Shown piece after piece: positions 1 to 64,000 of a stretch of 64,000 nt of DNA; the first letter of the stretch is position 1, and the number at the start of each line of letters is the position of its first letter. The notes beneath the pieces are model-generated. The model was not told the origin of the DNA. It ran no database searches and was given only the letters and a program-made list of their open reading frames with translations. The position numbers were made by a program, and so were the translations under genes. The DNA is from Streptomyces sp. NBC_01142 (GTDB lineage Bacteria > Actinomycetota > Actinomycetes > Streptomycetales > Streptomycetaceae), in assembly GCF_026341125.1 (NCBI RefSeq), contig NZ_JAPEOR010000006.1, positions 62,001-126,000 of the forward strand. Direction: 5' to 3'.

Positions 1-29
1 GTGACGTCCCTGAGCCTCCGGCCGTCGAC

Positions 30-45
30 CTGTGGACAGAGTCCG
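30..45 (+). repeat. dispersed 16-bp motif, copy 1
   Basis: CTGTGGACAGAGTCCG, one of four copies of CTGTGGAYAGAGKCCG in the window (others at 8309, 26926 and 38907). The core reads TGTCCACAG on the other strand and resembles an actinobacterial DnaA box, but the conservation extends well beyond a 9-mer. It lies just beyond the end of the GIY-YIG gene, outside any convincing coding frame. Confidence 0.6.
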
Positions 46-66
46 GCCGCGCAGCACCAACTGGCT

Positions 67-561
67 CTATGGGAGGCGCGCTTCCACGTCCTGGACATGA
101 CGCCACAGGGCTTGTGCCCAGAGTTGTGCCCGTTCGCGTCGGCTTCCCAGTTTGCATTCCCAGCCCACCGCGGGGGGTGCCACGCCCGTTTCGGACCGGT
201 GCCACTCGATCAGCCGGCGCTCGAGCTCCAGTGCCTCTTCGTGGTCGGGCGTCTCCACCCACGACACCCGGGCCTGGTGTTCCTTGAGCATATGGATCAC
301 GCTGAGCGTCCACCGCTCGGCAGGAATGTACTCGGCGACCCACCCCTCCTGGTCCTGGATCCGCGCGCTCAGGCAGAGTGCGCAGCCGATGTAGAGGACG
401 GCGCCCCGGGAGTCGGTCCATACGTACACCCCGGGCGAGCCGGGGCGGATCTGCCCCTGCGTGAACTCCTGCGGGGCGTCTGGTGTGTCCGCGAAGTGCT
501 CGCGCAGCGCCGGCAGGAGCTCCGTGATGTGCAATACCTTGATGATCAGGTCCATTCCCAT
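67..561 (-). CDS. GIY-YIG nuclease-like protein
   Basis: A 164-residue protein with the GIY-YIG fold signature: PGVYVW at about residues 43-48, LYIGC at 56-60, an arginine at 67, and a glutamate-rich helix ELERRLIEW at 112-120 that could supply the metal-binding glutamate. GIY-YIG proteins are small endonucleases (homing enzymes, UvrC, UvrC-like repair proteins). No extra DNA-binding domain is visible, so the substrate is unknown. ATG 561 was chosen because the domain begins shortly after it; ATG 555 is equally possible and neither has a strong ribosome site. A strong hairpin at 663-707 separates it from the upstream gene. Confidence 0.7.
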   Translation of the reverse strand: MGMDLIIKVLHITELLPALREHFADTPDAPQEFTQGQIRPGSPGVYVWTDSRGAVLYIGCALCLSARIQDQEGWVAEYIPAERWTLSVIHMLKEHQARVSWVETPDHEEALELERRLIEWHRSETGVAPPAVGWECKLGSRRERAQLWAQALWRHVQDVEARLP

Positions 562-662
562 GTACCGACCGTGCGAGCGGCGCGGTGACAAGGCCATGGG
601 GGAGCCGCCATCCGAGTGCACCGACGCGGCAACATCGGCGGGCCCTGAATCCGACCGTCGCA

Positions 663-707
663 GCACGAGGCCCCCGCGCCGTCCGGCCGGCTGCGGGGGC
701 CTCGTGC
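663..707 (-). terminator. intrinsic terminator-type hairpin
   Basis: A 15-bp perfect stem (GCACGAGGCCCCCGC with its complement) around a 15-nt loop, immediately downstream of the leftward gene ending at 727. No U-run follows, as is usual in high-GC actinomycetes. Confidence 0.7.
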
Positions 708-726
708 CGTCGTGCGGCGGGCTCGG

Positions 727-975
727 CTACTGATCCACCCACCGGGGGCGGGTGGCGGTGCCCTGCGCGTCGACGTCAACCACGTGCACGCGGGTCCCCT
801 GGGTGGCGATCTGAAGGGCGAGCAGTCGGGAGAGCGAGCCGGGTGTTCCGGGCTCGTCGTACTTGGGCCGACCGCCCTTGGTGATCCCGAAGGCGAGGGG
901 GAGCCGCCTGGGGGTGGGGGCCGCCGCGTCGTTCTGGACGGGATCCGAGGTGCGCTCCGTGTGTTCGTCGGGCAT
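727..975 (-). CDS. hypothetical protein, 82 aa
   Basis: ATG 975 has a GGAGA ribosome site seven bases upstream. The protein has a polar, proline-rich N-terminal half and a C-terminal stretch (SRLLALQIATQGTRVHVVDV) that could form a helix and strand. No recognised domain. It lies between a membrane-protein gene and a terminator and reads in the same direction as the membrane protein, so it is probably the last gene of that unit. Confidence 0.55.
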   Translation of the reverse strand: MPDEHTERTSDPVQNDAAAPTPRRLPLAFGITKGGRPKYDEPGTPGSLSRLLALQIATQGTRVHVVDVDAQGTATRPRWVDQ

Positions 976-1098
976 GCGCTGTCTCCAGGTTCGGGAATGA
1001 GGCGGGCGAGGAGTGCGGCTGCTGCCACTGTGCCACGCGAGCGGCGGTGGCGACCGCTGCACCGGTCAAGCAGAGGGTCGGCTGGCCGGGACGGGGCT

Positions 1099-1890
1099 CT
1101 ACCAGTACGCCGGCTGGCGCCCGCGGTGCAGGGCTCCGAGGACCGTGACGCCGAACTTGGTTCGCAGACGACGGAGTTCAAACAGCGAGAGCAGACTGAC
1201 GGACACCGGTGGACCGATCAGGAAGAGCAGCTGGATCGCCGGCGGCGCCGCCACGGGAGATCCGTCGGCGAGCTGGAAGCCGAACAGCACCCAGACCAGC
1301 AGCGGGGAGAGCAGCGGGGGGAGAACCTCGTGGACGTCGCCGGTGCGGAAGACGTAGTGGACGCACAGCACCGCCGACGCGAGCCCGAAGGGAACGGCGA
1401 AGAGCACTGCCGCCAGGGCCACGAGGAGGAAGACGATCTGGAACGCACCGAACTGCGGAGCCAGGCGGGCGCCGCCGCTGTTCTGCAGCAGGAGGAACAG
1501 GACGAGCACGGCTGCGAACAGCGCTGCGAAGCCCGTCATCGGGCCTGATAGCCGGCGTATGTAGACGGCGCGGCCTGGGGCACGCGCCGCGGCCACGAAG
1601 AGCACGAGTGCCAGGGGGCCGACGACGACCAAGACGCCGGTGCTGATGAAGATCTCGGCGACCTTGTCCTTGGCGAACGAGGACATCGACTGCTGCATCG
1701 GGTACGCGTAGATCATCCATATCGTCGCCGCGATCCCGATGACCGTCCGTGCCAGTTGGACGGCTTCAATCGTCCCGTCGGTTAGCCGGCCGGGCCGGGC
1801 CGGCCGGAAGACGCGGGCCGCGAGGGCGAAGGGCAGCATCAGGAACGCCGGGCGCGCTCTCCTGGGCGGGTGCTGGGTCGTGTAGATCAT
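1099..1890 (-). CDS. multi-pass membrane protein
   Basis: 263 residues with about six hydrophobic segments (roughly 52-70, 84-108, 125-143, 150-180, 190-206 and 215-236), so an integral cytoplasmic-membrane protein; the family is not recognised. ATG 1890 follows a GGGGGAA ribosome site. The gene reads leftward from the promoter region at 2026-2078, with an untranslated leader of about 150 bases. The basic tail (LRRLRTKF and following) is probably cytoplasmic. Function unknown. Confidence 0.7.
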   Translation of the reverse strand: MIYTTQHPPRRARPAFLMLPFALAARVFRPARPGRLTDGTIEAVQLARTVIGIAATIWMIYAYPMQQSMSSFAKDKVAEIFISTGVLVVVGPLALVLFVAAARAPGRAVYIRRLSGPMTGFAALFAAVLVLFLLLQNSGGARLAPQFGAFQIVFLLVALAAVLFAVPFGLASAVLCVHYVFRTGDVHEVLPPLLSPLLVWVLFGFQLADGSPVAAPPAIQLLFLIGPPVSVSLLSLFELRRLRTKFGVTVLGALHRGRQPAYW

Positions 1891-2025
1891 CGGTTCCCCC
1901 GTAGGGCGGGCCGGGTGTCTGCCGGCGAGCGGGTGCTGAAGGGCGTGGTGCGGTCGAACTGGGCGTGAATCAACCGTTGTTGTGACCGCGCGAGGCATGC
2001 GGTGTGGGCGGATGACCACTGCGCA

Positions 2026-2078
2026 TGACTCAATTAAGTTGACTGAAAGTGGCAGTGTAGCTTAAGCTATATGGGTCA
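2026..2078 (+). promoter_or_regulatory. family promoter P1 with inverted second half
   Basis: Rightward: TGACTCAATTAAGTTGAC ends in the -35 (TTGACT, 2039-2044); 17 nt later comes TTAAGC (or TAAGCT at 18). The downstream half CTTAAGCTATATGGGTCA is an inverted copy of the upstream box, so the region forms a dyad and may also fire leftward, weakly, into the membrane-protein gene. It serves the gene starting at 2118. Confidence 0.7.
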
Positions 2079-2117
2079 CGCGAGGGGGTTCCCTCGCTCC
2101 CCGAACCCGGGAGTTTC

Positions 2118-2825
2118 ATGATTCACCTGCCCCTTGCCCAGGATCTCGACAAGGAGATCTACAACCCGCACGAGTTCCACAACCGGGTACGCAAGGCACT
2201 CCTCACCGCCGCGGAACTGCGGACCAGCCACTTCGGCGGCGTCATCACACCGCGCGAGGTCAGCACCCTCACGCACGAGCACATGGCGCTCGCGGCCCGC
2301 CGGATCAACGAGAAGGCTCCGACGGTGCGGGATGACGGCAGCCCGACCGCCGACCTGATCGTCGAGATCCTGCTCGCCCTTCACTCGGCTCAGCCCTCCG
2401 GCCGCAGCCGCAGCGTCCACCAGCCCTCGTGGGTCGCGGACTTCACCCAGGACCTCCACCAGGCGATCACGATCGCCTTCGACGCGTTCTGGAACAGGTT
2501 CGACGGTCACCTGACCACCGACCTCATCGACAGCCTCACCCCGCGCCAGATGACGGCCATCGCACGCCGCATCAGGAACGCAGGACGGACGGCCACCCAG
2601 CTGGGCACCCACTCCGAGTTCCTCGTCCGCCATCTCCTTCGCGTCATCCACGAGGCTCAGCCGGACGCCTCCGCGACGGCGCCCACCCCCGTCACGGCGG
2701 CCCAGCTCGACGAGAGCCAGGCAACCGGTCCGACCACCCTGAACGAGGCGGTGACCGCGGCGATCGCCGCAGCGGCGCAGTCGAAGACCCCGACGATCGT
2801 GGTCCTCAGCCTCCCTCAGCCGTAG
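2118..2825 (+). CDS. hypothetical protein, 235 aa
   Basis: ATG 2118 has a GGGAG ribosome site and lies 40 bases after promoter P1. The protein is mostly helical, with two similar-looking blocks (VSTLTHEHMALAARRINEKA near residues 50-70 and LIDSLTPRQMTAIARRIRNA near 136-155), which suggests an internal duplication of a helical unit. The C-terminus is alanine/proline-rich. No enzymatic motif. A very strong terminator follows directly, so it is transcribed alone. Confidence 0.7.
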   Translation: MIHLPLAQDLDKEIYNPHEFHNRVRKALLTAAELRTSHFGGVITPREVSTLTHEHMALAARRINEKAPTVRDDGSPTADLIVEILLALHSAQPSGRSRSVHQPSWVADFTQDLHQAITIAFDAFWNRFDGHLTTDLIDSLTPRQMTAIARRIRNAGRTATQLGTHSEFLVRHLLRVIHEAQPDASATAPTPVTAAQLDESQATGPTTLNEAVTAAIAAAAQSKTPTIVVLSLPQP

Positions 2826-2829
2826 CGCC

Positions 2830-2871
2830 GCCCAGCCCAGGCGGTGCCGACCGGCACCGCCTGGGCTGGGC
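2830..2871 (+). terminator. strong hairpin terminator
   Basis: A 19-bp perfect stem (GCCCAGCCCAGGCGGTGCC and complement) with a GACC loop, five bases after the stop codon at 2825. The 267 bases from here to 3138 hold no gene that I can support. Confidence 0.85.
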
Positions 2872-3138
2872 GCGCCGCAGTACCGGTGGGTGACCTCCCC
2901 GCCCTCGGCGGAGGTGCCCCGGCTCGCCGCGTACTCGAAGTCACTCAGCCCGGACGGTCCGCGCACCCCTGCGTTCGCCGTCGAATCCCCGCCAGCCGTA
3001 TCGCGGCCAGCGGCACCCGGCGATGTACCGCGCCACCGAGACCCGGCCGCCGACCTGCCTGGACGTACCTGCCCGTCACGCCACGGGCGAGATCCCTGCA
3101 CGCGATCACAAACACCTTCACCACCGAGGAGTTCCTCC

Positions 3139-3669
3139 ATGCACACTGATCTGGAAATAGCGGTCGCCACCCTGTCTGCGGGCGAACACGTCCACGCCAC
3201 CGGAGTGGACACCCGTGGCCACCAGGTGACCCGCGCCGGCTACCTGCTCGCCGCGCCGGAGCCCAAGACCGGCCAGCACGACAACGGCAGCGGGGAGGGC
3301 TGGCTCGTTCACGTCGGCGCGCGCGAGGCCGCACCCGAGCGCTCCAACTGGGTCATGCTCTACCCAGGCAACGGAGAGATCGCCCGCACCCCCGAGCTGG
3401 ACATGAGCCGGTGGCGCAAGACCCCGCTCACGGAGACCGGGGCGAGCGCACGCACCAGGAATCTGCAGATCGTCTTCGGCGGCAAGGCCCTCCGGGGCGC
3501 GGTCGAGCCGACCGAGGAGACCCTCGTGGACGTCAGCTACAACACCGAGGGCCTGTACAACCTGAGCCTCCCGGACACCGGGGGCGCGACGCACTTCCAG
3601 TGCCGCCTGGGCACCACCATCTGGTGGGCACCGGCGTCGGCCACGCCCTCCGCCGAAACTGACGTGTGA
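3139..3669 (+). CDS. hypothetical protein, 176 aa
   Basis: ATG 3139 follows GAGGAG. First gene of a three-gene overlapping operon whose last member is the Mom-like protein. The sequence is strand-rich (HVHATGVDTRGHQVTRAGYL; GWLVHVGA; NWVMLYPG) and has no membrane segment or signal peptide. Its stop codon overlaps the next start (GTGA), so translation is probably coupled. No family recognised; the operon position suggests a role alongside DNA modification, which is inference. Confidence 0.65.
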   Translation: MHTDLEIAVATLSAGEHVHATGVDTRGHQVTRAGYLLAAPEPKTGQHDNGSGEGWLVHVGAREAAPERSNWVMLYPGNGEIARTPELDMSRWRKTPLTETGASARTRNLQIVFGGKALRGAVEPTEETLVDVSYNTEGLYNLSLPDTGGATHFQCRLGTTIWWAPASATPSAETDV

Positions 3670-3896
3670 GCGCCGTGGCAGGCCGCACCGACTTTCCCAC
3701 CCGCATCGGGGAGCCCGCGATCAAAGCTCTTGCCGCGCTGCTCCGCGGCGATGAACGCGTGGAACCCGAGCAGGCCGAGGAGCACGCGCGCCGCATCCTG
3801 GCCACGGCCGTGGGCATCGGCTACCGGCACGGCGCCGAGGCCGGCTACCTCGAGGGCCTGTCAGCGGGGGCCAAGCGCGAGCAGGAGGAGGAGTGA
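3666..3896 (+). CDS. small helical protein, 76 aa
   Basis: A GTG start overlaps the previous stop, and its own stop overlaps the next GTG (GTGA at both junctions). It is acidic and helical, with HARRILATAVGIGYRHG in the middle and a charged C-terminus. No known domain. Double coupling suggests that it is made in step with the Mom-like protein downstream. Confidence 0.65.
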   Translation: MSAVAGRTDFPTRIGEPAIKALAALLRGDERVEPEQAEEHARRILATAVGIGYRHGAEAGYLEGLSAGAKREQEEE

Positions 3897-4849
3897 CACC
3901 GCTCCAGACCGAACCGCGCCGTCACGCCCTGACCGGACCCGAGCAGCAAGCCTTCCAGCTTCCGGGCGCCGAGGACCTTTGCCAGCGGTGGCACGAGCGC
4001 ACCCCGACCTGGCGGCGCACCAGTGAGGGCGGCTTCGACCCCGACTTGCACCGTGTCGTGGTGATCGCGGAAGGCCCCGCTCGCCGTTTCGTCGAACGCC
4101 ACCACTACAGCGGCTCCTGGCCGCCGGTCCGCTTCGTCTTTGGTTTGCAGCGAGTCGACGAGCTCCCCGGCCCCGGTGAGCCGGCCGGTGGCCGCCTCCT
4201 GGGCGTGCTCTCCCTCGGAATCCCGATGAACGGAGCCGTGCTCGACGTGTTCGAAGGCGCCGCCCGCTACACCGAGACCCTCGAACTCAACCGGCTCGTG
4301 CTCCTCGACCGTGCCGAGTCCAACGCCGAATCATGGTTCTGCGCGAGGGCCTTCACCGCAGCAGCTCGCCGAGGGATACGCGGCGTCGTAGCCCACTCAG
4401 ATCCACAACCGCGCGTCCGCCACACTCCCCACGGCGCCGAATTGATCAGTCCCGGCCACATCGGCCACGTGTACGCAGCCCAGGACTTCGCATACCTGGG
4501 ACGCACACGCCCGCGTCGCCTTACCGTCCTGCCGGACGCCACGGTGTTCTCAGATCGGAGTGCCGCGAAGATCCGCCGCGATGAAGTCGGCCACCGCGGA
4601 GCCGAAAAGCGCCTCACCGACTTGGGCGCTCCGGGCCGCCGCCCGGGGCAACCCGGCCGTGACTGGCTTGCTGAAGCGCTCGAAGCGGTTGGCGCCACCG
4701 TGGTGCATCACGGGGGAAACCATCGTTATGCCCGTGCAATCGGCCCCCGCCGTACGCCCATCATCGCCACTTCCTACCCGCGGCCCCGGAAGCAGCGAAT
4801 TGCCGAGGCGTGCCGAGGCGAGAGCCGACCATCCACGGACTCACCCTGA
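3893..4849 (+). CDS. Mom-like DNA-modification protein (GNAT fold)
   Basis: 318 residues; residues 55-210 match the pattern of the phage Mu Mom family, which converts adenine in DNA to a carbamoylmethyl derivative that blocks restriction. Visible landmarks are RRFVERHHYSGSWP (64-77, the family HYS motif), ELNRLVLLD (131-139), SWFCARAF (147-154), VAHSDP (166-171, compare the usual SyADp) and GHVYAAQDFAYLGRT (191-205, compare GxIYqatNwxYxG). The basic C-terminus (residues 206-318) is an extension of unknown role. It is the last gene of an overlapping operon. No Com-like translational activator was recognised. The family match is by motif; the exact modification is not known. Confidence 0.75.
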   Translation: MTPLQTEPRRHALTGPEQQAFQLPGAEDLCQRWHERTPTWRRTSEGGFDPDLHRVVVIAEGPARRFVERHHYSGSWPPVRFVFGLQRVDELPGPGEPAGGRLLGVLSLGIPMNGAVLDVFEGAARYTETLELNRLVLLDRAESNAESWFCARAFTAAARRGIRGVVAHSDPQPRVRHTPHGAELISPGHIGHVYAAQDFAYLGRTRPRRLTVLPDATVFSDRSAAKIRRDEVGHRGAEKRLTDLGAPGRRPGQPGRDWLAEALEAVGATVVHHGGNHRYARAIGPRRTPIIATSYPRPRKQRIAEACRGESRPSTDSP

Positions 4850-4909
4850 CCGCATTCAGCAGGCCAGGCATCGTTGTCAGTGCGGCCCGTCGGTGACGGA
4901 GTGGCCGGG

Positions 4910-5131
4910 ATGCCGGACAAGGAGTACGCCGTCGCGATCCATACGGCGGACGAGGGCGCGGTCAGACCCTGGAGGAAGCTGCTGCGCTGCTGCGCGCCCT
5001 GAACGAAGCCGAGTCCGGCGCGATGTGTTGCCTGGGGGACTGGCTTGAGGCCGGCGTCTCCTACGAACTCCCCGTCGGCGCGGTGCTCGTGCTGTGCGAC
5101 CCGCTGCCCGGCGGCGACAAGAAGCGGGTGA
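4910..5131 (+). pseudogene. frameshifted small gene
   Basis: ATG 4910 opens a natural-looking frame (MPDKEYAVAIHTADEGAV) that stops early, but the +1-shifted frame continues sensibly as TLEEAAALLRALNEAESG and then LEAGVSYELPVGAVLVLCDP. A single lost base near 4970 would join them. A second shift near 5127 would place a TGA after PGGDKKR, just before the terminator. Together these suggest a decayed gene of about 70 residues. A sequencing error or programmed frameshifting are alternatives. Confidence 0.45.
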
Positions 5132-5150
5132 GGAGATTCCGAGACGCTGC

Positions 5151-5186
5151 ACGCTGCCCGGGACGCCCAGGCGTCCCGGGCAGCGT
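5151..5186 (+). terminator. hairpin terminator
   Basis: A 17-bp perfect stem (ACGCTGCCCGGGACGCC and complement). It separates the rightward Mom operon from the leftward 885-residue gene and could act in both directions. A second inverted pair, GGCGGTTCAC and its complement, lies around 5203-5262. Confidence 0.8.
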
Positions 5187-5277
5187 CGTCTGCGCTCGTG
5201 GGGGCGGTTCACGGACTGCCAGCGCGGTCGGACCGCGACGCCCGGCCTTGTGAACCGTCCCTGCGGGCAGCTGCGGG

Positions 5278-7935
5278 TCAGCCCGTCTCGTCCCCGTGTC
5301 GGCGTCCGTGGAACATCATGGAGGTTCCGCCTTCGGGCAGGTACCAGCCGTCGGCGGCCATGTACGGGGGAATGTAAGCCGGGTTGGTGTCGGTGTTCCG
5401 GTTCGAGTCGGCGTTGTCCATGTCCCGGATCACTCGGCGCTGGACCTCCCGGAAGTCGTAGCCGTCGGGTCCGTCGACCTCCCAGGTGATGTCGCGCAGC
5501 TCGACTTCGCGCTCGTCCGGATCGTCTGCGGCCGCGGCTTGGATCATCGGGTGGACCTCGATTAGCCCGCCGTACAGGCACAGGACGATGAGGAGCTGGC
5601 AGACGCGGTCGGAGAACTCGCCGAAACCGTACTCCTGGCCGCAGCCGCAGGACGGGTCATGCTTGTGGACGTCGAATTCCACTTCGTAGGGCTTGCCGGT
5701 CAGCGCGTACGCGGGCAGGGCCCGGGTCTTCCCGCTCGGGCAGGGGTGCGCGGTGTCGAACAGGTTGATCCACACCTTGACGCTCGTGGCCAGGAACCCG
5801 GTGTACTCGGCTTCCAGCGCCTTCTCGAGCCGCTGGTGGGCGGCGTACGCCTTGGTGTCGACTTCCTTCCATCCCTCGCCGAGCCGGTGCCCTGCCAGGT
5901 GCAGGAACTGGTTCGTCAGCAGGGACAGTTCATCGAGCGTGGGCTGTGCCCCGTCCGCCGAACCCGGGTTCGTGCTCGTCTCGTGCACCGTCGTTTCGTC
6001 CTCACGGGCAGCGGCGCGATCGGAGGGCCAGACGTCGGTGAGTTCGTGACCCGGTTCGGCCCGGCGGATCAGGGCGACGTCGGACAGCGTCAGGCCGAAC
6101 ACGGAGCGGCCGTCCGACACCTGCAGCCACGGCACATCGCGGGGGCCGGTGCTGTGCGCGTTCACGCCGATGATGTCGACGCAGATCTGTGCGGGCTCGG
6201 GGAACTGCGCACCGGGCCCGAACCACAAGGCCAGGACCCTGGTCTTCACGCCGAGGAACTGCTGCGCCTGGCGCACCGCGTGGACGGCATGGTCGGAGGG
6301 AATCCACCAGCCGTTGCGGGTCCACGCCTGCTCGGCATCGACCGCCTCGCATCCGTCGAGGTCGTAGAGGGCCTCGGCCACCTGCTGGCGGGCTTCGTCC
6401 CGCACCGCCCGGCACAAGTCGTTCGCCGGCGCCGTACTGCCCAGGCCCTGGGCATCGCCACCGCTTGCCGCTGCCCCGTCCCAGATGGGAACACCGGGCG
6501 CAGCGAACGGGATCGTGCCCAGGACGACCGCGACCTGGTTCGCGCGGTCGATGCCGTGGCTGAGGTGCGCATCGGTGGAGGACGCGGCGGGGCGGCTGTC
6601 GTCGTCCTGCGCCCCGTACCGGCGGCGCGGATCGTCGGGTTCTTCTTCGAGGCCGTGCCCGAGGAGCATCGGGAACAGCTGGTGCTTGAGGAGTACTTCG
6701 AGCCCGTACTCGATGTTCGAGGCGTCCCCGGTGACAGCGAACGGCTTCATGGTCTGCTCGAGGCCGTCACTCAAGGAGTGGACGACGTGGAAGGGGGTGC
6801 GGTGGCGGTCGCGCTCAAAGCCCTGGGTCGTGAAGGCCACCGCGAACGCGATGGCGGCAGGCCACAGGCTGTCCCTCCAGCGCACTCCGGACTCGCGGCA
6901 CAGGGCCTTCGCCGCGGCGCGGGCGGCGGGATCGTGCCGGTCGACGGCGTCGACGAGTGCGGCCACCGTCGCGCCGGCGCCCAGGTCCTTGAACGCCTCG
7001 TGCCGGTGAGCGGGCGGCGGGAGCCAGATCCAGGACCGCTCCAGCGGCTCACCCCAGCGCTCCATGACAAACGGCCAGCCGCCGCGCTTCTTCAGCTCGC
7101 GGTCGAGCCGGGCCCCCAGGTCGGGGCCGCAGGACAGGGCGAGGACGGCTGCGACAGCGTCCCATCCCGCCGGCGCGGCCAGGTCGTCGTGAAGGAGCCG
7201 GTCGAGGTTGACCGCTAGGTACGGCAGGTCGGTGCGATATCCCTGGTCGCCGTCGAAGATGCAGGCAGGGCAGACGGGTTCGGCACTGCGGGAGTTCTTC
7301 AGCAGGTGGTGCTCGGGGTAGCGGTCCCCGCAGATCGGGCACGGCGTGGTGGACCACTCCTCCGCGCCCCGGACCCGCCCGAGTCGAGTTTCTCCGAGCT
7401 TGGCGTCCATGCGGCGCGCGGTGACGCGGACGGATTCGGTGGAGCAGTCCGCGACGCCGTCCTCGAAGTCCTCGGTGGTGGCGTTGCCCGACGGGCACAT
7501 CGACATCAGATACAGCGGCCGGGTCAGGTCTGATTCCTCCGGATCATCCGGATCGAGTTCCTCGCCGTCGTCGTTGTCGTCTGCACGTCCCACGGACAGG
7601 TTCAGGCCTGCGACGGGTCCCGCATAAGAGGTGAGGCCGAAGGCCTCCAGATCCGGCTCATGGTGACCGGCGCCCCATCCCAGGAGACGGAACTCCGAGA
7701 GCAGGGCCTTGAGATAGTCCCTGGCGAGCAGGGGGCCCGGGGCAGGTTCGGCCGCCGCCAGGTCGGCGAGGATCCGGACGGCCTCCGCGCGGCCGGCCGC
7801 GTCCAGGACCGAGGGGAGCAGGTTGCGCTCGGCGGCGTCGATGACGCGCTCCAGAGCCCGCTGGTAGCCGCAGCCGGTCGCTTTGTTGAGGGCCCGTGCG
7901 ATCTGCTGGCGGTTGGTGATGTTCTTCGATGACAA
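5278..7935 (-). CDS. large hypothetical protein with zinc motif, 885 aa
   Basis: TTG 7935 is preceded by AGGAG at five bases. Residues 13-31 (ARALNKATGCGYQRALERV), then a helix and LLGWGAGHH near 84-92, closely resemble the N-terminus of the 336-residue protein at 50.7 kb, so the two share an N-terminal module. Residues 199-225 carry CPIC...CPAC, a likely zinc ribbon, and a further HDPSCGCG lies near the C-terminus. The middle is helical, with no Walker, nuclease or polymerase motif that I can identify. It ends just after a bidirectional terminator. Length and single-gene transcription suggest an important plasmid protein, but its role is unknown. Confidence 0.7.
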   Translation of the reverse strand: MSSKNITNRQQIARALNKATGCGYQRALERVIDAAERNLLPSVLDAAGRAEAVRILADLAAAEPAPGPLLARDYLKALLSEFRLLGWGAGHHEPDLEAFGLTSYAGPVAGLNLSVGRADDNDDGEELDPDDPEESDLTRPLYLMSMCPSGNATTEDFEDGVADCSTESVRVTARRMDAKLGETRLGRVRGAEEWSTTPCPICGDRYPEHHLLKNSRSAEPVCPACIFDGDQGYRTDLPYLAVNLDRLLHDDLAAPAGWDAVAAVLALSCGPDLGARLDRELKKRGGWPFVMERWGEPLERSWIWLPPPAHRHEAFKDLGAGATVAALVDAVDRHDPAARAAAKALCRESGVRWRDSLWPAAIAFAVAFTTQGFERDRHRTPFHVVHSLSDGLEQTMKPFAVTGDASNIEYGLEVLLKHQLFPMLLGHGLEEEPDDPRRRYGAQDDDSRPAASSTDAHLSHGIDRANQVAVVLGTIPFAAPGVPIWDGAAASGGDAQGLGSTAPANDLCRAVRDEARQQVAEALYDLDGCEAVDAEQAWTRNGWWIPSDHAVHAVRQAQQFLGVKTRVLALWFGPGAQFPEPAQICVDIIGVNAHSTGPRDVPWLQVSDGRSVFGLTLSDVALIRRAEPGHELTDVWPSDRAAAREDETTVHETSTNPGSADGAQPTLDELSLLTNQFLHLAGHRLGEGWKEVDTKAYAAHQRLEKALEAEYTGFLATSVKVWINLFDTAHPCPSGKTRALPAYALTGKPYEVEFDVHKHDPSCGCGQEYGFGEFSDRVCQLLIVLCLYGGLIEVHPMIQAAAADDPDEREVELRDITWEVDGPDGYDFREVQRRVIRDMDNADSNRNTDTNPAYIPPYMAADGWYLPEGGTSMMFHGRRHGDETG

Positions 7936-8379
7936 GACAGCTCCTGCACGCTCCGCGTCACGCCGTCCCACCACGACCAACGCCAGAGTGCGCAAGGGGC
8001 GGTCAAAGGACGACAAAAGCGCCGGACGTCACCACTGTGCGTCACCTCCCAGCGGCAGCTGGATTCGCCAGAGCCCGGAGGTGGGTCCGAGCAAGGCACG
8101 CTTCACGGTGAAGTGCGTTCGCCCGATGATATCCGGGCGCCTCCCCGCCCAGGGCAGTGTCCGCTGATGCCGATCCTCCTGTGGTGTGCCTCGGTCGCGG
8201 ACAAAATGGCGGGATGGCCTGAGATACACCGGCACCACGAGGCGTGCGATCTTGCCCTCGCCTGGTCAAGCCTTGCGGTCGGCTACTGCCGCTTCGCCGA
8301 CGTCTGCTCGGACTCTGTCCACAGCCCGCCACGCGCACCATCGCCGTCTCCGCACCTGCGTGATCTTGAAGGAGACCGC
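7936..8379. other. 444-nt divergent intergenic region
   Basis: Separates the leftward 885-residue gene from the rightward NERD gene. It holds a near-palindrome CGCCCGATGATATCCGGGCG at about 8123-8142, which could be an operator, and one copy of the dispersed 16-bp motif at 8309. No convincing small gene and no member of the TGACCC promoter family was seen. Confidence 0.5.
8309..8324 (-). repeat. dispersed 16-bp motif, copy 2
   Basis: CGGACTCTGTCCACAG, the reverse complement of the copy at 30-45, identical over 16 bases. It lies 56 bases upstream of the NERD gene start. Confidence 0.6.
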
Positions 8380-9129
8380 ATGCCCATGACGCGATCGAGG
8401 CGCCGACCCGGCGCCGGAGCGAGCGCCCAGGCCATGGCCGACACCATCCGCGCGGCCGAGCGCCGCAAGCAGCACCGCACTGCGGCCTGGGCGATCCCGC
8501 TGCTCGTGGCGCCGGTGGCGCTCGGCATCGGGTTCCTTGTGGCGGCCGTGACCGACTGGAAGGCGGGCTTCGCGGTGGCCGCGGTGACGGCGGTGCTCGC
8601 CCTGCGCCGCATCTACCGGAGCAAGGGCAGTACCTGGGCCACCGGCGCCGCTGGCGAGCGGCGTACGCGCTGGATCCTCGCTCCACTCGTCTGGTGCGGG
8701 TTCGGACGGTGGGCAGTCCTCCACGACCGCCGAATACCCCGGTCCCGCGCCAACCTCGACCACATCGTCCTGGGCAAGTGCGGGCCCGTCTACGTCGACA
8801 CGAAGACCTGGAAGTCGAAGAAATCCAAGGTCCACCTTCGGAGCGGGAAGCTCTGGTACGGCAACCACCCCCAAAAGGACTCCATCGACACGGTGTTGTG
8901 GGAGGCCAGCCGGGTGGCGGAAGCGCTCGGCCACCCTGTCCAGGCCGTCGTCGCCGTCCACTACGCCGCTGTCCCTCCGGGCGGACTGATCAGCCAGGGG
9001 GTGACGATCATCCAGTCCAGCGAGCTACGGCGATTCCTGCGCGCACTACCCAAGGAGCCCGGCTGGAACCGCAGGCGCATCGCCGGCGCCTACCGGCTCG
9101 CCGACACTCAACTCCGGCCCGCCAGCTGA
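8380..9129 (+). CDS. NERD-domain nuclease-like membrane protein
   Basis: ATG 8380 follows AAGGAG. Of 249 residues, 36-56 and 62-77 are hydrophobic and probably form a membrane hairpin. The rest fits the nuclease-related domain (NERD): GAAGERR (89-95), then WAVLHDRRIPRSRANLDHIV (111-130) and VYVDTKTWK (137-145), with D127, D140 and K142 in the positions of the D...(D/E)xK nuclease-fold residues. NERD proteins are common on actinomycete plasmids; the fold predicts DNA cleavage or processing, but activity is unproven. The gene stands alone and reads away from the 885-residue gene. Confidence 0.75.
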   Translation: MPMTRSRRRPGAGASAQAMADTIRAAERRKQHRTAAWAIPLLVAPVALGIGFLVAAVTDWKAGFAVAAVTAVLALRRIYRSKGSTWATGAAGERRTRWILAPLVWCGFGRWAVLHDRRIPRSRANLDHIVLGKCGPVYVDTKTWKSKKSKVHLRSGKLWYGNHPQKDSIDTVLWEASRVAEALGHPVQAVVAVHYAAVPPGGLISQGVTIIQSSELRRFLRALPKEPGWNRRRIAGAYRLADTQLRPAS

Positions 9130-9394
9130 CGGACAACGAGCGGGCGAAGCCGGCGGGTGTGCCGCGCGGCGCTGCTTTCGACGCCGACGCGTCCCGCAAC
9201 GATGTAATTCACGTGCATTGAGAAGCAGTTGTGGCTACTGTGATGTATGTGAGCCCCGGGTCGCAGTCACTGCGATCCCCCCCCGCACACTGTCCGGGGC
9301 ACAGCTTGGTAGGCCCCGGTGTCCGCCTCTGCTCCCAGGAGTACGCGGCCCGGGGCACAGCCTTTTCTGCAGCCGGTGCGCGCGGGGCGCGCAA

Positions 9395-9874
9395 CTAGTC
9401 CGGGCTGACCACGGTGTACGTGATGGTCATCCGGACGAGGCGTACCTCGGCCTCGGGGGAGTGCCGCCGGCGCTCGTGCACTCGCTCCTTCGCCAACTCG
9501 TACTCGTCGTCGCGGTAGCTGAACCGGAATCGGCCGGTAGCCGGGTGACGGACCTCGGCGATCCAGGCGTCCACGGCAGGCTCGGCTTCAACTCCGGCGT
9601 CGGCCGGCACCCACATGGTGGTCGGCACGCGTGCGGACACGACCCGGGTGGCCTCGACACTGCGGTCCCATCCGTGGTCCACGACGCCCTGCTCGGTGAG
9701 CGGCTGATCGTAGTCGACGGCCCAGAAGGCACCCTCGTGCCGGAATACGCACCGCCGGGTCTCCGCCCAACAGCCGTTGGACACATGGAAGTCGGCCACG
9801 GCGGCGTGCTCGGGAAGGTCGTGGGGAACGCCGACGGCACGGAGCTCCTCGACGGTGAAGGTGCGGGTATTCAA
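9395..9874 (-). CDS. hypothetical protein, 159 aa
   Basis: TTG 9874 is preceded by GAGGAG at four bases. Last gene of the leftward unit begun by promoter P2, but separated from the gene before it by a terminator-type hairpin at 9903-9937. Mixed alpha/beta sequence with aromatic-rich stretches (GAFWAVDYDQPL; GRFRFSYRDDEYEL). No recognised family, signal peptide or membrane segment. The 265 bases downstream (9130-9394) hold no supported gene. Confidence 0.6.
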   Translation of the reverse strand: MNTRTFTVEELRAVGVPHDLPEHAAVADFHVSNGCWAETRRCVFRHEGAFWAVDYDQPLTEQGVVDHGWDRSVEATRVVSARVPTTMWVPADAGVEAEPAVDAWIAEVRHPATGRFRFSYRDDEYELAKERVHERRRHSPEAEVRLVRMTITYTVVSPD

Positions 9875-9902
9875 CGAACTCCTCACGGGACGGCCCGGAA
9901 CG

Positions 9903-9937
9903 CCTGGGGGCCGCGGACGCGGTCCACGGCCCCCAGG
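9903..9937 (-). terminator. hairpin terminator
   Basis: CCTGGGGGCCG and its exact complement, five bases beyond the stop codon of the leftward gene ending at 9942. Confidence 0.7.
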
Positions 9938-9941
9938 GAGG

Positions 9942-10433
9942 TCACTTGACGGTGTCGGCCTCGGCCAGCTGCGCGACGCGGTGGCCGAGCTCGGTGCGGA
10001 AGGCCCGGAAGCGCGGTCCGTGTACGCCGGAGCCACCGTCGTTCGGCTGGACGACGCCGTGGTCGTCGCGGTACTCCGCCAGGCCCAGCACGGCAAGCCC
10101 GTTGCGGGTGACCCAGTGGACCTTGTTGGTGAAGGCCCCGTTCTCCTCAACCCGTTCGGTCAGGTCGCGCCACTGGGCCGCGCTCAGCGCGGCGCGGCGG
10201 CCCGTCCAGGTGATCCGCCAGGTCGTCGGCCCGGTGTAGGCGAGTGCTTCGACGTTGGTGAGCCGGTATCCGTCGGAATCTTCGCGGTAGATGAACTCCG
10301 CGTCGAGCATGGCCTTGAGCAGGCGGGGCGACACCCGCGGCGGGAGGTGGCCGTACTGGTGGACCGACGCGGCCTTGAGGTACTCGACCTCGCGGGCGGT
10401 GGCCTGACGAGGTGCCTCGGGCTTGAGGTGCAC
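9942..10433 (-). CDS. hypothetical protein, 163 aa
   Basis: GTG 10433 has GGAGG six bases upstream. The N-terminal half (VEYLKAASVHQYGHLP; RLLKAMLDAEFIYRED; GYRLTNVEALAYT) looks like a winged-helix DNA-binding fold ending in a beta hairpin, followed by a basic segment around TWTGRRAALSAAQWRDL. A regulator is therefore possible but not shown. Flanked on both sides by terminator-type hairpins. Confidence 0.6.
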   Translation of the reverse strand: MHLKPEAPRQATAREVEYLKAASVHQYGHLPPRVSPRLLKAMLDAEFIYREDSDGYRLTNVEALAYTGPTTWRITWTGRRAALSAAQWRDLTERVEENGAFTNKVHWVTRNGLAVLGLAEYRDDHGVVQPNDGGSGVHGPRFRAFRTELGHRVAQLAEADTVK

Positions 10434-10509
10434 AAAGCCTCCTTCAAGAGGATGAACGGGTGGCCGCCCCTGGGCTGGGGTGCACGGCGGGGCGACCGGC
10501 GCTGCGGGC

Positions 10510-10531
10510 GCCGGGCTCAGCGGAGCCCGGC
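10510..10531 (-). terminator. hairpin terminator
   Basis: GCCGGGCTC and its complement around a four-base loop, downstream of the 72-residue membrane protein gene. Confidence 0.65.
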
Positions 10532-10578
10532 GGCAGTGGGTGCGGCTGCTGCGCGGCTCGGCGAGGCGCGGCTCGATG

Positions 10579-10797
10579 TCACAGCACTGCGGACACCACG
10601 ACATAGACGCCGGCGAAGCCGACAACGACCGCGCCGAGCTCCAGGAAGTCGGAGTCCATGCGCTTGTCGGCTGCGTGGAGCCCGCCTGCGGCAAACAGCA
10701 GCCCCAGTCCGATGATGAGTTGGAGCCACCAGGGCAGCTCCGTGACGCTGGAGAGATCGGCATCGGAGGCAAGGAACATAGGCACAGGGGTGCTCAT
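10579..10797 (-). CDS. small membrane protein, 72 aa
   Basis: Two hydrophobic segments (residues about 24-42 and 53-71) joined by a charged turn (HAADKRMDSD), so a membrane hairpin. Its ATG overlaps the stop codon of a 19-residue reading frame (ATGA at 10794-10797), and it has no strong ribosome site of its own; translation probably depends on coupling. Function unknown. Confidence 0.65.
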   Translation of the reverse strand: MSTPVPMFLASDADLSSVTELPWWLQLIIGLGLLFAAGGLHAADKRMDSDFLELGAVVVGFAGVYVVVSAVL

Positions 10798-10853
10798 TTC
10801 TCGTTGATGGTGAAGCGGCTGGTGCGCCCGTCGTGGCAGTCCGGCTCGTGCAT
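10794..10853 (-). CDS. micro-ORF, 19 aa, coupled on both sides
   Basis: The ATG at 10853 overlaps the stop of the upstream gene (TGATG) and the TGA overlaps the next start (ATGA). The peptide MHEPDCHDGRTSRFTINEK is polar. The perfect double overlap suggests that it is translated, either as a peptide or as a relay keeping ribosomes moving to the membrane protein. Confidence 0.5.
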   Translation of the reverse strand: MHEPDCHDGRTSRFTINEK

Positions 10854-11308
10854 CACGTCAGGTCGGGATCGGTGCAGTGGACCGTCCTCGTACGCCCCAC
10901 GGCGTCGGTCACCGTCCACAAGGACTCGGTGATGCCGGGGTCGAGCTGGCGGCCCCGGGCTTCGTCGGCGGCCTGCTGGACGTCGGCGACGTCGTCGATG
11001 GCGATGCGCCAGGTCGCGACGAACGTCCGCGGGGCCGTCGCAGGCGCAGGGACGTCGGGGATGAACACCAGGGTGCCGAGATCGACGGCGCTCTCCCATC
11101 CCGCACGGCGCAGCGTCTTGGAGTAGGCGGCGTTCTGGTCCTCTTCCAGCTCCCAGGTGTCGGAGCTGAGGGGGTTGTACTGGACGACAAGGTGTTCTGC
11201 GCCGTGGTCGGGGCGAAAGACGCGGAGTTCGCTCAGCTCATGGCCGGCTGCATCGAGCGCGGCACGGACGGCGGAGACGGCCGGGTCGGCCTGGGCGGTC
11301 GTGGGCAT
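10853..11308 (-). CDS. hypothetical protein, 151 aa
   Basis: ATG 11308; the only ribosome-site candidate (AAGAGAA) is rather far upstream. Acidic soluble protein with helices at the N-terminus (VSAVRAALDAAGHELSELRV) and a strand-rich centre (HLVVQYNPLS; GTLVFIPDV; TFVATWRIAI). Second gene of the P2 operon, followed by the 19-residue frame. No family recognised. Confidence 0.6.
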   Translation of the reverse strand: MPTTAQADPAVSAVRAALDAAGHELSELRVFRPDHGAEHLVVQYNPLSSDTWELEEDQNAAYSKTLRRAGWESAVDLGTLVFIPDVPAPATAPRTFVATWRIAIDDVADVQQAADEARGRQLDPGITESLWTVTDAVGRTRTVHCTDPDLT

Positions 11309-11353
11309 GGAGGAGTCCGTTCTCTTGAGGAGTCGGCTGACGGGCGGCGGGGG

Positions 11354-11959
11354 CTAAGCGGTGACCAGGGCGTGCAGTTCGTTGACACGGCGCTCGGCGT
11401 CGGTCACGGCGATGAGCGCGCGGATCGCCGACTCGCGACGCGCGCTGAGCTGGGCGGTGTAGGTCTTCAGGAAGACCTGTGCGGCCTGCCGCCGGGCGGC
11501 GGTGGTCAGCTCGTCGAGGTCCTGGCGCTCGCGCCAGGTATCGAGGACGGCGTCGAGGACGGCCCGTGCGTGCCGGTGAGTGCGAGGCGGAAGCCATTCG
11601 GGGCGTCCGGTCTTGCCCCGGCGAAGGGGCCGGAAGTCCGGGGCGTTCTCCCAGGCGATGCGGACCGGTCCGGTGAGCAGGATGTTGTTCACCGACAGCG
11701 GCCGAGTTTCGTGCAGGGCGAAGGCGGGTGCGAACTTGTCGGGATTGATGAGGAGTTCGGCGGGCCCCTGGTCGGGCATGGTGGGGTCGTCCGCCGAGGC
11801 GGCGGGGGAGAGCATCACGCAGCCGCGTACGTGTGGGCCGTGGAGCCGGTACAGGACGCTTCCGGAGCGGACGTCGGTGCGCGCGGCGATGTCGAGCCGG
11901 CCGTAGGGACCGAGGTCGCGGGCGGTGGTGTGTTCCTCGCGAAGTCCTGAATCAGGCAC
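11354..11959 (-). CDS. HVRG-motif protein, 201 aa
   Basis: GTG 11959 follows GGAGCCGAC. First gene of the P2 operon. The segment VLYRLHGPHVRGCVML near residues 36-51, followed by a helical region with RHARAVLDAVLDTW, resembles VRYVVRAPHVRGTFVV and RRIEAVILAIVTHW in the 421-residue protein at 52.8-54.1 kb, so the two are probably paralogues. The C-terminal third is a long charged helix. Function unknown; pairing with the next operon's paralogue suggests a duplicated gene block. Confidence 0.65.
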   Translation of the reverse strand: MPDSGLREEHTTARDLGPYGRLDIAARTDVRSGSVLYRLHGPHVRGCVMLSPAASADDPTMPDQGPAELLINPDKFAPAFALHETRPLSVNNILLTGPVRIAWENAPDFRPLRRGKTGRPEWLPPRTHRHARAVLDAVLDTWRERQDLDELTTAARRQAAQVFLKTYTAQLSARRESAIRALIAVTDAERRVNELHALVTA

Positions 11960-11984
11960 GTCGGCTCCTTGCGGCGGTCAGGGG

Positions 11985-12060
11985 CCGACGGGCCCGCCCG
12001 GGGGGTTGGGCGGGCCCGTCGGAGGAAGCCGTCCGGCGGGCCTAGGAGAGCACCGGACGG
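11985..12060 (-). other. two strong hairpins in the P2 leader
   Basis: Between promoter P2 and its first gene: CCGACGGGCCCGCCC with its complement (11985-12022), and CCGTCCGG with its complement (12029-12060). They would form in a leader of about 160 bases before GTG 11959. They could be an attenuator, a processing site or a terminator for stray transcription; nothing in the sequence decides between these. Confidence 0.5.
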
Positions 12061-12114
12061 CGGGCTGATGAGTCACGCCAGGGGGAGCTCTCGGAAGATC
12101 GCCCCCAACCAGGT

Positions 12115-12166
12115 TGACGCTCTTAGTTTAATCCAAAGCCACTCTTTGATCAAGTTAATAGGGTCA
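12115..12166 (-). promoter_or_regulatory. family promoter P2, with dyad
   Basis: Leftward: TGACCCTATTAACTTGAT overlaps the -35 TTGATC (12148-12153), spacer 17, -10 TAAACT (12125-12130). The -10 is followed by AAGAGCGTCA, an inverted copy of the upstream box, so the promoter sits inside a dyad of about 52 bp. Drives the 9.9-11.96 kb operon. Confidence 0.8.
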
Positions 12167-12205
12167 TCGGCTCCGTGTGAACAGGAGGCCGTTGAGGGCC
12201 GCCGG

Positions 12206-12967
12206 TTATGGCAGGGAAGACTGTTCGCCGGGCCCGATGACCTCGCCCTGGATGGTGTGCGGGGCGTGGTCGATCGCCGGAGGGGCCCCCTCGTGCGGGA
12301 CGATGACTCCCTCCAGGGCCGTGCGCGGGTCGAGCAGCGCGAGAAGCCGAAAGGCCAGCTCGGCGGGCACGTCAGAGAGCGTGATGTCCATGCTCGTCGC
12401 GTCGTGCCGCAGCTTCACCCCACAGGAGACGACGGCGGGCCGGTCCGGGAGACCGGCCTCGGCGTCCGGCCGGTGCGACCTGGGCAGGCTCGGAGGCTCC
12501 TGGTGTGACGCGGCGCGGTGCCCGAGATCCGGCAGGACCTGCTCCAGGCGGCGCTTCATGGCCATCCGGGCCTGCCGCGCCCGCTCGGAGTCGGCGGCGG
12601 CCTCGAGCGCCGCGCTGATCGTCTTGAGGTAGTCAGGCAGTACGCGCCGTCTGATCTCGCTGAAAATCCGGGCCGGCGACTGGCTCATCCCAACCGTGAT
12701 CGACTCTGCCCGCGGCCCGGAATGGCTCAGCGGGTAGATGCCCTCGACCGTCAGACGCCGACCCGCGTCGCCCTTGCGGTGCCTGTTCCCGTGGCGGATC
12801 CCGATGCCGATCCCGGACGGGTGGAACAGGGTGGTGGAGCAGAAGTGCGACCGCTCCGGGGCGTGATGGGTCCAGCCGCCGCCCTCGATGCCGTGGCCGT
12901 TGAAGAGGTCGACGAGGGCACGCCCAAGGCCGTCGGAGAGGGCGCGCACAGCCTGCAGGTCCGAGAT
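12206..12967 (-). CDS. hypothetical protein, 253 aa, probable ATC start
   Basis: Paralogue of the 298-residue protein at 51.8 kb: shared GRRLTV, GGGWT, VLPDYL/FLPAYL and a repeated arginine-rich helix followed by LPDLG/LPTLG. No ATG, GTG or TTG sits at a normal distance from a ribosome site. GAGGAG is followed at seven bases by ATC (12967), giving a natural N-terminus (SDLQAVRALSDG) that matches the paralogue's length. GTG 12949 is the fallback. Last gene of the P3 operon. The beta-rich N-terminal half resembles a ligand- or nucleic-acid-binding domain, but no family was identified. Confidence 0.6.
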   Translation of the reverse strand: MSDLQAVRALSDGLGRALVDLFNGHGIEGGGWTHHAPERSHFCSTTLFHPSGIGIGIRHGNRHRKGDAGRRLTVEGIYPLSHSGPRAESITVGMSQSPARIFSEIRRRVLPDYLKTISAALEAAADSERARQARMAMKRRLEQVLPDLGHRAASHQEPPSLPRSHRPDAEAGLPDRPAVVSCGVKLRHDATSMDITLSDVPAELAFRLLALLDPRTALEGVIVPHEGAPPAIDHAPHTIQGEVIGPGEQSSLP

Positions 12968-13017
12968 GAGTCTTCTCCTCGTGGAGGTGGCGGGTGAATG
13001 GTCGGGCGTCGGGTGGA

Positions 13018-13569
13018 CTACGAGCGGGGTGCTTCGTCCGCCGGGGATTGTGGGGCGAGCGCGACGGCAATGCGCAGGACCTCGGCGGCCTTGAAGACGC
13101 TCTCGTCATCCAGCTTGAGATGGACATCGCCGCGGCCGAACGGTGAGCGGGTCGCTGTCCCGAGGCCGTCGCCTGCCAGGTTGAGGATCTCCATCTGCTC
13201 ATCACGGGCCAGGGATGCCAGGGTGGGCCAAGGGTCCTGCTCGCAGTCGCAGGCATCGTCGTGGAAGCACTCCTCCTGCAGGCGCTCCCGGATCTGCTCG
13301 TAGGCCGCGGGGCTGACACGGATGTCCAGAGTGGCCCGGTTGCCCTGGGAATCAGGGACGATCCGGGCCGTACCCAGGCCCGAGGTCATCACGGTGTGCA
13401 GTGCGCCGGGAATCCCGCTGTACTGGCGGAGATGGCCCCCTGCGGCGTCGGCCATGGTCGCCAGCGCGACGGTCCGGGCCGCGTCGATGGCGTGGCGGAC
13501 TCCGTCGAACACGGCCCGAAGGGCCATGACGGAGCTGTGAGGAAGGGCGTGAGGGTCAGGACGGTTCAC
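13018..13569 (-). CDS. hypothetical protein, 183 aa
   Basis: GTG 13569 follows AGAAAGG. Middle gene of the P3 operon. Helical N-terminus (VMALRAVFDGVRHAIDAART), a beta-rich centre, then ECFHDDACDCEQD near residues 110-122, a cysteine/histidine cluster that could bind metal, and a final helix. No known family. Confidence 0.6.
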   Translation of the reverse strand: MNRPDPHALPHSSVMALRAVFDGVRHAIDAARTVALATMADAAGGHLRQYSGIPGALHTVMTSGLGTARIVPDSQGNRATLDIRVSPAAYEQIRERLQEECFHDDACDCEQDPWPTLASLARDEQMEILNLAGDGLGTATRSPFGRGDVHLKLDDESVFKAAEVLRIAVALAPQSPADEAPRS

Positions 13570-13599
13570 GTCGTGCCTTTCTCCAGAGCGGGGCAGTCG

Positions 13600-14085
13600 T
13601 CAGACGGTCTGTGCCAGGACCTGCCGGTCCTCGCGGAAGCGCTGGATCAGCCGCAGACGCGGGCCGCCCTGCAGGAGCGCCGGCAGCTCTGCAGCCGCCG
13701 GCTCGCCGTCAGCGACCCGGCGGGCGTAGGCGATGGCCTCCTGGAAGGCGCTCAGGTACGAGCGAAGGTCCTCGGCCGCGCGTCGCCGCTGCCGCCGCTC
13801 CCGGCGGGTCCAGGCCTCGCCGATGCGCTGCTCGTTGCGCTCGTGGACGCGCTCGAGCAGGAAGCGACCTCCGACGAGAGAGGCCAGGGCCCGGCTTCCG
13901 GCGACGACGCTGCCGGCGCCGGAGGCGCTCAGCGGCAGGACGTCGGCGGCCGCGCGGTCGACGGAGAAGGCGATCGCCTTCCAGGCGTCGTCTTGCAGAA
14001 GGGCGTGGCTGGCCCGCCCGGGAAGGCTGGGTCGCTTCAGCGTGAACCGGATCCGGGGCAGGAGCGATATGGCGGACGAGCTCAT
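13600..14085 (-). CDS. arginine-rich helical protein, 161 aa
   Basis: ATG 14085 follows AAAGGAC. First gene of the P3 operon. The N-terminal half has beta-type sequence (ISLLPRIRFTLKRP); residues 85-160 form long charged helices (RRERRQRRRAAEDLRSYL). A nucleic-acid contact is possible from charge alone; no family recognised. Confidence 0.6.
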   Translation of the reverse strand: MSSSAISLLPRIRFTLKRPSLPGRASHALLQDDAWKAIAFSVDRAAADVLPLSASGAGSVVAGSRALASLVGGRFLLERVHERNEQRIGEAWTRRERRQRRRAAEDLRSYLSAFQEAIAYARRVADGEPAAAELPALLQGGPRLRLIQRFREDRQVLAQTV

Positions 14086-14223
14086 GGTCGAAGTCCTTTC
14101 GCGAGGGCGGCCGGATCTGCTCGGACGGCAAGCGGCCGAAGGCGGTCGGATGCGTCCCAAGGGCAGGCGGCTGGGGGTGGGGTGCGTGGAGCGGGTCGCG
14201 GAGACGATCAGGCGACGCTGAAA

Positions 14224-14265
14224 AGTTAACGCACAACTCAATTATGCGTCAAATTATTCGGGTCG
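14224..14265 (-). promoter_or_regulatory. family promoter P3
   Basis: Leftward: CGACCCGAATAATTTGAC ending in -35 TTGACG (14247-14252), spacer 17, -10 TTAACT (14224-14229). Starts the 12.2-14.1 kb operon. A weak inverted half (GCGTCG) follows the -10. Confidence 0.75.
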
Positions 14266-14615
14266 TCGGTGGTGTGGCCGAGAAGGGGCCTCGCCGACCC
14301 GAGGCTGCCGTCGTGTGGCTGAGCGCGGCCACTGGCACCGTCGCTCCCGGCGACCTGGTCCGAGCGTCGGGCTGAGCGCGATGGTTGTCACCTCGTAGGC
14401 GCCGAAGTTGTCACCAGGGCATGCACCCGCGTACGGCGACCAGGCGAAGCGCGCCGCAGAATCAACCGGTGACGGACGTCGCGCCCAGATGGCAACTACC
14501 TCGCCCCCAGCCGGACGTCGGGCCCGGACCGTGGTGCGGGGCGGGATTGTCAGTGGGGCCTGGCAGCATGAAGGGGTCGCAGCCGCACAGGCAGAACGAA
14601 CATGGAGAGCCCCAT
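14266..14615. other. 350-nt intergenic region upstream of the HU gene
   Basis: No convincing gene. It must hold the promoter of the HU-like gene, but no clear -35/-10 pair of the plasmid family was found. GGTTGTCACC and AGTTGTCACC occur about 20 bases apart near 14383-14416, a possible small operator. Confidence 0.4.
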
Positions 14616-14897
14616 ATGAACCGCAGTGAGCTGGTGGCCCAGCTGGCCGATCGCGCCGAGGTGACCCGCAAGGACGCCGACGCCGTGCTGGCCGCTCTCG
14701 CCGAGACCGTCGGCGACGTCGTCGCCAAGGGCGACGAGAAGGTCGCCATCCCCGGCTTCCTCACCTTCGAGCGCACCCACCGTGCCGCCCGCGAAGGCCG
14801 CAACCCCGCCTCGGGCGAGCCGATGACCATCCCCGCCGGCTACAGCGTGAAGGTCTCCGCGGGCTCGAAGCTCAAGGACGCCGCCAAGGGCCAGTAG
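14616..14897 (+). CDS. hup: HU-family DNA-binding protein
   Basis: 93 residues, the standard HU length. Two N-terminal helices (NRSELVAQLADRAEV; RKDADAVLAALAETV), the GFLTFERTHRAAREGRNP segment with the RNP tip of the DNA-binding arm at 62-64, and IPAGYSVKVSAGSKLK. HU dimers bend and compact DNA. ATG 14616 follows GGAGAG. It is transcribed alone, with a strong terminator after it, directly upstream of the telomere operon; a plasmid-encoded HU could act in origin or telomere architecture, which is inference. Confidence 0.95.
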   Translation: MNRSELVAQLADRAEVTRKDADAVLAALAETVGDVVAKGDEKVAIPGFLTFERTHRAAREGRNPASGEPMTIPAGYSVKVSAGSKLKDAAKGQ

Positions 14898-14955
14898 CCC
14901 GCCTTCCTGGCGATCGGCAGGGGCGTCCGAGCCCGCCGGCCCGCCGTTGAGCTGC

Positions 14956-14993
14956 CGATGGGGCGGCCCGGATGATTCCGGGCCGCCCCATCG
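14956..14993 (+). terminator. strong hairpin terminator
   Basis: A 16-bp perfect stem (CGATGGGGCGGCCCGG and complement) with a six-base loop, about 60 bases after the HU stop codon. Confidence 0.85.
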
Positions 14994-15025
14994 CTGCAAG
15001 GACCCGGCCCCGCCGAGCGAATATA

Positions 15026-15060
15026 AGAAAACACAGGGATACATGAGAAAACACTGGTAT
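15026..15060 (+). repeat. two 15-bp direct repeats, period 20
   Basis: AGAAAACACAGGGAT (15026) and AGAAAACACTGGTAT (15046), exactly 20 bases apart and so on the same face of the helix. They end 10 bases before ATG 15071. They probably bind a regulator of the telomere operon or take part in replication. Confidence 0.7.
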
Positions 15061-15070
15061 GTTGTGCTGC

Positions 15071-15847
15071 ATGAATGAGGCGCTGGACGCGATCGAAGGG
15101 GAGATGTCCCGGCTCCGGACCGAGATGCGGACCGCAGCCGAGACCTCCGGCTCCGCCCGCCTCTCCGAGCTACGCTCGCGACTGGAGGCTGCGCAGGACG
15201 ACTGGTTCGCGCTGTTCGGCGCCTCCGTCGACTCCCCAGCTGCGCCCGCCGCACCGCGGCCTCTGAAATCCGTCCGCGAGCAGGTGCTGCAAACCCTGAC
15301 CCTGATCGGGGCACCGGCGAGGCAGAAGACCATCCGGACCGTGCACGACGCCTTCTTCGGTGGCGCGCCCCTGGGCGCGTCCCGCATGGCAAGCCTCCGA
15401 CGGGACGAGGAGCGCAGCTTCCGAAGCCGCAGGAGCACGCGGACGCATGTGTGCCCCGCGCTGCACACCGAGACCTTCCGCTCCGCCCGCTCCGTGCTCG
15501 TCTCCTCCGACTGGCCGCTGCAACAGCGACTCCTCGCCCCCGGAACGGACCAGGTCAACTACCTGACCATGGCGGTGAACTTGGCCGACGCCGCGGCGGG
15601 AGCCGCTGGCGAGGCCCATGGTGACGGCGACGCGATCAACGCGCTGCTCACCAGCATCGCGCTCAACATCCCCGGCCTGGCCGGCAGTAAGCCTGTCAGC
15701 GCGGCACGGATACAAGCCGCGGCCCAGCGAGAGCTCGACCGCCTGCTCCCCGCGGATCAGGACGCCCGCGGCCAGGCGGCCGAAGCCGCCGCGCAACTCG
15801 CCCCCGCCGAGCAGATGTTCGGTATCGCAGCACCCCAGAACACGTGA
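15071..15847 (+). CDS. hypothetical protein upstream of the telomere genes, 258 aa
   Basis: ATG 15071 is preferred (TATGTT at 15058 could be the -10 of an almost leaderless transcript); ATG 15059 in the same frame is possible. The N-terminus is a coiled-coil-like helix (MNEALDAIEGEMSRLRTEM). Residues about 80-130 (LTLIGAPARQKTIRTVHDAF; ASLRRDEERSFRS) look like a winged-helix DNA-binding unit. The C-terminal half is helical. It ends 38 bases before the polymerase-like gene and probably belongs to the same operon, so a role at telomeres or as operon regulator is plausible but unproven. Confidence 0.65.
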   Translation: MNEALDAIEGEMSRLRTEMRTAAETSGSARLSELRSRLEAAQDDWFALFGASVDSPAAPAAPRPLKSVREQVLQTLTLIGAPARQKTIRTVHDAFFGGAPLGASRMASLRRDEERSFRSRRSTRTHVCPALHTETFRSARSVLVSSDWPLQQRLLAPGTDQVNYLTMAVNLADAAAGAAGEAHGDGDAINALLTSIALNIPGLAGSKPVSAARIQAAAQRELDRLLPADQDARGQAAEAAAQLAPAEQMFGIAAPQNT

Positions 15848-15885
15848 CGAACCTCTGAAAGACGACCGGAAGGGCAGGACAGACG

Positions 15886-18048
15886 ATGACCGAGGCACGC
15901 CTCGCCGGGTGTGCTGGCTGCATTGGCAGCGACCGGCCCGGCTACGTCGTCGTATGGGACGTCGACGGTGAGCAGATGCTGTGGGAGTGGAAGCGCTGCC
16001 CGGAGAAGTGCACCGCTGAGTCCCGCGCCGCGACCATCGAGCGTCTCCGCCGCCGTCGCGCCGAGGAGGAAGCCGAGGCCGCCCGGCGTAGCCAGGCTGC
16101 GGCCGCCCCAGCGGCAGCCGCGCACCCGGATCCGGTCCCAGAACCCGCCTGCCCCAAGCCCGCGCAGGAACAGCCCGTGCGTCACCCCGCCAGCCCGCGC
16201 CCTACTTCCGCGTACCGTGGCCGCGCTGAAGCGGGAGGCGCGCGATCCGGCGGGCGGAGTGCCCCGGCCCGCAGCGGACGCAGCGCCCCTCCGGCCGTGA
16301 ATCCGCCGCGCCGGTGGCCGGCCGTCGCACTCGACCACGGCGCCGAGGGCTGGGAGTTGGACGTCGCCCAGGTCCCGCGGCCTGCCGGTACGAAGCTCAC
16401 GGACTGGTTCGCCTGGCTCGGCACCGGCCTGCCGCTGCGCATCGACCGCGTTCACGACGCGGGCCGGACGGGCGACGGCATGGTGTGCCTGTCGGCGACA
16501 GCGCTCAAGGCCCTTGGCCTGCCCGCCTCGTTCCCGACCACCGAGAAGGCTCTGGCCGCGCTCACGAAGAAGCTGACCACGGCGGCCGCGAGCGTCGGCA
16601 TGGAGCTCTCCCAGGAGATCGGCCCCATCTTCCACGCGTTCCGCCGCGTGGGGGCCGCGGGAGGCCCGAAGTCGTCCCTGCGCGTGGTGATCACGCCGTG
16701 GATCGGCCAGGGCAGCGAGAAGCAGCAGGTGACGAGCGCACTGATCGCCCAGCTCGCCACCACCCCCACCGGCGAACTCGACGCGCTGACCCTTGCCCGA
16801 CGCATCCGCACCTACGTCGCCGATCTCGGAATCGCACCCGGCATCACCCCGGCCACCACCAGCAAGCTGCTCCTCGACTCCGTCCGCCCCCGCTCCGAGC
16901 CGTTCCAGGACGACGGAGGCGAGTGGCGCTCCCGGCTTCGCGACGGAGCACTGCCCGGCGGAGACACCGTCGTGCCTCCGGCCGCCGGCGCCCGCCACCC
17001 ACTGACCCGCGACCTCCAGGAGCGCGGCGAAGCACTGTGCGAAGAAGAAGACTTCAAGTGGTGGGCCAGGCCGCTCACAGAAGCCGAAGCGGCCATGCCG
17101 TACGCCGTCGCGTGCGACGTGTGCGCCTCGTACTTGTCGGTCACCATGTCCCTGCGGCTCCCCGTCGGCCCGCTGGAGCACCACACCGACCCGGTCTGGG
17201 ACACCAAGTCGGCCCCCGCCGGGCTGTGGTGGTGCGACTTCACCAACGTCGAGGTTGACCCCCTGCTGCCACACCCGGCGACGTTCCACGGCGAAGCCCC
17301 CGCCGGGCCCGGCTGGTATGCCACGCCGACCGTCGCCTACATGGTCACCGAGTACGGCTTCGACCCTGCCACCATCACCGAGGCGTACCTGTCCACCCTG
17401 ACGGTGCCGTTCCTCAAGGAATGGACGGTCCGGCTGCGCGAGGCGTACAAGCGCGTCTACGCCCTGCTCGGCCTCAAGGACGGACAGGAGCCGGAGGAGT
17501 TCCTCGCCGCGTACGCGGTGCACAAGGACCTCGACGCCCAGGACCTCGAGCGCACCGACGCCCTGGTGCTGGCGGGCCTCTACAAGGCGATCTACAAGGG
17601 CGGCATCGGGAAGTGGACCGACGGAGCGCAGCACCTCGACGACGAGGTGTGGCTCCAGGAGATCGTGGCCAACTGGTCCTACCGGCCCGAAGTGCGCTTC
17701 CACATCATCTCCGCCGCCCGCATCGCCAACCACCGGCGCATGCGCAAGACGTACAAGAAGACCGGGCGTGCCCCCTTCGCGATCAACGTCGACTCCTATC
17801 TGTACGCCACAGAGCAGCCGTCGCCGCTGGAACTGCTGACCCCGCCGGAGAACGGCAAGCCCGTCCTCGGCGTCCTTCGACTCGGCATCGGGCCCGGCCA
17901 GTTCAAGCACGAGTCGAGCATCCCCATGGACGCCATCGTGGAGCTCATGAGCAGCGACGACCACCCGTCCCGCCTCACCCACGCCTACGACACTGACGGC
18001 GCCGCCATCGCCGCCGCAGAGCAGAAGCAGGAGGCCGCGAGCGCATGA
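15886..18048 (+). CDS. Tap/Tac-like telomere protein with polymerase motifs
   Basis: 720 residues, close to the length of Streptomyces Tap (about 740), and overlapping by ATGA with a terminal-protein-like gene, the tap-tpg arrangement. It lacks the N-terminal XRE helix-turn-helix of canonical Tap. The C-terminal half carries, in the order and spacing of a family-B (protein-primed) polymerase palm: DFTNVEVDPLLPHP (motif A-like, D451), LYKAIYKGGIGKW (motif B-like, 565-577), then an ARIANHRRMRK helix and FAINVDSYLYA (motif C-like, D636-S637). Tap and Tac are reported to deoxynucleotidylate their terminal proteins, so this protein is proposed to prime and patch telomere ends. ATG 15886 follows AGGACAG. 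The N-terminus has a CxGC...C cluster and a low-complexity Ala/Pro linker. Confidence 0.7.
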   Translation: MTEARLAGCAGCIGSDRPGYVVVWDVDGEQMLWEWKRCPEKCTAESRAATIERLRRRRAEEEAEAARRSQAAAAPAAAAHPDPVPEPACPKPAQEQPVRHPASPRPTSAYRGRAEAGGARSGGRSAPARSGRSAPPAVNPPRRWPAVALDHGAEGWELDVAQVPRPAGTKLTDWFAWLGTGLPLRIDRVHDAGRTGDGMVCLSATALKALGLPASFPTTEKALAALTKKLTTAAASVGMELSQEIGPIFHAFRRVGAAGGPKSSLRVVITPWIGQGSEKQQVTSALIAQLATTPTGELDALTLARRIRTYVADLGIAPGITPATTSKLLLDSVRPRSEPFQDDGGEWRSRLRDGALPGGDTVVPPAAGARHPLTRDLQERGEALCEEEDFKWWARPLTEAEAAMPYAVACDVCASYLSVTMSLRLPVGPLEHHTDPVWDTKSAPAGLWWCDFTNVEVDPLLPHPATFHGEAPAGPGWYATPTVAYMVTEYGFDPATITEAYLSTLTVPFLKEWTVRLREAYKRVYALLGLKDGQEPEEFLAAYAVHKDLDAQDLERTDALVLAGLYKAIYKGGIGKWTDGAQHLDDEVWLQEIVANWSYRPEVRFHIISAARIANHRRMRKTYKKTGRAPFAINVDSYLYATEQPSPLELLTPPENGKPVLGVLRLGIGPGQFKHESSIPMDAIVELMSSDDHPSRLTHAYDTDGAAIAAAEQKQEAASA

Positions 18049-18626
18049 GCGGTCAGGACAGCACGCCCACCCCCGGAGCCAACGCCAAGGTCAAGGAAGT
18101 GCTCTTCCCTTCCCGCAAGACCCCGGCGCGCGCCACGACGCAGTCCGAGCACGTCCGCGATCGTAAGTACGGCGGTAATACGGCCGCTATGGCCGCCGCT
18201 TACAACGTCACCCCGCGCACCGTTGGCCGGTGGATCGACGGCACCCGTACTCCGCGCGGCTCGAACGCCGCCCAGCTGCGGGAGGAGGCCACCGAGGTGC
18301 AGACCACCGCGCGGGGCCGCGAACGCCGTGCCCGCGAGATGGAAAAGCGCGACCGGCAGGGGCTTCCCTCCGGTTACGGCGCGACCGTCAACCGCGCCAC
18401 CAGCTTCGACATCCAGGGCTCCAGCGCGCTCCGAAGCCGCGACATCCCCATCGACCTGACCAGCAGCCAGGTCGCCAAGCTGGCCCGCACCATGGACGAG
18501 GCCGAGATCGAGGTGGTCATCGCGGAGGGCATTGCCACCTACATGAACGGCGGCCGCGTATCCGGCGGCTTCAGCCCCAGCGACTTCACCTTCAACATCA
18601 ACGACGTCACCTTCAAGGGCATGTGA
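18045..18626 (+). CDS. Tpg-like telomere terminal protein
   Basis: 193 residues (Tpg proteins are about 185). Residues 46-68 (TAAMAAAYNVTPRTVGRWID) form a helix-turn-helix as in Tpg, preceded by a KTP-containing basic stretch and followed by the charged ARGRERRAREMEKRDRQG. The C-terminus is beta-rich (FTFNINDVTF). Terminal proteins attach covalently to DNA 5' ends, typically through a hydroxyl amino acid, and prime end-patching. The start overlaps the stop of the polymerase-like gene (ATGA). The acceptor threonine or serine cannot be assigned from sequence alone. Confidence 0.7.
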   Translation: MSGQDSTPTPGANAKVKEVLFPSRKTPARATTQSEHVRDRKYGGNTAAMAAAYNVTPRTVGRWIDGTRTPRGSNAAQLREEATEVQTTARGRERRAREMEKRDRQGLPSGYGATVNRATSFDIQGSSALRSRDIPIDLTSSQVAKLARTMDEAEIEVVIAEGIATYMNGGRVSGGFSPSDFTFNINDVTFKGM

Positions 18627-18679
18627 GCCGCCGCCGAACGGCATGCCGCCCTGTCAGTGCCGTAGTACAGACTGACCGG

Positions 18680-19099
18680 ATGGAGACCGCACCGACCGCG
18701 CAAGGAGCCGTGCGCCGCATCCTGCCGGCGCTCCCCGACGCCGACCCGGAGGCGGGAGAGATCCGCTGGGGCCGGTGGGAACCGGCTCTCCAGGCCACCC
18801 ACATCGACCCCACGTGCACGACCTGCGCCTTCCCCGGGCCGCTGGCGACAGCGTTCGGCGAGACCTGGTATACGCCCGAACCGACCCTGGTCCGCGTCCA
18901 GCGGTCCCGCCTCGGCCAGCGGTCCAAGTGGGCGCGCGTCCAGGGCAGGCCGTACTGGTGCAAGACCCACTACGCGGTGCGCTGCCCGCAGTGCGACGAG
19001 ATGACGGCCTACCGGCGCAGCGGCTGGGTGGAGATCTACTACCGGCCGCCCACCACGGAACGCGCCGTGCCGCCGACGGACGACAACGTCCTCTTCTAG
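18680..19099 (+). CDS. zinc-ribbon-like protein, 139 aa
   Basis: Follows the terminal-protein gene after 53 bases. ATG 18680 has no ribosome site, so it may be leaderless or read from a nearby start. Cysteine pairs CTTC (near residue 46) and CPQC (near 107) with intervening histidines suggest a zinc-binding fold; between them is a basic stretch (RVQRSRLGQRSKWARVQGR). No named family. The position suggests a link with telomere maintenance. Confidence 0.6.
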   Translation: METAPTAQGAVRRILPALPDADPEAGEIRWGRWEPALQATHIDPTCTTCAFPGPLATAFGETWYTPEPTLVRVQRSRLGQRSKWARVQGRPYWCKTHYAVRCPQCDEMTAYRRSGWVEIYYRPPTTERAVPPTDDNVLF

Positions 19100-19148
19100 C
19101 CGCCGACGCGACGAGCCGTCGACGAAGCCCCTCGGGGGCGGGCTGATG

Positions 19149-19832
19149 TCAGGCGGACCGCGAGGGCTCGCCGTCGGTGCTGTCGTGCTCGGGGTAGCGC
19201 GTAGCGGAAAGCAACCGCGCTGCCTTGATGCCCCGCTCGATCCCGGACCGGTAGATGTCGCCGACGGTGGTGACCTGCGCAGCAAGCCGCTCGTACTCAG
19301 CCAAGGGATCCGGCAGCGTGGATAGCTCTTCCGCGCTGGGCGCAGCAGCCGTCGGGACGAGACCGGGATATGCGTCACGCCGCCTGCGGATCTTCCGGAT
19401 GGACTCGACCGACGTATGCCAGCAGGCAGCCAGCACCCGCTCGGCAAGATCGCTGGGCAGGCGCAGCGGGATGCTCTCCGCGAAGCCGCCGGTCCGCGAT
19501 CCCGGCCACCGGCCGCCGAGGGCCCGAGCCTCCGAGGGAACCGCAGGCCAGTCCCGAGACCATCGCCGCTCCTCGAGCTCTTGCCCGATGCCGCAGGCCG
19601 CGAGGGTATCGATCGTGTCGAGCAACTCCGCTGACCCGCGCAGACGATGCACCTCCAGCCGCCAGCGGTCACGAACCGCGGCAGCGCCCTCGCGCGACAG
19701 ACCCCGGGTCTGCCAATCCGAGCCCGACGAAAGGATGATGCGGCGGCTCTTCTCCACACCGAGGGCGTCATTCATCCGCTTCCGAGTGCCCGCGACCACC
19801 CATGCCGTCGCCGCCGTCGTTCCCTGCGCCAC
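19149..19832 (-). CDS. hypothetical protein, 227 aa
   Basis: GTG 19832 without a clear ribosome site. Reads toward the telomere operon. Helical and charged: KSRRIILSSGSDWQTRGL near residue 30, a central helix-turn-helix-like stretch (LAERVLAACWHTSVESIRKI), and a C-terminal DIYRSGIERGIKAARLL helix. A DNA-binding role is possible but no family was recognised. The start is uncertain. Confidence 0.55.
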   Translation of the reverse strand: MAQGTTAATAWVVAGTRKRMNDALGVEKSRRIILSSGSDWQTRGLSREGAAAVRDRWRLEVHRLRGSAELLDTIDTLAACGIGQELEERRWSRDWPAVPSEARALGGRWPGSRTGGFAESIPLRLPSDLAERVLAACWHTSVESIRKIRRRRDAYPGLVPTAAAPSAEELSTLPDPLAEYERLAAQVTTVGDIYRSGIERGIKAARLLSATRYPEHDSTDGEPSRSA

Positions 19833-20036
19833 TGCCGCTCACCAACTAACGTCGCACTTTGCAAAGGACAGTTGGCCAGGCTACTGGCGCGCCGGGCTCC
19901 GGGCCCCGCCCGCTGCACGGTGACAGGGAACCGCCGGCAGGGGCGATGCCGGCTCGGGATCTGTGTCTCCGCCTCCAGACAGGGCACAGCACTGCTCTGA
20001 ATCCCCAGCCGGCGCGCCGTCAACCGGTGGCACGAT

Positions 20037-20894
20037 GTGCTGGTGAGCAAGCCTAAGAAGCACCACTATGTTCCGCAGATGTACCTGCGGAACTTCGCGG
20101 ACGCGGACAACCGAACGCAGGTCGTGCGGCTTGCCCAACAGACGTCGAACACGGCCCGGATCAACACGATTGCGGCGGAGAACCATTTCCACCGCTTCAC
20201 CGTCGATGGCGAGGAGACCCTGTACGTCGAGGAGATAGCCACCAAGATCGAAGGACGTGCGGCCCAGCCGCTGCTCAGGCTGATCGATCCGCAGAAGCGT
20301 CGGTGGCCTCTTCCGAACGACGATCGGCTGTCCCTCGCCTTCTTCATCGCGTTCCAGTTCATGCGCGTCCCGGTGGCGCGGGACCTCTACGCGAGCATGG
20401 TCGCGCAGTTGCCCGACATCCTTGGCCTGACCTTTCCGGCGGAGTTCGAGGACCTTGACGTACCGCTGCTGCACGGCGCTTCGATGGTGAGTGAGGCCCT
20501 GCCCGAGGGGGCGGCAGCACTCTGCAACCGGGCCTGGACGATCCTCGACTTCAAGCTGAAAACACTCGCGACCTCCGACGTCCCAGTCGTGGTACTGCCC
20601 GACGAGGGCGTCACACCGCGGACTGCCGCCGGCTTCATGTCACCCGGTGGAATGTACCTCCCGCTGGCCCGCCGTACGGCGCTGTTCATCGGGCCGCCCG
20701 GGACCAGCCCGGAGGGCGACCGCATGATGCGGGGAAATGCTCTGCTGGCCCGCCTCTTCAACTCTGCGACCGTTCAGTGGGCACGCGACTGCATCTTCCA
20801 CCATCCCGAGGATGATCCGCTGCACGGGATCGAGTTGCCGGGACCACGGCGCGGGGAAGTCCGGTGGGAGGGCATGGGCCACCCCGGCGCATGA
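20037..20894 (+). CDS. DUF4238 protein
   Basis: 285 residues from GTG 20037 (GTG 20043 is also possible; no ribosome site). The N-terminus KKHHYVPQMYLRNFADADN is the DUF4238 signature, followed by the expected strand-rich region and a helical domain with FFIAFQFMRVPVARD. DUF4238 proteins are scattered in bacterial accessory regions and suspected of defence-type roles; no activity is known. Stands alone, rightward, between two leftward genes. Confidence 0.75.
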   Translation: MLVSKPKKHHYVPQMYLRNFADADNRTQVVRLAQQTSNTARINTIAAENHFHRFTVDGEETLYVEEIATKIEGRAAQPLLRLIDPQKRRWPLPNDDRLSLAFFIAFQFMRVPVARDLYASMVAQLPDILGLTFPAEFEDLDVPLLHGASMVSEALPEGAAALCNRAWTILDFKLKTLATSDVPVVVLPDEGVTPRTAAGFMSPGGMYLPLARRTALFIGPPGTSPEGDRMMRGNALLARLFNSATVQWARDCIFHHPEDDPLHGIELPGPRRGEVRWEGMGHPGA

Positions 20895-21092
20895 GCCTCC
20901 ACGTCGGGTTGTCCAACTTCCCTGGCGAACGGTCCAGGTCCAGTGTCAAAGGGCACGGGACGTAGATCGCCCCACGTCGGGACGAGGGGAACGGAAAGGT
21001 GTCACGCACGGTGTCACGCTCGCTGTCACGCGGCCGGGCGTGACACTGCGCCACCTGCGCGAACAGATGGAGAGCAGCCGCTTCAGCCCTTC
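20895..21092. promoter_or_regulatory. 12-bp tandem TGTCACG operator-like array
   Basis: TGTCACG occurs at 21000, 21012 and 21024, exactly 12 bases apart, and inverted as CGTGACA at 21039. It lies immediately left of an 82-bp inverted-repeat arm. The fixed spacing points to cooperative protein binding (an operator or a replication-type iteron). No gene in this stretch. Confidence 0.6.
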
Positions 21093-21174
21093 GACCTGTG
21101 ACAGCGATCGTTGACCGATTGCCACTGAAGGCTGATGGATGGCCGTTCGTGTCATCGAAGGATGACCGCGCAGG
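21093..21174 (+). repeat. 82-bp perfect inverted repeat, left arm
   Basis: Identical in reverse complement to 21839-21920. The two arms enclose a 664-base segment carrying one leftward gene. Each arm contains an open frame starting MTAIVDRLPLKADGW reading inward. No transposase lies between the arms. Confidence 0.95.
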
Positions 21175-21237
21175 ACAGGGCGCCGTGGCACGCGATCACC
21201 ATTCGTCGACACGAGACAAGGGCGCTTCGATAAGGAA

Positions 21238-21753
21238 TCACTGGTTGATGAAGTCGGTTCCGAAGTCGGCGAGACCGACGACGAGTTCGAGAGCTGTCTG
21301 CGCTGCGTCCAGCCGTTCTTCGCCGGTGCACGCTTCGCAGGCGGCGTGTACGCCGTCGGATCCGGTGTCCTCGTAGGCGCAGGCGATGGCGCGGAACGCG
21401 GCGGTCGGGTGGAAAGGGGCGTCGTCCCGCTCGCTTCCGTCCAGGAGGAGCTCCGGCACTCCGCCGTACGTCTCGGAGACGATCAGGCAGGCCCAGCCGA
21501 CCAGCACGCCCGCGGTCGCGGAATCGTTCGCGAGGTGGGCCAGCAGTTCCTGCCGGCACTGTGCGCAGTTGTCCAGGACAGCGTCGTAGAGCTGCGCCAC
21601 CAGGCCGACGACAGCGCCCTGCCTCTTCTCTTCGGAGGCGGCGGGCGGGGAGTACCGTCGGCGCCCCGGGCCGTGGACGTGGTCGGTGGTGAGAAGGATC
21701 CTGGCCACGAAGTTCCTCCGCAGGGGTGCCGTGTCGCCGAAGAGCGTCTTCAT
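21238..21753 (-). CDS. hypothetical protein inside the inverted repeat, 171 aa
   Basis: Begins MKTLFGDTAPLRRNF; ATG 21753 has only a weak GAGA upstream. The frame is open back to GTG 21915 inside the right repeat arm, which would add MTAIVDRLPLKADGW... and another 39 residues. CAQC and CEAC pairs could bind zinc. The middle (GVLVGWACLIVSETYGGVPELLLDG) is hydrophobic and helical. No family recognised. If the segment inverts, the gene would reverse direction but keep the same upstream 82 bases. Confidence 0.6.
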   Translation of the reverse strand: MKTLFGDTAPLRRNFVARILLTTDHVHGPGRRRYSPPAASEEKRQGAVVGLVAQLYDAVLDNCAQCRQELLAHLANDSATAGVLVGWACLIVSETYGGVPELLLDGSERDDAPFHPTAAFRAIACAYEDTGSDGVHAACEACTGEERLDAAQTALELVVGLADFGTDFINQ

Positions 21754-21838
21754 CGTCTCGCGGCGTGCGAAGCGGCGGAGGTAAGTCCCGCAATTCCACT
21801 GCCGCGCTGCAACAGAACCAGCAGCGCCGGGCCGCTGA

Positions 21839-21920
21839 CCTGCGCGGTCATCCTTCGATGACACGAACGGCCATCCATCAGCCTTCAGTGGCAATCGGTC
21901 AACGATCGCTGTCACAGGTC
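21839..21920 (-). repeat. 82-bp perfect inverted repeat, right arm
   Basis: Exact reverse complement of 21093-21174. The outer flanks carry similar sequences (GCCCTTC on the left, ACCCTTC on the right), possibly the trace of a target duplication. TCAYCCTTCGATG also occurs at both ends of this arm. Confidence 0.95.
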
Positions 21921-21945
21921 ACCCTTCGATGCCGCGGAGGATCGG

Positions 21946-22266
21946 CTACCCGCCGAGGAGCGTGTTCCGCGCTTCGAGGGCGCGGCTCAGAAGCGCAGCC
22001 TCGCCGGGATCGACCACCAGCGGGCCGCCGGCCTGGGCAGCGAGGGGCATGGCGAGCCGCACCTCGCCGTGGCCAACGCCGGCGGTCAAGTCGGCGATCT
22101 GCTCCGCGTTCAGTGCATGGCGGACGAAGACGTCAACGCCGCTGAGGGAGACACGGAAGGTGAGCAGCGTGTCGAAGAACACCTCGATGACGTTGCCGCT
22201 GAACATGACCTCGGCCAGTTCCTCGGTCGTGCGCTCAGTGTCGTGCAGGTCGTCGGTCGCGGGCAT
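21946..22266 (-). CDS. hypothetical protein, 106 aa
   Basis: ATG 22266 follows CGGAGC at five bases. Second gene of the leftward P4 unit. Compact alpha/beta sequence with hydrophobic strands (NVIEVFFDTLLTFRVSL; VDVFVRHALNAEQIADL) and an acidic N-terminus. No family recognised. Confidence 0.6.
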   Translation of the reverse strand: MPATDDLHDTERTTEELAEVMFSGNVIEVFFDTLLTFRVSLSGVDVFVRHALNAEQIADLTAGVGHGEVRLAMPLAAQAGGPLVVDPGEAALLSRALEARNTLLGG

Positions 22267-22336
22267 ATTGCTCCGTTCTCTCAGGCGGTTGGCGGCGGGA
22301 GACGGGCCGCGGTGGCCAGGCTCGCGGGCAGGAAGG

Positions 22337-22786
22337 TCAGGTCGCGGTGTCGCCGGGTACGTACGGGCCGCGGAACTGCGCGGGAATCTCGCTGGGCGGC
22401 GTGCTGGGGTCGGGCGCATCGGCCGGGCCGCGGTCGGAGTGGCTCCAGTAGGACAGGGCGAGGGAATCGACCGAGGAGTCGCGCTCCTCGCGGGTGGCCC
22501 AGGCTTCGACGCTCACGTCGCCCTCCGTGTAGACCGCGAGCGCGTAGCACAGCTCGAACGGGGAGTTGTAGAGGGCGACCGCCTGGTAGGGCCAGTTGCC
22601 GAGGTCCCACCCATCGGTGCCCCAGTCCCGGATGCCGGTCCATCCCCAGGGCTCAATGTGCGCCAGCCACGTGTCGGCGTCACCTCCGTCGTGGAAGTCC
22701 TCCGGGAGGAACGGAAGAAGCTCCAAGGGAACAGGGCCGGAGGTGAACGGGCGGTCGTCGCTGGAGGAGCGCGAGGTGGCAGTCAA
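22337..22786 (-). CDS. hypothetical protein, 149 aa
   Basis: TTG 22786 has AGGAAGG five bases upstream. A more upstream ATG at 22846 overlaps the -10 of promoter P4 and cannot be the start. Tryptophan-rich acidic protein (HIEPWGWTGIRDWGTDGWDLGNW near the centre, given here only as a landmark of repeated G-W pairs) with a hydrophobic helix LCYALAVYT. First gene after P4. Function unknown. Confidence 0.6.
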   Translation of the reverse strand: MTATSRSSSDDRPFTSGPVPLELLPFLPEDFHDGGDADTWLAHIEPWGWTGIRDWGTDGWDLGNWPYQAVALYNSPFELCYALAVYTEGDVSVEAWATREERDSSVDSLALSYWSHSDRGPADAPDPSTPPSEIPAQFRGPYVPGDTAT

Positions 22787-22834
22787 GGCAGCCTTCCTGG
22801 TCCGGGGGGAGGGCCAAGGCAGGCCCATATCTCC

Positions 22835-22876
22835 AATGTACTCCATCCTGCCATCAGAATCAAATTAATAGGGTCA
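22835..22876 (-). promoter_or_regulatory. family promoter P4
   Basis: Leftward: TGACCCTATTAATTTGAT overlapping -35 TTGATT (22858-22863), spacer 17, -10 TACATT (22835-22840). Confidence 0.85.
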
Positions 22877-22970
22877 CCTGGAGGTTGGGGCGCACAGGGT
22901 CGCGCGTCTTGCGGTGCCGTGGTGTGTACGGCGCCCTTCCGTTGGGGTGGCTCGACCCATGGACTCAAGG

Positions 22971-23012
22971 TGACCCCAATAAGTTGACGCACACCCCCGA
23001 TGTGGGTACTGT
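22971..23012 (+). promoter_or_regulatory. family promoter P5
   Basis: Rightward: TGACCCCAATAAGTTGAC ending in -35 TTGACG (22984-22989), spacer 17, -10 TACTGT (23007-23012). P4 and P5 are back to back and about 95 bp apart. Confidence 0.8.
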
Positions 23013-23447
23013 CTTCCATGTCGAAGCGAGGTTCCGGCCCCGCAGCGGCAGGCCCGCAGTCCCACCTGGGGCGCGTTGGGGTTCAACCCCCTTCGGGCAG
23101 ACCACGAAATCCCTGTGCAGCGGCAATCCAGCGGTTGGTAGTGTCCCGGCTGCGGGGCGGCTCCGATACGTGCTTCCTTCTCTACTCTTTGGAAAAGACT
23201 CAGCGCGTTCACTTCCCGCCCCGCATCCGAGAGCCTCACCCGTACTGGGTGCCCGCGCACGAACAACCGGCGCTTCCGCTGCGCCCGTTGACCACGAGGT
23301 TGAAACTTTCGGCGACGCCGAGCGGCTCTCAGGCGCCCTTCCCCCTTCGGGACGGACACGGCCCGTCCGCTGCGGCTCAAGAAGACGAAGCCCTGCACCA
23401 CAGGGCCCTGCAGGCCCGGACAACGCCGGGACAGGGGGAGGACGACA
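23013..23447 (+). other. 435-nt leader between P5 and the RING gene
   Basis: Transcribed from P5 but without a convincing gene; the open frame from ATG 23018 is low-complexity and runs into the RING gene in another frame. GGGGTTCAACCCCC near 23078-23091 resembles a tRNA T-arm, but no cloverleaf can be closed around it. A long regulatory leader is the simplest reading. Confidence 0.45.
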
Positions 23448-26060
23448 ATGACGACCACGACCATCACGACCACCACCGGAGCCCGTCGCGGCCTGGCCGC
23501 GGCACTCCTGTCCCGTCGTGGATCCGTCTACCTGAACGCCCCGGCCCCCGCGCCGGCCACGCCGAAGACGTCCGCCGACTCCCTCGCCGGAATCACCCTG
23601 CTGGAGGCCGATCTCCTCGAGCGCGGCTTCCTCGTCTCGAACGACCTGCGCCAGGCCCTCGCCCGCAGCACCGACACCCAGCTCGTCACCGCCGGCCGCG
23701 CCTTGCTCGCCGACGTCGACGCGGCCCTCGGTGCGGACCGCGACCACACGCCCCTGTTCCGCAGCTTCCCGGCCAGCACCCCCGCCGACACCCTCTCCTT
23801 CTACGTCGACCGGGTGCTGTCCGTTCTCCTCCAGGCTCCCGAGCAGCCGTGCGTCCTGTGCAGCGCGAACGACACCGTGCACGCGGTGGCCCCGTGTGCG
23901 CACCTGGTCTGCACGGCCTGCTTCGACGGCGCCGACTTCTCGGCCTGCCCGATCTGCCACCGCCGCATCGACGCCGACGACCCGTTCCTGCGCCCGCAGC
24001 ACCACCGGCGCTCCGCAGGCTTCCGGCGCGCGCTCCCCGACCGGCTGCGCGTCCTCAACTACGGCGGCAGCCTCACGGATCGCACGGCCGACGCCGCTGC
24101 CGAACTGGCCGGGCTGCTGTCCCGCACCGGCGCGCTCAGTCCGCAGGACACCGACGACCTGGCGACCCTCCTCGACGAGGCGGGCGACCGCACCGACGTG
24201 TCGTGGCTGCCCGAGGCGATCCCCGGCCGGGAGACCAAGGCCCGCGTCCTGGCCTGGCTCCTCGACGAGGCGGACCAGTACAAGGTCGTGCTCCCGGCCG
24301 TGATCTCCCGCATCACCACGGCCACCGACGTGCTGCGCCTTGCGGCCGTCCGCTCCGGCGGCGACGCAGGGCTCGTGAACCCGACCCGCTTCACCGCCAT
24401 CCCGCGCCCGCTGCGCCGCGCACTGCTGCAGGCCCTCGACCACCTCGACGTGACCCTGGTTGCGGAGGACATGGACCGCCACGCGCAGGGGTGGAAGCAC
24501 CTGGCTGAGCGGCTGCACCCCTTCGAGTACGCCACCCGCTATCCGTACGCGGCCCTCGCCTTCGCCGCGCTGCGCGAGACCACCCTCACCGATGACGCCC
24601 TCTCCCGCTCGCTGCGCGCCACGGCCCGGAACGTGCCGATCGCCAACACCAACCGGCCGAAGGTCGCCCTCGCGCTCTGGTCCGCCCAGGTTGAGACGGC
24701 CCTCGCCTCGGCCGACGTGCACCGTGTGCTGCCCCTGCTGGCGCAGCGCCCTGGCGAATTCCTGCGTCGGCTGGACCACGTACTGCGTCTCGCGGAAAGC
24801 GACCGGGCGCACATCGTCCTCGATGCCCTGGAGCGGGCTGTACCCCACGTTGCCCCGGCCGTGGTCCTGTCCGCGCTCGGTGAGATCCGCACCCGGGCCC
24901 GGAAGGGCACCGAGCGGGTCTTCTTCCCGAAGGGCGGCAACGCCAAGGCGCACATCGTCGCGGACGAGCGCGCCTCGCTCGCGGGCGCCGTCGTCGACAA
25001 TGCCGTGACCATCCTGACCGGCGAGATCCTGCGCCGTGCGGGCCGGCTCACCCCGGTGGACACCGCGGTCATCGACGCGGGCCTGGACGGCGTGATCGCG
25101 CCGTTCGCCGAGCGGACCGCCTCGCGCGCCCTGGTCACCCTGCCGCGCGGCAGCGAGCTGCCCCTGCCCGACGGGCGCACGGTCCGGCTCTTCCTCCACT
25201 GGATGGAGAGCGCCACCTCGGGTCGCACCGACCTGGACCTGTCGGCGGCGATGTTCAACGACGACTGGCAGCACGTCGGCACCTGCGACTACACCCGCCT
25301 CCGCTACGAGGGGTCGGCGGCCGTGCACTCGGGTGACCTGCAGAGCGCACCCGCGCCGCAGGGCGCCAGCGAGTTCGTCGACCTCGACCTCGACAAGCTG
25401 GCCGCCGCAGGCGTCCGCTACCTCGTCGCCGTGGTCTTCTCCTACAACAACGTTGCCTTCGACGACCTCGCGGACGCCTTCGCCGGATTCATGGCCCGCG
25501 ACGAGGACGGCAACACGGGAGCCGCCTTCGACCCGCGCCAGGTCGAGCAGCGCTTCGACCTGACCGGCCAGTCCCGTGCCAGCGTTCCCCTGCTGATCGA
25601 CGTGAAGGGACGCACCATGCGCTGGCTCGACATCGTCCGGGGCGTCACCGGGACCAACCACGCCGTCCACCGGCACGCGAGCGACCTCGCCACGCTCGGG
25701 GAGGGCCTGACCGGCCTGTTCACCTCCGGCGCCCGCGTCGGACTCGGTGAACTGGCCACCTGGCAGGCGGCAAGCCGCGCCCGCACCGTCGTCGTCCGCC
25801 ACCTGGACGGCTCCACCACCGCCTACCGGCGCCGCACGGAGGAGACCACCGTGGCCTTCGCCGCGCGCATCGGCACTCCGCACGCCGACGAGGGCCTGGA
25901 CCTGGACGCCACCGACGTTCACCTCGCCTACCTGGTGCGCGGCGACCTGGCCCTGGCCGAAGGCGGTGAGGCGTACGCGCTGTACCCGGCAGGACTGGAC
26001 GCCCGGCAGGTGCGCCTGCTCGGCGCCTCCGACCTGGTCTCCGCGCTCGCACCGCAGTAG
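23448..26060 (+). CDS. RING-finger / TerD-like protein, 870 aa
   Basis: ATG 23448 follows GGGGGAGGA. Residues 135-170 form a C3HC4 RING finger (C135-x2-C138, C150-x-H152, C155-x2-C158, C167-x2-C170), rare in bacteria. The overall layout fits the MXAN_6230/SCO0854 family of RING proteins. The central 200-540 region is helical. Residues about 565-740 (TVRLFLHWMES, SAAMFNDDW, VAVVFSYNNVAFDDL, RFDLTGQSRASVPLLID) look like a TerD-type calcium-binding beta domain as in tellurite/stress operons. The C-terminus is another small domain. No E2-like partner is visible nearby. Transcribed alone from P5; expected to be cytoplasmic, in stress or defence. Confidence 0.8.
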   Translation: MTTTTITTTTGARRGLAAALLSRRGSVYLNAPAPAPATPKTSADSLAGITLLEADLLERGFLVSNDLRQALARSTDTQLVTAGRALLADVDAALGADRDHTPLFRSFPASTPADTLSFYVDRVLSVLLQAPEQPCVLCSANDTVHAVAPCAHLVCTACFDGADFSACPICHRRIDADDPFLRPQHHRRSAGFRRALPDRLRVLNYGGSLTDRTADAAAELAGLLSRTGALSPQDTDDLATLLDEAGDRTDVSWLPEAIPGRETKARVLAWLLDEADQYKVVLPAVISRITTATDVLRLAAVRSGGDAGLVNPTRFTAIPRPLRRALLQALDHLDVTLVAEDMDRHAQGWKHLAERLHPFEYATRYPYAALAFAALRETTLTDDALSRSLRATARNVPIANTNRPKVALALWSAQVETALASADVHRVLPLLAQRPGEFLRRLDHVLRLAESDRAHIVLDALERAVPHVAPAVVLSALGEIRTRARKGTERVFFPKGGNAKAHIVADERASLAGAVVDNAVTILTGEILRRAGRLTPVDTAVIDAGLDGVIAPFAERTASRALVTLPRGSELPLPDGRTVRLFLHWMESATSGRTDLDLSAAMFNDDWQHVGTCDYTRLRYEGSAAVHSGDLQSAPAPQGASEFVDLDLDKLAAAGVRYLVAVVFSYNNVAFDDLADAFAGFMARDEDGNTGAAFDPRQVEQRFDLTGQSRASVPLLIDVKGRTMRWLDIVRGVTGTNHAVHRHASDLATLGEGLTGLFTSGARVGLGELATWQAASRARTVVVRHLDGSTTAYRRRTEETTVAFAARIGTPHADEGLDLDATDVHLAYLVRGDLALAEGGEAYALYPAGLDARQVRLLGASDLVSALAPQ

Positions 26061-26146
26061 CGGTCAACCAGCAGCAGGACAGAGGCCCTTGAGGACGCCG
26101 TGCATCCGCGCGACGTCGTCAGGGGCTTCTGCATGCGTCCTCCCGG

Positions 26147-26449
26147 TCAGGTCCGCCGCCTGGCACGGACGGCGGCGATCACGCACACCGGCGTGGTGAA
26201 AAGAACGTGCCAGCCGTAGAAGCACAGCCCGGCCAAACCGACCAGATGCCCGACCAGGAGGAGCAGGGCGAGGACCTGCGCGATGGGGACCGGCACGGTC
26301 CCGCCGGCGATCGCGGCCACCAGATGCGGCGTGACGCGCGCGCCGGCGGCGCAGACGAGCAGGGCGACCGCGAAGCCGCCCCAGATGACCATCAGATCCC
26401 GCCCCGGCCGGTCCCGGCGGGGAGACACGGCAGCAGACCGCGCCATCAC
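26147..26449 (-). CDS. small membrane protein, 100 aa
   Basis: Three hydrophobic segments (about 21-40, 45-70 and 73-92) between basic ends (RRDRPGRD; VRARRRT). GTG 26449 or ATG 26446; no clear ribosome site. Together with the next membrane protein it probably forms a leftward pair. Function unknown. Confidence 0.6.
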   Translation of the reverse strand: MMARSAAVSPRRDRPGRDLMVIWGGFAVALLVCAAGARVTPHLVAAIAGGTVPVPIAQVLALLLLVGHLVGLAGLCFYGWHVLFTTPVCVIAAVRARRRT

Positions 26450-26527
26450 GTCGCCCCGACTGGCTCGGACTCCTGGGCAGTCAGGGCCCGCGGAAGCCGC
26501 TGTCGGCGCGCGCCGGCGGGCGGGCGC

Positions 26528-26842
26528 TCAACTGCCGCTCCGCGTATGCAGCAGCCGCCCGGCCACCGCGCGGCCGATCCGGCCCAGGCCCATCCCGATG
26601 GCGGCGATGACGAACACCGCAAACAGCCGCTCCACGAGCAGAAACGTACCTACCACGGGCTGCCACACCACTGGCAGCAGCAGGAGCAGCACGCGCACCG
26701 GGTCCAAACCGCCCCGCCCGAGCAGGTGCTGCTCCGGCGGGCGCGTCAACAAGGCGCCGCTCGGGCTGGTGTAGGTGATCGCCGCGCCCATTAGCAACGG
26801 CAGCAGGATGGTCAGCAACACGTCGAGCACGGCGATCACCAC
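26528..26842 (-). CDS. small membrane protein, 104 aa
   Basis: GTG 26842 follows GAGGAGA. Hydrophobic segments at about 2-22, 47-66 and 68-90, with a short basic C-terminus. Lies just upstream of the other small membrane protein and likely shares its transcript. Confidence 0.65.
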   Translation of the reverse strand: MVIAVLDVLLTILLPLLMGAAITYTSPSGALLTRPPEQHLLGRGGLDPVRVLLLLLPVVWQPVVGTFLLVERLFAVFVIAAIGMGLGRIGRAVAGRLLHTRSGS

Positions 26843-26925
26843 GGGCGGTCTCCTCGGTTTCAGAGCTCTGAAGCCGGGGCGGCACTCGGCCTCGCCCCGA
26901 CCCCAGCGAGCTTCGCCGCAAGAGC

Positions 26926-26941
26926 CTGTGGACAGAGGCCG
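26926..26941 (+). repeat. dispersed 16-bp motif, copy 3
   Basis: CTGTGGACAGAGGCCG, in the gap between two leftward units (26843-27020). Confidence 0.6.
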
Positions 26942-27020
26942 CCGCAGTACAACCGACTCTCGCAGGGCCGCCGACAGAGCCCCGGCCGGCTCCTTCGAGG
27001 AAGGGGCGGCGAGGATTGGT

Positions 27021-27653
27021 TCATGCCGCGCGGTACAGAGCGTCAGCAACGGCGCGGACACAGCCGAGGGTGTCCTCGCGGTAGACGGACACCGGCGTCT
27101 CCGGGTAGCCCGGCGACTCGTACAGCGGCGTGACCCCGTCGGCCGTGACGAGGCGCGCCCGCCACCCGCGGTGTGCGCGAACAGCATGCTCGATGTGATT
27201 GCGGTGTTCGATGAGGACGTACGCCATCCGTTCGTCCGGCTCGCGGACGAAGGAGCCGGCGATGATGCAGCTGTTGCGCCCCAACTGGGGGGAGTAGCCC
27301 GTCTGTCCGGGCACGTGCGCCTCCTCGAGCAGATGGCGCAGCAGACGGTCGGCGCGGCACTCACAGACCTCGACCTCGCAGAACTGTTCCTCGACCCAGG
27401 CGAGGAGGGCCCCGATGGCGGAGGTGATCTCGGCAACCTCCTCCTTCCCGCGCTCCATGAGGGGGTCGTCGGGCCCGTCGGTCATATCCAGCATCGCCGA
27501 AGTCGCCAGGCTCTCCCGCCGCATGCCGGCCAGGGCCAGCCGCAGGCGGGCGAAGCAGCCCGGGGTGTCGCCGCCGGCGAACTCGGCGATCGGGCCCGCC
27601 TCGGACAGGGGCCTCGCGGCGTCGCGGGCCTGTTCCTGGGTGGTGATGGGCAC
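27021..27653 (-). CDS. hypothetical protein, 210 aa
   Basis: GTG 27653 follows AAGGAG at four bases. Last gene of the MoxR-VWA-WGR unit, though a hairpin lies before it. Helical N-terminus, a segment EEQFCEVEVCECRADRLLRH with three cysteines near residues 91-97, then alpha/beta sequence (ERMAYVLIEHRNHIEHAV). No family recognised. Confidence 0.6.
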   Translation of the reverse strand: MPITTQEQARDAARPLSEAGPIAEFAGGDTPGCFARLRLALAGMRRESLATSAMLDMTDGPDDPLMERGKEEVAEITSAIGALLAWVEEQFCEVEVCECRADRLLRHLLEEAHVPGQTGYSPQLGRNSCIIAGSFVREPDERMAYVLIEHRNHIEHAVRAHRGWRARLVTADGVTPLYESPGYPETPVSVYREDTLGCVRAVADALYRAA

Positions 27654-27704
27654 GCAGCTCCTTGGTGTGAGGGGCGCGCCGTCGTCCGGCGGCGCCCGAC
27701 GAGG

Positions 27705-27730
27705 CGGGCGGGCCTGTGGTGGCCCGCTCG
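27705..27730 (-). terminator. hairpin terminator
   Basis: CGGGCGGGCC and its near-complement around six bases, nine bases beyond the VWA gene stop. It may partly separate the 210-residue gene from the operon. Confidence 0.6.
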
Positions 27731-27738
27731 CCGGTCGA

Positions 27739-29538
27739 TCAGGCCTGGCGCAGCGCGGAGACCAGCGCGTTGCTCAGGGCGGCGGGGATGTCGGAGACCT
27801 GGGTGATGTCCACCCGGTGAGCCCCGGGCAGAACGTCCGATCCGGGATCGAGGCAGAACCAGAGCACATGCACTCCGGCCCGGATCAGGCGCCGCACGAG
27901 ACGCTCGCCGCCGATGCGCTCCTCCGGCTCCCAGTGGCCGTCGGACACGATGACCAGGACGCGGGCGCCGTCGTGGCGGGACAGGTTCAGAGCGCCGTCC
28001 AGGGCGTTGGTGGCTTCGGTGAAGCGGTGGTTGCCGTCGTTCGCGTGGAACTCGGTGACCTGGGAGGGCGGCTGTCCGGGGGAGACGATCGGGGTGACGG
28101 CCGTGCCGAAGGCAACCGTCGCGGCCTTCCCGGCGACTTCGCGGGTTCCGTGCGCGAACATCCAGGCCGTCGAAGCGATGATCGGGGTGTAGGCGCGCAT
28201 CGAGCCGGAGACGTCGACGGCCACGCCGACGGCGACCGGCGGCTCCTGCGAGTGTGTGCGCGTCTTGGAGCGGAAGGGGCGGGCGGTCACCGGCATCCCC
28301 AGGGTGCGCTGCGCCGCGCCGAGCATGGCGTCGCGGCCGGACAGGCGGCCCGGCGGGAGCGCGGAGGCGACCCGGACACGGGCGGGCTCGCGGAACCGTG
28401 CCTTCGCGAGGGCAGCTCCCAGCCGCCGGGCGGCTGCCCGCTCCACCGGTGTGGGTGCCCGGCGGCCGCTGACGGGATTCCGCGGCCGAGAGCGGCGCGA
28501 GGACGGAGCGGGGGCGGGTGTGAATACCCGGCGGGCCGCCTGCTGAGCGGCCTGCTGGGCGGCCGCCTCGGCCCGGCGCTCGCGCTGACGCCGGGCGGCA
28601 TCCTCCTCGGCCTGGCGCTCCTGCTCGGGGTCGGGCAACGCCCCCGTGGAGATCTGGGCCTGGACCGAGGCGGCGACGGCCACGGCGACCACGGCTGCGC
28701 CGATCACGTCGCTGCTGTCCGCGTCGTCCGTGGGGGCTTCGGCACGGGGCTCGCCCGCCGCGCAGCCGACGCCGGGAAGGTCCTCGTCGGCATCCGCGCC
28801 GATGACCTCGACCCACCGGCGGGCGACGTCGAGCAGGCCGTCCTGGTCGCCGTCGTCGAGCGTCAGGACCTCCTGCCACAGGGCACGCAGCGCGCCGAGA
28901 TCGTCGGTGCCGAGGACAGCCTCGACGGCCGTGCTCACCGGCTGGGCTTCGGCCCGGGTGAGAACACCCGCGTCGACCCGGCCCAGGATGAGGGCGGCGC
29001 CGGCCGCCGCCCGCCACCGGTCGTACAGCGGGGAGGCGGTGCGCTGGGCGGGCAGCACGATGTTGCTCGCGCAGGCGCGCAGGAAGACGCGGTCACCCGG
29101 GCGTTCCTGAAGGTGCCGGGACTCGATCCGGGGTTCTTCGAGCAGTACGGCCGCGCGGATCACCGCCCGGCCCGCTGAAGTGTCCCAGTCGCCCCAGCGG
29201 GTGCTGCGGGCGTGAGCGGCCTCGTGGGCCGACATCCCCACGATCACCGGATGCCGCAGCCTGCCCGAGATGCTGAGCGGGTCGACCTGGTCCGGGTGGA
29301 TGCCGTCCTTCAGGGCGACCGCCCCGTTGACGGTGACCTTGATCAGCCGCGGGTCGAACCATGCTGCGTCGGCCGTCGGAGCGCTGTCCCACACCATCGT
29401 GAGCAGTACGTCGTCACGGTCGGCGAGGGTGTTGATGATGGAGCCGAGCCGACGGGCGAGGGCGACCCGGGCGTCGGCGAGGTCCGCATCGGCCTCCTCA
29501 TGCTGGGCGGGCGGCGCGGACGCCGGGGCGCTCGTCAC
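27739..29538 (-). CDS. VWA-domain protein with HExxH metallopeptidase motif
   Basis: 599 residues from GTG 29538, which overlaps the MoxR stop codon (GTGA). The N-terminal domain (about 20-330) contains SAHEAAHARS, a canonical HExxH zinc site at 105-109, as in the predicted metallopeptidase domains of VWA-type chaperone partners. A charged linker near 300-340 precedes a von Willebrand A domain with the MIDAS signature DVSGSM (442-447) and VSDGHW (near 531). MoxR ATPases and VWA proteins act together in metal insertion or remodelling of protein complexes. Cytoplasmic; substrate unknown. Confidence 0.85.
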   Translation of the reverse strand: MTSAPASAPPAQHEEADADLADARVALARRLGSIINTLADRDDVLLTMVWDSAPTADAAWFDPRLIKVTVNGAVALKDGIHPDQVDPLSISGRLRHPVIVGMSAHEAAHARSTRWGDWDTSAGRAVIRAAVLLEEPRIESRHLQERPGDRVFLRACASNIVLPAQRTASPLYDRWRAAAGAALILGRVDAGVLTRAEAQPVSTAVEAVLGTDDLGALRALWQEVLTLDDGDQDGLLDVARRWVEVIGADADEDLPGVGCAAGEPRAEAPTDDADSSDVIGAAVVAVAVAASVQAQISTGALPDPEQERQAEEDAARRQRERRAEAAAQQAAQQAARRVFTPAPAPSSRRSRPRNPVSGRRAPTPVERAAARRLGAALAKARFREPARVRVASALPPGRLSGRDAMLGAAQRTLGMPVTARPFRSKTRTHSQEPPVAVGVAVDVSGSMRAYTPIIASTAWMFAHGTREVAGKAATVAFGTAVTPIVSPGQPPSQVTEFHANDGNHRFTEATNALDGALNLSRHDGARVLVIVSDGHWEPEERIGGERLVRRLIRAGVHVLWFCLDPGSDVLPGAHRVDITQVSDIPAALSNALVSALRQA

Positions 29539-30506
29539 CGGCGCCCCGCAGGAACCCGGGTGCCCAGGGACAGAGGAGCGCTCTCGCCGAACCTCTCCTT
29601 CATGACTGCGGCGAACTCGCCGCGGTCCTGGGGCGGGCACTTGCGCAGCAGGCCGGCGACGGCGAAGTCCTGGCCGAACCGCCGACTCGTCTCGGTGAAC
29701 GCCAGCGCGTCGCGCAGCTGCGGGATCCAGCCTTCGTACGTCTCCTGCTGCTTGCGGCTCTCCAGGTTCTTGGCCACGGTGATCAGGTCCACCGGTACGC
29801 CGAAGTCGGCGGCCAGGTCCCAGTCGGTGGTCACCTCAACGTGGTGGTGGAACCGGCTCAGCAGGGCGTCGCTCAGGTGCGCGCCGGGCACATCGGGGTT
29901 GCAGGCGCCGATGACGAACCAGTTGGGGCCGACCTTGAGCGGGGGCAGCGCCGGGTTCTGGGTGACGTGCAGCTCGCCGCGACCGTCCATGAGCGCGTAC
30001 AGCACGGTCAGTTCCCGGGGGTCGATCAGGGCGATTTCGTCGACCAGGAGTGGGACGTCGTTCTCGATGCTGCGGATGAGAGGGCCGGGGACCCACTCGA
30101 AGGCGTCCGTGGCCGGGTTCTGGATGAAGGTGCCGACGAAGTCCGCGACCTCGGTGCTGGCGGTGCCGACGATCGTCTCCAGGCCGGAGTGCTGGCCGGG
30201 GACGGCGTCCAGGACGAACGCGGCCTCGCTCAGGGCGGTCTTGCCGGTGCCCGGCGGTCCGACGAGCAGGACGTGCTCGCGGTGGCTGCGCGCGTCGCGC
30301 AGGAACGCGAGGTCCTCCAGCCCGCCGAGCAGGCGGGGCTGGTACAGCTGTCCGTTCGGACGGATCTGAGGGCCGACCTGAGAGAGCGCCGAGGAGAGAA
30401 CGGGGGGAGAGGAGGCGGGCTTGCGCCGCTGGGTGTGCTGGCGCTCGAGCTCTTCCAGTTCAGTGCGGCCGCGCTGCGCCATCTGGTTCGTGAACGGAGT
30501 GGACAA
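29535..30506 (-). CDS. MoxR-type AAA+ ATPase
   Basis: 323 residues. Walker A GPPGTGKT (83-90), Walker B LLVDEI (153-158), sensor-1 region WFVIGACNPD (196-205) and arginine-finger-like LLSRFHHH (216-223). TTG 30506 follows AGGAGTCCC. Stands between the WGR gene and the VWA gene on one transcript from promoter P6 and is translationally coupled to the VWA protein, the usual MoxR-VWA pairing. Likely drives remodelling of a target selected by the VWA partner. Confidence 0.9.
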   Translation of the reverse strand: MSTPFTNQMAQRGRTELEELERQHTQRRKPASSPPVLSSALSQVGPQIRPNGQLYQPRLLGGLEDLAFLRDARSHREHVLLVGPPGTGKTALSEAAFVLDAVPGQHSGLETIVGTASTEVADFVGTFIQNPATDAFEWVPGPLIRSIENDVPLLVDEIALIDPRELTVLYALMDGRGELHVTQNPALPPLKVGPNWFVIGACNPDVPGAHLSDALLSRFHHHVEVTTDWDLAADFGVPVDLITVAKNLESRKQQETYEGWIPQLRDALAFTETSRRFGQDFAVAGLLRKCPPQDRGEFAAVMKERFGESAPLSLGTRVPAGRR

Positions 30507-30557
30507 GGGACTCCTGTGGTGTGAGAAGCCGAGGGGCGGGGTGGTGGGCCGGAGCTG

Positions 30558-30950
30558 TTAGACGGTCGGGATGTAGGAGGCGTTGGGGAGCTCGGTGCCC
30601 GCCTGGCTGGCGTACTTGCCGAAGTAGCGCGCGATCTCGCGGGCGTTGTCCTTGGCGCTGTTGGGGCCGGCGATCGAGGCGGGGACGTGGAAGACGGTGA
30701 ACTCCCGGCTCGCCTCGTAGCCCTTCCTCTCCTTCTCGCGGGACTTCTTCACCACCTCGTTCAGCGCTTCCTTTGCGGTGATGCCCGTACGCAGCAGTCC
30801 AATCTGGCCGGACTGACCGCGGCTTCCGTGCAGGCCGAGCGCGAGCGGCTCGGGCCCGGTGACGACGATGAGGCGGTAGAACTTGTCGCTGCTGCCGCTG
30901 TCGTCGTGGAGTTCCCAGCCGAAGCCGGGTACGTCGTCGCTGGAAGTCAA
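30558..30950 (-). CDS. WGR-domain protein, 130 aa
   Basis: TTG 30950 has GGAGGG eight bases upstream. Residues 15-75 (DKFYRLIVVTGPEPLAL; GSRGQSGQIGLLRTGITAKEA; KKSREKERKGYE) match the WGR pattern: a strand pair, a G-x-x-G-x turn, then a helix ending in K-x-K-GY. WGR domains occur in PARPs and MolR-like proteins and bind nucleic acid. The C-terminal 45 residues are separate. First gene of the MoxR-VWA operon, so it may guide the complex to nucleic acid; that is inference. Confidence 0.7.
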   Translation of the reverse strand: MTSSDDVPGFGWELHDDSGSSDKFYRLIVVTGPEPLALGLHGSRGQSGQIGLLRTGITAKEALNEVVKKSREKERKGYEASREFTVFHVPASIAGPNSAKDNAREIARYFGKYASQAGTELPNASYIPTV

Positions 30951-31055
30951 ATGAAGGACCCTCCATGTGGGTAAAAGTTTTTGCGTCACCGGGAGTGTGG
31001 GGGATGCCGCATCGCGGCCGGAGTGGCGGGGCGAACGCGCCGCCCGATACGCACA

Positions 31056-31097
31056 AGTGTACTCCAAGTGAGATTATGCGTCAACGTAAAAGGGTCA
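31056..31097 (-). promoter_or_regulatory. family promoter P6
   Basis: Leftward: TGACCCTTTTACGTTGAC ending in -35 TTGACG (31079-31084), spacer 17, -10 TACACT (31056-31061). Drives WGR, MoxR and VWA genes. Confidence 0.85.
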
Positions 31098-31219
31098 CAA
31101 GTGGTGCGCTGCGCCCCGGTGCACATCGCTGCTTTCGCAGCTGAGACCAAGGGCACGGCCGCGTCCCTCCCGGCCCGTACACTCGGCACCTGTTTCCAGC
31201 ACCGGGGGAGAGCACCACC

Positions 31220-31393
31220 ATGAACACACCGCAGACCGCCGGCCTCGCGGAGGCCGGCGACGCCCCGATCTACGCCGGCCTTGTCGAGGAGCGCGGCGAC
31301 GTCCTCGCCGAGGTCCGTCGCACGGCAGAGCAGGCACTGCGGGAGGCGGGCCCGGCCCTCGACTTCAGCCTGATCGCCGCCGACGCCGGCTGA
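31220..31393 (+). CDS. small acidic protein, 57 aa
   Basis: ATG 31220 follows GGGGGAG. Acidic, ends LDFSLIAADAG. Reads rightward from behind P6; TACACT at about 31179 could be its -10. The size, leader-like acidic N-terminal part and hydrophobic tail are compatible with a RiPP precursor, but no modification motif is certain. The radical SAM/methyltransferase pair is 8 kb away. Confidence 0.5.
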   Translation: MNTPQTAGLAEAGDAPIYAGLVEERGDVLAEVRRTAEQALREAGPALDFSLIAADAG

Positions 31394-31442
31394 CGACGGG
31401 ACCGGCCGGGCGATCGGTGCTTCGCCGCCCCGGGCTCCCGCG

Positions 31443-31877
31443 TCACGCCGCCGGGCTGTCGCCGGCCCGGTCACACTGCGGGGAGCGGCCGGACAGGCAG
31501 ATCTGCTCGATCAGGCGCATCTGCGCGGAGGCCTTCTCGTCCCACTCGCACCGGCGCTCCTCGGCGACCCTGTTCAGGTCCCGGCCGACGGGGACGAACG
31601 GAGAGCCGGGGTGGCCCGGCCACCGGTTCCCGCTGACCGGGTCGAAGTTCATGTTCCGGTAGCCCACCCACGATTCGCGGTGATGCGGGCACATCGCGGC
31701 CGGCGGACGGACCGTGTAGCGCTGATCGGGCGGGAAGAGGTTGTTGGTGTCCATATGACGGCTGCGGCGCCACGCCGCGGCCTCCCAGCTGTGCCACTGG
31801 CGCCTGATCTCGTCGGGGACGGACACGTCCAGGTACCTGTACGGAGCCTCCGCGAAATGCGGGGACATCGTCGTCAA
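31443..31877 (-). CDS. hypothetical protein, 144 aa
   Basis: TTG 31877 overlaps the stop of the methyltransferase gene (TTGA) and follows AAGGAG at five bases; ATG 31868 is less well placed. Rich in Arg/Trp/His (WHSWEAAAWRRSRHMD; MCPHHRESWVGYRNM), with CEWDEK and late cysteines. Downstream partner of the cytosine methyltransferase. Family unknown. Confidence 0.6.
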   Translation of the reverse strand: MTTMSPHFAEAPYRYLDVSVPDEIRRQWHSWEAAAWRRSRHMDTNNLFPPDQRYTVRPPAAMCPHHRESWVGYRNMNFDPVSGNRWPGHPGSPFVPVGRDLNRVAEERRCEWDEKASAQMRLIEQICLSGRSPQCDRAGDSPAA

Positions 31878-32839
31878 CTGGCCTCCTTCATAAGGGGAAC
31901 GGGGAACGGCGGGATGAGGGGCGCCGCCGGGGGAGCGGAGGGCTGGGGGCCGGGCCGGGTCGCGACGAGCCGGCCCGCGGCGTTGAGCTGGAGGTAGGGG
32001 CGCATGATCTCCGGGATGGGAGCCGTGTCCGGGACTCCGCGCGCGATAGCGCCCCACTCGCCCGTGGTCAGGAACTCGTTGCCGATGTACTCGGTGTACG
32101 CGGGCGGGATCGCCTCGGTGAGCTCCTCGTGGACGTCGGTCCAGTGGATGTCCATGGCCTGCTGCATCTCGCGGACGGTGCCCTTGCCGCCGCCCTTCCC
32201 GTACGCGGCGATGTACGGGCCGTCACGCCACACGCCGTGCCGCATGCCGCGGACGTATCCCCGGTGCGGCTGGTGCGGACGCTCGTTGGCGGGCCAGTAG
32301 TCGATCTCGAAGTACCGGTGCCGCAGGACGCCCAGCCCGAACATCTCGCCGCACAGGACCAGGTCCCGCCGCAGCTGGGACCCCTGGACGTTCTCGACGA
32401 CGGACGGCACGCCGTACCAGGCGAACAGCTCACGCGTGGCCGGGATCAGGTCGACGTACTCGCGGCCCTTGTTCGTGCCCTTGGTCAAGGTGCACGAGTG
32501 CTGGCACGGCGGCGAGGCATGAACGAGGTCGAACTCCTGGACATGAGCGTGGGCGAACTCCAGGGCGTCGCCCCGGTGGAACTCGAAGGGGTAGTTGGGC
32601 CGCGCGCGTATGTCGACGCCCACGACGTCGAAACCGGCCTGGTAGTACCCCATCCCGGCCCCGCCCGCGCAGCAGAACAGGTCCAGCACGCGCGGCCGCC
32701 GGCCGGGGAAGGACGGCCGCCTGGGCAGCCGCATGCGCCGCGACGGCCGGCAGGCGCCCGCGGCACAACACGGCAGATCCACACGTCCGGGCCGCCACCG
32801 CACCGACGGCGCGCGCAGCAAGGTCAGCGGCCCGGTCAC
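31874..32839 (-). CDS. phage-type DNA cytosine-5 methyltransferase
   Basis: 321 residues. Motif I VLDLFCCAGGAGMGY (51-65), motif IV HASPPCQHS (108-116) with catalytic C112, motif VI VVENV (147-151), motif VIII RHRYFEI (173-179), and a C-terminal EAIPPAYTEYIG. This compact form, with almost no target-recognition domain, is typical of actinophage enzymes, and its specificity cannot be predicted. The first 45 residues are an arginine-rich extension. GTG 32839 overlaps the upstream stop codon. No restriction enzyme is adjacent, so protection or regulation is more likely than a restriction system. Confidence 0.9.
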   Translation of the reverse strand: MTGPLTLLRAPSVRWRPGRVDLPCCAAGACRPSRRMRLPRRPSFPGRRPRVLDLFCCAGGAGMGYYQAGFDVVGVDIRARPNYPFEFHRGDALEFAHAHVQEFDLVHASPPCQHSCTLTKGTNKGREYVDLIPATRELFAWYGVPSVVENVQGSQLRRDLVLCGEMFGLGVLRHRYFEIDYWPANERPHQPHRGYVRGMRHGVWRDGPYIAAYGKGGGKGTVREMQQAMDIHWTDVHEELTEAIPPAYTEYIGNEFLTTGEWGAIARGVPDTAPIPEIMRPYLQLNAAGRLVATRPGPQPSAPPAAPLIPPFPVPLMKEAS

Positions 32840-33330
32840 TCAGCCTCCGGGGCACCCGGCAGGCGCCGGGCCAACACGGCAAGCGCGTCGAGCACTTCGG
32901 CCGCGTGCCGCACCTGGCCGGCCTCGTTGTCCTCCGTCTGCGTCCACGCCCCACGACGGGAGGTATTGAAGAACGGGATGACCTTCCGCAGCGAGATCAG
33001 CGGCGTGCCGTGCACGTTGCACTCGGCATCAAGGACCCCCACGCCCGGAACGTGGGCGACGTAGGAGCCGATGGAGGGGTAGCAGGGGTCCTGCCAGACG
33101 ACGAACGCCGCCGAGGGGGCGCTCTTCACGAGCGCGTCCGCCAGGGCGCGGGCGGACCCGGCCGCCACCTCGCCGGTGCTGTAGACGAAGCCGAGGTCCA
33201 GGCGCACAGGCGTAGAGCCAAGGCCGTAGTCGGTCGTCACCTCGCCGGCATGGAAGGCGGCCAGCACGGCGTGGACTTCGCCGTCATCGACGGCGTAGAT
33301 GATGACCTGCAACTGCGAACTGCCGGACAG
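32836..33330 (-). CDS. hypothetical protein, 164 aa, probable CTG start
   Basis: AAGGAG is followed at six bases by CTG 33330 in frame, giving SGSSQLQVIIYAVDDG; a TTG six codons later lacks a ribosome site. The sequence is alpha/beta (QVIIYAVDDGEVHAVLAAF; ALADALVKSAPSAAFVVWQD) and unrecognised. Coupled to the cytosine methyltransferase through an overlapping stop/start, so probably functionally linked. Confidence 0.6.
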   Translation of the reverse strand: MSGSSQLQVIIYAVDDGEVHAVLAAFHAGEVTTDYGLGSTPVRLDLGFVYSTGEVAAGSARALADALVKSAPSAAFVVWQDPCYPSIGSYVAHVPGVGVLDAECNVHGTPLISLRKVIPFFNTSRRGAWTQTEDNEAGQVRHAAEVLDALAVLARRLPGAPEAE

Positions 33331-33463
33331 AGCAATCTCCTTGCGTCAGGGGAACTGGGGCGGCGCGGCGAGCGCGGGGAGCTACCGGGAACGCGCGGGA
33401 TGTGCGCGAGCAGGGCGTGCTGCCGTGCTGACCTATCGGGGAACGGTGATCGTCCTGCGCGGA

Positions 33464-33506
33464 CCGGTCCCGGTCACGGCAGTAGCCCGCGGTGACCGGG
33501 ACCCGG
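33464..33506 (-). terminator. hairpin terminator of the RNA ligase gene
   Basis: GGTCCCGGTCAC and exact complement (33466-33477 with 33492-33503), seven bases beyond the RNA ligase stop codon. Confidence 0.8.
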
Positions 33507-33512
33507 TGATGG

Positions 33513-34325
33513 TCAGCGCGCGGCGTGGCGCTGCATCGTGCGGGCGTAGTCCTCGACGCGGGCCTTGGCGATCAGGGAACGGTCGCTCGTGCGCAGAACG
33601 ATTCCCTCCGGACGACCTCCGGCGCCGTCGTCCAGCGCGACGCGCGTGCTGGGCAGGCGGGTGGCGAGAAAGTGCTGCATCCCGGTCAGGTCGGTCGGGA
33701 GCTGGTCCGCGGTGATGCGGTCCAGGCGCGGCGTCAGCTCGATGCCGTTCTCCATGGCCGCGAGAGCGAGGTCGTCCTCGGCGAGGAACTGCTGGCCGCC
33801 GTTCTTGCGCCACGAACTGATCGCGGGGCGCGGGCGCTCCAGGACCGAGGCGTCCACGGCAGCGACGTCGAAGAGGCGGTATCCCACCGCGCGATTGCCG
33901 GTGTACTGCTTGCTGGCCTTGGTGATCTTGTCGCCGAAGACCTCGAAGAAGTAGACGCGGATGCCCGCTGCGGGCGCCGTCAGGCGATCGGCCAGCGACC
34001 GCAGGGCAGGAACGATGCTGTCGGTCTCGTTGATGACACGGTCGTCGCGTGCGTGAAGGAGGTCCTCCCGGCTGCCGATCACGTAATCGCCGTCAGGCAG
34101 GACGGCGACCCTCGCATTCGTGCCGTCCACCTTCTCGGTGAGAACCACGTCGTCGCTGAAGGCCACCACGTTGTCGAGCAAGGTGCCGCGGTCGATCTCG
34201 TGGTACGTGGGGATGGGCGGGTACTTCGTCGCCGAGTTCAGAGCGTCGAGATCAAGCGCGTCGAGATTGAGCAAGAAGTCCTCCGTGGGCCGGGCGTTCC
34301 CGGCATCGACAAGCGAGGTGAGCAC
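33513..34325 (-). CDS. RNA ligase (nucleotidyltransferase family)
   Basis: 270 residues from GTG 34325. Ligase motif I EKVDGTN with adenylated lysine K65, motif Ia/III-like IGSREDLLH and VYFFEVFGD, motif IV RPEGIVLRT, and motif V IAKARVEDYAR, all in order; the family is the Rnl2-like RNA_ligase group common in phages. Such enzymes reseal nicked RNA, notably tRNAs cut by host anticodon nucleases. Promoter P7 places the transcript start only a few bases before the GTG, so the message is almost leaderless. The frame extends to TTG 34367, but that codon lies in the -35. A single-gene unit ending in a terminator. Confidence 0.85.
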   Translation of the reverse strand: MLTSLVDAGNARPTEDFLLNLDALDLDALNSATKYPPIPTYHEIDRGTLLDNVVAFSDDVVLTEKVDGTNARVAVLPDGDYVIGSREDLLHARDDRVINETDSIVPALRSLADRLTAPAAGIRVYFFEVFGDKITKASKQYTGNRAVGYRLFDVAAVDASVLERPRPAISSWRKNGGQQFLAEDDLALAAMENGIELTPRLDRITADQLPTDLTGMQHFLATRLPSTRVALDDGAGGRPEGIVLRTSDRSLIAKARVEDYARTMQRHAAR

Positions 34326-34338
34326 CCCGCGTAACTCA

Positions 34339-34380
34339 AAAGTACGACACAGAGGGGTATGCGTCAAATTTATTACGTCA
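34339..34380 (-). promoter_or_regulatory. family promoter P7
   Basis: Leftward: TGACGTAATAAATTTGAC ending in -35 TTGACG (34362-34367), spacer 17, -10 TACTTT (34339-34344). Confidence 0.8.
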
Positions 34381-34405
34381 GAGTGAGAGGTGGCCGCTTC
34401 GGGTG

Positions 34406-34447
34406 TGACGCTATTAAGTTGACATAGAACCGCGTGGGGAGTAAATT
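34406..34447 (+). promoter_or_regulatory. family promoter P8
   Basis: Rightward: TGACGCTATTAAGTTGAC ending in -35 TTGACA (34419-34424), spacer 17, -10 TAAATT (34442-34447). P7 and P8 are divergent, with their boxes only about 25 bp apart. Confidence 0.85.
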
Positions 34448-34490
34448 AGTGATTACCTTGTTCGGGTCGCTGACCAGGAAGGAACCCACG

Positions 34491-34658
34491 ATGAAGCCCC
34501 GTCTGAGCGACTACACCCGCAACCGCGCCCACGCCGTTGCCACACAGAACCTGCGCCGCTCGGGAGCCAGCGGGGCTCACGCGGGCGGTCCGAAGCGCCA
34601 GCGCAACCGGCACGCCGCCAAGAAGTCGGCCATCCGCTTCTCCGCCACTGCCGGATGA
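34491..34658 (+). CDS. small basic protein, 55 aa
   Basis: ATG 34491 has AGGAAGGA upstream. Very basic (RNRAHAVATQNLRRSG; PKRQRNRHAAKKSA), so probably binds nucleic acid. First gene of the P8 unit, followed by two genes that appear to use CTG starts. No family. Confidence 0.65.
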   Translation: MKPRLSDYTRNRAHAVATQNLRRSGASGAHAGGPKRQRNRHAAKKSAIRFSATAG

Positions 34659-34701
34659 CCGCGAACGAACCTGCCCGTCGCAACCCACATCTGGAGAGGC
34701 C

Positions 34702-35268
34702 CTGACCACCACCTCAACCGCACCGCTCGCAGTGGTCGTCACGAGGGCAGACGGAGCAGTCACCCGGATCGGCCCCATCCTCACCCCGGACGTAGCCGAC
34801 GCGATCCACACCTCGCTGACCCGCTACACCACCATCCCGGAACAGGCCGCCGCGACCGCCGAGATCGTCCCCTTCGCCCCGGAGATGCTTCACCTGCCGC
34901 TCCTGGACGCCGAAGCCGGGACGCTCCTCGCGCTGATGGACGACGGCGAGCAGGGAGTCCAGGCCCCCTTCCCTAACGTTTGGGACCGCCTCGTCGCCCA
35001 GCACGGACTCGGCACGGCCGACACCGTCTGGAAGGAGGCGCTTGCCGCCCGCCAGACCCACCGCCACCACACCCCGACGGCCGGCGCACAGCGCGCTTCC
35101 CGCGCGCAGGCTGACGACCGCTTTGACCACGCGCTTCGGGAGCTGCTCCTGGCGAGCATCGGCCCCGGAGGCATCTCGCCCGCCGCCTTGGACGACACCC
35201 TGGCCGGCATCCGGCGCCTGGCAGACGACTGGGCGCGGTCGCGCCAGCTCCCCAGCCCCGGCCGCTGA
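34702..35268 (+). CDS. hypothetical protein, 188 aa, probable CTG start
   Basis: GGAGAGGCC leads directly to CTG 34702 (TTTSTAPLAVVV...), and no ATG/GTG/TTG lies at a suitable place in the frame. Strand-rich N-terminus (LAVVVTRADGAVTRIGPIL) and helical C-terminus. Second gene of the P8 unit. Unrecognised. Confidence 0.6.
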   Translation: MTTTSTAPLAVVVTRADGAVTRIGPILTPDVADAIHTSLTRYTTIPEQAAATAEIVPFAPEMLHLPLLDAEAGTLLALMDDGEQGVQAPFPNVWDRLVAQHGLGTADTVWKEALAARQTHRHHTPTAGAQRASRAQADDRFDHALRELLLASIGPGGISPAALDDTLAGIRRLADDWARSRQLPSPGR

Positions 35269-35342
35269 CCCTGGCCCGACACACCATTCAACCCGCGGGC
35301 CGACACCGCCCGCGGCCCCATCCGCCCGTCAAAGGAGACCCC

Positions 35343-35615
35343 CTGACCCCCCTGACTCCCGGACTCATCCACGAGCTGCACCAGGCCGCGTTCTACTTGC
35401 CACCCGACCCCGACGCTCCCGGTGAAGCGGTCCCCGTCCTGGCTCTCGTCGGACTCCGCATCGCGACGTACATCACCGAAGACGGCGTGCTGTTCATCGA
35501 GGTGGACTCCGAGGAAGCCGCTCCCGTCGTCCGCCGGGGCGCGGACGGCAACCTGACGGTCAGCGTGCGTGTGGACTCCCGCACCGCACAGTCCTGGGCC
35601 CGCGCCGGGGACTGA
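35343..35615 (+). CDS. hypothetical protein, 90 aa, probable CTG start
   Basis: AAAGGAGA is followed at five bases by CTG 35343 (TPLTPGLIHELHQAAFYL). The only other frame start is a weak upstream-less codon at 35397. Helix, then a beta sheet (VPVLALVGLRIATYI; GVLFIEVDSEEAAPVV). Third gene of the P8 unit. Unrecognised. Confidence 0.6.
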   Translation: MTPLTPGLIHELHQAAFYLPPDPDAPGEAVPVLALVGLRIATYITEDGVLFIEVDSEEAAPVVRRGADGNLTVSVRVDSRTAQSWARAGD

Positions 35616-35723
35616 TCGGTCTGGCGCCCGCGCCGAACTCGCCCTGGCTGTTGCCATACGGTGCGAGCCCGGTGCGGGCATCTGCGGCCACCGAAACCGT
35701 CCGGCCGCCCGGTGGAAGGCTCG

Positions 35724-37388
35724 TCAACCGTGAGGTCCAGGACTCTGGGGAACGTGGGTCCGGCCACGCCCCCGCGCGACCCTGACAAGCACCTCACGCA
35801 CGGACTCGGCGCCACGGCGCGCAGACCAGCCGGCCACGCTCTCCAACGGCCGCTCCTCCGGCGGCAGAGCCCATGACGCCGAGGAACCCAGGTGCATGAG
35901 CCGCTTCCCGGCTCGTTCCGTGTCAGCGGTGATGCAGCGGAGATCCCACCCCGGCCGACACGGCACGATCAGCCCCCCGCGCGTCACACGTCGCACCATC
36001 GGCAACACCTTCACCCACGGGGGCGACTTCTCGAGGTCCTGGTCGGTCACCCCCTGCAGCCGTCGGCTGCCCAGGGGCGACAACGGCCGTACGAGGCGGT
36101 CCAGGAGCACGGTGCCGGTAGCGATGTCGACGACCGCGATGTCGACGATCTCGTCCGCCTCCCCGGCTGCGGTGGGCGGACCGGACGTGCGAGTGCACAG
36201 AACGACACCCGCGCCGTCCTCCAGAAGCGGGCGGGCCCACCGGGCCCGGCGCCCCCACAACGTGCCGCCGACCCGGATCTCCGCTTGGAACCGCGCGACA
36301 GCCGGCTCTGCACGCAGTTCCGCGGCGATCGCGTCGGCAGCCGGGGCGCCCTCGGAGTCACGCACCCAGTCGAGCTCCCAGGCGCCCGTCCGCTCATCGT
36401 GGTGCGCCCAGACCTCGACCTGGTGGCGGTCGGCCAGGCCACCGGCGAACGCGTGGATCAACTCGCCCCGGCTCGGCTGCCTGCTCACCAACTCGCGCAG
36501 CGGGCTGGGGGCACCCGGCCGCACGCCGCGGACCTCCTCCCACGGCACCCCGGGAAGGTCCCGCAGTGCCTCGACGTCGCGGGTGGCGAACAGCGGGACG
36601 TCGATCCACCGGCTCCTGCCGACCTTGGACTCGACGTACGTCTGCGGGGTGATCCATCCCGCGTCCAAGACGTACTTCCAGTCCGTGGACCGGATCTCCA
36701 GCAGGCCGCACGCGGCGTCCGACCCGATGAGCCGGTCACCGACGACGCGCTCGCACAGCTTCTCGTCGGCAGCGAGAGCGTCCAGGTCGGCCGTCGCGTA
36801 CCGGCCGCCCCGCCCCGCGCTGATCACGCCCTCCGCCGCAATCTTCTCCAACTCGGCAACGCGCCACGCCAGACGGTCGGCGGCGTCCGCGGGCTTCATG
36901 CTCACCGCGGCCCACGCCTGCCACTCTGCCTCCCGGCGGGCATCCGCCTCCTCGCGCGCACGAACAACCTCCGCCAGTGAGGCCCGCCCGGCATCGGACA
37001 GTGCCCTCGCGTCCTTCACGGAGTACAGGGCAAAGCCGTTGTACGACCCGACGATCCGAAGGAAGCCCAGCTCGGCCAGCGCGGGAATGTCGGCCGACTT
37101 CACGGTGCAGCCGGCCGACTCCGAGAGCACCTCCTCGGCCAGGCGGTGCGCTCCCAGGCCCTCCCTGTCCTCGATCGCCTCGCGGATCTCCTGCGCGCGG
37201 GGCGCGAGTTCATCGGCTACGGCCCGCGACCATCCACGCGGCTTGTCCCGGGCCGGAACAAGCCCCAGCTCCTGAGCTCGCTTCACCATCCACATCGGGA
37301 GACCGAGCTCGTCGGCCAGTTGCGTGCTGTTCACGACCGGGGGCCGCGTAGTGGCCGCAGGCCCCGGTCCTTCGGTGCGGTTCGTCAT
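35724..37388 (-). CDS. multi-HTH protein fused to a degenerate DnaQ-like domain
   Basis: 554 residues. Residues 20-280 contain repeated helix-turn-helix-like units (STQLADELGLPMWMVKRAQE; CGLLEIRSTDWKYVLDAGWI) shared with the 226-residue protein at 44.6 kb. Residues 394-540 follow the layout of a DEDD 3'-5' exonuclease: VVLCTRTSG (395-403) in place of DxETTG, EIVDIAVVD, LVRPLSPLG, LQGVTDQDL, and LIVPCRPGWDLR. The first two catalytic acids are replaced by C398 and R400, and the usual HNxxFD is CRPGWD, so catalysis is unlikely. ATG 37388 follows GAGAGGA. Probably a regulator or structural DNA-binding protein. Confidence 0.7.
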   Translation of the reverse strand: MTNRTEGPGPAATTRPPVVNSTQLADELGLPMWMVKRAQELGLVPARDKPRGWSRAVADELAPRAQEIREAIEDREGLGAHRLAEEVLSESAGCTVKSADIPALAELGFLRIVGSYNGFALYSVKDARALSDAGRASLAEVVRAREEADARREAEWQAWAAVSMKPADAADRLAWRVAELEKIAAEGVISAGRGGRYATADLDALAADEKLCERVVGDRLIGSDAACGLLEIRSTDWKYVLDAGWITPQTYVESKVGRSRWIDVPLFATRDVEALRDLPGVPWEEVRGVRPGAPSPLRELVSRQPSRGELIHAFAGGLADRHQVEVWAHHDERTGAWELDWVRDSEGAPAADAIAAELRAEPAVARFQAEIRVGGTLWGRRARWARPLLEDGAGVVLCTRTSGPPTAAGEADEIVDIAVVDIATGTVLLDRLVRPLSPLGSRRLQGVTDQDLEKSPPWVKVLPMVRRVTRGGLIVPCRPGWDLRCITADTERAGKRLMHLGSSASWALPPEERPLESVAGWSARRGAESVREVLVRVARGRGRTHVPQSPGPHG

Positions 37389-37433
37389 TGCGTACGTCCT
37401 CTCGCAAGTACCCACTGCGATGCGGGCAGCCAG

Positions 37434-37462
37434 AAACTGACATAAGGCGCAAAATATGTCAA
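37434..37462 (-). promoter_or_regulatory. possible weak family promoter P9
   Basis: Leftward: TTGACA (37457-37462), spacer 17, CAGTTT (37434-37439). The upstream box is shortened (TGATGCTAGTTGAC), so family membership is doubtful. Precedes the multi-HTH gene. Confidence 0.45.
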
Positions 37463-37597
37463 CTAGCATCAAAAATAAGAGAGTTGGAGCCATGGCGCTC
37501 GAAGTTGAGCGGCCGCGCTGTGCGACAGGGTGCCCCTTCGCGACGTTCTGGCCTGGCGTCGATCCGCCCGACGGGCCGGTGGCCCGAGGATTCAGGG

Positions 37598-37639
37598 TGA
37601 CGCAATTAAGTTGATCTGGATCGCCTGGTGAGTTAAATT
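37598..37639 (+). promoter_or_regulatory. family promoter P10
   Basis: Rightward: TGACGCAATTAAGTTGAT overlapping -35 TTGATC (37611-37616), spacer 17, -10 TAAATT (37634-37639). Serves the DUF4314 gene. Confidence 0.8.
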
Positions 37640-37808
37640 ATGAGGGCTATCGGAGTGGGTTCCGCCTCGTGATGGCAGCCCTCATGGAGCAGTCCGGCCC
37701 ATCTCACCTCGAAGGCCCTGCCCTCGCGAGGCGGCGCCGCGCAGCTGGCGGCTCACCCATCCCCGCACGCCGCCCCAGCACCACCCGCCGAGTCATGAAG
37801 GAGCCCTC

Positions 37809-38021
37809 GTGGACGAGGAGTTCGTTGAAGGGAACCGCATTCGGGTGCTTCGGTGCACCGACGAGTTCGATCCCTTGCCCGTCGGCGCCACCGGAACCGT
37901 TCGTTCATGGAACCCGTTCCCAGGCCTGCGTCAGCTCCGCGTGGCCTGGGACGCACCGCACGCTCACCGGCAGCTGATGCTCACGCTCACCGACGACGGT
38001 GACCTGGTCGAGAAGATCTGA
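37809..38021 (+). CDS. DUF4314 protein, 70 aa
   Basis: GTG 37809 follows AAGGAG. NRIRVLRCTDEFDPLPVGATGTVRSW, then LRVAWDAPHAHRQLMLTLTDD, follow the DUF4314 pattern (an SH3-like barrel of GxRVxLxxxxD...PxGxxGTV...WDxG). DUF4314 proteins are common on mobile elements; function unknown. Starts the P10 unit. Confidence 0.75.
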   Translation: MDEEFVEGNRIRVLRCTDEFDPLPVGATGTVRSWNPFPGLRQLRVAWDAPHAHRQLMLTLTDDGDLVEKI

Positions 38022-38048
38022 AGTCCCCCGCGGCCCCTGGAGATCCCT

Positions 38049-38102
38049 TTGCTCAACCCGCTCCTGTGGGCCGGGCAGCTCGCGGTGACCGGCGCCGCGT
38101 AG
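38049..38102 (+). CDS. possible micropeptide, 17 aa
   Basis: GGAGATCCC precedes TTG 38049, giving LNPLLWAGQLAVTGA, a short hydrophobic peptide, eight bases before a terminator stem. Too short to be sure; the good ribosome site is the only support. Confidence 0.3.
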   Translation: MLNPLLWAGQLAVTGAA

Positions 38103-38109
38103 AGCGTCC

Positions 38110-38138
38110 GCCGCCCGTCTGTCCCGCCGACGGGCGGC
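38110..38138. terminator. bidirectional hairpin terminator
   Basis: GCCGCCCGTC and exact complement, between convergent units. Confidence 0.75.
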
Positions 38139-38146
38139 GGAACGGC

Positions 38147-38803
38147 TTACCCGCGGTTGTTCACGTAGGGAACGAGGCCCGCGGCCGTGAATCCCAGTCC
38201 GCGGCCTCGGCGGAACTCCTCCAGCCGCTTTTGGTCCGTGTACTGATCCGCCGGCATCCCCGGCGGAGTACGCACGCCGAGCTGGATCCCATAGAGGCAC
38301 AGGACGAACCCCGTGGACACGGCGGCGGAGATCCAGGCGGGATTGAGCGGGACAGCGATCCGCGAGAAGGCCTCTCCATTGGGACTCCGAAGCTCCAGCT
38401 GCTCGTCGGCGAGCCGGTGCAGGGTCCAGCCGGGCGCGGGGCGCAGCGCGGCGAACCCGCGGCTGAACCGTCCCATACCCAAGCCAATCGCCGCCTCCGC
38501 CTGCTGCTCCCGATCAGGCTGACCGGGGATCCGCATCATCAAGGCCCGTTCCGGCTCGAACAACGCCGCCGGCAACTGGCCGGTCTCACCGGGATCGACC
38601 GTCACCGCCCCGGACTCGAGGTCGAAGCCGCTGGCGACCTGGCCGAGTTGAAGCGCGGGGTCGTCCCAGAACGTCACCCGCCCGTGGTTGTCGAGCGTGT
38701 CGGCCACCGCAGTGACGTGGGACGCAAAGTGGGCGTGGCCCACCGGGCGCCCGTCGACCTGGAACCGGCTGTGGCGCTGCTTCCTCGGCTTGAACCTGCC
38801 CAT
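38147..38803 (-). CDS. hypothetical protein, 218 aa
   Basis: ATG 38803 follows AGGAGG. Basic N-terminus (GRFKPRKQRHSRFQ), a mixed region, and a C-terminal part with one hydrophobic stretch (WISAAVSTGFVLCLYGIQLGV) that may be a buried helix or one membrane pass. Single-gene leftward unit ending at a shared terminator. Unrecognised. Confidence 0.6.
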   Translation of the reverse strand: MGRFKPRKQRHSRFQVDGRPVGHAHFASHVTAVADTLDNHGRVTFWDDPALQLGQVASGFDLESGAVTVDPGETGQLPAALFEPERALMMRIPGQPDREQQAEAAIGLGMGRFSRGFAALRPAPGWTLHRLADEQLELRSPNGEAFSRIAVPLNPAWISAAVSTGFVLCLYGIQLGVRTPPGMPADQYTDQKRLEEFRRGRGLGFTAAGLVPYVNNRG

Positions 38804-39131
38804 GAGGGCCTCCTGCTCGCGTAGGTCCGCCCCGCTCGCCGCCAGGCGGGGCGGAGCACATCGGCGCGGCTCTTCACAGCCGCGTGCCGATGCTCGAACG
38901 AGGCCCCTGTGGATAGAGGCCGCACCTCGGGACCCATGCAGGGGGAGCACGCTGGGCGCCCCGGGCCCAGACGCCGCGGGGCGGCCAAGAACGCGTCCCT
39001 GGCCGTTGTGGCGCAGGGGCTGCTTCGCGCCACCGCCGGGCGGCTGGCCTCGGCACCGTGCGCGGAGTAGAACGGATGGCGGAGCCAGGTGAGTTGAGAT
39101 GGCACGTTGGCTGTCGAGGTGGCGCTACTGC
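38804..39131. other. 328-nt gap with hairpin and 16-bp motif
   Basis: Contains a long imperfect hairpin at 38859-38892 (CATCGGCGCGGCT with AGCCGCGTGCCGATG), a smaller GCCCCGC inverted pair near 38829-38853, and copy 4 of the dispersed 16-bp motif at 38907-38922 (CTGTGGATAGAGGCCG, one base different). No gene seen. Confidence 0.55.
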
Positions 39132-40310
39132 TCAGGTGATGGTGGCCGACCAGCCCCTGCGAGAGAACGTGGCCGCCCCTTCGGGGGTGATGGTCACCGT
39201 GGCGCCCCGGACTGGGAGGTCGCCGTCCACGGCGAGCCACGTGCGGATGCGCTCCAGTTCGTCCCACAGCCGCCGCGGCCCGCCCTGATGCACGGTTGGG
39301 GATTCTCGGCGTCCCGTAGCCGTGGCGCGGGCCCAGGAGCCGTCCGCGTGGAGCATGTAGACGGTGCGGGTGCCGTCGTCCGACTTGTGCTGGCGGTGGT
39401 CGATGTCGGGCGCGAGGAGTTCCAACGTGGAGCGCACGTCCCAGGTGTCCGGCACGTACATCAGTGGATAGCGGCTGGTGGTGATGCTCTCGCCCTCGGC
39501 GTGCTGGGCGGTCTGCCACACCTGGGGGTTCTCCGGGAAGGTGTCGTCGTAGTCCTCGCCATGGCGTGCGCTCATGAACCCGGCCGCCTCCGGTGCGACG
39601 TACCCGACGGCGCCGCCGTCTGGGGCCTTGTCCGCGACGATGACCAGCCCGGTGTGGGCGAGGGTGGTCACCAGCCGTCCGCCGGGGGCGAGCGCCTTCA
39701 ACCACGAGACGGGCACGGCGGACACCGAGACGGTGGAGATGATGCGGTCGTAGCTGCCCGCGGGCAGGTCGCCGGTCAGGTCGCAGACCTCGACCCTCGG
39801 ATGGTGGCCGGCAGCGGCCAGCCGCTCCCGCGCCGCCTTCACCAGATACGGATCGACGTCCACGCTCGTGACCTGCTCCTCGCCGAGACGAACACAGGCC
39901 AGGGCCGTGCCGTAGCCGCTGCCGGTGGTCACCAGCAGGCGGGAGGTGTCGGTGATGAACGCGGCCCGGTACATCAGCAGCACCAGTGCGGGCAGCGTGG
40001 AGGACGAGGTGGAACGCAGGTCCCTTCCCCCGGGGAGGGTCTGGCCCATCTCGGCGTGGTCGGCGTGGTGGGGGCCGACACGGGTGACGAGCGTGGTGTC
40101 GGCGTAGACGTCCCGCAGCCATGCGTCGGTGTCGCCGGCACCGTCACGCAGCTCCCACACATGCTCGCTGCTGCTGCTGCTGGTGGTCCTGGTCCACCAC
40201 CGGGGCAGGAACAGGTGCCTCGGCGTGGTGGCCAGGGCCTGGAACCAGCGCGACTCGGGCCGGATCACGGTCTCGGCGGCAAGCCGTCGCGCTGCTGATT
40301 CCCAGTCCAT
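39132..40310 (-). CDS. FxLD/TgmC-type peptide methyltransferase
   Basis: 392 residues. RWFQALATTPRHLFLPRWW at 21-39, the SAM site TTGSGYGTAL (128-137), VTSVDVDPYLVKAARERL and GGRLVTT follow the isoaspartate-methyltransferase-like family found beside ATP-grasp, lanthipeptide (FxLD) and other actinomycete RiPP genes. The C-terminal 180 residues are the family extension. ATG 40310 is 13 bases after the radical SAM stop, so they form an operon. Presumed to O-methylate a ribosomal peptide. No ATP-grasp or lanthionine synthetase lies nearby. Confidence 0.75.
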   Translation of the reverse strand: MDWESAARRLAAETVIRPESRWFQALATTPRHLFLPRWWTRTTSSSSSEHVWELRDGAGDTDAWLRDVYADTTLVTRVGPHHADHAEMGQTLPGGRDLRSTSSSTLPALVLLMYRAAFITDTSRLLVTTGSGYGTALACVRLGEEQVTSVDVDPYLVKAARERLAAAGHHPRVEVCDLTGDLPAGSYDRIISTVSVSAVPVSWLKALAPGGRLVTTLAHTGLVIVADKAPDGGAVGYVAPEAAGFMSARHGEDYDDTFPENPQVWQTAQHAEGESITTSRYPLMYVPDTWDVRSTLELLAPDIDHRQHKSDDGTRTVYMLHADGSWARATATGRRESPTVHQGGPRRLWDELERIRTWLAVDGDLPVRGATVTITPEGAATFSRRGWSATIT

Positions 40311-40323
40311 CGGGGGTGTCCTT

Positions 40324-41223
40324 TCAGCCTGCGGTGCTCGGGATGACCCCGTCGTCGGCGGGGCCACAGGTTCCGCCGCCGCCCTGACTGTCGTCGTTGG
40401 GACCGCAGTCGGGACCGCACGGGTCGTGGCGGCTGACCGGGATACTCGCGGCGACCTGCTGCCACCGCGGCGAGGCGAACACCCGCTCCAGTGCGGTTCC
40501 TTGGACCTGCCCGGCCGGCAGGAAACGGCCCAGCACGCAGGGGGTCACGGTTCCGTCCGACAGGATCGCGGCGATGCCGTTGGCGCACCGGCCGCACAGC
40601 GCGGATGTGGACGGCAGGCCACCGCCTTGGACGGCATTGCCGACGCCTCGAACTCGATCGGTGTGCACGTCCGTGATGCCGAGCGCTTCCAGTTCCGCGC
40701 GGGCCTGGTCGACGCGCTGCCCGTCGAGGACGTCAACAATCCCCACCCGTACGTGAATGCCGCGCCGGCGCGCCTCGATGAGGTTCGCACGCGTCGCGGC
40801 GTGGGAGCCCTTGCGGCCGGTCACCTGGTCGTGTCCCTCGTCGGTGTCGGCGTAGTACGAGGTAGCCAGGGTGACGCCGGGCCGGGTGAAGAGGGCCCAG
40901 TGTTCGAGGCGGACACGGTACAGGTTCGAGTACACCTCAACCCCGAGCTCCTCCGCGAGGGCGTGCTCAACGAGTTCGGCGAAGTCGGGGTGGAGCGTGG
41001 CTTCGCCGCCGATGAATTGAACCCTCTTGACGCCGAGTGCGGCGGCCTCGCTGATGACTCGCTTCCAGTCGTCGCTGGTCATGATGCCGTGCCCCTGCGT
41101 CGGGCCCGCTTCGGCGTAGCAGTGCGAGGCGCACATGAGCTGACAGCGGCGGGTGATCTCCAACTCAAGGAAGCCCGGGATGAGAGGGGTTGTCGTCGTC
41201 GGGGATTCGGGTGCGATCGTCAC
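40324..41223 (-). CDS. radical SAM peptide-modifying enzyme
   Basis: 299 residues from GTG 41223, which follows GAAGGGAAAGG. The cluster motif is CQLMCASHC (C27, C31, C35), with a CxxxCxxxC spacing rather than the usual CxxxCxxC; GGE at 72-74; SPASM-type cysteines at 210, 213 and 229 (CGRC...TPC). The tail DPCGPDCGP...TCGP adds three cysteines (269, 273, 286). The layout fits actinomycete radical SAM enzymes that act on peptides. Operon with the methyltransferase downstream. No precursor was found adjacent; the gene immediately upstream is decayed. Confidence 0.85.
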   Translation of the reverse strand: MTIAPESPTTTTPLIPGFLELEITRRCQLMCASHCYAEAGPTQGHGIMTSDDWKRVISEAAALGVKRVQFIGGEATLHPDFAELVEHALAEELGVEVYSNLYRVRLEHWALFTRPGVTLATSYYADTDEGHDQVTGRKGSHAATRANLIEARRRGIHVRVGIVDVLDGQRVDQARAELEALGITDVHTDRVRGVGNAVQGGGLPSTSALCGRCANGIAAILSDGTVTPCVLGRFLPAGQVQGTALERVFASPRWQQVAASIPVSRHDPCGPDCGPNDDSQGGGGTCGPADDGVIPSTAG

Positions 41224-41303
41224 GAGCCTTTCCCTTCGGTTGCGTTCCACGGTGGACCAGCCGCACTCTTCGGCGAAAGAGCCCGGCCGATCCTTCGGCG
41301 CTG

Positions 41304-41713
41304 CTACTCGGCGAGGAGTCCCTCGGCGGTCATGGACAGAAGCTCGGCGGACGTGCGGCTGTCGTGATCGACCTGGGGAAGAGGAGCGCGGCGGCGCGAG
41401 CCTGGGCGGCGGCGTCATGCGCAGCAGGCGTCAGCATTTCCAGCGGCTCGTTCGCGCGGGATCGGCCAACCGTCGACAACTCGCGTGCCGCCAGCGCATC
41501 GGCCGCGAGCTCCGACTCGGCGAGTCGACCGATCACTACCCGGTTCCCTTCGGTATCGGCGGCAACCGACCGCAGTCTCGCCGCCGCGGCGCGGGTGCAC
41601 ACGGTGTTTGCCCGCACACGCGACAACAGCGGCCGAAAACCGGCGGCTGGGCCGAAAATGAACCGCAGTGCGGCCCCGCGTAGCGCTCCGGGGGCGATCC
41701 CGGTCACAGTCAA
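41304..41713 (-). pseudogene. frameshifted remnant upstream of the radical SAM gene
   Basis: The frame reading VVIGRLAESELAADALAAREL...AHDAAAQARAAALLFP continues, after a one-base shift near 41367, as QVDHDSRTSAELLSMTAEGLLAE and stop. Both halves look like real protein, so the gene is probably broken, and the N-terminus also appears missing. It would have been the first gene of the radical SAM operon. Confidence 0.5.
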
Positions 41714-41759
41714 AAGGGCTGTTGGGCTGCGCGGTTCACCAACGATCTAGGGTGTGGGC

Positions 41760-42389
41760 ATGTCACGCAAAGGTCCCGCAGCCCTCGTCGTCGTCCTCGG
41801 CATCGCCGCCCTCACCTCCTGCTCATCGGACAGCTCGGGGGAGGAGTCGGACAAGCCCATCACCAAGCAGCTCGCCCAGGGTGAGATATCGCAGGCGCTG
41901 CCGGGCACCGGAGACGTGCTCTCGGGATGGGAGCCCTACAAGGGCAAGCGGGTGACCTCGGAGGGTACGAACTGCACGGCGTCGGGCAGTACCGCCGCGC
42001 CCAAGGGCTGGGTACGCGGCGGATCCGCGTGGTTCATCTACAACGGCTCCACGGACAACATGATGGACGTCGGGATCTGCCTGTACGACTCGGCGGAGAA
42101 CTCCAAGGCCGCCTACGCGGCGTGGAGGGGCAAGGAGTCGGACAAGGAGCAGAACCTCAAGAAGCAGGTGGGGGAGGAGTCCGTGCTCGTCGCCAATCCC
42201 GGCCTGAGCAAGGACACGCTCTACGCCTTCAGCCGCTCGGGCAACATCAACATCAGGGTGAAGATCGACGGCACTGGGGGCGACAGCACCGGTGCCCAGG
42301 ATGTCCTGGCCGCCACGCTCAAGCGGCTGCAGCAGGTGCAGGACGGCGAGCGCGCCACGGCTACCGCTTCGGACCAGGCCAAGAAGTAG
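41760..42389 (+). CDS. lipoprotein, 209 aa
   Basis: N-terminus MSRKGPAALVVVLGIAALTSCSS: basic start, hydrophobic core and lipobox LTSC with the modified cysteine at about residue 21. The mature protein is extracellular, membrane-anchored, with two further cysteines (TNCTAS; GICLYD) that could pair and a sequence pattern like sensor-domain proteins of actinomycetes (WFIYNG; YAAWRGKESDKEQ). C-terminus helical. ATG 41760 has AGGG about eight bases upstream. Faces the radical SAM operon divergently. Confidence 0.8.
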   Translation: MSRKGPAALVVVLGIAALTSCSSDSSGEESDKPITKQLAQGEISQALPGTGDVLSGWEPYKGKRVTSEGTNCTASGSTAAPKGWVRGGSAWFIYNGSTDNMMDVGICLYDSAENSKAAYAAWRGKESDKEQNLKKQVGEESVLVANPGLSKDTLYAFSRSGNINIRVKIDGTGGDSTGAQDVLAATLKRLQQVQDGERATATASDQAKK

Positions 42390-42484
42390 GAGCGGTGGCC
42401 CCGGCGGCGGGTGAGGAACGGTCGGGACGGACGCGGTGGCCACGGGGACATTCGTGGCCCGCTGCACTCGTGCCGAGCGAGTCT

Positions 42485-43033
42485 TCACAGGCCGGGAAGC
42501 GGGTCCTGGCCGTCGGGTCCGCTTCCGGAGCCGAGCGTGAGCGAGCCGCTCTGGCGCGGCGTAGCGACCGTGAGAGCCGGGCCGGTGGGCGGCCGGGCGT
42601 CGTCCTTCGGGCAGGGGCACCGGCACCACCACACGCACGGCTCGCCGCCGGGGCGGGGGATGAGGGTGGCGACGGTCCGGCCGTGCTGGTTGTGTACGGG
42701 TTCGGCGTTGTCGCAGGCGTCGGGGCGGCCCTTCTGTCGGTGCATGCACCACTCGCAGCGTCCGGCCAGACAGTTCCAGCAGGTGCCCCTCTCGCACAAG
42801 GCCCAGCGCCAGAATCCGAAGGCGTATCCGTCGTCGATCCGGTGGAAGAACGCCGGCCAGACGTGCTCGCGGACCCGGGCGCCCTCGTCCTCGGTCATCG
42901 GGGACGGGTTGGGCACCGGATCGACAAGGCCGAGGTGGAGCATGCGGTGCAGATTGAGGGTCTGCACCCCGCGCACGTCTTCGAGCTCAGCCTCGGTGAG
43001 CTGGCGCTGAGGACGCCGGACGGGACGGGTCAC
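42485..43033 (-). CDS. cysteine-rich protein, 182 aa
   Basis: GTG 43033 overlaps the DUF262 stop. Residues about 80-105 hold CERGTCWNCLAGRCEWC, followed by CDNAEPVH and CVWWCRCPCPKDD, at least ten cysteines suited to several zinc ions. The first 70 residues are helical. Coupled to the DUF262 gene. Family not recognised. Confidence 0.65.
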   Translation of the reverse strand: MTRPVRRPQRQLTEAELEDVRGVQTLNLHRMLHLGLVDPVPNPSPMTEDEGARVREHVWPAFFHRIDDGYAFGFWRWALCERGTCWNCLAGRCEWCMHRQKGRPDACDNAEPVHNQHGRTVATLIPRPGGEPCVWWCRCPCPKDDARPPTGPALTVATPRQSGSLTLGSGSGPDGQDPLPGL

Positions 43034-43644
43034 CGGGCCGCCCTGGGGGAGCCCGTCGACGCGACGCGGGCCGCGTTGTCCATGTCGCCGTCGCTCTGCG
43101 GGGTGCCGCCACCGTTGACCAGGAGGTAGATCTCGGCTTCCTCGGCAACCGTGGCGACCTTGGCCATCGCGATGGACAGGTGCGCGCGGTTGGCGAACTT
43201 CAGCCGGGCCGGCTTGCTCAAGCCCGAGAGGCGCACGTAGGGGCCGTCGTCGGTCTCCTCGGTGACGGTCACGTCGTCGGCGGGGAACCAGGTTGCGGGG
43301 ACGGCCAGTTCATCGTCGTACCACAGGTAGGCCGCGGTGATGCGCTGCTTGCCATCGATGCACGCGTACATCGCCTCGCCGCGGTCCGTCGGGTCGTACC
43401 CGTTGGCTTCCTTCCACTCGGGTGTGGTGCGGTCGTTCAGGATCACCACACCGGTCGGCGTCCCCGTCAGCCACGACCGGATGAGCGCGATGCGCTGGTC
43501 GCCGCTCCATACGTCACCGCGCTGGTAGTCCGGATCGAGATCGAGCCCGAAGGTGTCGCGGAAGCTCGTGCTGATCTCGCGGGGCGAGCGGTCCGAGGTG
43601 CGCAGGTTGTGGTGCTCAAGCGGGCGACTGGTCTGACGAGTCAT
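43030..43644 (-). CDS. stand-alone DUF262 (ParB-like NTPase fold) protein
   Basis: 204 residues. DPDYQRGDVWSGDQRIALIRSWL (38-60, shown here as key positions D38-Q41-R42-G43), IDGKQR (96-101) and LLVNGGGTPQ (near 173) are the DUF262 core, as in GmrSD-type modification-dependent nucleases and other defence proteins. The DUF1524 HNH nuclease normally fused to it is absent; the next gene encodes a cysteine-rich protein instead. DUF262 hydrolyses NTPs in characterised relatives. Transcribed from P11. Confidence 0.85.
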   Translation of the reverse strand: MTRQTSRPLEHHNLRTSDRSPREISTSFRDTFGLDLDPDYQRGDVWSGDQRIALIRSWLTGTPTGVVILNDRTTPEWKEANGYDPTDRGEAMYACIDGKQRITAAYLWYDDELAVPATWFPADDVTVTEETDDGPYVRLSGLSKPARLKFANRAHLSIAMAKVATVAEEAEIYLLVNGGGTPQSDGDMDNAARVASTGSPRAAR

Positions 43645-43794
43645 GGATGGCTCCCCGAGATGGTCAGGCGGTCTTGGACAGAAGAGCCCGGTCGGCGCGG
43701 CCCGGGATGGGCGCCACCGACCGGACGGGCGGAAGAAGGGCTCGGTGACGCGGCGCGATGCTTTGGCCTCGCGCGGAGCACCGTAGATATGTAT

Positions 43795-43836
43795 AATGTA
43801 CTTCTATCCGGGGGTTTAGTCAAAATTATTGGGTCG
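43795..43836 (-). promoter_or_regulatory. family promoter P11
   Basis: Leftward: CGACCCAATAATTTTGAC ending in -35 TTGACT (43818-43823), spacer 17, -10 TACATT (43795-43800). Confidence 0.85.
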
Positions 43837-43915
43837 ATCGGGGTAAGTGGGTCGCGGCGGGCGACCTGGCCTCACGTCAGTGGTGGTCCGCCTGCGCACC
43901 GCCAGGAACCGGGCA

Positions 43916-43949
43916 ATGCCTCCGCGAATGCCTCCACGGGTGGAGGCAT
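43916..43949 (+). promoter_or_regulatory. toxin-antitoxin operator
   Basis: ATGCCTCC at 43916 and 43928 (12 bases apart) and inverted as GGAGGCAT at 43942; the last two form a 9-bp palindrome arm pair. TACGGT at about 43956 may be the -10. The arrangement fits autoregulation by the ribbon-helix-helix antitoxin that follows. Confidence 0.7.
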
Positions 43950-43968
43950 CGCGCGGTACGGTGGGAGC

Positions 43969-44172
43969 ATGCCGAAAATCTCTGTGGATCTCAGCGACGA
44001 AGAACTGGCCCGGGTGAACGAGCACGCCCAAAGTCTGGGCGTGTCCACCCGCTCCTGGGCCAAGCAGCTGCTGATCAGCGACGCCGACAAGGCCCGTTTC
44101 CTCACCGCTGCGCGAACCGCTCTGCCCACCGCCCTTGAAGCTGTGAAGGACGCGCCCGAGGGTATGCGGTGA
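43969..44172 (+). CDS. ribbon-helix-helix antitoxin
   Basis: 67 residues. PKISVDLSDEELARVNEHAQ is the ribbon and first helix, and LGVSTRSWAKQLLI the second helix of an RHH DNA-binding unit; the remainder would wrap the toxin. It overlaps the toxin gene by four bases. ATG 43969 follows GGGAG. Confidence 0.8.
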   Translation: MPKISVDLSDEELARVNEHAQSLGVSTRSWAKQLLISDADKARFLTAARTALPTALEAVKDAPEGMR

Positions 44173-44546
44173 GCCCGATCGTCTACGTCGACCCTGGATG
44201 GCTCCTCGCCATCCAGGAGGAGGCCGCCCCCAGGAACGTCGGCATCGCCGACTGGGGAGCTCTCCACTGGACCGGCAGTGCACACCGCTACGAACAGATC
44301 GCCGGACAGCCGTACTACGAGGACGCCGTATCCCGAGCGGCCACGTTCCTGCACCACGCCCTGGTCCTGCGCCCCTTCGAGGACTACAACCTGGTCGTCG
44401 GCTACGCGGCCGCCGACGCCTACCTCCAGATGTCCGGGCAGGCCATCGCAGCCAAGCCGGATGCCCTGTGGTCCCTCGCAGGAGCGGTCCGCGCCGGCGA
44501 GGAGGACCTTCGCGGGGTCGCCCGCGCCCTCCGGTCCTGGACCTGA
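44169..44546 (+). CDS. Fic/Doc-family toxin
   Basis: 125 residues. YVDPGWLLAIQEEA, DWGALHWT, YYEDAVSRAATFLHHALV and LRPFEDYNLVVGYAAADAYL follow Doc proteins. The Fic loop, normally HPFxDGNKR, reads RPFEDYNL (68-75): the catalytic histidine is R68 and the glycine and final basic residue are lost. Actinomycete Fic-type toxins often show such loops, so activity may differ from AMPylation or EF-Tu phosphorylation. Coupled to the RHH antitoxin; likely plasmid stabilisation. Confidence 0.75.
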   Translation: MSPIVYVDPGWLLAIQEEAAPRNVGIADWGALHWTGSAHRYEQIAGQPYYEDAVSRAATFLHHALVLRPFEDYNLVVGYAAADAYLQMSGQAIAAKPDALWSLAGAVRAGEEDLRGVARALRSWT

Positions 44547-44564
44547 CACCAGAGCCCCGGTGTC
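44545..44564. terminator. small hairpin between convergent genes
   Basis: GACACC and GGTGTC around eight bases, overlapping the toxin stop codon; weak. Confidence 0.4.
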
Positions 44565-44575
44565 ACCGGCTGCGA

Positions 44576-45256
44576 TCAGGCGGTGGCTGCCGGAAGAGCG
44601 GCGAGTGGCGAGCGCTGCCCCTTTCCGAGGGTGCGGAGGGCGGCCCAGCCGATCTCGGGGTGAGCGGCCGGCAGGCCATCGACGTCGCTCGTGCGAAACA
44701 GAGCGACGTCGACCGCCCCGGCCCGCGAGGTACCGAACCGCACCTCGATGACATCGGCCGGCTTGATCCACCCCAGACGCAACATGTGGTCGAAGTCGGT
44801 CCGCCGGACGGACAGCCGCTGCGCGGCCTGGTCGGGGCCCAGCGGGGTGTGGGCGGCCACCAGCTCGGCGAGATCCTCGCGCGCGCAGACGAGGTCCACC
44901 TGGTCGGGGTTGACCAGGGACCCGTCCGGATTGGCGCTGAGATCGGTGAGGAGCCGCAGGTCGATCAGCCGGCGGACGACGAACGCGGTGACGGCAGCCT
45001 TCTCGCCGCTCAGGTTCGGGGTGCCGAGCGTCTCGGCGATCTGATTCGCGGCGGCAGCACCGGAGATCGGCGTCCGCGGAAGCGCCTCGCGGATCGCGTC
45101 CGGGTCCATCGCCGCCACGGCGGCTGGCGACCACCGGCGGGTAGGCAGATCCGGTTCCGGGACGAGCCCGCAGTGGCGTGCCCATCGGAAGGCGGCCACC
45201 GGGACCTTCAGCCGCTTCGCCGCCTGGCCGTCGTCGTACTCACTTCGTCGCACCAT
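44576..45256 (-). CDS. multi-HTH protein, 226 aa
   Basis: ATG 45256 follows GAGAGGGG. Helix-turn-helix-like units at the N-terminus (GQAAKRLKVPVAAFRWARHCGL) and centre (AAQRLSVRRTDFDHMLRLGWIKP) match those of the 554-residue protein at 35.7 kb, including the shared ...VDVALFRTSDVDGL/...IDVPLFATRDVEAL segment. It lacks the exonuclease-like domain. Probably a plasmid-specific DNA-binding protein. Confidence 0.65.
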   Translation of the reverse strand: MVRRSEYDDGQAAKRLKVPVAAFRWARHCGLVPEPDLPTRRWSPAAVAAMDPDAIREALPRTPISGAAAANQIAETLGTPNLSGEKAAVTAFVVRRLIDLRLLTDLSANPDGSLVNPDQVDLVCAREDLAELVAAHTPLGPDQAAQRLSVRRTDFDHMLRLGWIKPADVIEVRFGTSRAGAVDVALFRTSDVDGLPAAHPEIGWAALRTLGKGQRSPLAALPAATA

Positions 45257-45569
45257 GGCAATCCCCTCTCGACCATCTGCCGCGAAACTGCGGCCAGAAC
45301 ATGACAGAACACCTGAAAGAGTGTCAAGAGCGCTGCCGTCATTCAGATTGGGGCGCGCCGGGCTTCGTACCTGATTCCGCGGCGGCCCGCCCGAGGCGCC
45401 CTTTAACGGACGGCGCAGACCTCCGCGCGGGGCGGGGCATCGCAACACCCCATCCGGGGCGCGGTCGGCGAGCGGGTTCCGCCGGCCGATCTGGGCCCGC
45501 GCGTATGGGGCGGGCTGTCGCGCCCGGTCGAGAACCGGACCCGCACGACGCTCCGGGCGGACCGTGTTC
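45257..45569. other. 313-nt gap
   Basis: No supported gene. TGACAGAACACC and AAAGAGTGTCA around 45301-45325 form a possible operator for the leftward multi-HTH gene. Confidence 0.35.
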
Positions 45570-46544
45570 CTACGGTTCGTGGTCCGGCTCTCGGGGGCGT
45601 TCCCGGCGTTCCCGGGCCTTGGTCCAGACTGCGGCCCGGTAGCACGGGGGCTCGTTCTTGTTGCCCGGCCGGGGCGGGTTCAGGGTGCGCACGGCGGCGC
45701 AGTCGGGGGAGAGGGTCATCGTGACCTTCTTGCCGGTCACCGTGATGGCGCTGTTGTCAATGACCACCGTGCCCTTGCTCGGCGCGCGCAGGAGGACGTC
45801 GAGCACACGGTGCAGGGCCTCACACCGGTGCTCCGGGGGTACGTTGCGGAAGAATGAGCTGTTCAGCGCGTCGGCGGAGTACACGACATGCGGCTGTCGA
45901 CCGACGTGGCGGATCCGAGCCTCGTCGGTGATCGGCCGCCGGCGGGCGGGCGCCGGCGCTGCGTTGCCGATGCGGTCGTAGTGGCTGGCCGGAAGCACCG
46001 GCCAGGTCGGCTTGAGGGCTTCCGCTCGGTGGGCCGCGGCCGTCGCCTGCTGCTCGCGCATCCGCTCCTCGTGCGCCGCACGGCGCTCCCGCAGCTGCTG
46101 CTCCTGTGCCGCACGCTGTTGTTGCCGCTGCTGGTCGCGGTCCCGTCGCTCGGCCTGCTCCCGGCGGAGGTCCTCGAGCGAGGCGTGGACGCCTTCGAAC
46201 CAGGAGAGCTCGGGGCCCCGGTAGCCGATGATGTGCCGGGATTCCAGGTACAGGAGGAAGGAATAGGCGTCGTCCCCGTCGGCCTTGGGGCTGCGCACCC
46301 GCACGGTGCCACCGGCGTCCTGGGCCAGCCGCCCGACTTCGAGGAATCGTTCCAGGAGCTGCCGGATCTCGGCGTCAGCCGTTCCTTCCGAGACGATGTG
46401 CGTTCCCATGTACTCCCGCTGGGCGTGCCGTGTGATCCGCGCAGTCCGGGCGAACTCCTCCGCCTCCGGGCGCGGTCGGGCCTCGATCACCCGCCACTGT
46501 CCCGGCACGGGGCCGGCGCCCGGGGGCGGGGTGGAATTGTGCAT
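45570..46544 (-). CDS. coiled-coil protein, 324 aa
   Basis: ATG 46544 without a clear ribosome site (TACGGT just upstream suggests a near-leaderless message). N-terminal alpha/beta domain (residues 15-110), then a long Gln/Arg/Glu-rich coiled coil at about 115-170 (EQAERRDRDQQRQQQR...), then a C-terminal beta domain with KGTVVIDNSAITVTGKKVTM. Structural or scaffold-like; no family. Confidence 0.65.
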   Translation of the reverse strand: MHNSTPPPGAGPVPGQWRVIEARPRPEAEEFARTARITRHAQREYMGTHIVSEGTADAEIRQLLERFLEVGRLAQDAGGTVRVRSPKADGDDAYSFLLYLESRHIIGYRGPELSWFEGVHASLEDLRREQAERRDRDQQRQQQRAAQEQQLRERRAAHEERMREQQATAAAHRAEALKPTWPVLPASHYDRIGNAAPAPARRRPITDEARIRHVGRQPHVVYSADALNSSFFRNVPPEHRCEALHRVLDVLLRAPSKGTVVIDNSAITVTGKKVTMTLSPDCAAVRTLNPPRPGNKNEPPCYRAAVWTKARERRERPREPDHEP

Positions 46545-46635
46545 GCCCGGCACCGTACCGGCCCTGCCCGCCCACCGGAGGTACCGCCGGGCACGGCACG
46601 GCCGACCTGAATGCCACACCGGTGGCGGCAGCGGG

Positions 46636-46875
46636 TTACCCGACGGCGATCGGCTGGATGCGATGGAAGCCGGAGCGAGTCGTGCCGAGCTCGTCGTCGC
46701 TCAGGCCGCACGTACGGCACAGGCGCCGGGTGTCGCCTTCGCCGAGCGGGGGTGCGATCTCGGCGAGCAGGGTTCCGCACCGGGCGAAGCGCGCGTTGTC
46801 GATGCCGTAGGACGGGTCTTCCAGGTGGACGATGATGCGCCGGTCGTCGTTCGCCCGGTACCAGACGGCCGTCAT
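46636..46875 (-). CDS. small zinc-binding-like protein, 79 aa
   Basis: ATG 46875 overlaps the previous stop (ATGA). RCGTLLAEI... and CRTCGL give a Cys-x-n-CxxC arrangement that could bind one zinc. Last gene of its unit. Confidence 0.6.
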   Translation of the reverse strand: MTAVWYRANDDRRIIVHLEDPSYGIDNARFARCGTLLAEIAPPLGEGDTRRLCRTCGLSDDELGTTRSGFHRIQPIAVG

Positions 46876-47441
46876 GCCGAACACCTGGCCGTGGACAAGT
46901 TGTTGGCGGTGTGGGGGAGCACGAGCTCCTGCCACTGCTCGCCGTCCCACACCTGCCAGACCTCGGGCGCGGGCTGGTGCCGGGAGAGCCCGCGGGCCAG
47001 CTGGTCCATGTACGGGTAGTCGCCCCTGGCAAGCCAGACGGCGGGGACCTTGGCCTCGATGATGTGCTCGGTGTACCCGTCGGCGTCGAGCCCGCGCACC
47101 AGGCTCGTCCGCTTCCGTGCGTTCCGCTTGGCCGTACGTGCCAGGTCGTACTCGTCGATGAGGTGCTCGTACACCTCCTCCTCGCCGATCGGTTCGCCCT
47201 TCCAGCGGCAGGTGCGCGTGAACTCGGCCATACCCTGACGGCCGGTGCGGTCTGCCGGGGTGAACCAAGTGCCGCCGCCGCGACCGTGGTTCTCGATCAC
47301 TCCCACAAGAGCGCGGCCCTGGCGCACGTTCGCGCTGAACGCGACGCCGCAGCTCATGGTCACCTGCTGCAGGCTGGTGATCCGGTAGCGGGCGTGCGGT
47401 ACTTCGAGGCCGGTCAGCGGCAGGGTGGTCAGGTCGGTCAC
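46872..47441 (-). CDS. hypothetical protein, 189 aa
   Basis: GTG 47441 follows AAGGAG. Beta-rich N-terminus with TMSCGVAFSANV, basic centre (RTAKRNARKRTSLVRG) and Trp-rich C-terminus (VWQVWDGEQWQEL). Coupled to the 79-residue gene. Unrecognised. Confidence 0.6.
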   Translation of the reverse strand: MTDLTTLPLTGLEVPHARYRITSLQQVTMSCGVAFSANVRQGRALVGVIENHGRGGGTWFTPADRTGRQGMAEFTRTCRWKGEPIGEEEVYEHLIDEYDLARTAKRNARKRTSLVRGLDADGYTEHIIEAKVPAVWLARGDYPYMDQLARGLSRHQPAPEVWQVWDGEQWQELVLPHTANNLSTARCSA

Positions 47442-47499
47442 GCAGTCTCCTTCTGTTGGGTGCACTTCGTTAGGCAGGGCCGGAACTGCCCGTGACGGG

Positions 47500-47763
47500 C
47501 TAAAGGTTGTGCTGCAGGCGGTAGTTGTTGACGACCGCGATGGCGGCGTCCCGCTTGGCTTCCTCGTCGGTCTTGCCGTCCTTGACCGACTCGGCGTACG
47601 TCTTGGCCGAGCGGACGATGGCGGAAAGGTTGCCGTCGAGCCGGTTCCTGGCGGCGGTGAGGTCATGCCCGTCGATGTTCTGCTCGGCGATGTTGTGGAT
47701 CGCCGCAACGAGGATCTCCCCGACGACGTGGGCGGGGGCGAGACTCTCGACGTTCGTGATCAT
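47500..47763 (-). CDS. small helical protein, 87 aa
   Basis: ATG 47763 with AAAGG about 11 bases upstream. Entirely helical and charged (VGEILVAAIHNIAEQNID; DEEAKRDAAIAVVNNYR). Part of the leftward unit from P12. Unrecognised. Confidence 0.6.
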   Translation of the reverse strand: MITNVESLAPAHVVGEILVAAIHNIAEQNIDGHDLTAARNRLDGNLSAIVRSAKTYAESVKDGKTDEEAKRDAAIAVVNNYRLQHNL

Positions 47764-47915
47764 TTACGGGGCCTTTCGACTGGGGGCGCGCAGCTCGCGG
47801 GCGGTGGCGCGCGACGTCGGGGGTGGGGGAGCTCGGCTTCCGGTGGCGGCGCCGGGCGGCTGATCAGGGGTCTGTGGCTGCGCCGTTGTCCGAGTACGCA
47901 GGCGACGCGTCTTCG

Positions 47916-48242
47916 TTAGGACGGATCGGCGGAGAGGCTCCGCAGGACCGGCAGGATGCCTGACCGGTCGATGGTCTGGGGCAGGACGAGCGTGCTCTGG
48001 CCCGCGTCGATCGCCTTGGACACGATCTCCGACAGCAGGCCCGGCGCGATGGGGGCGGAGACCTCGGCGATGAGGCCGGATCCCTGGTCCGGGACGATGA
48101 GAACCCAGTGCCCCTTCGCGATCACCCGCTGGACGAAGTCGAGGGCCCGCCACAGGTCATGACCCTGCGGGCAGATCAGGTCTTCCACGATTCCGTCCTC
48201 GTAGACCCGGTGGATGGTGATCTCGACCGGCAACTGCTCCAT
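47916..48242 (-). CDS. hypothetical protein, 108 aa
   Basis: ATG 48242 with GAGGAG upstream (GTG 48245 is possible). Compact alpha/beta: EITIHRVYEDGIVEDLIC, GHWVLIVPDQ, STLVLPQTID. First gene after P12. Unrecognised. Confidence 0.65.
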   Translation of the reverse strand: MEQLPVEITIHRVYEDGIVEDLICPQGHDLWRALDFVQRVIAKGHWVLIVPDQGSGLIAEVSAPIAPGLLSEIVSKAIDAGQSTLVLPQTIDRSGILPVLRSLSADPS

Positions 48243-48296
48243 CACGCTCTCCTCGTCGTCCGGGTGCGGGGACCGTTCCCACCCTTCACAAGCACT

Positions 48297-48338
48297 AATG
48301 TACTCATATAGCGATTGTGCGTCAAATTAAAAGGGTCA
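48297..48338 (-). promoter_or_regulatory. family promoter P12
   Basis: Leftward: TGACCCTTTTAATTTGAC ending in -35 TTGACG (48320-48325), spacer 17, -10 TACATT (48297-48302). Close to the family consensus at every position. Confidence 0.9.
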
Positions 48339-48360
48339 CTCAAAGAGGGTGGCTGGGGGG

Positions 48361-48402
48361 TGACCCTTTTATTTTGACTAACGTCACCTGTCTGCGTACA
48401 TT
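48361..48402 (+). promoter_or_regulatory. family promoter P13
   Basis: Rightward: TGACCCTTTTATTTTGAC ending in -35 TTGACT (48374-48379), spacer 17, -10 TACATT (48397-48402). P12 and P13 are a clean divergent pair, which fixes the orientation of the whole family. Confidence 0.9.
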
Positions 48403-48457
48403 AGGTGTTCTGCCGGTGCTCATCGCGCCGGGGCCTGACCCCTACGAAGGAGCCAAC

Positions 48458-48817
48458 CTGCTGTACGCCGACGAGAGCAGCGCCGACGAGTTGGAGGCCG
48501 TTCTCACTCAGCGCCTGGACGTCGATCTGGAGATGGCGCAGATGAACGCCGAGGCCGATGCGTGGCACGCGGTACGTGACCGCGGGTTCTGCAACCACGG
48601 ATCCGCTATCGGCTACGGCCACCCGGCGGTGCACGAGGTGCAGAGGCTCCTCAAGCCCGGCCAGCTGATCTGCACCGCCGGATGCGACACCGTCTTCGCC
48701 GACGAGGAGGACTGGTACGCCCAACTCGACGACCCGATGCTCAACCCCGTGCCGCTGCCCGGCCGTTCCACTGCCGGCGAGAGGCCCGCTCGCGCGGCCT
48801 ACGGCTCCGGCATCTGA
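48458..48817 (+). CDS. hypothetical protein, 119 aa, probable CTG start
   Basis: GAAGGAG is followed at six bases by CTG 48458 (LYADESSADELEAV). No usual start codon lies between P13 and the conserved-looking body with a ribosome site. Acidic N-terminus; CNHGSAIGYGHPAVHEV...CTAGCDTVF suggests a metal site. First gene of the P13 unit. Confidence 0.6.
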   Translation: MLYADESSADELEAVLTQRLDVDLEMAQMNAEADAWHAVRDRGFCNHGSAIGYGHPAVHEVQRLLKPGQLICTAGCDTVFADEEDWYAQLDDPMLNPVPLPGRSTAGERPARAAYGSGI

Positions 48818-48882
48818 TCAAACATCCCCCCGCTCTGCCGCCTGACTCCGGCATGCCCAAGCGCTCTCTGAACGGAGGCCCT

Positions 48883-49815
48883 GTGCCCATCTACCTCGAC
48901 AACCCCCACGAGTACAGCCCGCGCGGGCCGGACGGCCAGGGGTGGAACAGGCTGTCGCTCAACGCCCACTTCGACACCCCCGCCCACTGCGGGCTCCGGC
49001 CGATCCGGTTCGCCTCGCTCTTCGAGGCCCGCACCGGCCGACAGCGCTGGGGCGGCTTCGAGCGGTGCATGGGCGCGAAGCTCGCTTCACGGCCGGTTCC
49101 GAACGCCTCGCCGGACACGCCGCGTGTGCAGTGCGGGGCCTGCCCGGTCTACCAGAACTCCCGCGAGCACCCGCAGTTGCCGAACTGGCCCGACCAGTCT
49201 GTGCTGCTGCTCGGCCGCGTGCGGGACTGGCCGCGTACCCCCGGAATGTGGATCGCCGACCCGGCCGCCGGCCGCAGCAGCGTGCACCTGCACACCTGGC
49301 AGGGGCAGGACACCGGCGTCGCCGTCGACTGGCCGGACCTCGCCATCGCCGCCGAGATCCGCATGACCTGGCAGTTCCAGGACCAGGAGAGCGACGCCTT
49401 CTGGATCGTCCGGCTCAACCCGGGCGCCGAGCAGACGGTCGTCCACACGAAGAACTACCGGGATCACACCCGGCACGTGCTGTACGCGCCCGGCGCCCGG
49501 CGCCTTGCTGGGGTGAAGTGCCACGGGGCGTGCGCGCACGAGGACTGGCACCTGCGCCACCTCGCCGCCGACCTGGCCGACCTCGACGGCGCAACGCCCG
49601 CCGACGGGCCCGCCGCAACACTGGACCTGCCCGAGCGCCTGCCCGGGGTGCCGTCCTTCTCGCTGTCCCGCGACGGAGGCACCGCCACGATCACGCACAC
49701 GGCCAGCCGTGACTTCGACGCCTCGACCATGGCCATCAACACCGAGGCACCACCGACCTCACCCGACGTCACCGCCGCGCTGCTCGCCCACATCGCCCGC
49801 GTCGCCGCCTGGTAG
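48883..49815 (+). CDS. hypothetical protein, 310 aa
   Basis: GTG 48883 follows GGAGGCCCT. CGACPVYQNSREHP near residue 82 and VKCHGACAHEDWHLRH near 207-222 form two Cys/His clusters; the middle is beta-rich with many Trp residues. Second gene of the P13 unit, followed by a terminator. Unrecognised. Confidence 0.65.
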   Translation: MPIYLDNPHEYSPRGPDGQGWNRLSLNAHFDTPAHCGLRPIRFASLFEARTGRQRWGGFERCMGAKLASRPVPNASPDTPRVQCGACPVYQNSREHPQLPNWPDQSVLLLGRVRDWPRTPGMWIADPAAGRSSVHLHTWQGQDTGVAVDWPDLAIAAEIRMTWQFQDQESDAFWIVRLNPGAEQTVVHTKNYRDHTRHVLYAPGARRLAGVKCHGACAHEDWHLRHLAADLADLDGATPADGPAATLDLPERLPGVPSFSLSRDGGTATITHTASRDFDASTMAINTEAPPTSPDVTAALLAHIARVAAW

Positions 49816-49822
49816 AGCGCCA

Positions 49823-49848
49823 CGGCCGTCGCGATCACGCGACGGCCG
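49823..49848. terminator. bidirectional hairpin terminator
   Basis: CGGCCGTCGC and exact complement around six bases, between convergent genes. Confidence 0.75.
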
Positions 49849-49936
49849 GCCGACGGAGGCGCGCTCGCCGGGCCCCGGCCGTGCGGCGACGCCGGGGACG
49901 GTCGCGGGGCCGAAGCGATGCGTTCGCTCCCGGGCG

Positions 49937-50368
49937 TCAGTTCAGGCTGATGCCGCGGTGGTCGTAGAAGCGGATGTGCGTTTCACTTTCGGTGCTCTCC
50001 AGGGCTTGCTGCAGCCTCCCCAGCAGTTCGGACTGGGTGCGCTCGCTCAGGTCGACCTCGAGCACGCTGTCGCCGGAGAAGAACTGGAAGGAGCCGCGTA
50101 CGTCCGGATCCGCGTCCCAGGGTTCGATGAGGAAGCCGCGGAAGGCGTCCTTGCCGCCAGGGCTGCGGTAGTCCTCTCTCTGCGCCAGGGCTTCACATAT
50201 CGCGCGCAGCTCATCGTGGGCGACGAACACCGATGCGTTCTTCACCCGGGGGCGTCCCGCTCGCGGGTTGGACTCGGACTCCCGCCGGGTGGACGTGAAC
50301 GAGAGCACCACCCCCGCGGTGATCGGCTCGACGCCGATGCTGTCGATCTGCTCCTCGAATGTGGCCAC
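49937..50368 (-). CDS. hypothetical protein, 143 aa
   Basis: GTG 50368 follows AGGGGAG. Alpha/beta protein: GVVLSFTSTRRES, SVFVAHDELRAICEAL, GSFQFFSGDSVLEVDL. Single-gene leftward unit. Unrecognised. Confidence 0.6.
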   Translation of the reverse strand: MATFEEQIDSIGVEPITAGVVLSFTSTRRESESNPRAGRPRVKNASVFVAHDELRAICEALAQREDYRSPGGKDAFRGFLIEPWDADPDVRGSFQFFSGDSVLEVDLSERTQSELLGRLQQALESTESETHIRFYDHRGISLN

Positions 50369-50726
50369 GATCTCCCCTTTCGTCGCTGTCTGGTCTGCCG
50401 CTCCAGGAGCGGAGTGCCCATGCTGACAGACCGTGCCGACACCGCAGTTGCGCTGCTCAGGGCACTGCTCGACCGGTGGAGCAGTCCCCCGACGGGGTGA
50501 GAACCTTCGAAGGGCCAGCGTCGGCGTCGAGCGGGCCGCTACTCTGGGCGCGGTGCGTCCCAGGGGGCGCGCGCTCGTCGGCTTGACCCACCGTTGGCCG
50601 TCCTGAGTGAACCGAGCCGGTGCTCGGCCCCGGAGAGCAAGTGCAGCATTCGCGCCCGGCCTGTCGGTCCTGTCGGCGCATCGAGGTGGGCGGTGCGATC
50701 TGCGGGACCGTGTTCAGGAGAGCGCC
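50369..50726. other. 358-nt gap with one possible micro-ORF
   Basis: Apart from the 26-codon frame at 50420 nothing is supported; no family promoter is present, so the promoters of both flanking units are unidentified. Confidence 0.4.
50420..50500 (+). CDS. possible small protein, 26 aa
   Basis: ATG 50420 has GGAG five bases upstream. TDRADTAVALLRALLDRW would form an amphipathic helix. No family; supported only by the ribosome site and composition. Confidence 0.35.
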   Translation: MLTDRADTAVALLRALLDRWSSPPTG

Positions 50727-51737
50727 ATGCCGACCAATCCCCGTACGTCACCCACCCACTTCTCGCGGATCGCCCGCCGGCTTAGCCACGAAACGGGCAT
50801 GGGCTACCAGAAGGCCCTGGCGACCGTGCAGGAGAACGCGGACCGGATCATGCAGCAGGGCCCGCGGCTCGACGCCGCCGGCTGCGACATGGCGTTGCGG
50901 GTCCTGCTGCAGCAGGACCTCGAGTTCTGGGGTCCGGGGATCGGCGCGCACATGTGGCCGCAGCAGTACCACCCGGTCTCGATGGAGCTGCTGCACTCCG
51001 GCCTGTGCATGGAGGCGATGCAGGCGGCCGACCGGGCGCGCGACCAGGACCAGCCACAGCCGTGCGGCAGCACCTTCGACCCGTCCTACCTCGCTGCGGT
51101 CGGCGTGGAACCCTTGGACTACGGCGCCCCCGAGGAAGGCGAGGACTGGGACGAGGAACCCGAGGAGGTCGACACAGCGCTGCTGGAGCCGGTCGACGAG
51201 CCGGACCGGTGGCGGCGCCATGTGCTCACCCAGGGCGTCCGTCCCGTCTACCGGCTACCGGACGACCACAGCCTCCTGCCCGCCGCCCGCGAGGAGCTGC
51301 TCCGCCTCGCACCGGACGAGGCACACGCCCGCCTGGAGCAGTTGCACACGGAGCAGCCCGCGGCGGCCGAGGCGTACGTGGTGAGGGCCGAGCTCCATCT
51401 CGCCGCCGCACGCGAGGCCGGCCTGGAGCGAGACTCCGGCGTGCTGGACGAAGCGCGCCGGTGGTACGAATGCGCGGTCGCCGTCGCCGAGGTGCCGCTC
51501 GCCTTCCCGATGTACGACGGCGGCGTGCTCCTGTGGCAGGAGATGTCCAACCGGCCGCTGCTGCGCGGGTTGTACGGGCTGGCGCGGGTCGCGCACTGGC
51601 AGAAGAGGTGGAACTGCGCGGAGATGATCCTGATGCGGCTGCTCTACCTCGACCCCGTCGACGAGCAGCAGGCCGGCGTCCTGCTGAGGGAGGTCCGCGC
51701 CGCCGCGGGCATCGCTCAGCCCGACGAGACCGCCTGA
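50727..51737 (+). CDS. hypothetical protein, 336 aa, shared N-terminal module
   Basis: ATG 50727 follows AGGAGAG. Residues 16-34 (ARRLSHETGMGYQKALATV) and WGPGIGAH near 72-79 match the N-terminus of the 885-residue protein at 5.3 kb. An acidic linker (EEGEDWDEEPEEVD) separates it from a helical C-terminal half (residues 190-336) that looks like TPR-type repeats (AEAYVVRAELHLAAAREAG; WQKRWNCAEMILMRLLYL). Probably a protein-protein interaction scaffold. Confidence 0.65.
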   Translation: MPTNPRTSPTHFSRIARRLSHETGMGYQKALATVQENADRIMQQGPRLDAAGCDMALRVLLQQDLEFWGPGIGAHMWPQQYHPVSMELLHSGLCMEAMQAADRARDQDQPQPCGSTFDPSYLAAVGVEPLDYGAPEEGEDWDEEPEEVDTALLEPVDEPDRWRRHVLTQGVRPVYRLPDDHSLLPAAREELLRLAPDEAHARLEQLHTEQPAAAEAYVVRAELHLAAAREAGLERDSGVLDEARRWYECAVAVAEVPLAFPMYDGGVLLWQEMSNRPLLRGLYGLARVAHWQKRWNCAEMILMRLLYLDPVDEQQAGVLLREVRAAAGIAQPDETA

Positions 51738-51845
51738 AGTCGGCCAGGGCGAGGAACCTGGAGCGTGACGATCAGACGGCATCGGCTGGCGGCCCGCCGG
51801 ATCCCGACGGCTCTGTGCGCGTCACGCAGCGCGCCGCCGGTGCGG

Positions 51846-52742
51846 CTACCGTTCGGCGGGAACCACTTCTTCCCGTGGCATCGCGAGCGGCCGACGCTTG
51901 CGGCTCGGGGCGAACCACGGCTCGTAGAACGGCCGGGAGATCGCGCGCCGGCCCTCGGGCAGCTGCGGGCGCGGGTGCCGTGCCTGGGCCCCGCGCACCA
52001 CTTCGCCGACGACGACCTGCGGCGTGGCGATCGCCTCGGGAGAGGCGTCCAGCGCCCGCGCACCGGGAATGATCCGCCCTTCCAAGGGCGGTGCGGGATT
52101 GAGAACCTGGAGGATCCGAACGGCAAGGTCCGCAGGCACCCAGTCCAACCGCAGATCGACCGCGGTCCCGGGGTGGTTCAGGCGGGCCTTCACACGGCAC
52201 ATGGCCCGTTCCCCCTCCACCTGGTGATTCACCGACGCGTACGACTGGAGCCGGTCTGGGCCGCCGCCGACAGCACCCGGCCCCAGCGTGGGCAGCGCCC
52301 GCTCGAGGCGCGCGTTCAGCCGGGTCCGGGCCGCCGTGTACTGCTCCTCCAGCCGCTTGTGCAGCATCGCCGTGGGCCACACATTCAGGTACGCGGGCAG
52401 GAACCTGGTGACGAGCCTGCGCGCGAGCCAGGTGGCCGGCTGGTCGAGGCCGACGCCGATCGTCGGAGCACGGTCGCCGTAGAACTCCCGCGGGTAGTGG
52501 CCGTCGACCGTGAGCCGCCGCCCGGCCGCTCCGGCGAGATTGGGGGTGAGGCGGGCAACGTGGACGGCGAATCCGGCGGGATGGTGCAGGGTGAACGACC
52601 CGTACAGATTGACCCCGGCCGTGACCGTCCACCCTCCGCCCTGGATGTCCTCGGCGTTGAGGATGTCCGCCACGGCCTGGCCGCGGACGGCGAAGTCGTC
52701 GTGCGCCTCCTGCATCCGCCGTTCGATGACGTTGCTGTGCAT
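51846..52742 (-). CDS. hypothetical protein, 298 aa
   Basis: ATG 52742 has GGAG just upstream. Paralogue of the 253-residue protein at 12.2 kb (shared GGGWT, AGRRLTVDG, FLPAYL, LPTLG). Beta-rich N-terminal half, helical centre, and a basic C-terminus (FAPSRKRRPLAM). Second gene of the leftward unit after the 421-residue protein. Confidence 0.65.
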   Translation of the reverse strand: MHSNVIERRMQEAHDDFAVRGQAVADILNAEDIQGGGWTVTAGVNLYGSFTLHHPAGFAVHVARLTPNLAGAAGRRLTVDGHYPREFYGDRAPTIGVGLDQPATWLARRLVTRFLPAYLNVWPTAMLHKRLEEQYTAARTRLNARLERALPTLGPGAVGGGPDRLQSYASVNHQVEGERAMCRVKARLNHPGTAVDLRLDWVPADLAVRILQVLNPAPPLEGRIIPGARALDASPEAIATPQVVVGEVVRGAQARHPRPQLPEGRRAISRPFYEPWFAPSRKRRPLAMPREEVVPAER

Positions 52743-52784
52743 GATCTCCACTCCATGGGCGGGGTACGGCGATGAACTCGGTGG

Positions 52785-54050
52785 TCAGGCGGCCTCGGCA
52801 GGCAGGTCCTCGCGCCGGCTGCCGGGGACCAGGGAGCGCAGCTCGCACTCGCGGGCCCGATGGCGGCGCGCGTTGCGCTCCTCGATGGCCAGCTGCTTCT
52901 TGACCTCGCTCAGCTGACGCCGGGCGTCTGCGCGCAGGCTCGGGACGTTGGCCTGCGCGGCCGCCAGACGCAGCGCCGCCAGGTCCGGCCGGCGCAGGTA
53001 GTGCAGCGCCAGCGCGCGGACGACAGCTGCGGTGCGGCGCTCGGTGGCGTACGGCGCCGAGCCCCGGGACGGCACCCGGGCGCCGATGGTGTCCGGGGCG
53101 GTGGGAGTGATGTCGTCGCTCGTGTCGTGGTCCCACTGGCCGCACAGGCGTACTCCGTTGACCACGGGCGCGTGCGCCCGCTCGTCCTCGTAGTACCGGC
53201 CGCTGGCGTGCCCGTAGGCGACCCAGATGCCCTGGGGGATCGGCTCCGGCCGGTACCGGTTCGGTCCGACGGTGAACCGCCCGGATACCCGGGCGCCGGT
53301 CACCTCGTAGACGACACTCCCCGCGACCTCGGCGTTCACCGCGACCTCGCGGACCGTGATCTGCCCGAGCGTGCCCCGGCGGGGATCTTCGATCGGCAGC
53401 TGCACCGGCTCAGCCTGCGGCGCCTGCACGGGACGTGGCCGACGCCGCAGGATGCCGGCCAGCACGCAGATCCGGTGACGAACGGACCGGCGCTCCCGCT
53501 CGAGCTCGACGGCCTGGGCCTCCGCCGCCGCTGCGCTGTTGCCCTCGTGCTCGGCGTACTCCGCCGCCTTCTCACGCGCCGCCGTCACCATGAGGTCGCG
53601 CCGAAAGGGCAGGCTGCGCCAGTGCGTGACGATGGCAAGGATCACGGCCTCGATGCGGCGCCGCGTGCCGCGGGCGAGCTCCCGGTGAATGCCGTTGCTC
53701 AGCCCGGCGGCGTAGCGGCCCAGGAACCAACCGGTCGGCAGGTCATCCGGGTGCAGGTGCCCGGTCCAGCCATGGACCCGGACACCGTGCACCACCGGCT
53801 CGTCGGGCCGGTGCTCGCGGTAGAAGCTGCCGAGCGGCTCAGTGCCGTCACCGAACTGCACCGCGACGGTGGTCGGCAGAATCGGACCGTTCGCGATGTG
53901 GTCCGGCACGACCACGAAAGTCCCGCGCACGTGCGGAGCACGGACGACGTAGCGGACGCGGCCGCGCTCCAGGACGGTCACGCGCGCTGCGGCGGAGCCG
54001 ACGCCGGGCAGCGGCAGCTCGACCCGTTCGGTGAGATGGCGGACAGACAA
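52785..54050 (-). CDS. HVRG-motif protein, 421 aa, internally duplicated
   Basis: TTG 54050 follows AGAGGAG. Two similar halves: RYVVRAPHVRGTFVVVPDHI with HGVRVHGWTGH in the first and VYEVTGARVSGRFTVGPNRY with NGVRLCGQWDH in the second, each followed by a helical segment. Paralogue of the 201-residue protein at 11.4 kb, which has one unit. A charged helical linker joins the halves. Function unknown. Confidence 0.65.
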   Translation of the reverse strand: MSVRHLTERVELPLPGVGSAAARVTVLERGRVRYVVRAPHVRGTFVVVPDHIANGPILPTTVAVQFGDGTEPLGSFYREHRPDEPVVHGVRVHGWTGHLHPDDLPTGWFLGRYAAGLSNGIHRELARGTRRRIEAVILAIVTHWRSLPFRRDLMVTAAREKAAEYAEHEGNSAAAAEAQAVELERERRSVRHRICVLAGILRRRPRPVQAPQAEPVQLPIEDPRRGTLGQITVREVAVNAEVAGSVVYEVTGARVSGRFTVGPNRYRPEPIPQGIWVAYGHASGRYYEDERAHAPVVNGVRLCGQWDHDTSDDITPTAPDTIGARVPSRGSAPYATERRTAAVVRALALHYLRRPDLAALRLAAAQANVPSLRADARRQLSEVKKQLAIEERNARRHRARECELRSLVPGSRREDLPAEAA

Positions 54051-54170
54051 GGAACTCCTCTGCTGTACGGACGACTCCGGCTCGGGGGCGGCGCCGGATC
54101 ACTACAGGCGGTCGCCCCGTCAGGGCCCAGCGACCCCGCCGGACGACGGCAGGGCGACGGGGGACGATGT

Positions 54171-54410
54171 TCAGGACGCCTCCGGGGACTTGCGCCTCCG
54201 CCAGACCTCGAGTGCGGCCCAGGGCCGCGTGACCGCCAGGGCCGCGAAGAGGGCCCACTCGCGGGAGCGGTTGCCGAGCCAGCGCTTGTGGTTGTGCGGC
54301 AGCAGCAGGTCCTCCACCCACATCCCGAAGAGCTCCCAGGGCCGGAGCCGCCCCGCGGCGTAGCCGAGAGCGAGCAGGGCGAGGGCGGCGACGGCGGCGA
54401 AGGCGATCAC
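54171..54410 (-). CDS. small membrane protein, 79 aa
   Basis: GTG 54410 overlaps the upstream stop (GTGA). One N-terminal hydrophobic helix (IAFAAVAALALLALGYAAG) and a second weaker one near 53-65; basic C-terminus. Probably anchored with the bulk in the cytoplasm. Confidence 0.6.
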   Translation of the reverse strand: MIAFAAVAALALLALGYAAGRLRPWELFGMWVEDLLLPHNHKRWLGNRSREWALFAALAVTRPWAALEVWRRRKSPEAS

Positions 54411-55015
54411 GCCGCGTCTGCCGCGTAGGGGTGGTCACTGATCAGCGCGCGGATCTTGCGCACCGACGGAGCGTCATGCCACTGCGGGCGGTCAGGCGTG
54501 CGGGCGAGGCCGGCACCGGCCCGGCGGGCCGAGCCCGGCACACAGCTCCAGGTCAGCTCGAATCGCCACTGGGTCCCACGCGAGGGAGCGTCGGACGGGA
54601 GCGTGTCCCGGCCGACGACGATCTTCAGCAGCATCTCGTCCGTTCCGCGCGGCGTCCAGGCCCGTGCCGAGCGCCATCCGTGGCTTTCGGCGTGCGCGAG
54701 CAGCTCCTGGACGGCCTTGGGCAGTTCCCAGCCATCCGGTGTGATCGCGGCCAGCTGTCGCTCCGCCTGCGCCAGCTCCGTCTGGGTCCGCTGCGCGGTC
54801 GCCTTCCACTGGTCGCGTTCGGACTGGGCGACGTCCGCATTCCATTCCGCGGTGCGCAGCTGTCGCATCAGCTCCAGCGGCGACAGGTCGCGGTACTTGG
54901 CGAAAGCGCGGGCCTCGTCCGCGGTCTGCGGCCTGTCGTGGAACTCGACGCGATCGACGGTGCCATCGGGGTGCAAGACCCTCTTCACTCCGGAGAGCGG
55001 GTACGGCGTGGTGAT
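54407..55015 (-). CDS. hypothetical protein, 202 aa, probable ATC start
   Basis: AAGGGAG is followed at six bases by ATC 55015, giving TTPYPLSGVKRVLHPDG, a natural N-terminus. GTG 54988, nine codons later, has no good ribosome site. Residues 35-90 are a charged coiled-coil-like helix (EWNADVAQSERDQWKATAQR). Followed by the coupled membrane protein. Confidence 0.6.
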   Translation of the reverse strand: MTTPYPLSGVKRVLHPDGTVDRVEFHDRPQTADEARAFAKYRDLSPLELMRQLRTAEWNADVAQSERDQWKATAQRTQTELAQAERQLAAITPDGWELPKAVQELLAHAESHGWRSARAWTPRGTDEMLLKIVVGRDTLPSDAPSRGTQWRFELTWSCVPGSARRAGAGLARTPDRPQWHDAPSVRKIRALISDHPYAADAA

Positions 55016-55131
55016 GGTGAACTCCCTTACTGAGCAGCAGGGGTCGGGTGGGACGGCCGGCGGACTCCTTCGACTGGGTCGGCCGAGGACGACGTCCGGC
55101 GGCGCACCGAATCGGGAGGTGGGGGACAGGG

Positions 55132-55202
55132 CGGGGGCGGCAGGGATCGAACCTGCGCTGCCGGCTTTGGAGACCGTCGCTCTGCCTCTGAGCTACACCC
55201 CC
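55132..55202 (-). tRNA. tRNA-Trp (CCA)
   Basis: Acceptor GGGGGTG with CGCCCCC, D-arm GCTC...GAGC, anticodon loop CTCCAAA (CCA), T-arm GCAGG TTCGATC CCTGC. The first anticodon-stem pair is A-G. The 3' end reads GCCT, so CCA is not encoded. Last tRNA of the leftward array from P14. Confidence 0.85.
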
Positions 55203-55276
55203 TGGGGTTGGCGATCGCGCCCCGGAGTTCGGGACCATCGCCTCTGGGCACCGGTGGACGGCGCGACAGCGGTAGG

Positions 55277-55348
55277 TGCTCCTGCAGGGACTCGAACCCC
55301 GATCTCCGGATCCGTAGTCCGGTGTCCTTTCCGTTGAACGACAGGAGC
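55277..55348 (-). tRNA. tRNA-Arg (ACG)
   Basis: Acceptor GCTCCTG with CAGGAGC, anticodon stem CCGGA/TCCGG, loop CTACGGA, T-arm GGGG TTCGAGT CCC. Its acceptor and T-arm are nearly identical to those of the Asp and Glu(TTC) tRNAs of the other array. Confidence 0.85.
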
Positions 55349-55372
55349 TGCGCGCGTTCCGCGCAAACTGCG

Positions 55373-55445
55373 TACCCTCGGCGGGATTTGAACCCGCGAT
55401 CTCCCGGTTGAGAGCCGGGCGAGATATCCAGTCCTCCACGAGGGC
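55373..55445 (-). tRNA. tRNA-Glu (CTC)
   Basis: Acceptor GCCCTCG with CGAGGGT, anticodon stem CCCGG/CCGGG, loop CTCTCAA, T-arm GCGGG TTCAAAT CCCGC. A close copy lies at 60568. Confidence 0.8.
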
Positions 55446-55457
55446 ATGTCCGGCGTC

Positions 55458-55515
55458 GGCCCGGGGATCAGATCAGGTTGGGTCCGCGAGGACCCGAGCA
55501 TCACCTTCCCCGGCC
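55458..55515 (-). ncRNA. structured RNA element C, array 1
   Basis: Outer stem GGCCGGGGA with TCCCCGGGCC, inner AGGT/ACCT pair, hairpin GGGTCC TCGC GGACCC, and GATCTGATC before the closing strand. A homologous element with the same stems and GATCCGATC lies at 60494 in array 2. Confidence 0.65.
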
Positions 55516-55524
55516 GACGGCCGG

Positions 55525-55560
55525 TCCGCTTGCGGCTCCTCCCCAGAAGCCGCGAGCGGA
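55525..55560 (-). ncRNA. structured RNA hairpin B, array 1
   Basis: TCCGCT and GCGGCT paired with AGCCGC and AGCGGA, apex CTGGGGAGG. The counterpart at 60449 keeps the GGCTCC apex and its complement with changed outer bases. Confidence 0.6.
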
Positions 55561-55561
55561 G

Positions 55562-55611
55562 CGTGTCAGCGAGATCGGATCCGCGGGGAACTTCACCTGC
55601 TTGCTGACACG
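55562..55611 (-). ncRNA. structured RNA element A, array 1
   Basis: Nine-pair outer stem CGTGTCAGC/GCTGACACG; in array 2 the same position reads CGTGCCAGC/GCTGGCACG, a compensatory U-A to C-G change. The interior holds AAGCAGGTGAAGTTCC. Confidence 0.7.
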
Positions 55612-55614
55612 TCG

Positions 55615-55680
55615 TGAACGGGCGGGAATCGAACCCACGACCACCCCAACCGGGGGGCTCTGCCACTGAGCTACCGCTCC
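55615..55680 (-). ncRNA. tRNA-like RNA without anticodon loop
   Basis: 66 nt: acceptor GGAGCGG/CCGTTC, D-arm GCTC AGTGGCA GAGC, a short middle arm CCCC...GGGG capped by about four to five bases (CGGTT), and a normal T-arm GTGGG TTCGATT CCCGC. Three to four bases are missing from the middle arm, so no anticodon can be presented. The counterpart in array 2 (60328) has the same length and shape. Confidence 0.6.
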
Positions 55681-55740
55681 AAGGCGAGCGTCCTCGCCTC
55701 TTCAACCCTCCCGAGGATCAGTCGGTCAGGTCCGATGGAT

Positions 55741-55790
55741 GTGCTGGCGTGTGCCCTGCCGGAGCGCCGGTGGGTGGAGTGCGCCAACAC
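55741..55790 (-). ncRNA. spacer hairpin, array 1
   Basis: GTGTTGGCG paired with CGCCAGCAC. In array 2 the counterpart is GTGCTGGTG with a complementary 3' strand; several pairs differ yet still pair. Immediately follows a tRNA-like element and the repeated TCACGACGTG. Confidence 0.6.
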
Positions 55791-55794
55791 GTCG

Positions 55795-55860
55795 TGACCC
55801 GAGGGGAGTTGAACCCCTGCCCCGAATGCCTTCAGGGCCAGCTCCGGTAGCTGCGAGCCT
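55795..55860 (-). ncRNA. tRNA-like RNA with GGCA-capped middle arm
   Basis: 66 nt: acceptor AGGCTCG/CGGGTCA, D-arm CAGCT...AGCTG, middle arm GCCCTGAA GGCA TTCGGGGC, T-arm AGGGG TTCAACT CCCCT with no variable loop. The homologue at 60136 carries paired changes in acceptor and middle arm, which is evidence for selected RNA structure. It is the first element after promoter P14. Confidence 0.7.
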
Positions 55861-55926
55861 GCCGTACGGCGCGGATCGGCCGCGCCCGCGTTGCCGTACG
55901 GCGCCTGCGGGGTTGATCACCCCCGC

Positions 55927-55979
55927 TGACTCTTATAAATTTACGCCACTCGCGCCCATGTGTCAAATTAAAAGGGTCA
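55927..55979 (-). promoter_or_regulatory. family promoter P14 for RNA array 1, with dyad
   Basis: Leftward: TGACCCTTTTAATTTGAC ending in -35 TTGACA (55961-55966), spacer 17, -10 TAAATT (55938-55943), continuing TTATAAGAGTCA as an inverted half-site. Confidence 0.9.
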
Positions 55980-56036
55980 AGATGGAGGGGAATGCCTCCC
56001 CGACGGCGAGGCCGGCTGCCGCCGAGCGGCGCCCGG

Positions 56037-56372
56037 CTAGCTCAGGTCGTACACGAACAACCAACCGGGCTCGACAGGTTCTGCATGCCCCACGAATACG
56101 GCGGCCCGCCGCACGGCCTCGTCCCGCTCGGGCGACGGGGTGAAGTCGCGTACGGACTTGCAACTGCCGGGCGCGAAGGCCACGACAGCGGCCCCGATCA
56201 CCACCCGAGATGGGCCCCGGTCACCAGAGACGGTGAAGAGCTGCACGTCCTCGGTGCCACCGGCCGCGCCCTGGGCGCGACGCAGGTCCTCCAGGCGGTC
56301 ATAGACATGCTCCCAGTTCGCCCCCTTCAGCTCGGCGCCGTACACGGCAAGAAGCGAGTGGTCCAGGCTCAC
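56037..56372 (-). CDS. hypothetical protein, 111 aa
   Basis: GTG 56372 follows GGAGGA. Alpha/beta: SLLAVYGAEL, VQLFTVSGDRGPSRVVIGAAVVAFAPG in parts, GWLFVYDLS. Third gene of the leftward unit behind the 217-residue protein; P15 is the nearest upstream family promoter. Unrecognised. Confidence 0.6.
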   Translation of the reverse strand: MSLDHSLLAVYGAELKGANWEHVYDRLEDLRRAQGAAGGTEDVQLFTVSGDRGPSRVVIGAAVVAFAPGSCKSVRDFTPSPERDEAVRRAAVFVGHAEPVEPGWLFVYDLS

Positions 56373-56441
56373 CGCGGATCCTCCGATCTCCCGGATCCGC
56401 CGGGTGCGGGGCGCGGGTTGGTGCCGCCGCCAGCGGGTTGG

Positions 56442-56669
56442 TCAGTCCTCGGCTGCGTCGCCGCCACCATCACCGCGGTCTTCGCAGTCGGGGCAGTCGT
56501 CGTCGCAGCGCTCCTGGATGCCGAGGCTGTGGACGCGGCAGCGCATGCAGGGTTCGCGGGTGAACGTGACCTCGCCGTCCTCGTACGTCTCGCCGTTGTA
56601 GTCGTCGACGGCGGTGCCCTGCGGTTCGTGGCAGTGGCCGCAGTTGACTTCTCCCTCGCGGTACAGCAT
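56442..56669 (-). CDS. zinc-ribbon-like protein, 75 aa
   Basis: ATG 56669 overlaps the previous stop (TGATG). CGHC at about residues 10-13, CMRC near 41-44 and CDDDCPDC near 56-63: enough cysteines for two zinc sites. Strongly acidic C-terminus. Confidence 0.65.
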   Translation of the reverse strand: MLYREGEVNCGHCHEPQGTAVDDYNGETYEDGEVTFTREPCMRCRVHSLGIQERCDDDCPDCEDRGDGGGDAAED

Positions 56670-57322
56670 CAAGCCGCCTCGGCAGCACGGCGGCTCTGCA
56701 GGTCACGCACGACGGCGGCGACGTATTCGGGGTCGCTGGTGTCGTCGTCGACGAACTCGGCGTGCACGCGGGCGACCATCTCGGCGATGTCCTCGACGTC
56801 CGCCTCGAAGTCGGACCGGTCCCATACGTCGTAGGCGCACCCGAAGAACCCCTGCGCGTACGCGTCGGCCGCGTTGCGGGCATGGCCGGTCCAGAAATAC
56901 CGCGACCAGTCATCAGAGCGGATGCCGTTGATGTCGTACTCGTCGCCGGTGATCTTCACGCCCTTGAGCGCGTAGCCGCGCGTCCAGGCGTCGGCGTCGG
57001 TCTCGCCGATGAAGTCGGAAGACACCCACATCACCGAGTACATGGGCCGGTTCCACGCCTTGTACTGGTCGTCGGTGGCGAGGTAGCGGTGACGGCCCTT
57101 GCGGGCGCTACGGGCCGTGACACCGACCTTGCTCCACTCGCGGGCGGACAAGTTGACCAGGCGACCCTCGAATTCGAGGTGCACGATGGCCTTGTGGGCG
57201 GCGCTCCACTCCTCAGCATTGGTGTCGTCGGCGATGGCGTTGGCGATGTCCCAGTACGTCACGGGCGCGTCCTGGGCGCTCATCCATGCGTAGGCTGCCT
57301 CGGCGGGCGTGAAGTTGGGCAT
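56669..57322 (-). CDS. winged-helix-like protein, 217 aa
   Basis: ATG 57322. Residues 1-60 (TPAEAAYAWMSAQDAPVTYW; IANAIADDTNAEEWSAAHKA; LEFEGRLVNLS) look like a winged helix; the rest is acidic alpha/beta (FTGHARNAADAYAQGFFG region). Downstream of the P15 tRNA-like gene and coupled to the zinc-ribbon protein. Confidence 0.6.
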   Translation of the reverse strand: MPNFTPAEAAYAWMSAQDAPVTYWDIANAIADDTNAEEWSAAHKAIVHLEFEGRLVNLSAREWSKVGVTARSARKGRHRYLATDDQYKAWNRPMYSVMWVSSDFIGETDADAWTRGYALKGVKITGDEYDINGIRSDDWSRYFWTGHARNAADAYAQGFFGCAYDVWDRSDFEADVEDIAEMVARVHAEFVDDDTSDPEYVAAVVRDLQSRRAAEAA

Positions 57323-57494
57323 GGCGCAAGGTCCTAACGGTTCGTTGCGAACTGAGTGAATATCGACGCGGGGCGACTGCGGCGGTCGCGTCGTGTGGGC
57401 GCCAGCTCAGGCCGCAGGCGCGACCTCGGCGCATAGAGACGGGCTTGGCGTGCACTGGTGGTGCGTGGCTGCCATATGTGCGGCAGCCGCCTGG

Positions 57495-57566
57495 CGGCCC
57501 GAGGGGAATTGCACCCCTGACCGTCCCCCGGCGTGGGGGCCGCTCTACTGACTGAGCTACGGGCCT
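57495..57566 (-). ncRNA. tRNA-like RNA, five-base middle loop
   Basis: 72 nt: acceptor AGGCCCG/CGGGCCG (first pair A-G), D-arm GCTC...GAGC, middle arm CCCCC ACGCC GGGGG, variable CGGTC, T-arm AGGGG TGCAATT CCCCT. Read as a 7-base loop (CACGCCG) the anticodon would be CGC (Ala), but base 33 is A instead of U and a fifth C-G pair shrinks the loop. Either an odd tRNA-Ala or, more likely, a member of the tRNA-like set. Confidence 0.6.
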
Positions 57567-57628
57567 GCCGGGCAGGTCGGGTCGGCCGCCCTTCACTGTC
57601 CGGCGTCCAGAAGGTCGATCACCCCTCT

Positions 57629-57681
57629 TGACGCTTCTAATTTTACCCATGACGACAAGGTATGTCAATCTAAAAGGGTCA
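57629..57681 (-). promoter_or_regulatory. family promoter P15 with dyad
   Basis: Leftward: TGACCCTTTTAGATTGAC ending in -35 TTGACA (57663-57668 region), spacer 17, -10 TAAAAT (57640-57645), then TAGAAGCGTCA as inverted half. Drives the tRNA-like gene at 57495 and possibly the three genes beyond. Confidence 0.9.
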
Positions 57682-57867
57682 CGTCGTGGCGTTGTATGCC
57701 CCCGTAGACGACTGTCAATTGGTAAGAAAGTGGGGCGGATCGATTCGGCTAGGGGTGAACTGCGGCTACCGTCGCAGGAGTTCGCCTCTGCCGGCCGCAG
57801 GCGACCATCCATCGCAGAAACCTGTGCGCAACGAGCACACCCAGACCGACGAGGAGAACGACGGCGA

Positions 57868-58317
57868 ATGAATCCCTGGACGAAGGACATGCTGGCGGAG
57901 GGCCTGCGCAACGCGGCGAGGCGGGACCAGTCGAAGGCGGCCGCCGAGCTGCTGATCGAGCACGGCGACTGGCTGGAGGCCCTGCTCGACGAGGAGCGGC
58001 CACAGTCGGCGAACCACGTGCGCCGGTTCGCCCAGTGGGGCATGGCGACCGACGAGGAGAAGTTCTACGCCCACCTGGAGTGGGCGGAGATGGCCAGGCA
58101 TCTGCAGACCGCCGGCCACACGTACTCGGATACCCAGGTCAAGGTGTTCATGGTCGCTGCTTCGCTGCGTGAAGGCGTGCCGGTCAACCTGATGGAGATC
58201 ACGGAGGGGCTGGACGCCGAGCATGCGCGGATGATCGTCGAGGCGATCGCGCATGCCGCATGGCCGATCACACGAACGGTGATGGCTGAGCTCGACGTGC
58301 AGGCCCCAGTGACCTGA
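57868..58317 (+). CDS. hypothetical helical protein, 149 aa
   Basis: ATG 57868 with GAGGAG about 12 bases upstream. All-helical, rich in Ala/Glu/Trp (ARRDQSKAAAELLIEHGDWL; YAHLEWAEMARHLQTAG). Reads away from P15. Unrecognised. Confidence 0.6.
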   Translation: MNPWTKDMLAEGLRNAARRDQSKAAAELLIEHGDWLEALLDEERPQSANHVRRFAQWGMATDEEKFYAHLEWAEMARHLQTAGHTYSDTQVKVFMVAASLREGVPVNLMEITEGLDAEHARMIVEAIAHAAWPITRTVMAELDVQAPVT

Positions 58318-58549
58318 CGGATACCAGCGTGAGGCAGGCGTGGCCCGATCTGATGGCGCCGTGCGCCGACGTGGACGCCCGCCACGTCGACCTCGGCCTT
58401 GCGCTACCTGGGTTCTGCCAGACCTGCCCGAGACCGGGCGAAGGCCTCGCGGCCGTCCAGGGCGGGCGACAATGACGCCCGGCCCCACTCGCACCGGAAG
58501 CGAGCAGCTGCTCGCCCCTTCAGCTACGCCCCGCAACGGGAGGAACCGC

Positions 58550-58906
58550 ATGGGACGCTGCATCATCAAGGCGACACACGACGAAGACCTCTACTTGGAG
58601 TGGTCCTCGGTCGTCGACGCGTGCACCAGGGTCGGCACCCGTGCCGAGTTCCTCGCCTCGAGGCACCGGCAGGATGCCCTGGACCGTGCGGACCGGACCG
58701 GCACCTCTGACCGCGTCGCGCAGCTCGGCGGCTGGGATGATGAGTCCCTCGGCGTCGGGACAACTGAACACCGGCACTACGAAGGGCCTCTGATCCTCCA
58801 TCGTGCCGATCTCGCGGCATTCGCTCGGCACCTCGCCGCCGGCGACTCCCGACAGGCCGAGAACCTGCTGATCCCCGACCCCGAGCCCTGGGGCGCGACA
58901 GCCTGA
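58550..58906 (+). CDS. hypothetical protein, 118 aa
   Basis: ATG 58550 follows GGGAGGA. N-terminal CIIKATHDEDLYLEWSSVVD suggests a beta hairpin and helix; LILHRADLAAFARHLAAGD is a later helix. Unrecognised. The 232 bases before it hold no supported gene. Confidence 0.6.
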   Translation: MGRCIIKATHDEDLYLEWSSVVDACTRVGTRAEFLASRHRQDALDRADRTGTSDRVAQLGGWDDESLGVGTTEHRHYEGPLILHRADLAAFARHLAAGDSRQAENLLIPDPEPWGATA

Positions 58907-58975
58907 CCACGTCCGAGGACCGGCCGCGCGCCCTGGTCCGCCACTGGCGGGCTACCCCCGTGGCGGAAGGTCCGT

Positions 58976-59656
58976 CTAGGTGTCCTGCCCGATCCCGAGG
59001 GCCTCGGCGACTTCGTCGAAGACCTCGGGATCGATGGGCGGCCGGGCGCCATCGGCCGGCCAGTCCAGGTCGACGAGGATCGGGGTGTAAGGGGTCGAGC
59101 GAGGTTCAGTGGCGGGCAGGTCGAACAGGAGAGTGCGCTGCCCGCTCGTTTCGGCGAGGAGCCTGGCGAGGTCGCCCGCGTCCGTACGGGTCTTGCCCGC
59201 GCCTCCGGGCCGGATGTGCTTCTCGCTCAGGAGCCGCCTCGCCAAGTTCTCCAGGTCCGGGATCCGGCCAGCGGCGCTGCGCGGGGCGGTCAGGGCGCGG
59301 GCCTGGTCAGAGGTCATGCCGGTGGCCGCGACGAGGCCGCGTACGGAGTGGTCGGGCAGCGGGCCCGCAGCGAGTTCGTCGAGACGTTCGGTGGCAGAGT
59401 TGCCGGGCTCGAGGCCAAGGAGTTCCATGGCCCGGTGCCGCTGGAGGCCGGCCGCCCCGGCGACGCGCTGGATGTAGCCCTCAAGTCGTTCGGCGGGGCG
59501 GGGCAGGGGAGCAGCGGGGATCCGGGCCGGGAGGCGGGGCTGACTGCCGGAGCGGGCGGCGACAGCAGCTCGGGCCTGGTCCAGGGTGACGCCGGGGTGC
59601 GCCCGCTTGTACGCACGTACGGCGCGGTCGAGTTCCCGGTTGCGGGGGTTGGTCAT
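58976..59656 (-). CDS. TniQ-like HTH protein, 226 aa
   Basis: ATG 59656. After a helical N-terminus, residues about 50-130 (LPRPAERLEGYIQRVAGAAG; RAMELLGL; RGLVAATGMTSDQARALT) follow the TniQ/HTH pattern of targeting proteins in Tn7-like elements. No transposase, TniB or end repeats were found, so a role as an ordinary DNA-binding protein is as likely. Single leftward gene. Confidence 0.5.
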   Translation of the reverse strand: MTNPRNRELDRAVRAYKRAHPGVTLDQARAAVAARSGSQPRLPARIPAAPLPRPAERLEGYIQRVAGAAGLQRHRAMELLGLEPGNSATERLDELAAGPLPDHSVRGLVAATGMTSDQARALTAPRSAAGRIPDLENLARRLLSEKHIRPGGAGKTRTDAGDLARLLAETSGQRTLLFDLPATEPRSTPYTPILVDLDWPADGARPPIDPEVFDEVAEALGIGQDT

Positions 59657-60019
59657 GGCGTCTCGCGTCCTTGTTCGGCCTGCTGCCCCACACGCGTCGG
59701 CCGTCCAGGAGGAGGGCATGACGAGATCGCTCGCGCGAGTCTCAGACGTCTGCGGTCCCCTGCGGCGGTGTGGGCGTCGAGGTGGTGGTGGACCGGGCGC
59801 GGCGCGGTTGCCCTTGGAACACACGCCATCGTAGCGGCTCGGCTGACGCCGTGAATGCAGGTTGCCGAGGCCCGAGGCCCGCCCCGGTTGCTGCTCTCGA
59901 GCCGACGGGGGCTGCGATGTCCGTGGTTGCCGCCGATGGGCTTCGTGGCCGCGACGTGGGCCTCCTCGCCACCCGCGCCGGCGGCCGGTGGCGCGCACAA
60001 GGTTGCTACTCCATCATGT
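59657..60019. other. 363-nt gap before RNA array 2
   Basis: No supported gene, hairpin or family promoter seen apart from P16 at its right edge. Confidence 0.4.
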
Positions 60020-60072
60020 TGACCCTTAAAAGTTGACACAACTCCCATGCATGCATTAATATAAAAGGGTCA
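60020..60072 (+). promoter_or_regulatory. family promoter P16 for RNA array 2, with dyad
   Basis: Rightward: TGACCCTTAAAAGTTGAC ending in -35 TTGACA (60033-60038), spacer 17, TTAATA (or TAATAT at 18), continuing TAAAAGGGTCA as an inverted half-site. Confidence 0.9.
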
Positions 60073-60135
60073 GCGGGGGTAATCAACTCCGCAGGACGCC
60101 GGACAGTCAGGAGCGGCCACATCGGGCCGTCCGGC

Positions 60136-60201
60136 AGGTCCGCAGCTACAGGAGCTGGCCCTTGAGGCATCGAGGGCAGGGGTTCAACTCCCCTCGGATC
60201 G
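60136..60201 (+). ncRNA. tRNA-like RNA with GGCA-capped middle arm, copy 2
   Basis: 66 nt: acceptor AGGTCCG/CGGATCG, D-arm CAGCT...AGCTG, middle arm GCCCTTGA GGCA TCGAGGGC, T-arm AGGGG TTCAACT CCCCT. Compared with 55795, U4-A69 in the acceptor has become C-G there, and the middle arm pairs also covary. Confidence 0.7.
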
Positions 60202-60205
60202 CGAT

Positions 60206-60264
60206 GTGCTGGTGTGTGCCCCCTCCAGAGGCGAAGTCCCCGTTGAGAGGTTGCGCACCGGCAC
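60206..60264 (+). ncRNA. spacer hairpin, array 2
   Basis: GTGCTGGTGTG paired with CGCACCGGCAC (one bulge/wobble), enclosing GAAGTCCCCGTTGAGAGG. Counterpart of 55741-55790. Confidence 0.55.
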
Positions 60265-60327
60265 AGCAGAACGAACCCGCCCGGTTGATCCCCGGTGCGG
60301 GTTGAAGGAGGGAAAGCGCGCCCTCTG

Positions 60328-60393
60328 GGACTCGTGGTGTCAGCAGCACGCCCCCGTGTGGGGGAGGAGCGGGAGCAGTACCCGCAGAGTTCA
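60328..60393 (+). ncRNA. degenerate tRNA-like RNA
   Basis: 66 nt: acceptor GGACTC/GAGTTC, D-arm GTG TCAGCAG CAC, middle arm CCCCC GTGT GGGGG, T-arm GCGGG AGCAGTA CCCGC whose loop has lost the TTC. Positional and length homologue of 55615-55680. Confidence 0.5.
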
Positions 60394-60396
60394 CGA

Positions 60397-60448
60397 CGTG
60401 CCAGCGGGAAGGTGATGCTTCCCCCGGCGGACCCGGTCCGCTGGCACG
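60397..60448 (+). ncRNA. structured RNA element A, array 2
   Basis: CGTGCCAGCGG...CCGCTGGCACG outer stem with an inner GGGAAG...CTTCCC hairpin. Covaries with 55562-55611. Confidence 0.7.
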
Positions 60449-60483
60449 CGTCGCCCGAGGCTCCTGGGGAGGAGCCGACGGCG
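60449..60483 (+). ncRNA. structured RNA hairpin B, array 2
   Basis: GGCTCCT and AGGAGCC around four G residues, flanked by a further CGTCG/CGGCG pairing. Homologue of 55525-55560. Confidence 0.6.
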
Positions 60484-60493
60484 GCCCCGCCCC

Positions 60494-60551
60494 GGCCGGG
60501 GAAGGTGACGAGCAAGCCCCGTGTGGGCCCTACCTGATCCGATCCCCGGCC
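60494..60551 (+). ncRNA. structured RNA element C, array 2
   Basis: GGCCGGGGA/TCCCCGGCC outer stem, AGGT/ACCT, inner GCCC...GGGC, and GATCCGATC. Homologue of 55458-55515. Confidence 0.65.
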
Positions 60552-60567
60552 GACGGCGGGAATCCAC

Positions 60568-60643
60568 GCCCTCGTGGAGTAGTCCGGCTCAACTCACCCC
60601 ACTCTCAATGGGGAGACCGCGGGTTCAAATCCCGCCGAGGGTA
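60568..60643 (+). tRNA. tRNA-Glu (CTC), copy 2
   Basis: Acceptor GCCCTCG/CGAGGGT, anticodon stem CCCCA/TGGGG, loop CTCTCAA, T-arm GCGGG TTCAAAT CCCGC. Same acceptor and T-arm as 55373 but different D-loop and anticodon stem. Confidence 0.8.
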
Positions 60644-60661
60644 CGCAGCACGTTCACGCAG

Positions 60662-60732
60662 GCTCTTGTCGTCCATAGGTAGGGCACCGGGTTGTCGACC
60701 CGGGAAACGGGGTTCGAGTCCCCGCAGGAGCG
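60662..60732 (+). tRNA. tRNA-Asp (GTC)
   Basis: Acceptor GCTCTTG/CAGGAGC, anticodon stem CCGGG/CCCGG, loop TTGTCGA, T-arm GGGG TTCGAGT CCCC, discriminator G as expected for Asp. CCA not encoded. Confidence 0.85.
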
Positions 60733-60735
60733 CTC

Positions 60736-60764
60736 ACCGCTCGCCCCCACCCCGGGGGAGCGGT
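60736..60764 (+). terminator. hairpin terminator of RNA array 2
   Basis: CCGCT and CCCCC paired with GGGGG and AGCGG around ACCCC, four bases after tRNA-Asp. Confidence 0.7.
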
Positions 60765-61014
60765 ATCCCTCGGTCCTGCCTGGACGGGACATGCGACCCG
60801 TACGGATCTCCCATGCCGTGCACCGCTTCCCGTCCCGGCAGCCTGCCGCGACCAGGGCCCCGCCTTCCCGTGCCCGCGTACCGCACAGTGCGCTAGCCAG
60901 GAGACATCACCCGGACCTGAGCCGACCGGACCGCAGAGCCCGCGGCCGCGCCACCCGAACCGTCCCGGTGACGGCCGGGGGAACCGACCGCGCTGTGACG
61001 AAAGGAAGTAGGAC

Positions 61015-61434
61015 ATGGAGCTGGCCGACGGCCCGTCCGGACCCGCACAGTTCACGCCCTCGCTGCGCGTGGAGCGGTTCGACGAGGTGGTGCAGTACGA
61101 CAACGCGATGACGGCCAAGCCGCCACAGCGGACGTACGAGAAGGTATGGCAGGGACAGTGTGGCCCGGACTTCGCCGTCGAGGACGGCGAGGACAGCTAC
61201 CGCGTCCGGCCCGTCCGGCTGCGCGTCCGCTGGTTCCAGGACGGCGATGCCACGCCCCGCTGGAACAGCATCGAGGTAACCGGCCACGAAGTCCTGCCCG
61301 ACAAGAGCCTGCGGCGCCATCCCGTCCGGGAGATCTGGACGCGCTACCACGCCGAGCTGGGTCAGGTTCCCGACTGGTTCCTCCAGTTCGTGAGCGCCAA
61401 CCTTCCGGCCCCGCGGACTGCCGCGGAGGGCTGA
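61015..61434 (+). CDS. hypothetical protein, 139 aa
   Basis: ATG 61015 follows GAAAGGAAG. Beta-rich with basic/acidic alternation (SYRVRPVRLRVRWFQDGD) and a C-terminal aromatic helix (VPDWFLQFVSANL). Sits between tRNA-Asp and tRNA-Glu(TTC). Unrecognised. Confidence 0.6.
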   Translation: MELADGPSGPAQFTPSLRVERFDEVVQYDNAMTAKPPQRTYEKVWQGQCGPDFAVEDGEDSYRVRPVRLRVRWFQDGDATPRWNSIEVTGHEVLPDKSLRRHPVREIWTRYHAELGQVPDWFLQFVSANLPAPRTAAEG

Positions 61435-61488
61435 CCCGCAACGTGGCCTGGACCGCTCGCCTTCGCGCGGCGGGCCCGGCCCGTCCCG

Positions 61489-61559
61489 GCTCCTGTCGTC
61501 CATGGGTAAGACACCGGTCTTTCAAGCCGGGAAACGGGGTTCGAGTCCCCGCAGGAGCA
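61489..61559 (+). tRNA. tRNA-Glu (TTC)
   Basis: Acceptor GCTCCTG/CAGGAGC, anticodon stem CCGGT/GCCGG, loop CTTTCAA, T-arm GGGG TTCGAGT CCCC, discriminator A. Body almost identical to tRNA-Asp at 60662. Confidence 0.85.
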
Positions 61560-61590
61560 CCCGTACCGCCGTCCACGTAAGGAGCGCCCC

Positions 61591-61935
61591 GTGGTCCGTT
61601 ACCGCTGCCGGCCGAACGCCATGCTCGCCGCGCCGATCGTCACCCTGTCCACCGCGATCGCCCGCCACCTGTGCGCCGACCTCCTAAGCCGGCCGGACCC
61701 GGCCTGGCACAGCCTGGCCCACCTGGTCACGGCCCAGCTCTTCCCCGGCAGCGCCCGCCACACCCTGACCCTGCCCCCGCGCGACCTCCAGGACCTGCTG
61801 GCCGTCCTGCTCGACATCTCCATCGACTTCTCCCGCGGCACGCTCACACCCGTGACGTGCGGCTTCACCGAAGCCGACATCCACGAGGCCATCGACCTCC
61901 ACCAGCACCACTACGGCCCGCCTCTGGACTGCTGA
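61591..61935 (+). CDS. hypothetical protein, 114 aa
   Basis: GTG 61591 follows AAGGAG. Helical with a basic N-terminus (VRYRCRPNAM) and LPPRDLQDLLAVLLDISIDF. Directly after tRNA-Glu; first of three rightward small genes. Unrecognised. Confidence 0.6.
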   Translation: MVRYRCRPNAMLAAPIVTLSTAIARHLCADLLSRPDPAWHSLAHLVTAQLFPGSARHTLTLPPRDLQDLLAVLLDISIDFSRGTLTPVTCGFTEADIHEAIDLHQHHYGPPLDC

Positions 61936-62001
61936 ACCTCTGCAGGGCCGCCGCGGCCAGCTCACCCGACCGGCGACATCACAACACTCCGGAGATCCCG
62001 C

Positions 62002-62367
62002 ATGGAACTGCGCCAGCTCAGCGCCCCCGCCGACCCGGGCTTCCGCCTCGACCTCGATGGCACCGCCCGCTTCCTCCATGAGGGCTACACCGTTACGGTC
62101 CAGGGGCGCCGCGCCACTGCTGAGGACGCCTGGTGCTACTACGACCCGCTGGACCGCCACGACGTCCTCCTCACGGGCACCGTGACGCTGCAAGGCGTCG
62201 ACGCGGGCACGGCCTACGCCATCGCGAGCGAGCTCGACGCCCACAGCATGAGGCAGGCGCTGGAGGAGGTCCTGCGCGAAGCCGTCGACGACGTCCGCCG
62301 CACCGCCGCCCGCTTGAGCGCTCGCGTGGAGGAGATCGACCACAAGCACCGCACGCAGCAGCCGTAG
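62002..62367 (+). CDS. hypothetical protein, 121 aa
   Basis: ATG 62002 follows CCGGAG. Beta-rich first half (RFLHEGYTVTVQGRRATAED), helical second half ending in a charged coil (VDDVRRTAARLSARVEEIDH). Unrecognised. Confidence 0.65.
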   Translation: MELRQLSAPADPGFRLDLDGTARFLHEGYTVTVQGRRATAEDAWCYYDPLDRHDVLLTGTVTLQGVDAGTAYAIASELDAHSMRQALEEVLREAVDDVRRTAARLSARVEEIDHKHRTQQP

Positions 62368-62408
62368 GACCTTCACCACCCTGACAAACCAAGGAAGTTG
62401 GCAGCCGC

Positions 62409-62762
62409 ATGGGAAATGCATCGAAGCCCGGAACCGTCGTCGTCCGCGAGATCGACCACGACCCGTTCGCGGTAGACGGGGAGCAGTACCTCGTCCGGGA
62501 ACTGGTCTGGAACGGAATCGACGGCCGTTCCTATGAACTGGTGCGCCACCGTGACGACCAGGTGCTGACCGAAGACGAGTCGTTCGACTCCCACCCGACC
62601 GATGCGCAGATCGCCGCGGTGCTCGAACAACACGGCCTCGACGCCGAGCTGGAGACGTGCAAGATGTGCCAGAAGGAAATCCTTGTCGGCACCGCGCACC
62701 GGCACGACAACGGGTGGGTGGGCACCTGCTGCTGGGACGAGAGGTTGCGCATGACCGCCTGA
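62409..62762 (+). CDS. hypothetical protein with C-terminal zinc motif, 117 aa
   Basis: ATG 62409 with AAGGAAG upstream. Beta-rich N-terminus (TVVVREIDHDPFAVDG; GRSYELVRHRDDQVL), then CKMCQKEI and GTCCWDE, four cysteines suited to one zinc. Last recognisable gene before the gene-free end. Unrecognised. Confidence 0.65.
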   Translation: MGNASKPGTVVVREIDHDPFAVDGEQYLVRELVWNGIDGRSYELVRHRDDQVLTEDESFDSHPTDAQIAAVLEQHGLDAELETCKMCQKEILVGTAHRHDNGWVGTCCWDERLRMTA

Positions 62763-64000
62763 GAACAGCCTGGCTTTCGCCGCGCCGTCGGGCCGAGCCC
62801 CCTGCGGTGCCGCCCTCCCGCCCGCTGGCCGGCGCCTGGGCCGTGGCGCGCCCTGTTCGAGGCCGAGGAGTAGGCCCGTCATCCGCGTCCCGCCGTCGTG
62901 CGCCGCGGCGTCTCCCAGCACCTGACTACGTCGTCCTGTGGGCTACCGCGCCACGCCCCTGCGCGCGCCGTCCTCCGCCGCGCCCCTGCGCCCGTCCGCG
63001 CCTCCGCCCTCCGCCCTTCCGCCGCCCCGCCCCCGTGCCCGCGGCCGCCGGCCACGCCGGAGCCGCTGTCGGCCGCGTCTCGGGTTGTCTCGGGTTGTTG
63101 TGTCGTCAGTTTCTGCTGGTGGGCGAGTTGTTCGCCGTTGTCCGGCGTTGTTCGGCATTGTTCGGCGCCCACCCGCGCCGCGCCCCGTCCCGGCCGTCCG
63201 CCGTCCGCCGTCCGCCACCCGCCACCCGCCCCGCTCCGGCCCTCCGCCGCGCCCCGCCGTCGCCTCGGCTGCCGCCCGCCGTCCCGTCCCGCCGCCTCCT
63301 GGTGCTGCCCCGCCGCCGGCCTCCCGCCGTGCGCCGCTCCGTGCCCGGCGCCGAGTACGTCGTCCTGTGGGCTACCGCGCCGCGCCCCCGTGCCGCCGAC
63401 GCCGCCCTGCGCCGCCTCTGCCCCTCCGCCGAGCCTCGACGCCGTCCGGCCGCGCCGCGCCTCCCCGCCCGCCGCGCGCCCGGCCTCCGCCCTCCGGCTG
63501 CCCGACCGCGCGCCCGGCCTCCGCGCCGTCCGCCGCCGTCCGGCCGCCGCCGCCGACGTCGTGCCGTCCTGTGTCGTGTGGGCGGCTGGTTGTGGGTGGG
63601 CTCGTGTGCTCGTGGGCCGGGTTGTGTTGTGCCTGGTCGCGTGGGGTCAGCGTGGTGTGTGAGCGCGCTGTTCTATCGCGCTCGCGTGTCACGCTGCCTT
63701 ACCTCGCTGCATGGCCGGGCTGCATGGTCTGGCTGTATTCCTGTGCTGTGTGGTCGTGTATGTGGGGCTCGGGTGGTTGTCGGTCTGGGTGGTCGGGTTG
63801 TTGTGGCGTGTCTGGGTGGTTGTTGTCCTACCGCGCTGTGCTGCTGTGTTCGGGGTGCGGGCTGGTGGTCGTGTTGGGTGTACGAGCTGGTCGTGCGTGG
63901 TGGTGGGGTGGTCGCGTTGGGGCGGGTTCTGGTCGGTTCTGGTCGTGTCGGGTGGTTCGCTGATCTGCGGCGGGCCGGAGGCGCTACGGTCGCGGGTTAT
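62763..64000. other. 1.2-kb gene-free region with strand asymmetry and repeats
   Basis: From about 62880 to 63560 the given strand is C-rich and nearly free of A; from about 63560 to 64000 it becomes G/T-rich. A 26-bp exact direct repeat occurs at 62927-62952 and 63356-63381. Four tandem 10-bp units (GTTGTTCGGC type) lie at 63127-63166. Long open frames here are low-complexity Pro/Arg/Ala and not credible genes. Possibly a replication or subtelomeric region; the end of the window is not itself shown to be a telomere. Confidence 0.6.

Follow-up and report, generated by a model that had tools for sequence, protein, structure and literature searches.

In phage P1, the C1 repressor acts through many asymmetric operators distributed over one element, located near -35 regions and in some cases paired as inverted copies. 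Among plasmids, an establishment regulon, EGeRS2, controlled by the repressor Regp576, is found on p576 of Bacillus and on other clade II plasmids of the pLS20 family. The sections of the report that we draw upon describe four such regions on p576, proven repression, a ribbon-helix-helix repressor and a dual-heptamer operator (PMC8708921). Giant linear plasmids of Mycobacterium avium, larger than 300 kb, carry tRNA array units for which a possible antidefence function is discussed; the word "promoter" is absent from the main text of that report (PMC12803027).

The window analyzed in this work is a stretch of 64,000 nucleotides from Streptomyces sp. NBC_01142. It lies on contig C6, and contigs C5 and C6 together match a 312-kb linear Streptomyces plasmid, on which a conjugation-type gene block is present.

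A promoter family restricted to the plasmid

Fifteen promoter sites are present between positions 2026 and 60072 of the window, and a 42-column matrix was built from them. All fifteen members of the family proposed in the original prediction were recovered, with scores of 40.6 to 65.2 bits in sample and 25.7 to 61.5 bits in leave-one-out tests, compared with a top score of 8.0 bits in 30 first-order Markov windows of equal length. The family is real and far above chance. That the box might be as frequent in the chromosome was checked and not seen: the site model gave 34 matches at E ≤ 1 in the 10.1-Mb genome, all of them on C5 or C6 (26 are training sites; 150 of 157 candidates were scored), and a strict pattern gave 10 matches, again all on C5 or C6, and none with the reversed control. 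A strict-pattern match from a genus survey (G028:C190) was discarded, as its locus is a 14-nt direct repeat of TTGACnCATAAAAC and not this promoter layout. Searches of the open-licence literature listed no article describing such a box or its regulon.

The sites match HrdB-type housekeeping promoters of Streptomyces, with TGAC at -35, TANNNT at -10 and a suitable spacing, in agreement with the consensus given in the part of the source used here (PMC6742748). The spacing between hexamers, predicted to be exactly 17 nt, is 17 in 12 sites and 18 in the other three. The consensus as originally printed, with 17 free bases, had no exact match: 18 bases, not 17, come after TTGAC, which corresponds to a TTGACn hexamer plus 17. 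Similarly, the box had been placed 14 bases before the TTGA of the -35; it starts 13 bases before TTGAC, and it is the two TGAC words that are 14 apart.

The operator arm is composed of TGAC, a core specific to the plasmid type, and an AT-rich tail ending directly at the -35. Two layouts occur. Class A sites have a single arm upstream, and class B sites have a further arm, inverted, across the predicted start region. Six of the fifteen sites (2026, 12166, 14265, 55979, 57681 and 60020) belong to class B and form palindromes of 51 to 53 bp with the inverted second box near +1. These palindromes and their second box had gone unnoticed in the first description.

The class B site at 2026..2078 (+) precedes an ORF at 2118-2825 (+), with a divergent ORF at 1099-1890 (-) opposite, and has a conserved counterpart at the orthologous position in NBC_00239. 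Those at 12115..12166 (-) and 14213..14265 (-) precede ORFs at 11354-11959 (-) and 13600-14085 (-), the latter with an HU-like gene (14616-14897, +, PF00216) opposite. The tRNA genes had been counted within the family, and two class B sites do face called tRNA genes: 55927..55979 (-) lies before a stretch at 55130..55680 (-) with tRNA-Trp, -Arg and -Glu genes and one Rfam-only call (55614-55680), and 60020..60072 (+) lies before tRNA-Glu and tRNA-Asp genes at 60568..60733 (+), the first called tRNA being approximately 500 nt on and a further tRNA-Glu gene lying at 61489-61561. The third, 57629..57681 (-), faces a tRNA-like stretch at approximately 57500-57566, delineated by eye and called by neither ARAGORN nor Rfam, and an ORF 310 nt on (56669-57322, -).

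The class A sites include the three predicted divergent pairs, all of which are present. The site at 22835..22876 (-) precedes an ORF at 22337-22828 (-), and its partner at 22971..23012 (+) has its expected start 428 nt before an ORF coding for a RING-type domain (23448-26060, +, PF14447). The second pair comprises 34339..34380 (-), before an RNA ligase ORF (33513-34325, -, PF09414), and 34406..34447 (+), before an ORF at 34732-35268 (+). The third is formed by 48297..48338 (-), the top-scoring site with 65.2 bits, before an ORF at 47916-48242 (-), and 48361..48402 (+), before an ORF at 48416-48817 (+). Two more class A sites, 31056..31097 (-) and 43795..43836 (-), precede a WGR ORF (30558-30950, -, PF05406) with the genes after it and a GmrSD_N ORF (43030-43644, -, PF03235), respectively. 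The proposal that the promoters always point at an operon start holds for most sites. It fails for the class A site at 37598..37639 (+), where no ORF was called on that strand within 4 kb and only a 102-aa mechanical ORF follows.

The same arrangement was found on relatives. In six plasmids, 159 of the 190 cleaned sites are located outside genes and followed on their own strand by a start no more than 300 nt away, compared with 8 to 11% of random places, and sites are conserved in synteny at orthologous operons in NBC_00239. To obtain the cleaned sets, the weaker-strand row of each palindrome was dropped beforehand and one-base-shift duplicates were removed (OWN, 41 to 35; N239, 37 to 36; W02, 34 to 33; W03, 27 to 26), with W04 (31) and W06 (29) unchanged and the lowest W06 rows doubtful. 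The genes behind the sites code for RNA ligase, DUF932, WGR and GmrSD_N proteins, tRNAs, and many small proteins of unknown function. Among ten class A genes close to the end of C5, Pfam found a single match (LPD29), and of ten window proteins submitted to PADLOC, three had weak matches (AAA-type, methylase and NsnA). A phage origin was rejected for the part searched, window positions 39001-64000, which had no match to the phage collection.

Concerted switching of the box

The related plasmids carry distinct box types: TGACSCTTTTAA, TGACGCGTAWAAC, TGACATGTAAKAA, TGACTCGTWTAAT, TGACGCTTAAGAC and TGACTCTTAAG. The box differs between plasmids and agrees within each, changing together at tens of promoters, and the -35 and -10 are nearly constant. 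This concerted switching strongly supports the action of a dedicated, plasmid-coded trans-acting factor on the box family, as judged from the compared sequences. The original prediction had proposed such a factor from conservation, and the joint change of the box at tens of promoters is stronger evidence for it than conservation alone.

On pFRL6, 36 arm matches occur at 22 places, with both arms at 14 of them, and pFRL3, read only because of its ortholog of the candidate regulator described below (32% identity), contains an 11-base box core 44 times. Three plasmids were read in part (NBC_00637, 399,551 of 559,551 bases; pFRL3, 396,858 of 436,858; pKP058, 140,000 of 293,342). pFRL4 and the Streptomyces globisporus plasmid were covered by the profile scan only, and the 27-kb MMBL 11-1 plasmid stands outside the plasmids read. 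As the profile scan finds only relatives of its own box type, a zero does not denote a box-free plasmid: MMBL 11-1, pFRL6 and pFRL3 scored zero and yet carry other types.

A candidate reader and competing explanations

The best candidate for the reader of the box is a protein with tandem helix-turn-helix (HTH) domains encoded on C5 (48618-49310), outside the window, which weakly resembles tandem MerR/BldC-type proteins. For this protein, Foldseek yielded no match at E ≤ 0.001, Pfam yielded nothing, and PHROGs yielded two weak matches. Each of the nine box-rich plasmids that were read encodes it, and it was not found in the one box-free plasmid read, that of NBC_00073. Operator type and HTH ortholog vary together in the nine plasmids, and in alignments the HTH segments group with box type. 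NBC_01304 and NBC_01601 have the same box type, and the HTH gene ranks 7th among 70 core genes in grouping the two, as the box does (+8.9). The gene's own site, conserved in most relatives, is in the lower half of the score list in five of five plasmids (23rd of 41, 29th of 37, 25th of 34, 21st of 27 and 26th of 31). The adjacent AAA promoter, inspected by eye, has only the downstream arm, of the local box type in all seven plasmids shown.

Whether the factor is an activator, a repressor or a sigma accessory factor had been left undecided. The layout now favors a repressor, because boxes lie over the start site, one promoter has a start-site box only, and the -35 and -10 are near consensus. 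We infer, with slightly better than even confidence, that a plasmid-encoded HTH protein recognizes the arm and acts as a repressor of these promoters, so that the regulon would be quiet in a resident plasmid and fire on entry. Each near-consensus, housekeeping-type promoter (TTGAC/TAnnnT) is fused to an operator arm, to which the tandem winged-HTH protein would most likely bind, controlling its own promoter less tightly. Early genes would thereby remain silent while the plasmid is resident, and entry of the DNA into a repressor-free cell would allow the regulon to fire.

An activator encoded by the plasmid might instead touch the host sigma factor beside the -35 and switch the regulon on. The upstream arm abuts the -35, the usual position of activators in contact with sigma region 4, and the candidate resembles MerR/BldC-type domains, a group that includes activators. 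We regard this as unlikely, given that promoters so close to consensus at -35 and -10 need no activator, that an arm covers the start site in class B promoters and in those of pFRL6, and that the AAA promoter has this arm only.

It is a little less probable still that another plasmid protein, be it WhiB, LexA, GntR, HU or another shared DNA-binding candidate, reads the box. WhiB-type regulators act next to the -35, a WhiB gene is present on C6, and the NBC_00239 plasmid has an annotated lexA gene. However, in grouping NBC_01304 with NBC_01601, WhiB (-22.2), LexA (-10.4), GntR (-39.2), HU (+1.1) and the triple-HTH protein C5_129547 (+1.3) fell below the HTH gene, and all five are absent from the 25 proteins common to the eight other box-rich plasmids. 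Three further candidates, C5_92385, C6_15552 and C5_34950, do occur in all eight, but they group the pair less well (-8.7, -2.2 and -4.5). WhiB, LexA and GntR were rejected on both co-variation and co-occurrence, box type not following WhiB.

The six bases directly upstream of the -35 are AT-rich in a replicon of 70% G+C, which would fit an UP element within a strong promoter that had simply spread over the plasmid in copies, with no dedicated factor. This is very improbable: exact G and C positions are retained in the box, which reads TGACGCGTAWAAC in two plasmids and is uniform within but not between plasmids, and the arm also lies inverted downstream of the -10. Copying alone is insufficient, because orthologous promoters of different genes switch alike. 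A role of the palindromes in recombination, partition or replication, instead of as promoters, is hardly credible. A single replicon holds many of these 51- to 53-bp dyads, and one dyad lies beside an integrase operon in NBC_00239, but all 190 cleaned sites lie outside called genes, most before a same-strand start, promoter spacing is kept, and many copies are asymmetric and oriented.

Broader and more tentative than repression by the HTH protein, our preferred reading, is a further proposal, in which we place somewhat less than even confidence. Giant linear Streptomyces plasmids may carry phage-like immunity types, each with one tandem winged-HTH repressor co-evolving with approximately 20 to 45 arms that are fused to housekeeping-type promoters, and with at least six operator types overall. 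Early genes of an arriving plasmid would be silenced if the resident plasmid shared its type and would escape silencing if the types differed, and the types would thereby set which plasmids enter and coexist.

The analysis provides a regulon map for a little-studied class, the giant linear plasmids, and points to a candidate for the master regulator. Related plasmids offer a natural experiment, in which operator types are switched at the same promoters and regulator-operator co-evolution becomes directly testable. Plasmid tRNA genes are tied to a regulated program, and the antidefence idea for tRNA arrays becomes testable.

Relation to known systems

Two features of EGeRS2-type regulons are found here: several operons of one plasmid have strong sigma-A-type promoters with a common operator, and this operator lies upstream of the -35, in some cases also just downstream of the predicted start. 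On p576, as far as the sections used here describe it, the operator is likewise directly upstream of the -35 of strong promoters, with a second one just downstream of the start in some. A plasmid-coded repressor under less strict self-control, acting on several operons over the plasmid, is part of that system and is what we propose for this one. In contrast with p576, each plasmid here has 26 to 36 sites (counted in the cleaned sets), and the second arm, where there is one, is inverted. The candidate is a tandem HTH protein, the regulon includes tRNA genes, the operator type varies from plasmid to plasmid, and repression is probable rather than proven.

In the portions of the reports considered, the immunity repressor of Cluster A mycobacteriophages offers a similar case, in which one repressor with two DNA-binding domains serves many asymmetric sites, and site and repressor, here the candidate, vary together between relatives (PMC6550527, PMC9283540). 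Cluster A stoperators, 13 bp long, additionally block elongation, whereas the arm described here is locked to the -35 or the start site of a promoter; moreover, those elements are phages, and this one is a plasmid without a phage match for window positions 39001-64000. The M. avium arrays, in the part of the report cited above, contain 26 to 27 tRNA genes, compared with a few per stretch here, both being on linear plasmids above 300 kb.

The scatter of operators also resembles that of C1 in phage P1, a likeness of description between systems that differ in both protein and site.

A promoter family confined to the plasmid

The genome comprises 10.1 Mb in 15 contigs, and the window takes up positions 62001-126000 of one of them, C6 (127,635 bp). 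Window bases 1-25000 matched 32 plasmid records, every one from Streptomyces, the best being NZ_CP108096.1, the linear 312-kb plasmid of strain NBC_00239. The same boxes are also found on contig C5 (162,192 bp). Comparison of C5 and C6 (288 predicted genes) with the NBC_00239 plasmid (313) gave 213 reciprocal best hits, mostly in collinear stretches, and we infer that both contigs belong to a single linear plasmid. Genes were called with a simple codon-statistics caller made for this analysis, and no reference annotation was used. The DNA of an 885-aa ORF at 5278-7935 (minus strand) matches several otherwise distant Streptomyces plasmids, including pFRL4 and those of NBC_00637, NBC_00073, and S. 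xanthophaeus.

The original prediction aligned 15 promoters at 2026 to 60072, each fused to a short box, under one consensus with exactly 17 nt between -35 and -10. That consensus had no exact match, but the sites were recovered once mismatches were allowed; the hexamers are 17 nt apart in 12 sites and 18 nt apart in three. The family itself stood, with matrix scores of 40.6 to 65.2 bits (25.7 to 61.5 in leave-one-out), against no more than 8.0 across 30 Markov windows. A sequence-only model built from 42 sites of C5, C6, and the NBC_00239 plasmid found 34 matches in this genome at E ≤ 1, comprising all 15 sites of the window plus 19 from C5. Of these, 26 had served in training and 8 had not, and scoring covered 150 of the 157 candidates from the first look. 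All 34 matches lie on C5 or C6. We regard both its existence and its restriction to the plasmid as near certain. The strict pattern occurred in 2 of 392 Streptomyces genomes including this one; the second locus (L032, G028:C190) appears unrelated and was rejected as a member. There, TTGACnCATAAAAC is directly repeated with a 14-nt period.

Site layouts, gene context, and leader hairpins

In class A sites a single upstream box, TGACSC, is followed by six AT-rich bases, one further base, and TTGAC; the -10 comes after another 18 bases and reads, for example, TAMATT, or GTACATTAGTGA in many C5 sites. Some class A sites on C5 have a poor box with the core kept. Class B sites (6 of 15 in the window, including both preceding called tRNA genes) add an inverted box at the distal end, yielding a 51-53-bp dyad overall. 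Sites are absent from the first 62 kb of C6, from 1-44 kb and about 52-120 kb of C5, and from 69 to 190 kb of the NBC_00239 plasmid. The site-free 52-120-kb region of C5 carries orthologs of genes annotated ParA, FtsK, and conjugal transfer protein.

In cleaned site sets, location outside genes with a same-strand gene start within 300 nt was found for 28/35 sites in this genome, 31/36 in NBC_00239, 27/33 in S. halstedii, 24/26 in NBC_01304, 29/31 in NBC_01601, and 20/29 in MMBL 11-1, as against 8-11% of random places. Regulon proteins with recognizable domains include RNA ligase, GmrSD_N, WGR, DUF932, and LPD29; tRNA genes are also members, and the majority of members have no recognizable function. 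The regulon may consist of establishment or antidefense genes. The stretch 57500-57566 (minus strand) resembles a tRNA except for its odd anticodon arm, and neither ARAGORN nor Rfam called a tRNA there; its NBC_00239 counterpart is downstream of 17407(+).

Some class A transcripts carry a predicted leader hairpin with an (A/G)nGCAAG loop, 17-23 nt past the -10, at about 130-157 kb of C5 (L023, L024), 286-304 kb of NBC_00239, and in relatives. Across six plasmids, 33 of 154 class A sites have it (0.004 expected per leader), with MMBL 11-1 contributing none from its 27. C-G, T-A, G-C, and T-G all occur as the second pair of the stem, suggesting that the structure is kept.

Box switching and the candidate regulator

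Related plasmids were scanned with the -35/-10 part of the matrix alone. The upstream box, absent from the query, surfaced nonetheless, with a sequence varying by plasmid: the type seen here in NBC_00239 and S. halstedii; TGACGCGTAWAAC in NBC_01304 and NBC_01601 (its first three bases loose in the latter); TGACATGTAAKAA in MMBL 11-1; TGACTCGTWTAAT in NBC_00637 (17 matches to a fixed -35/-10 pattern, three being second copies in terminal repeats); TGACGCTTAAGAC in pFRL6 (36 arm matches at 22 places, both arms at 14); and TGACTCTTAAG in pFRL3 and genome G256. Relative to NBC_01304 and NBC_01601, the box diverged by 0.32-0.86 bit in columns -9, -7, and -5; column -1 diverged by 0.39-0.50 bit and TTGAC by at most 0.09 bit. 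The -10 is imperfectly constant, one column differing by 0.24-0.30; column +21 differs by 0.33 from NBC_01601, and TTGAC columns diverge by up to 0.16 from MMBL 11-1. One orthologous promoter belongs to an AAA gene that adjoins the gene of a tandem MerR/BldC-like HTH protein (C5 48618-49310); at this AAA promoter, a downstream arm is of the local box type in all seven plasmids shown. The NBC_00073 plasmid has a separate small promoter-like family, TTGCC ... TGTGTAC, at 842, 257884, 256684, and 75973, with two places near both plasmid ends and one internal.

Because the boxes of tens of sites, belonging to different operons, change in concert, a dedicated trans factor, as originally predicted, is the best explanation, and the family is very probably controlled by a plasmid-coded one. 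This factor would repress near-consensus promoters. Repression is the probable mode of control, since the promoters are near consensus with arms over the start site, the AAA promoter has a start-site arm only, and some promoters are flanked on both sides. The HTH protein is a rather likely reader of the box. Another protein, with three HTH-like segments (C5 129547-130524, minus strand), is kept in NBC_00239, S. halstedii, NBC_01304, NBC_01601, and MMBL 11-1. Whether the regulon is expressed on plasmid entry we consider evenly balanced. The same operator/promoter layout is described for Bacillus p576 (PMC8708921), where the repressor is known and the system includes establishment genes.
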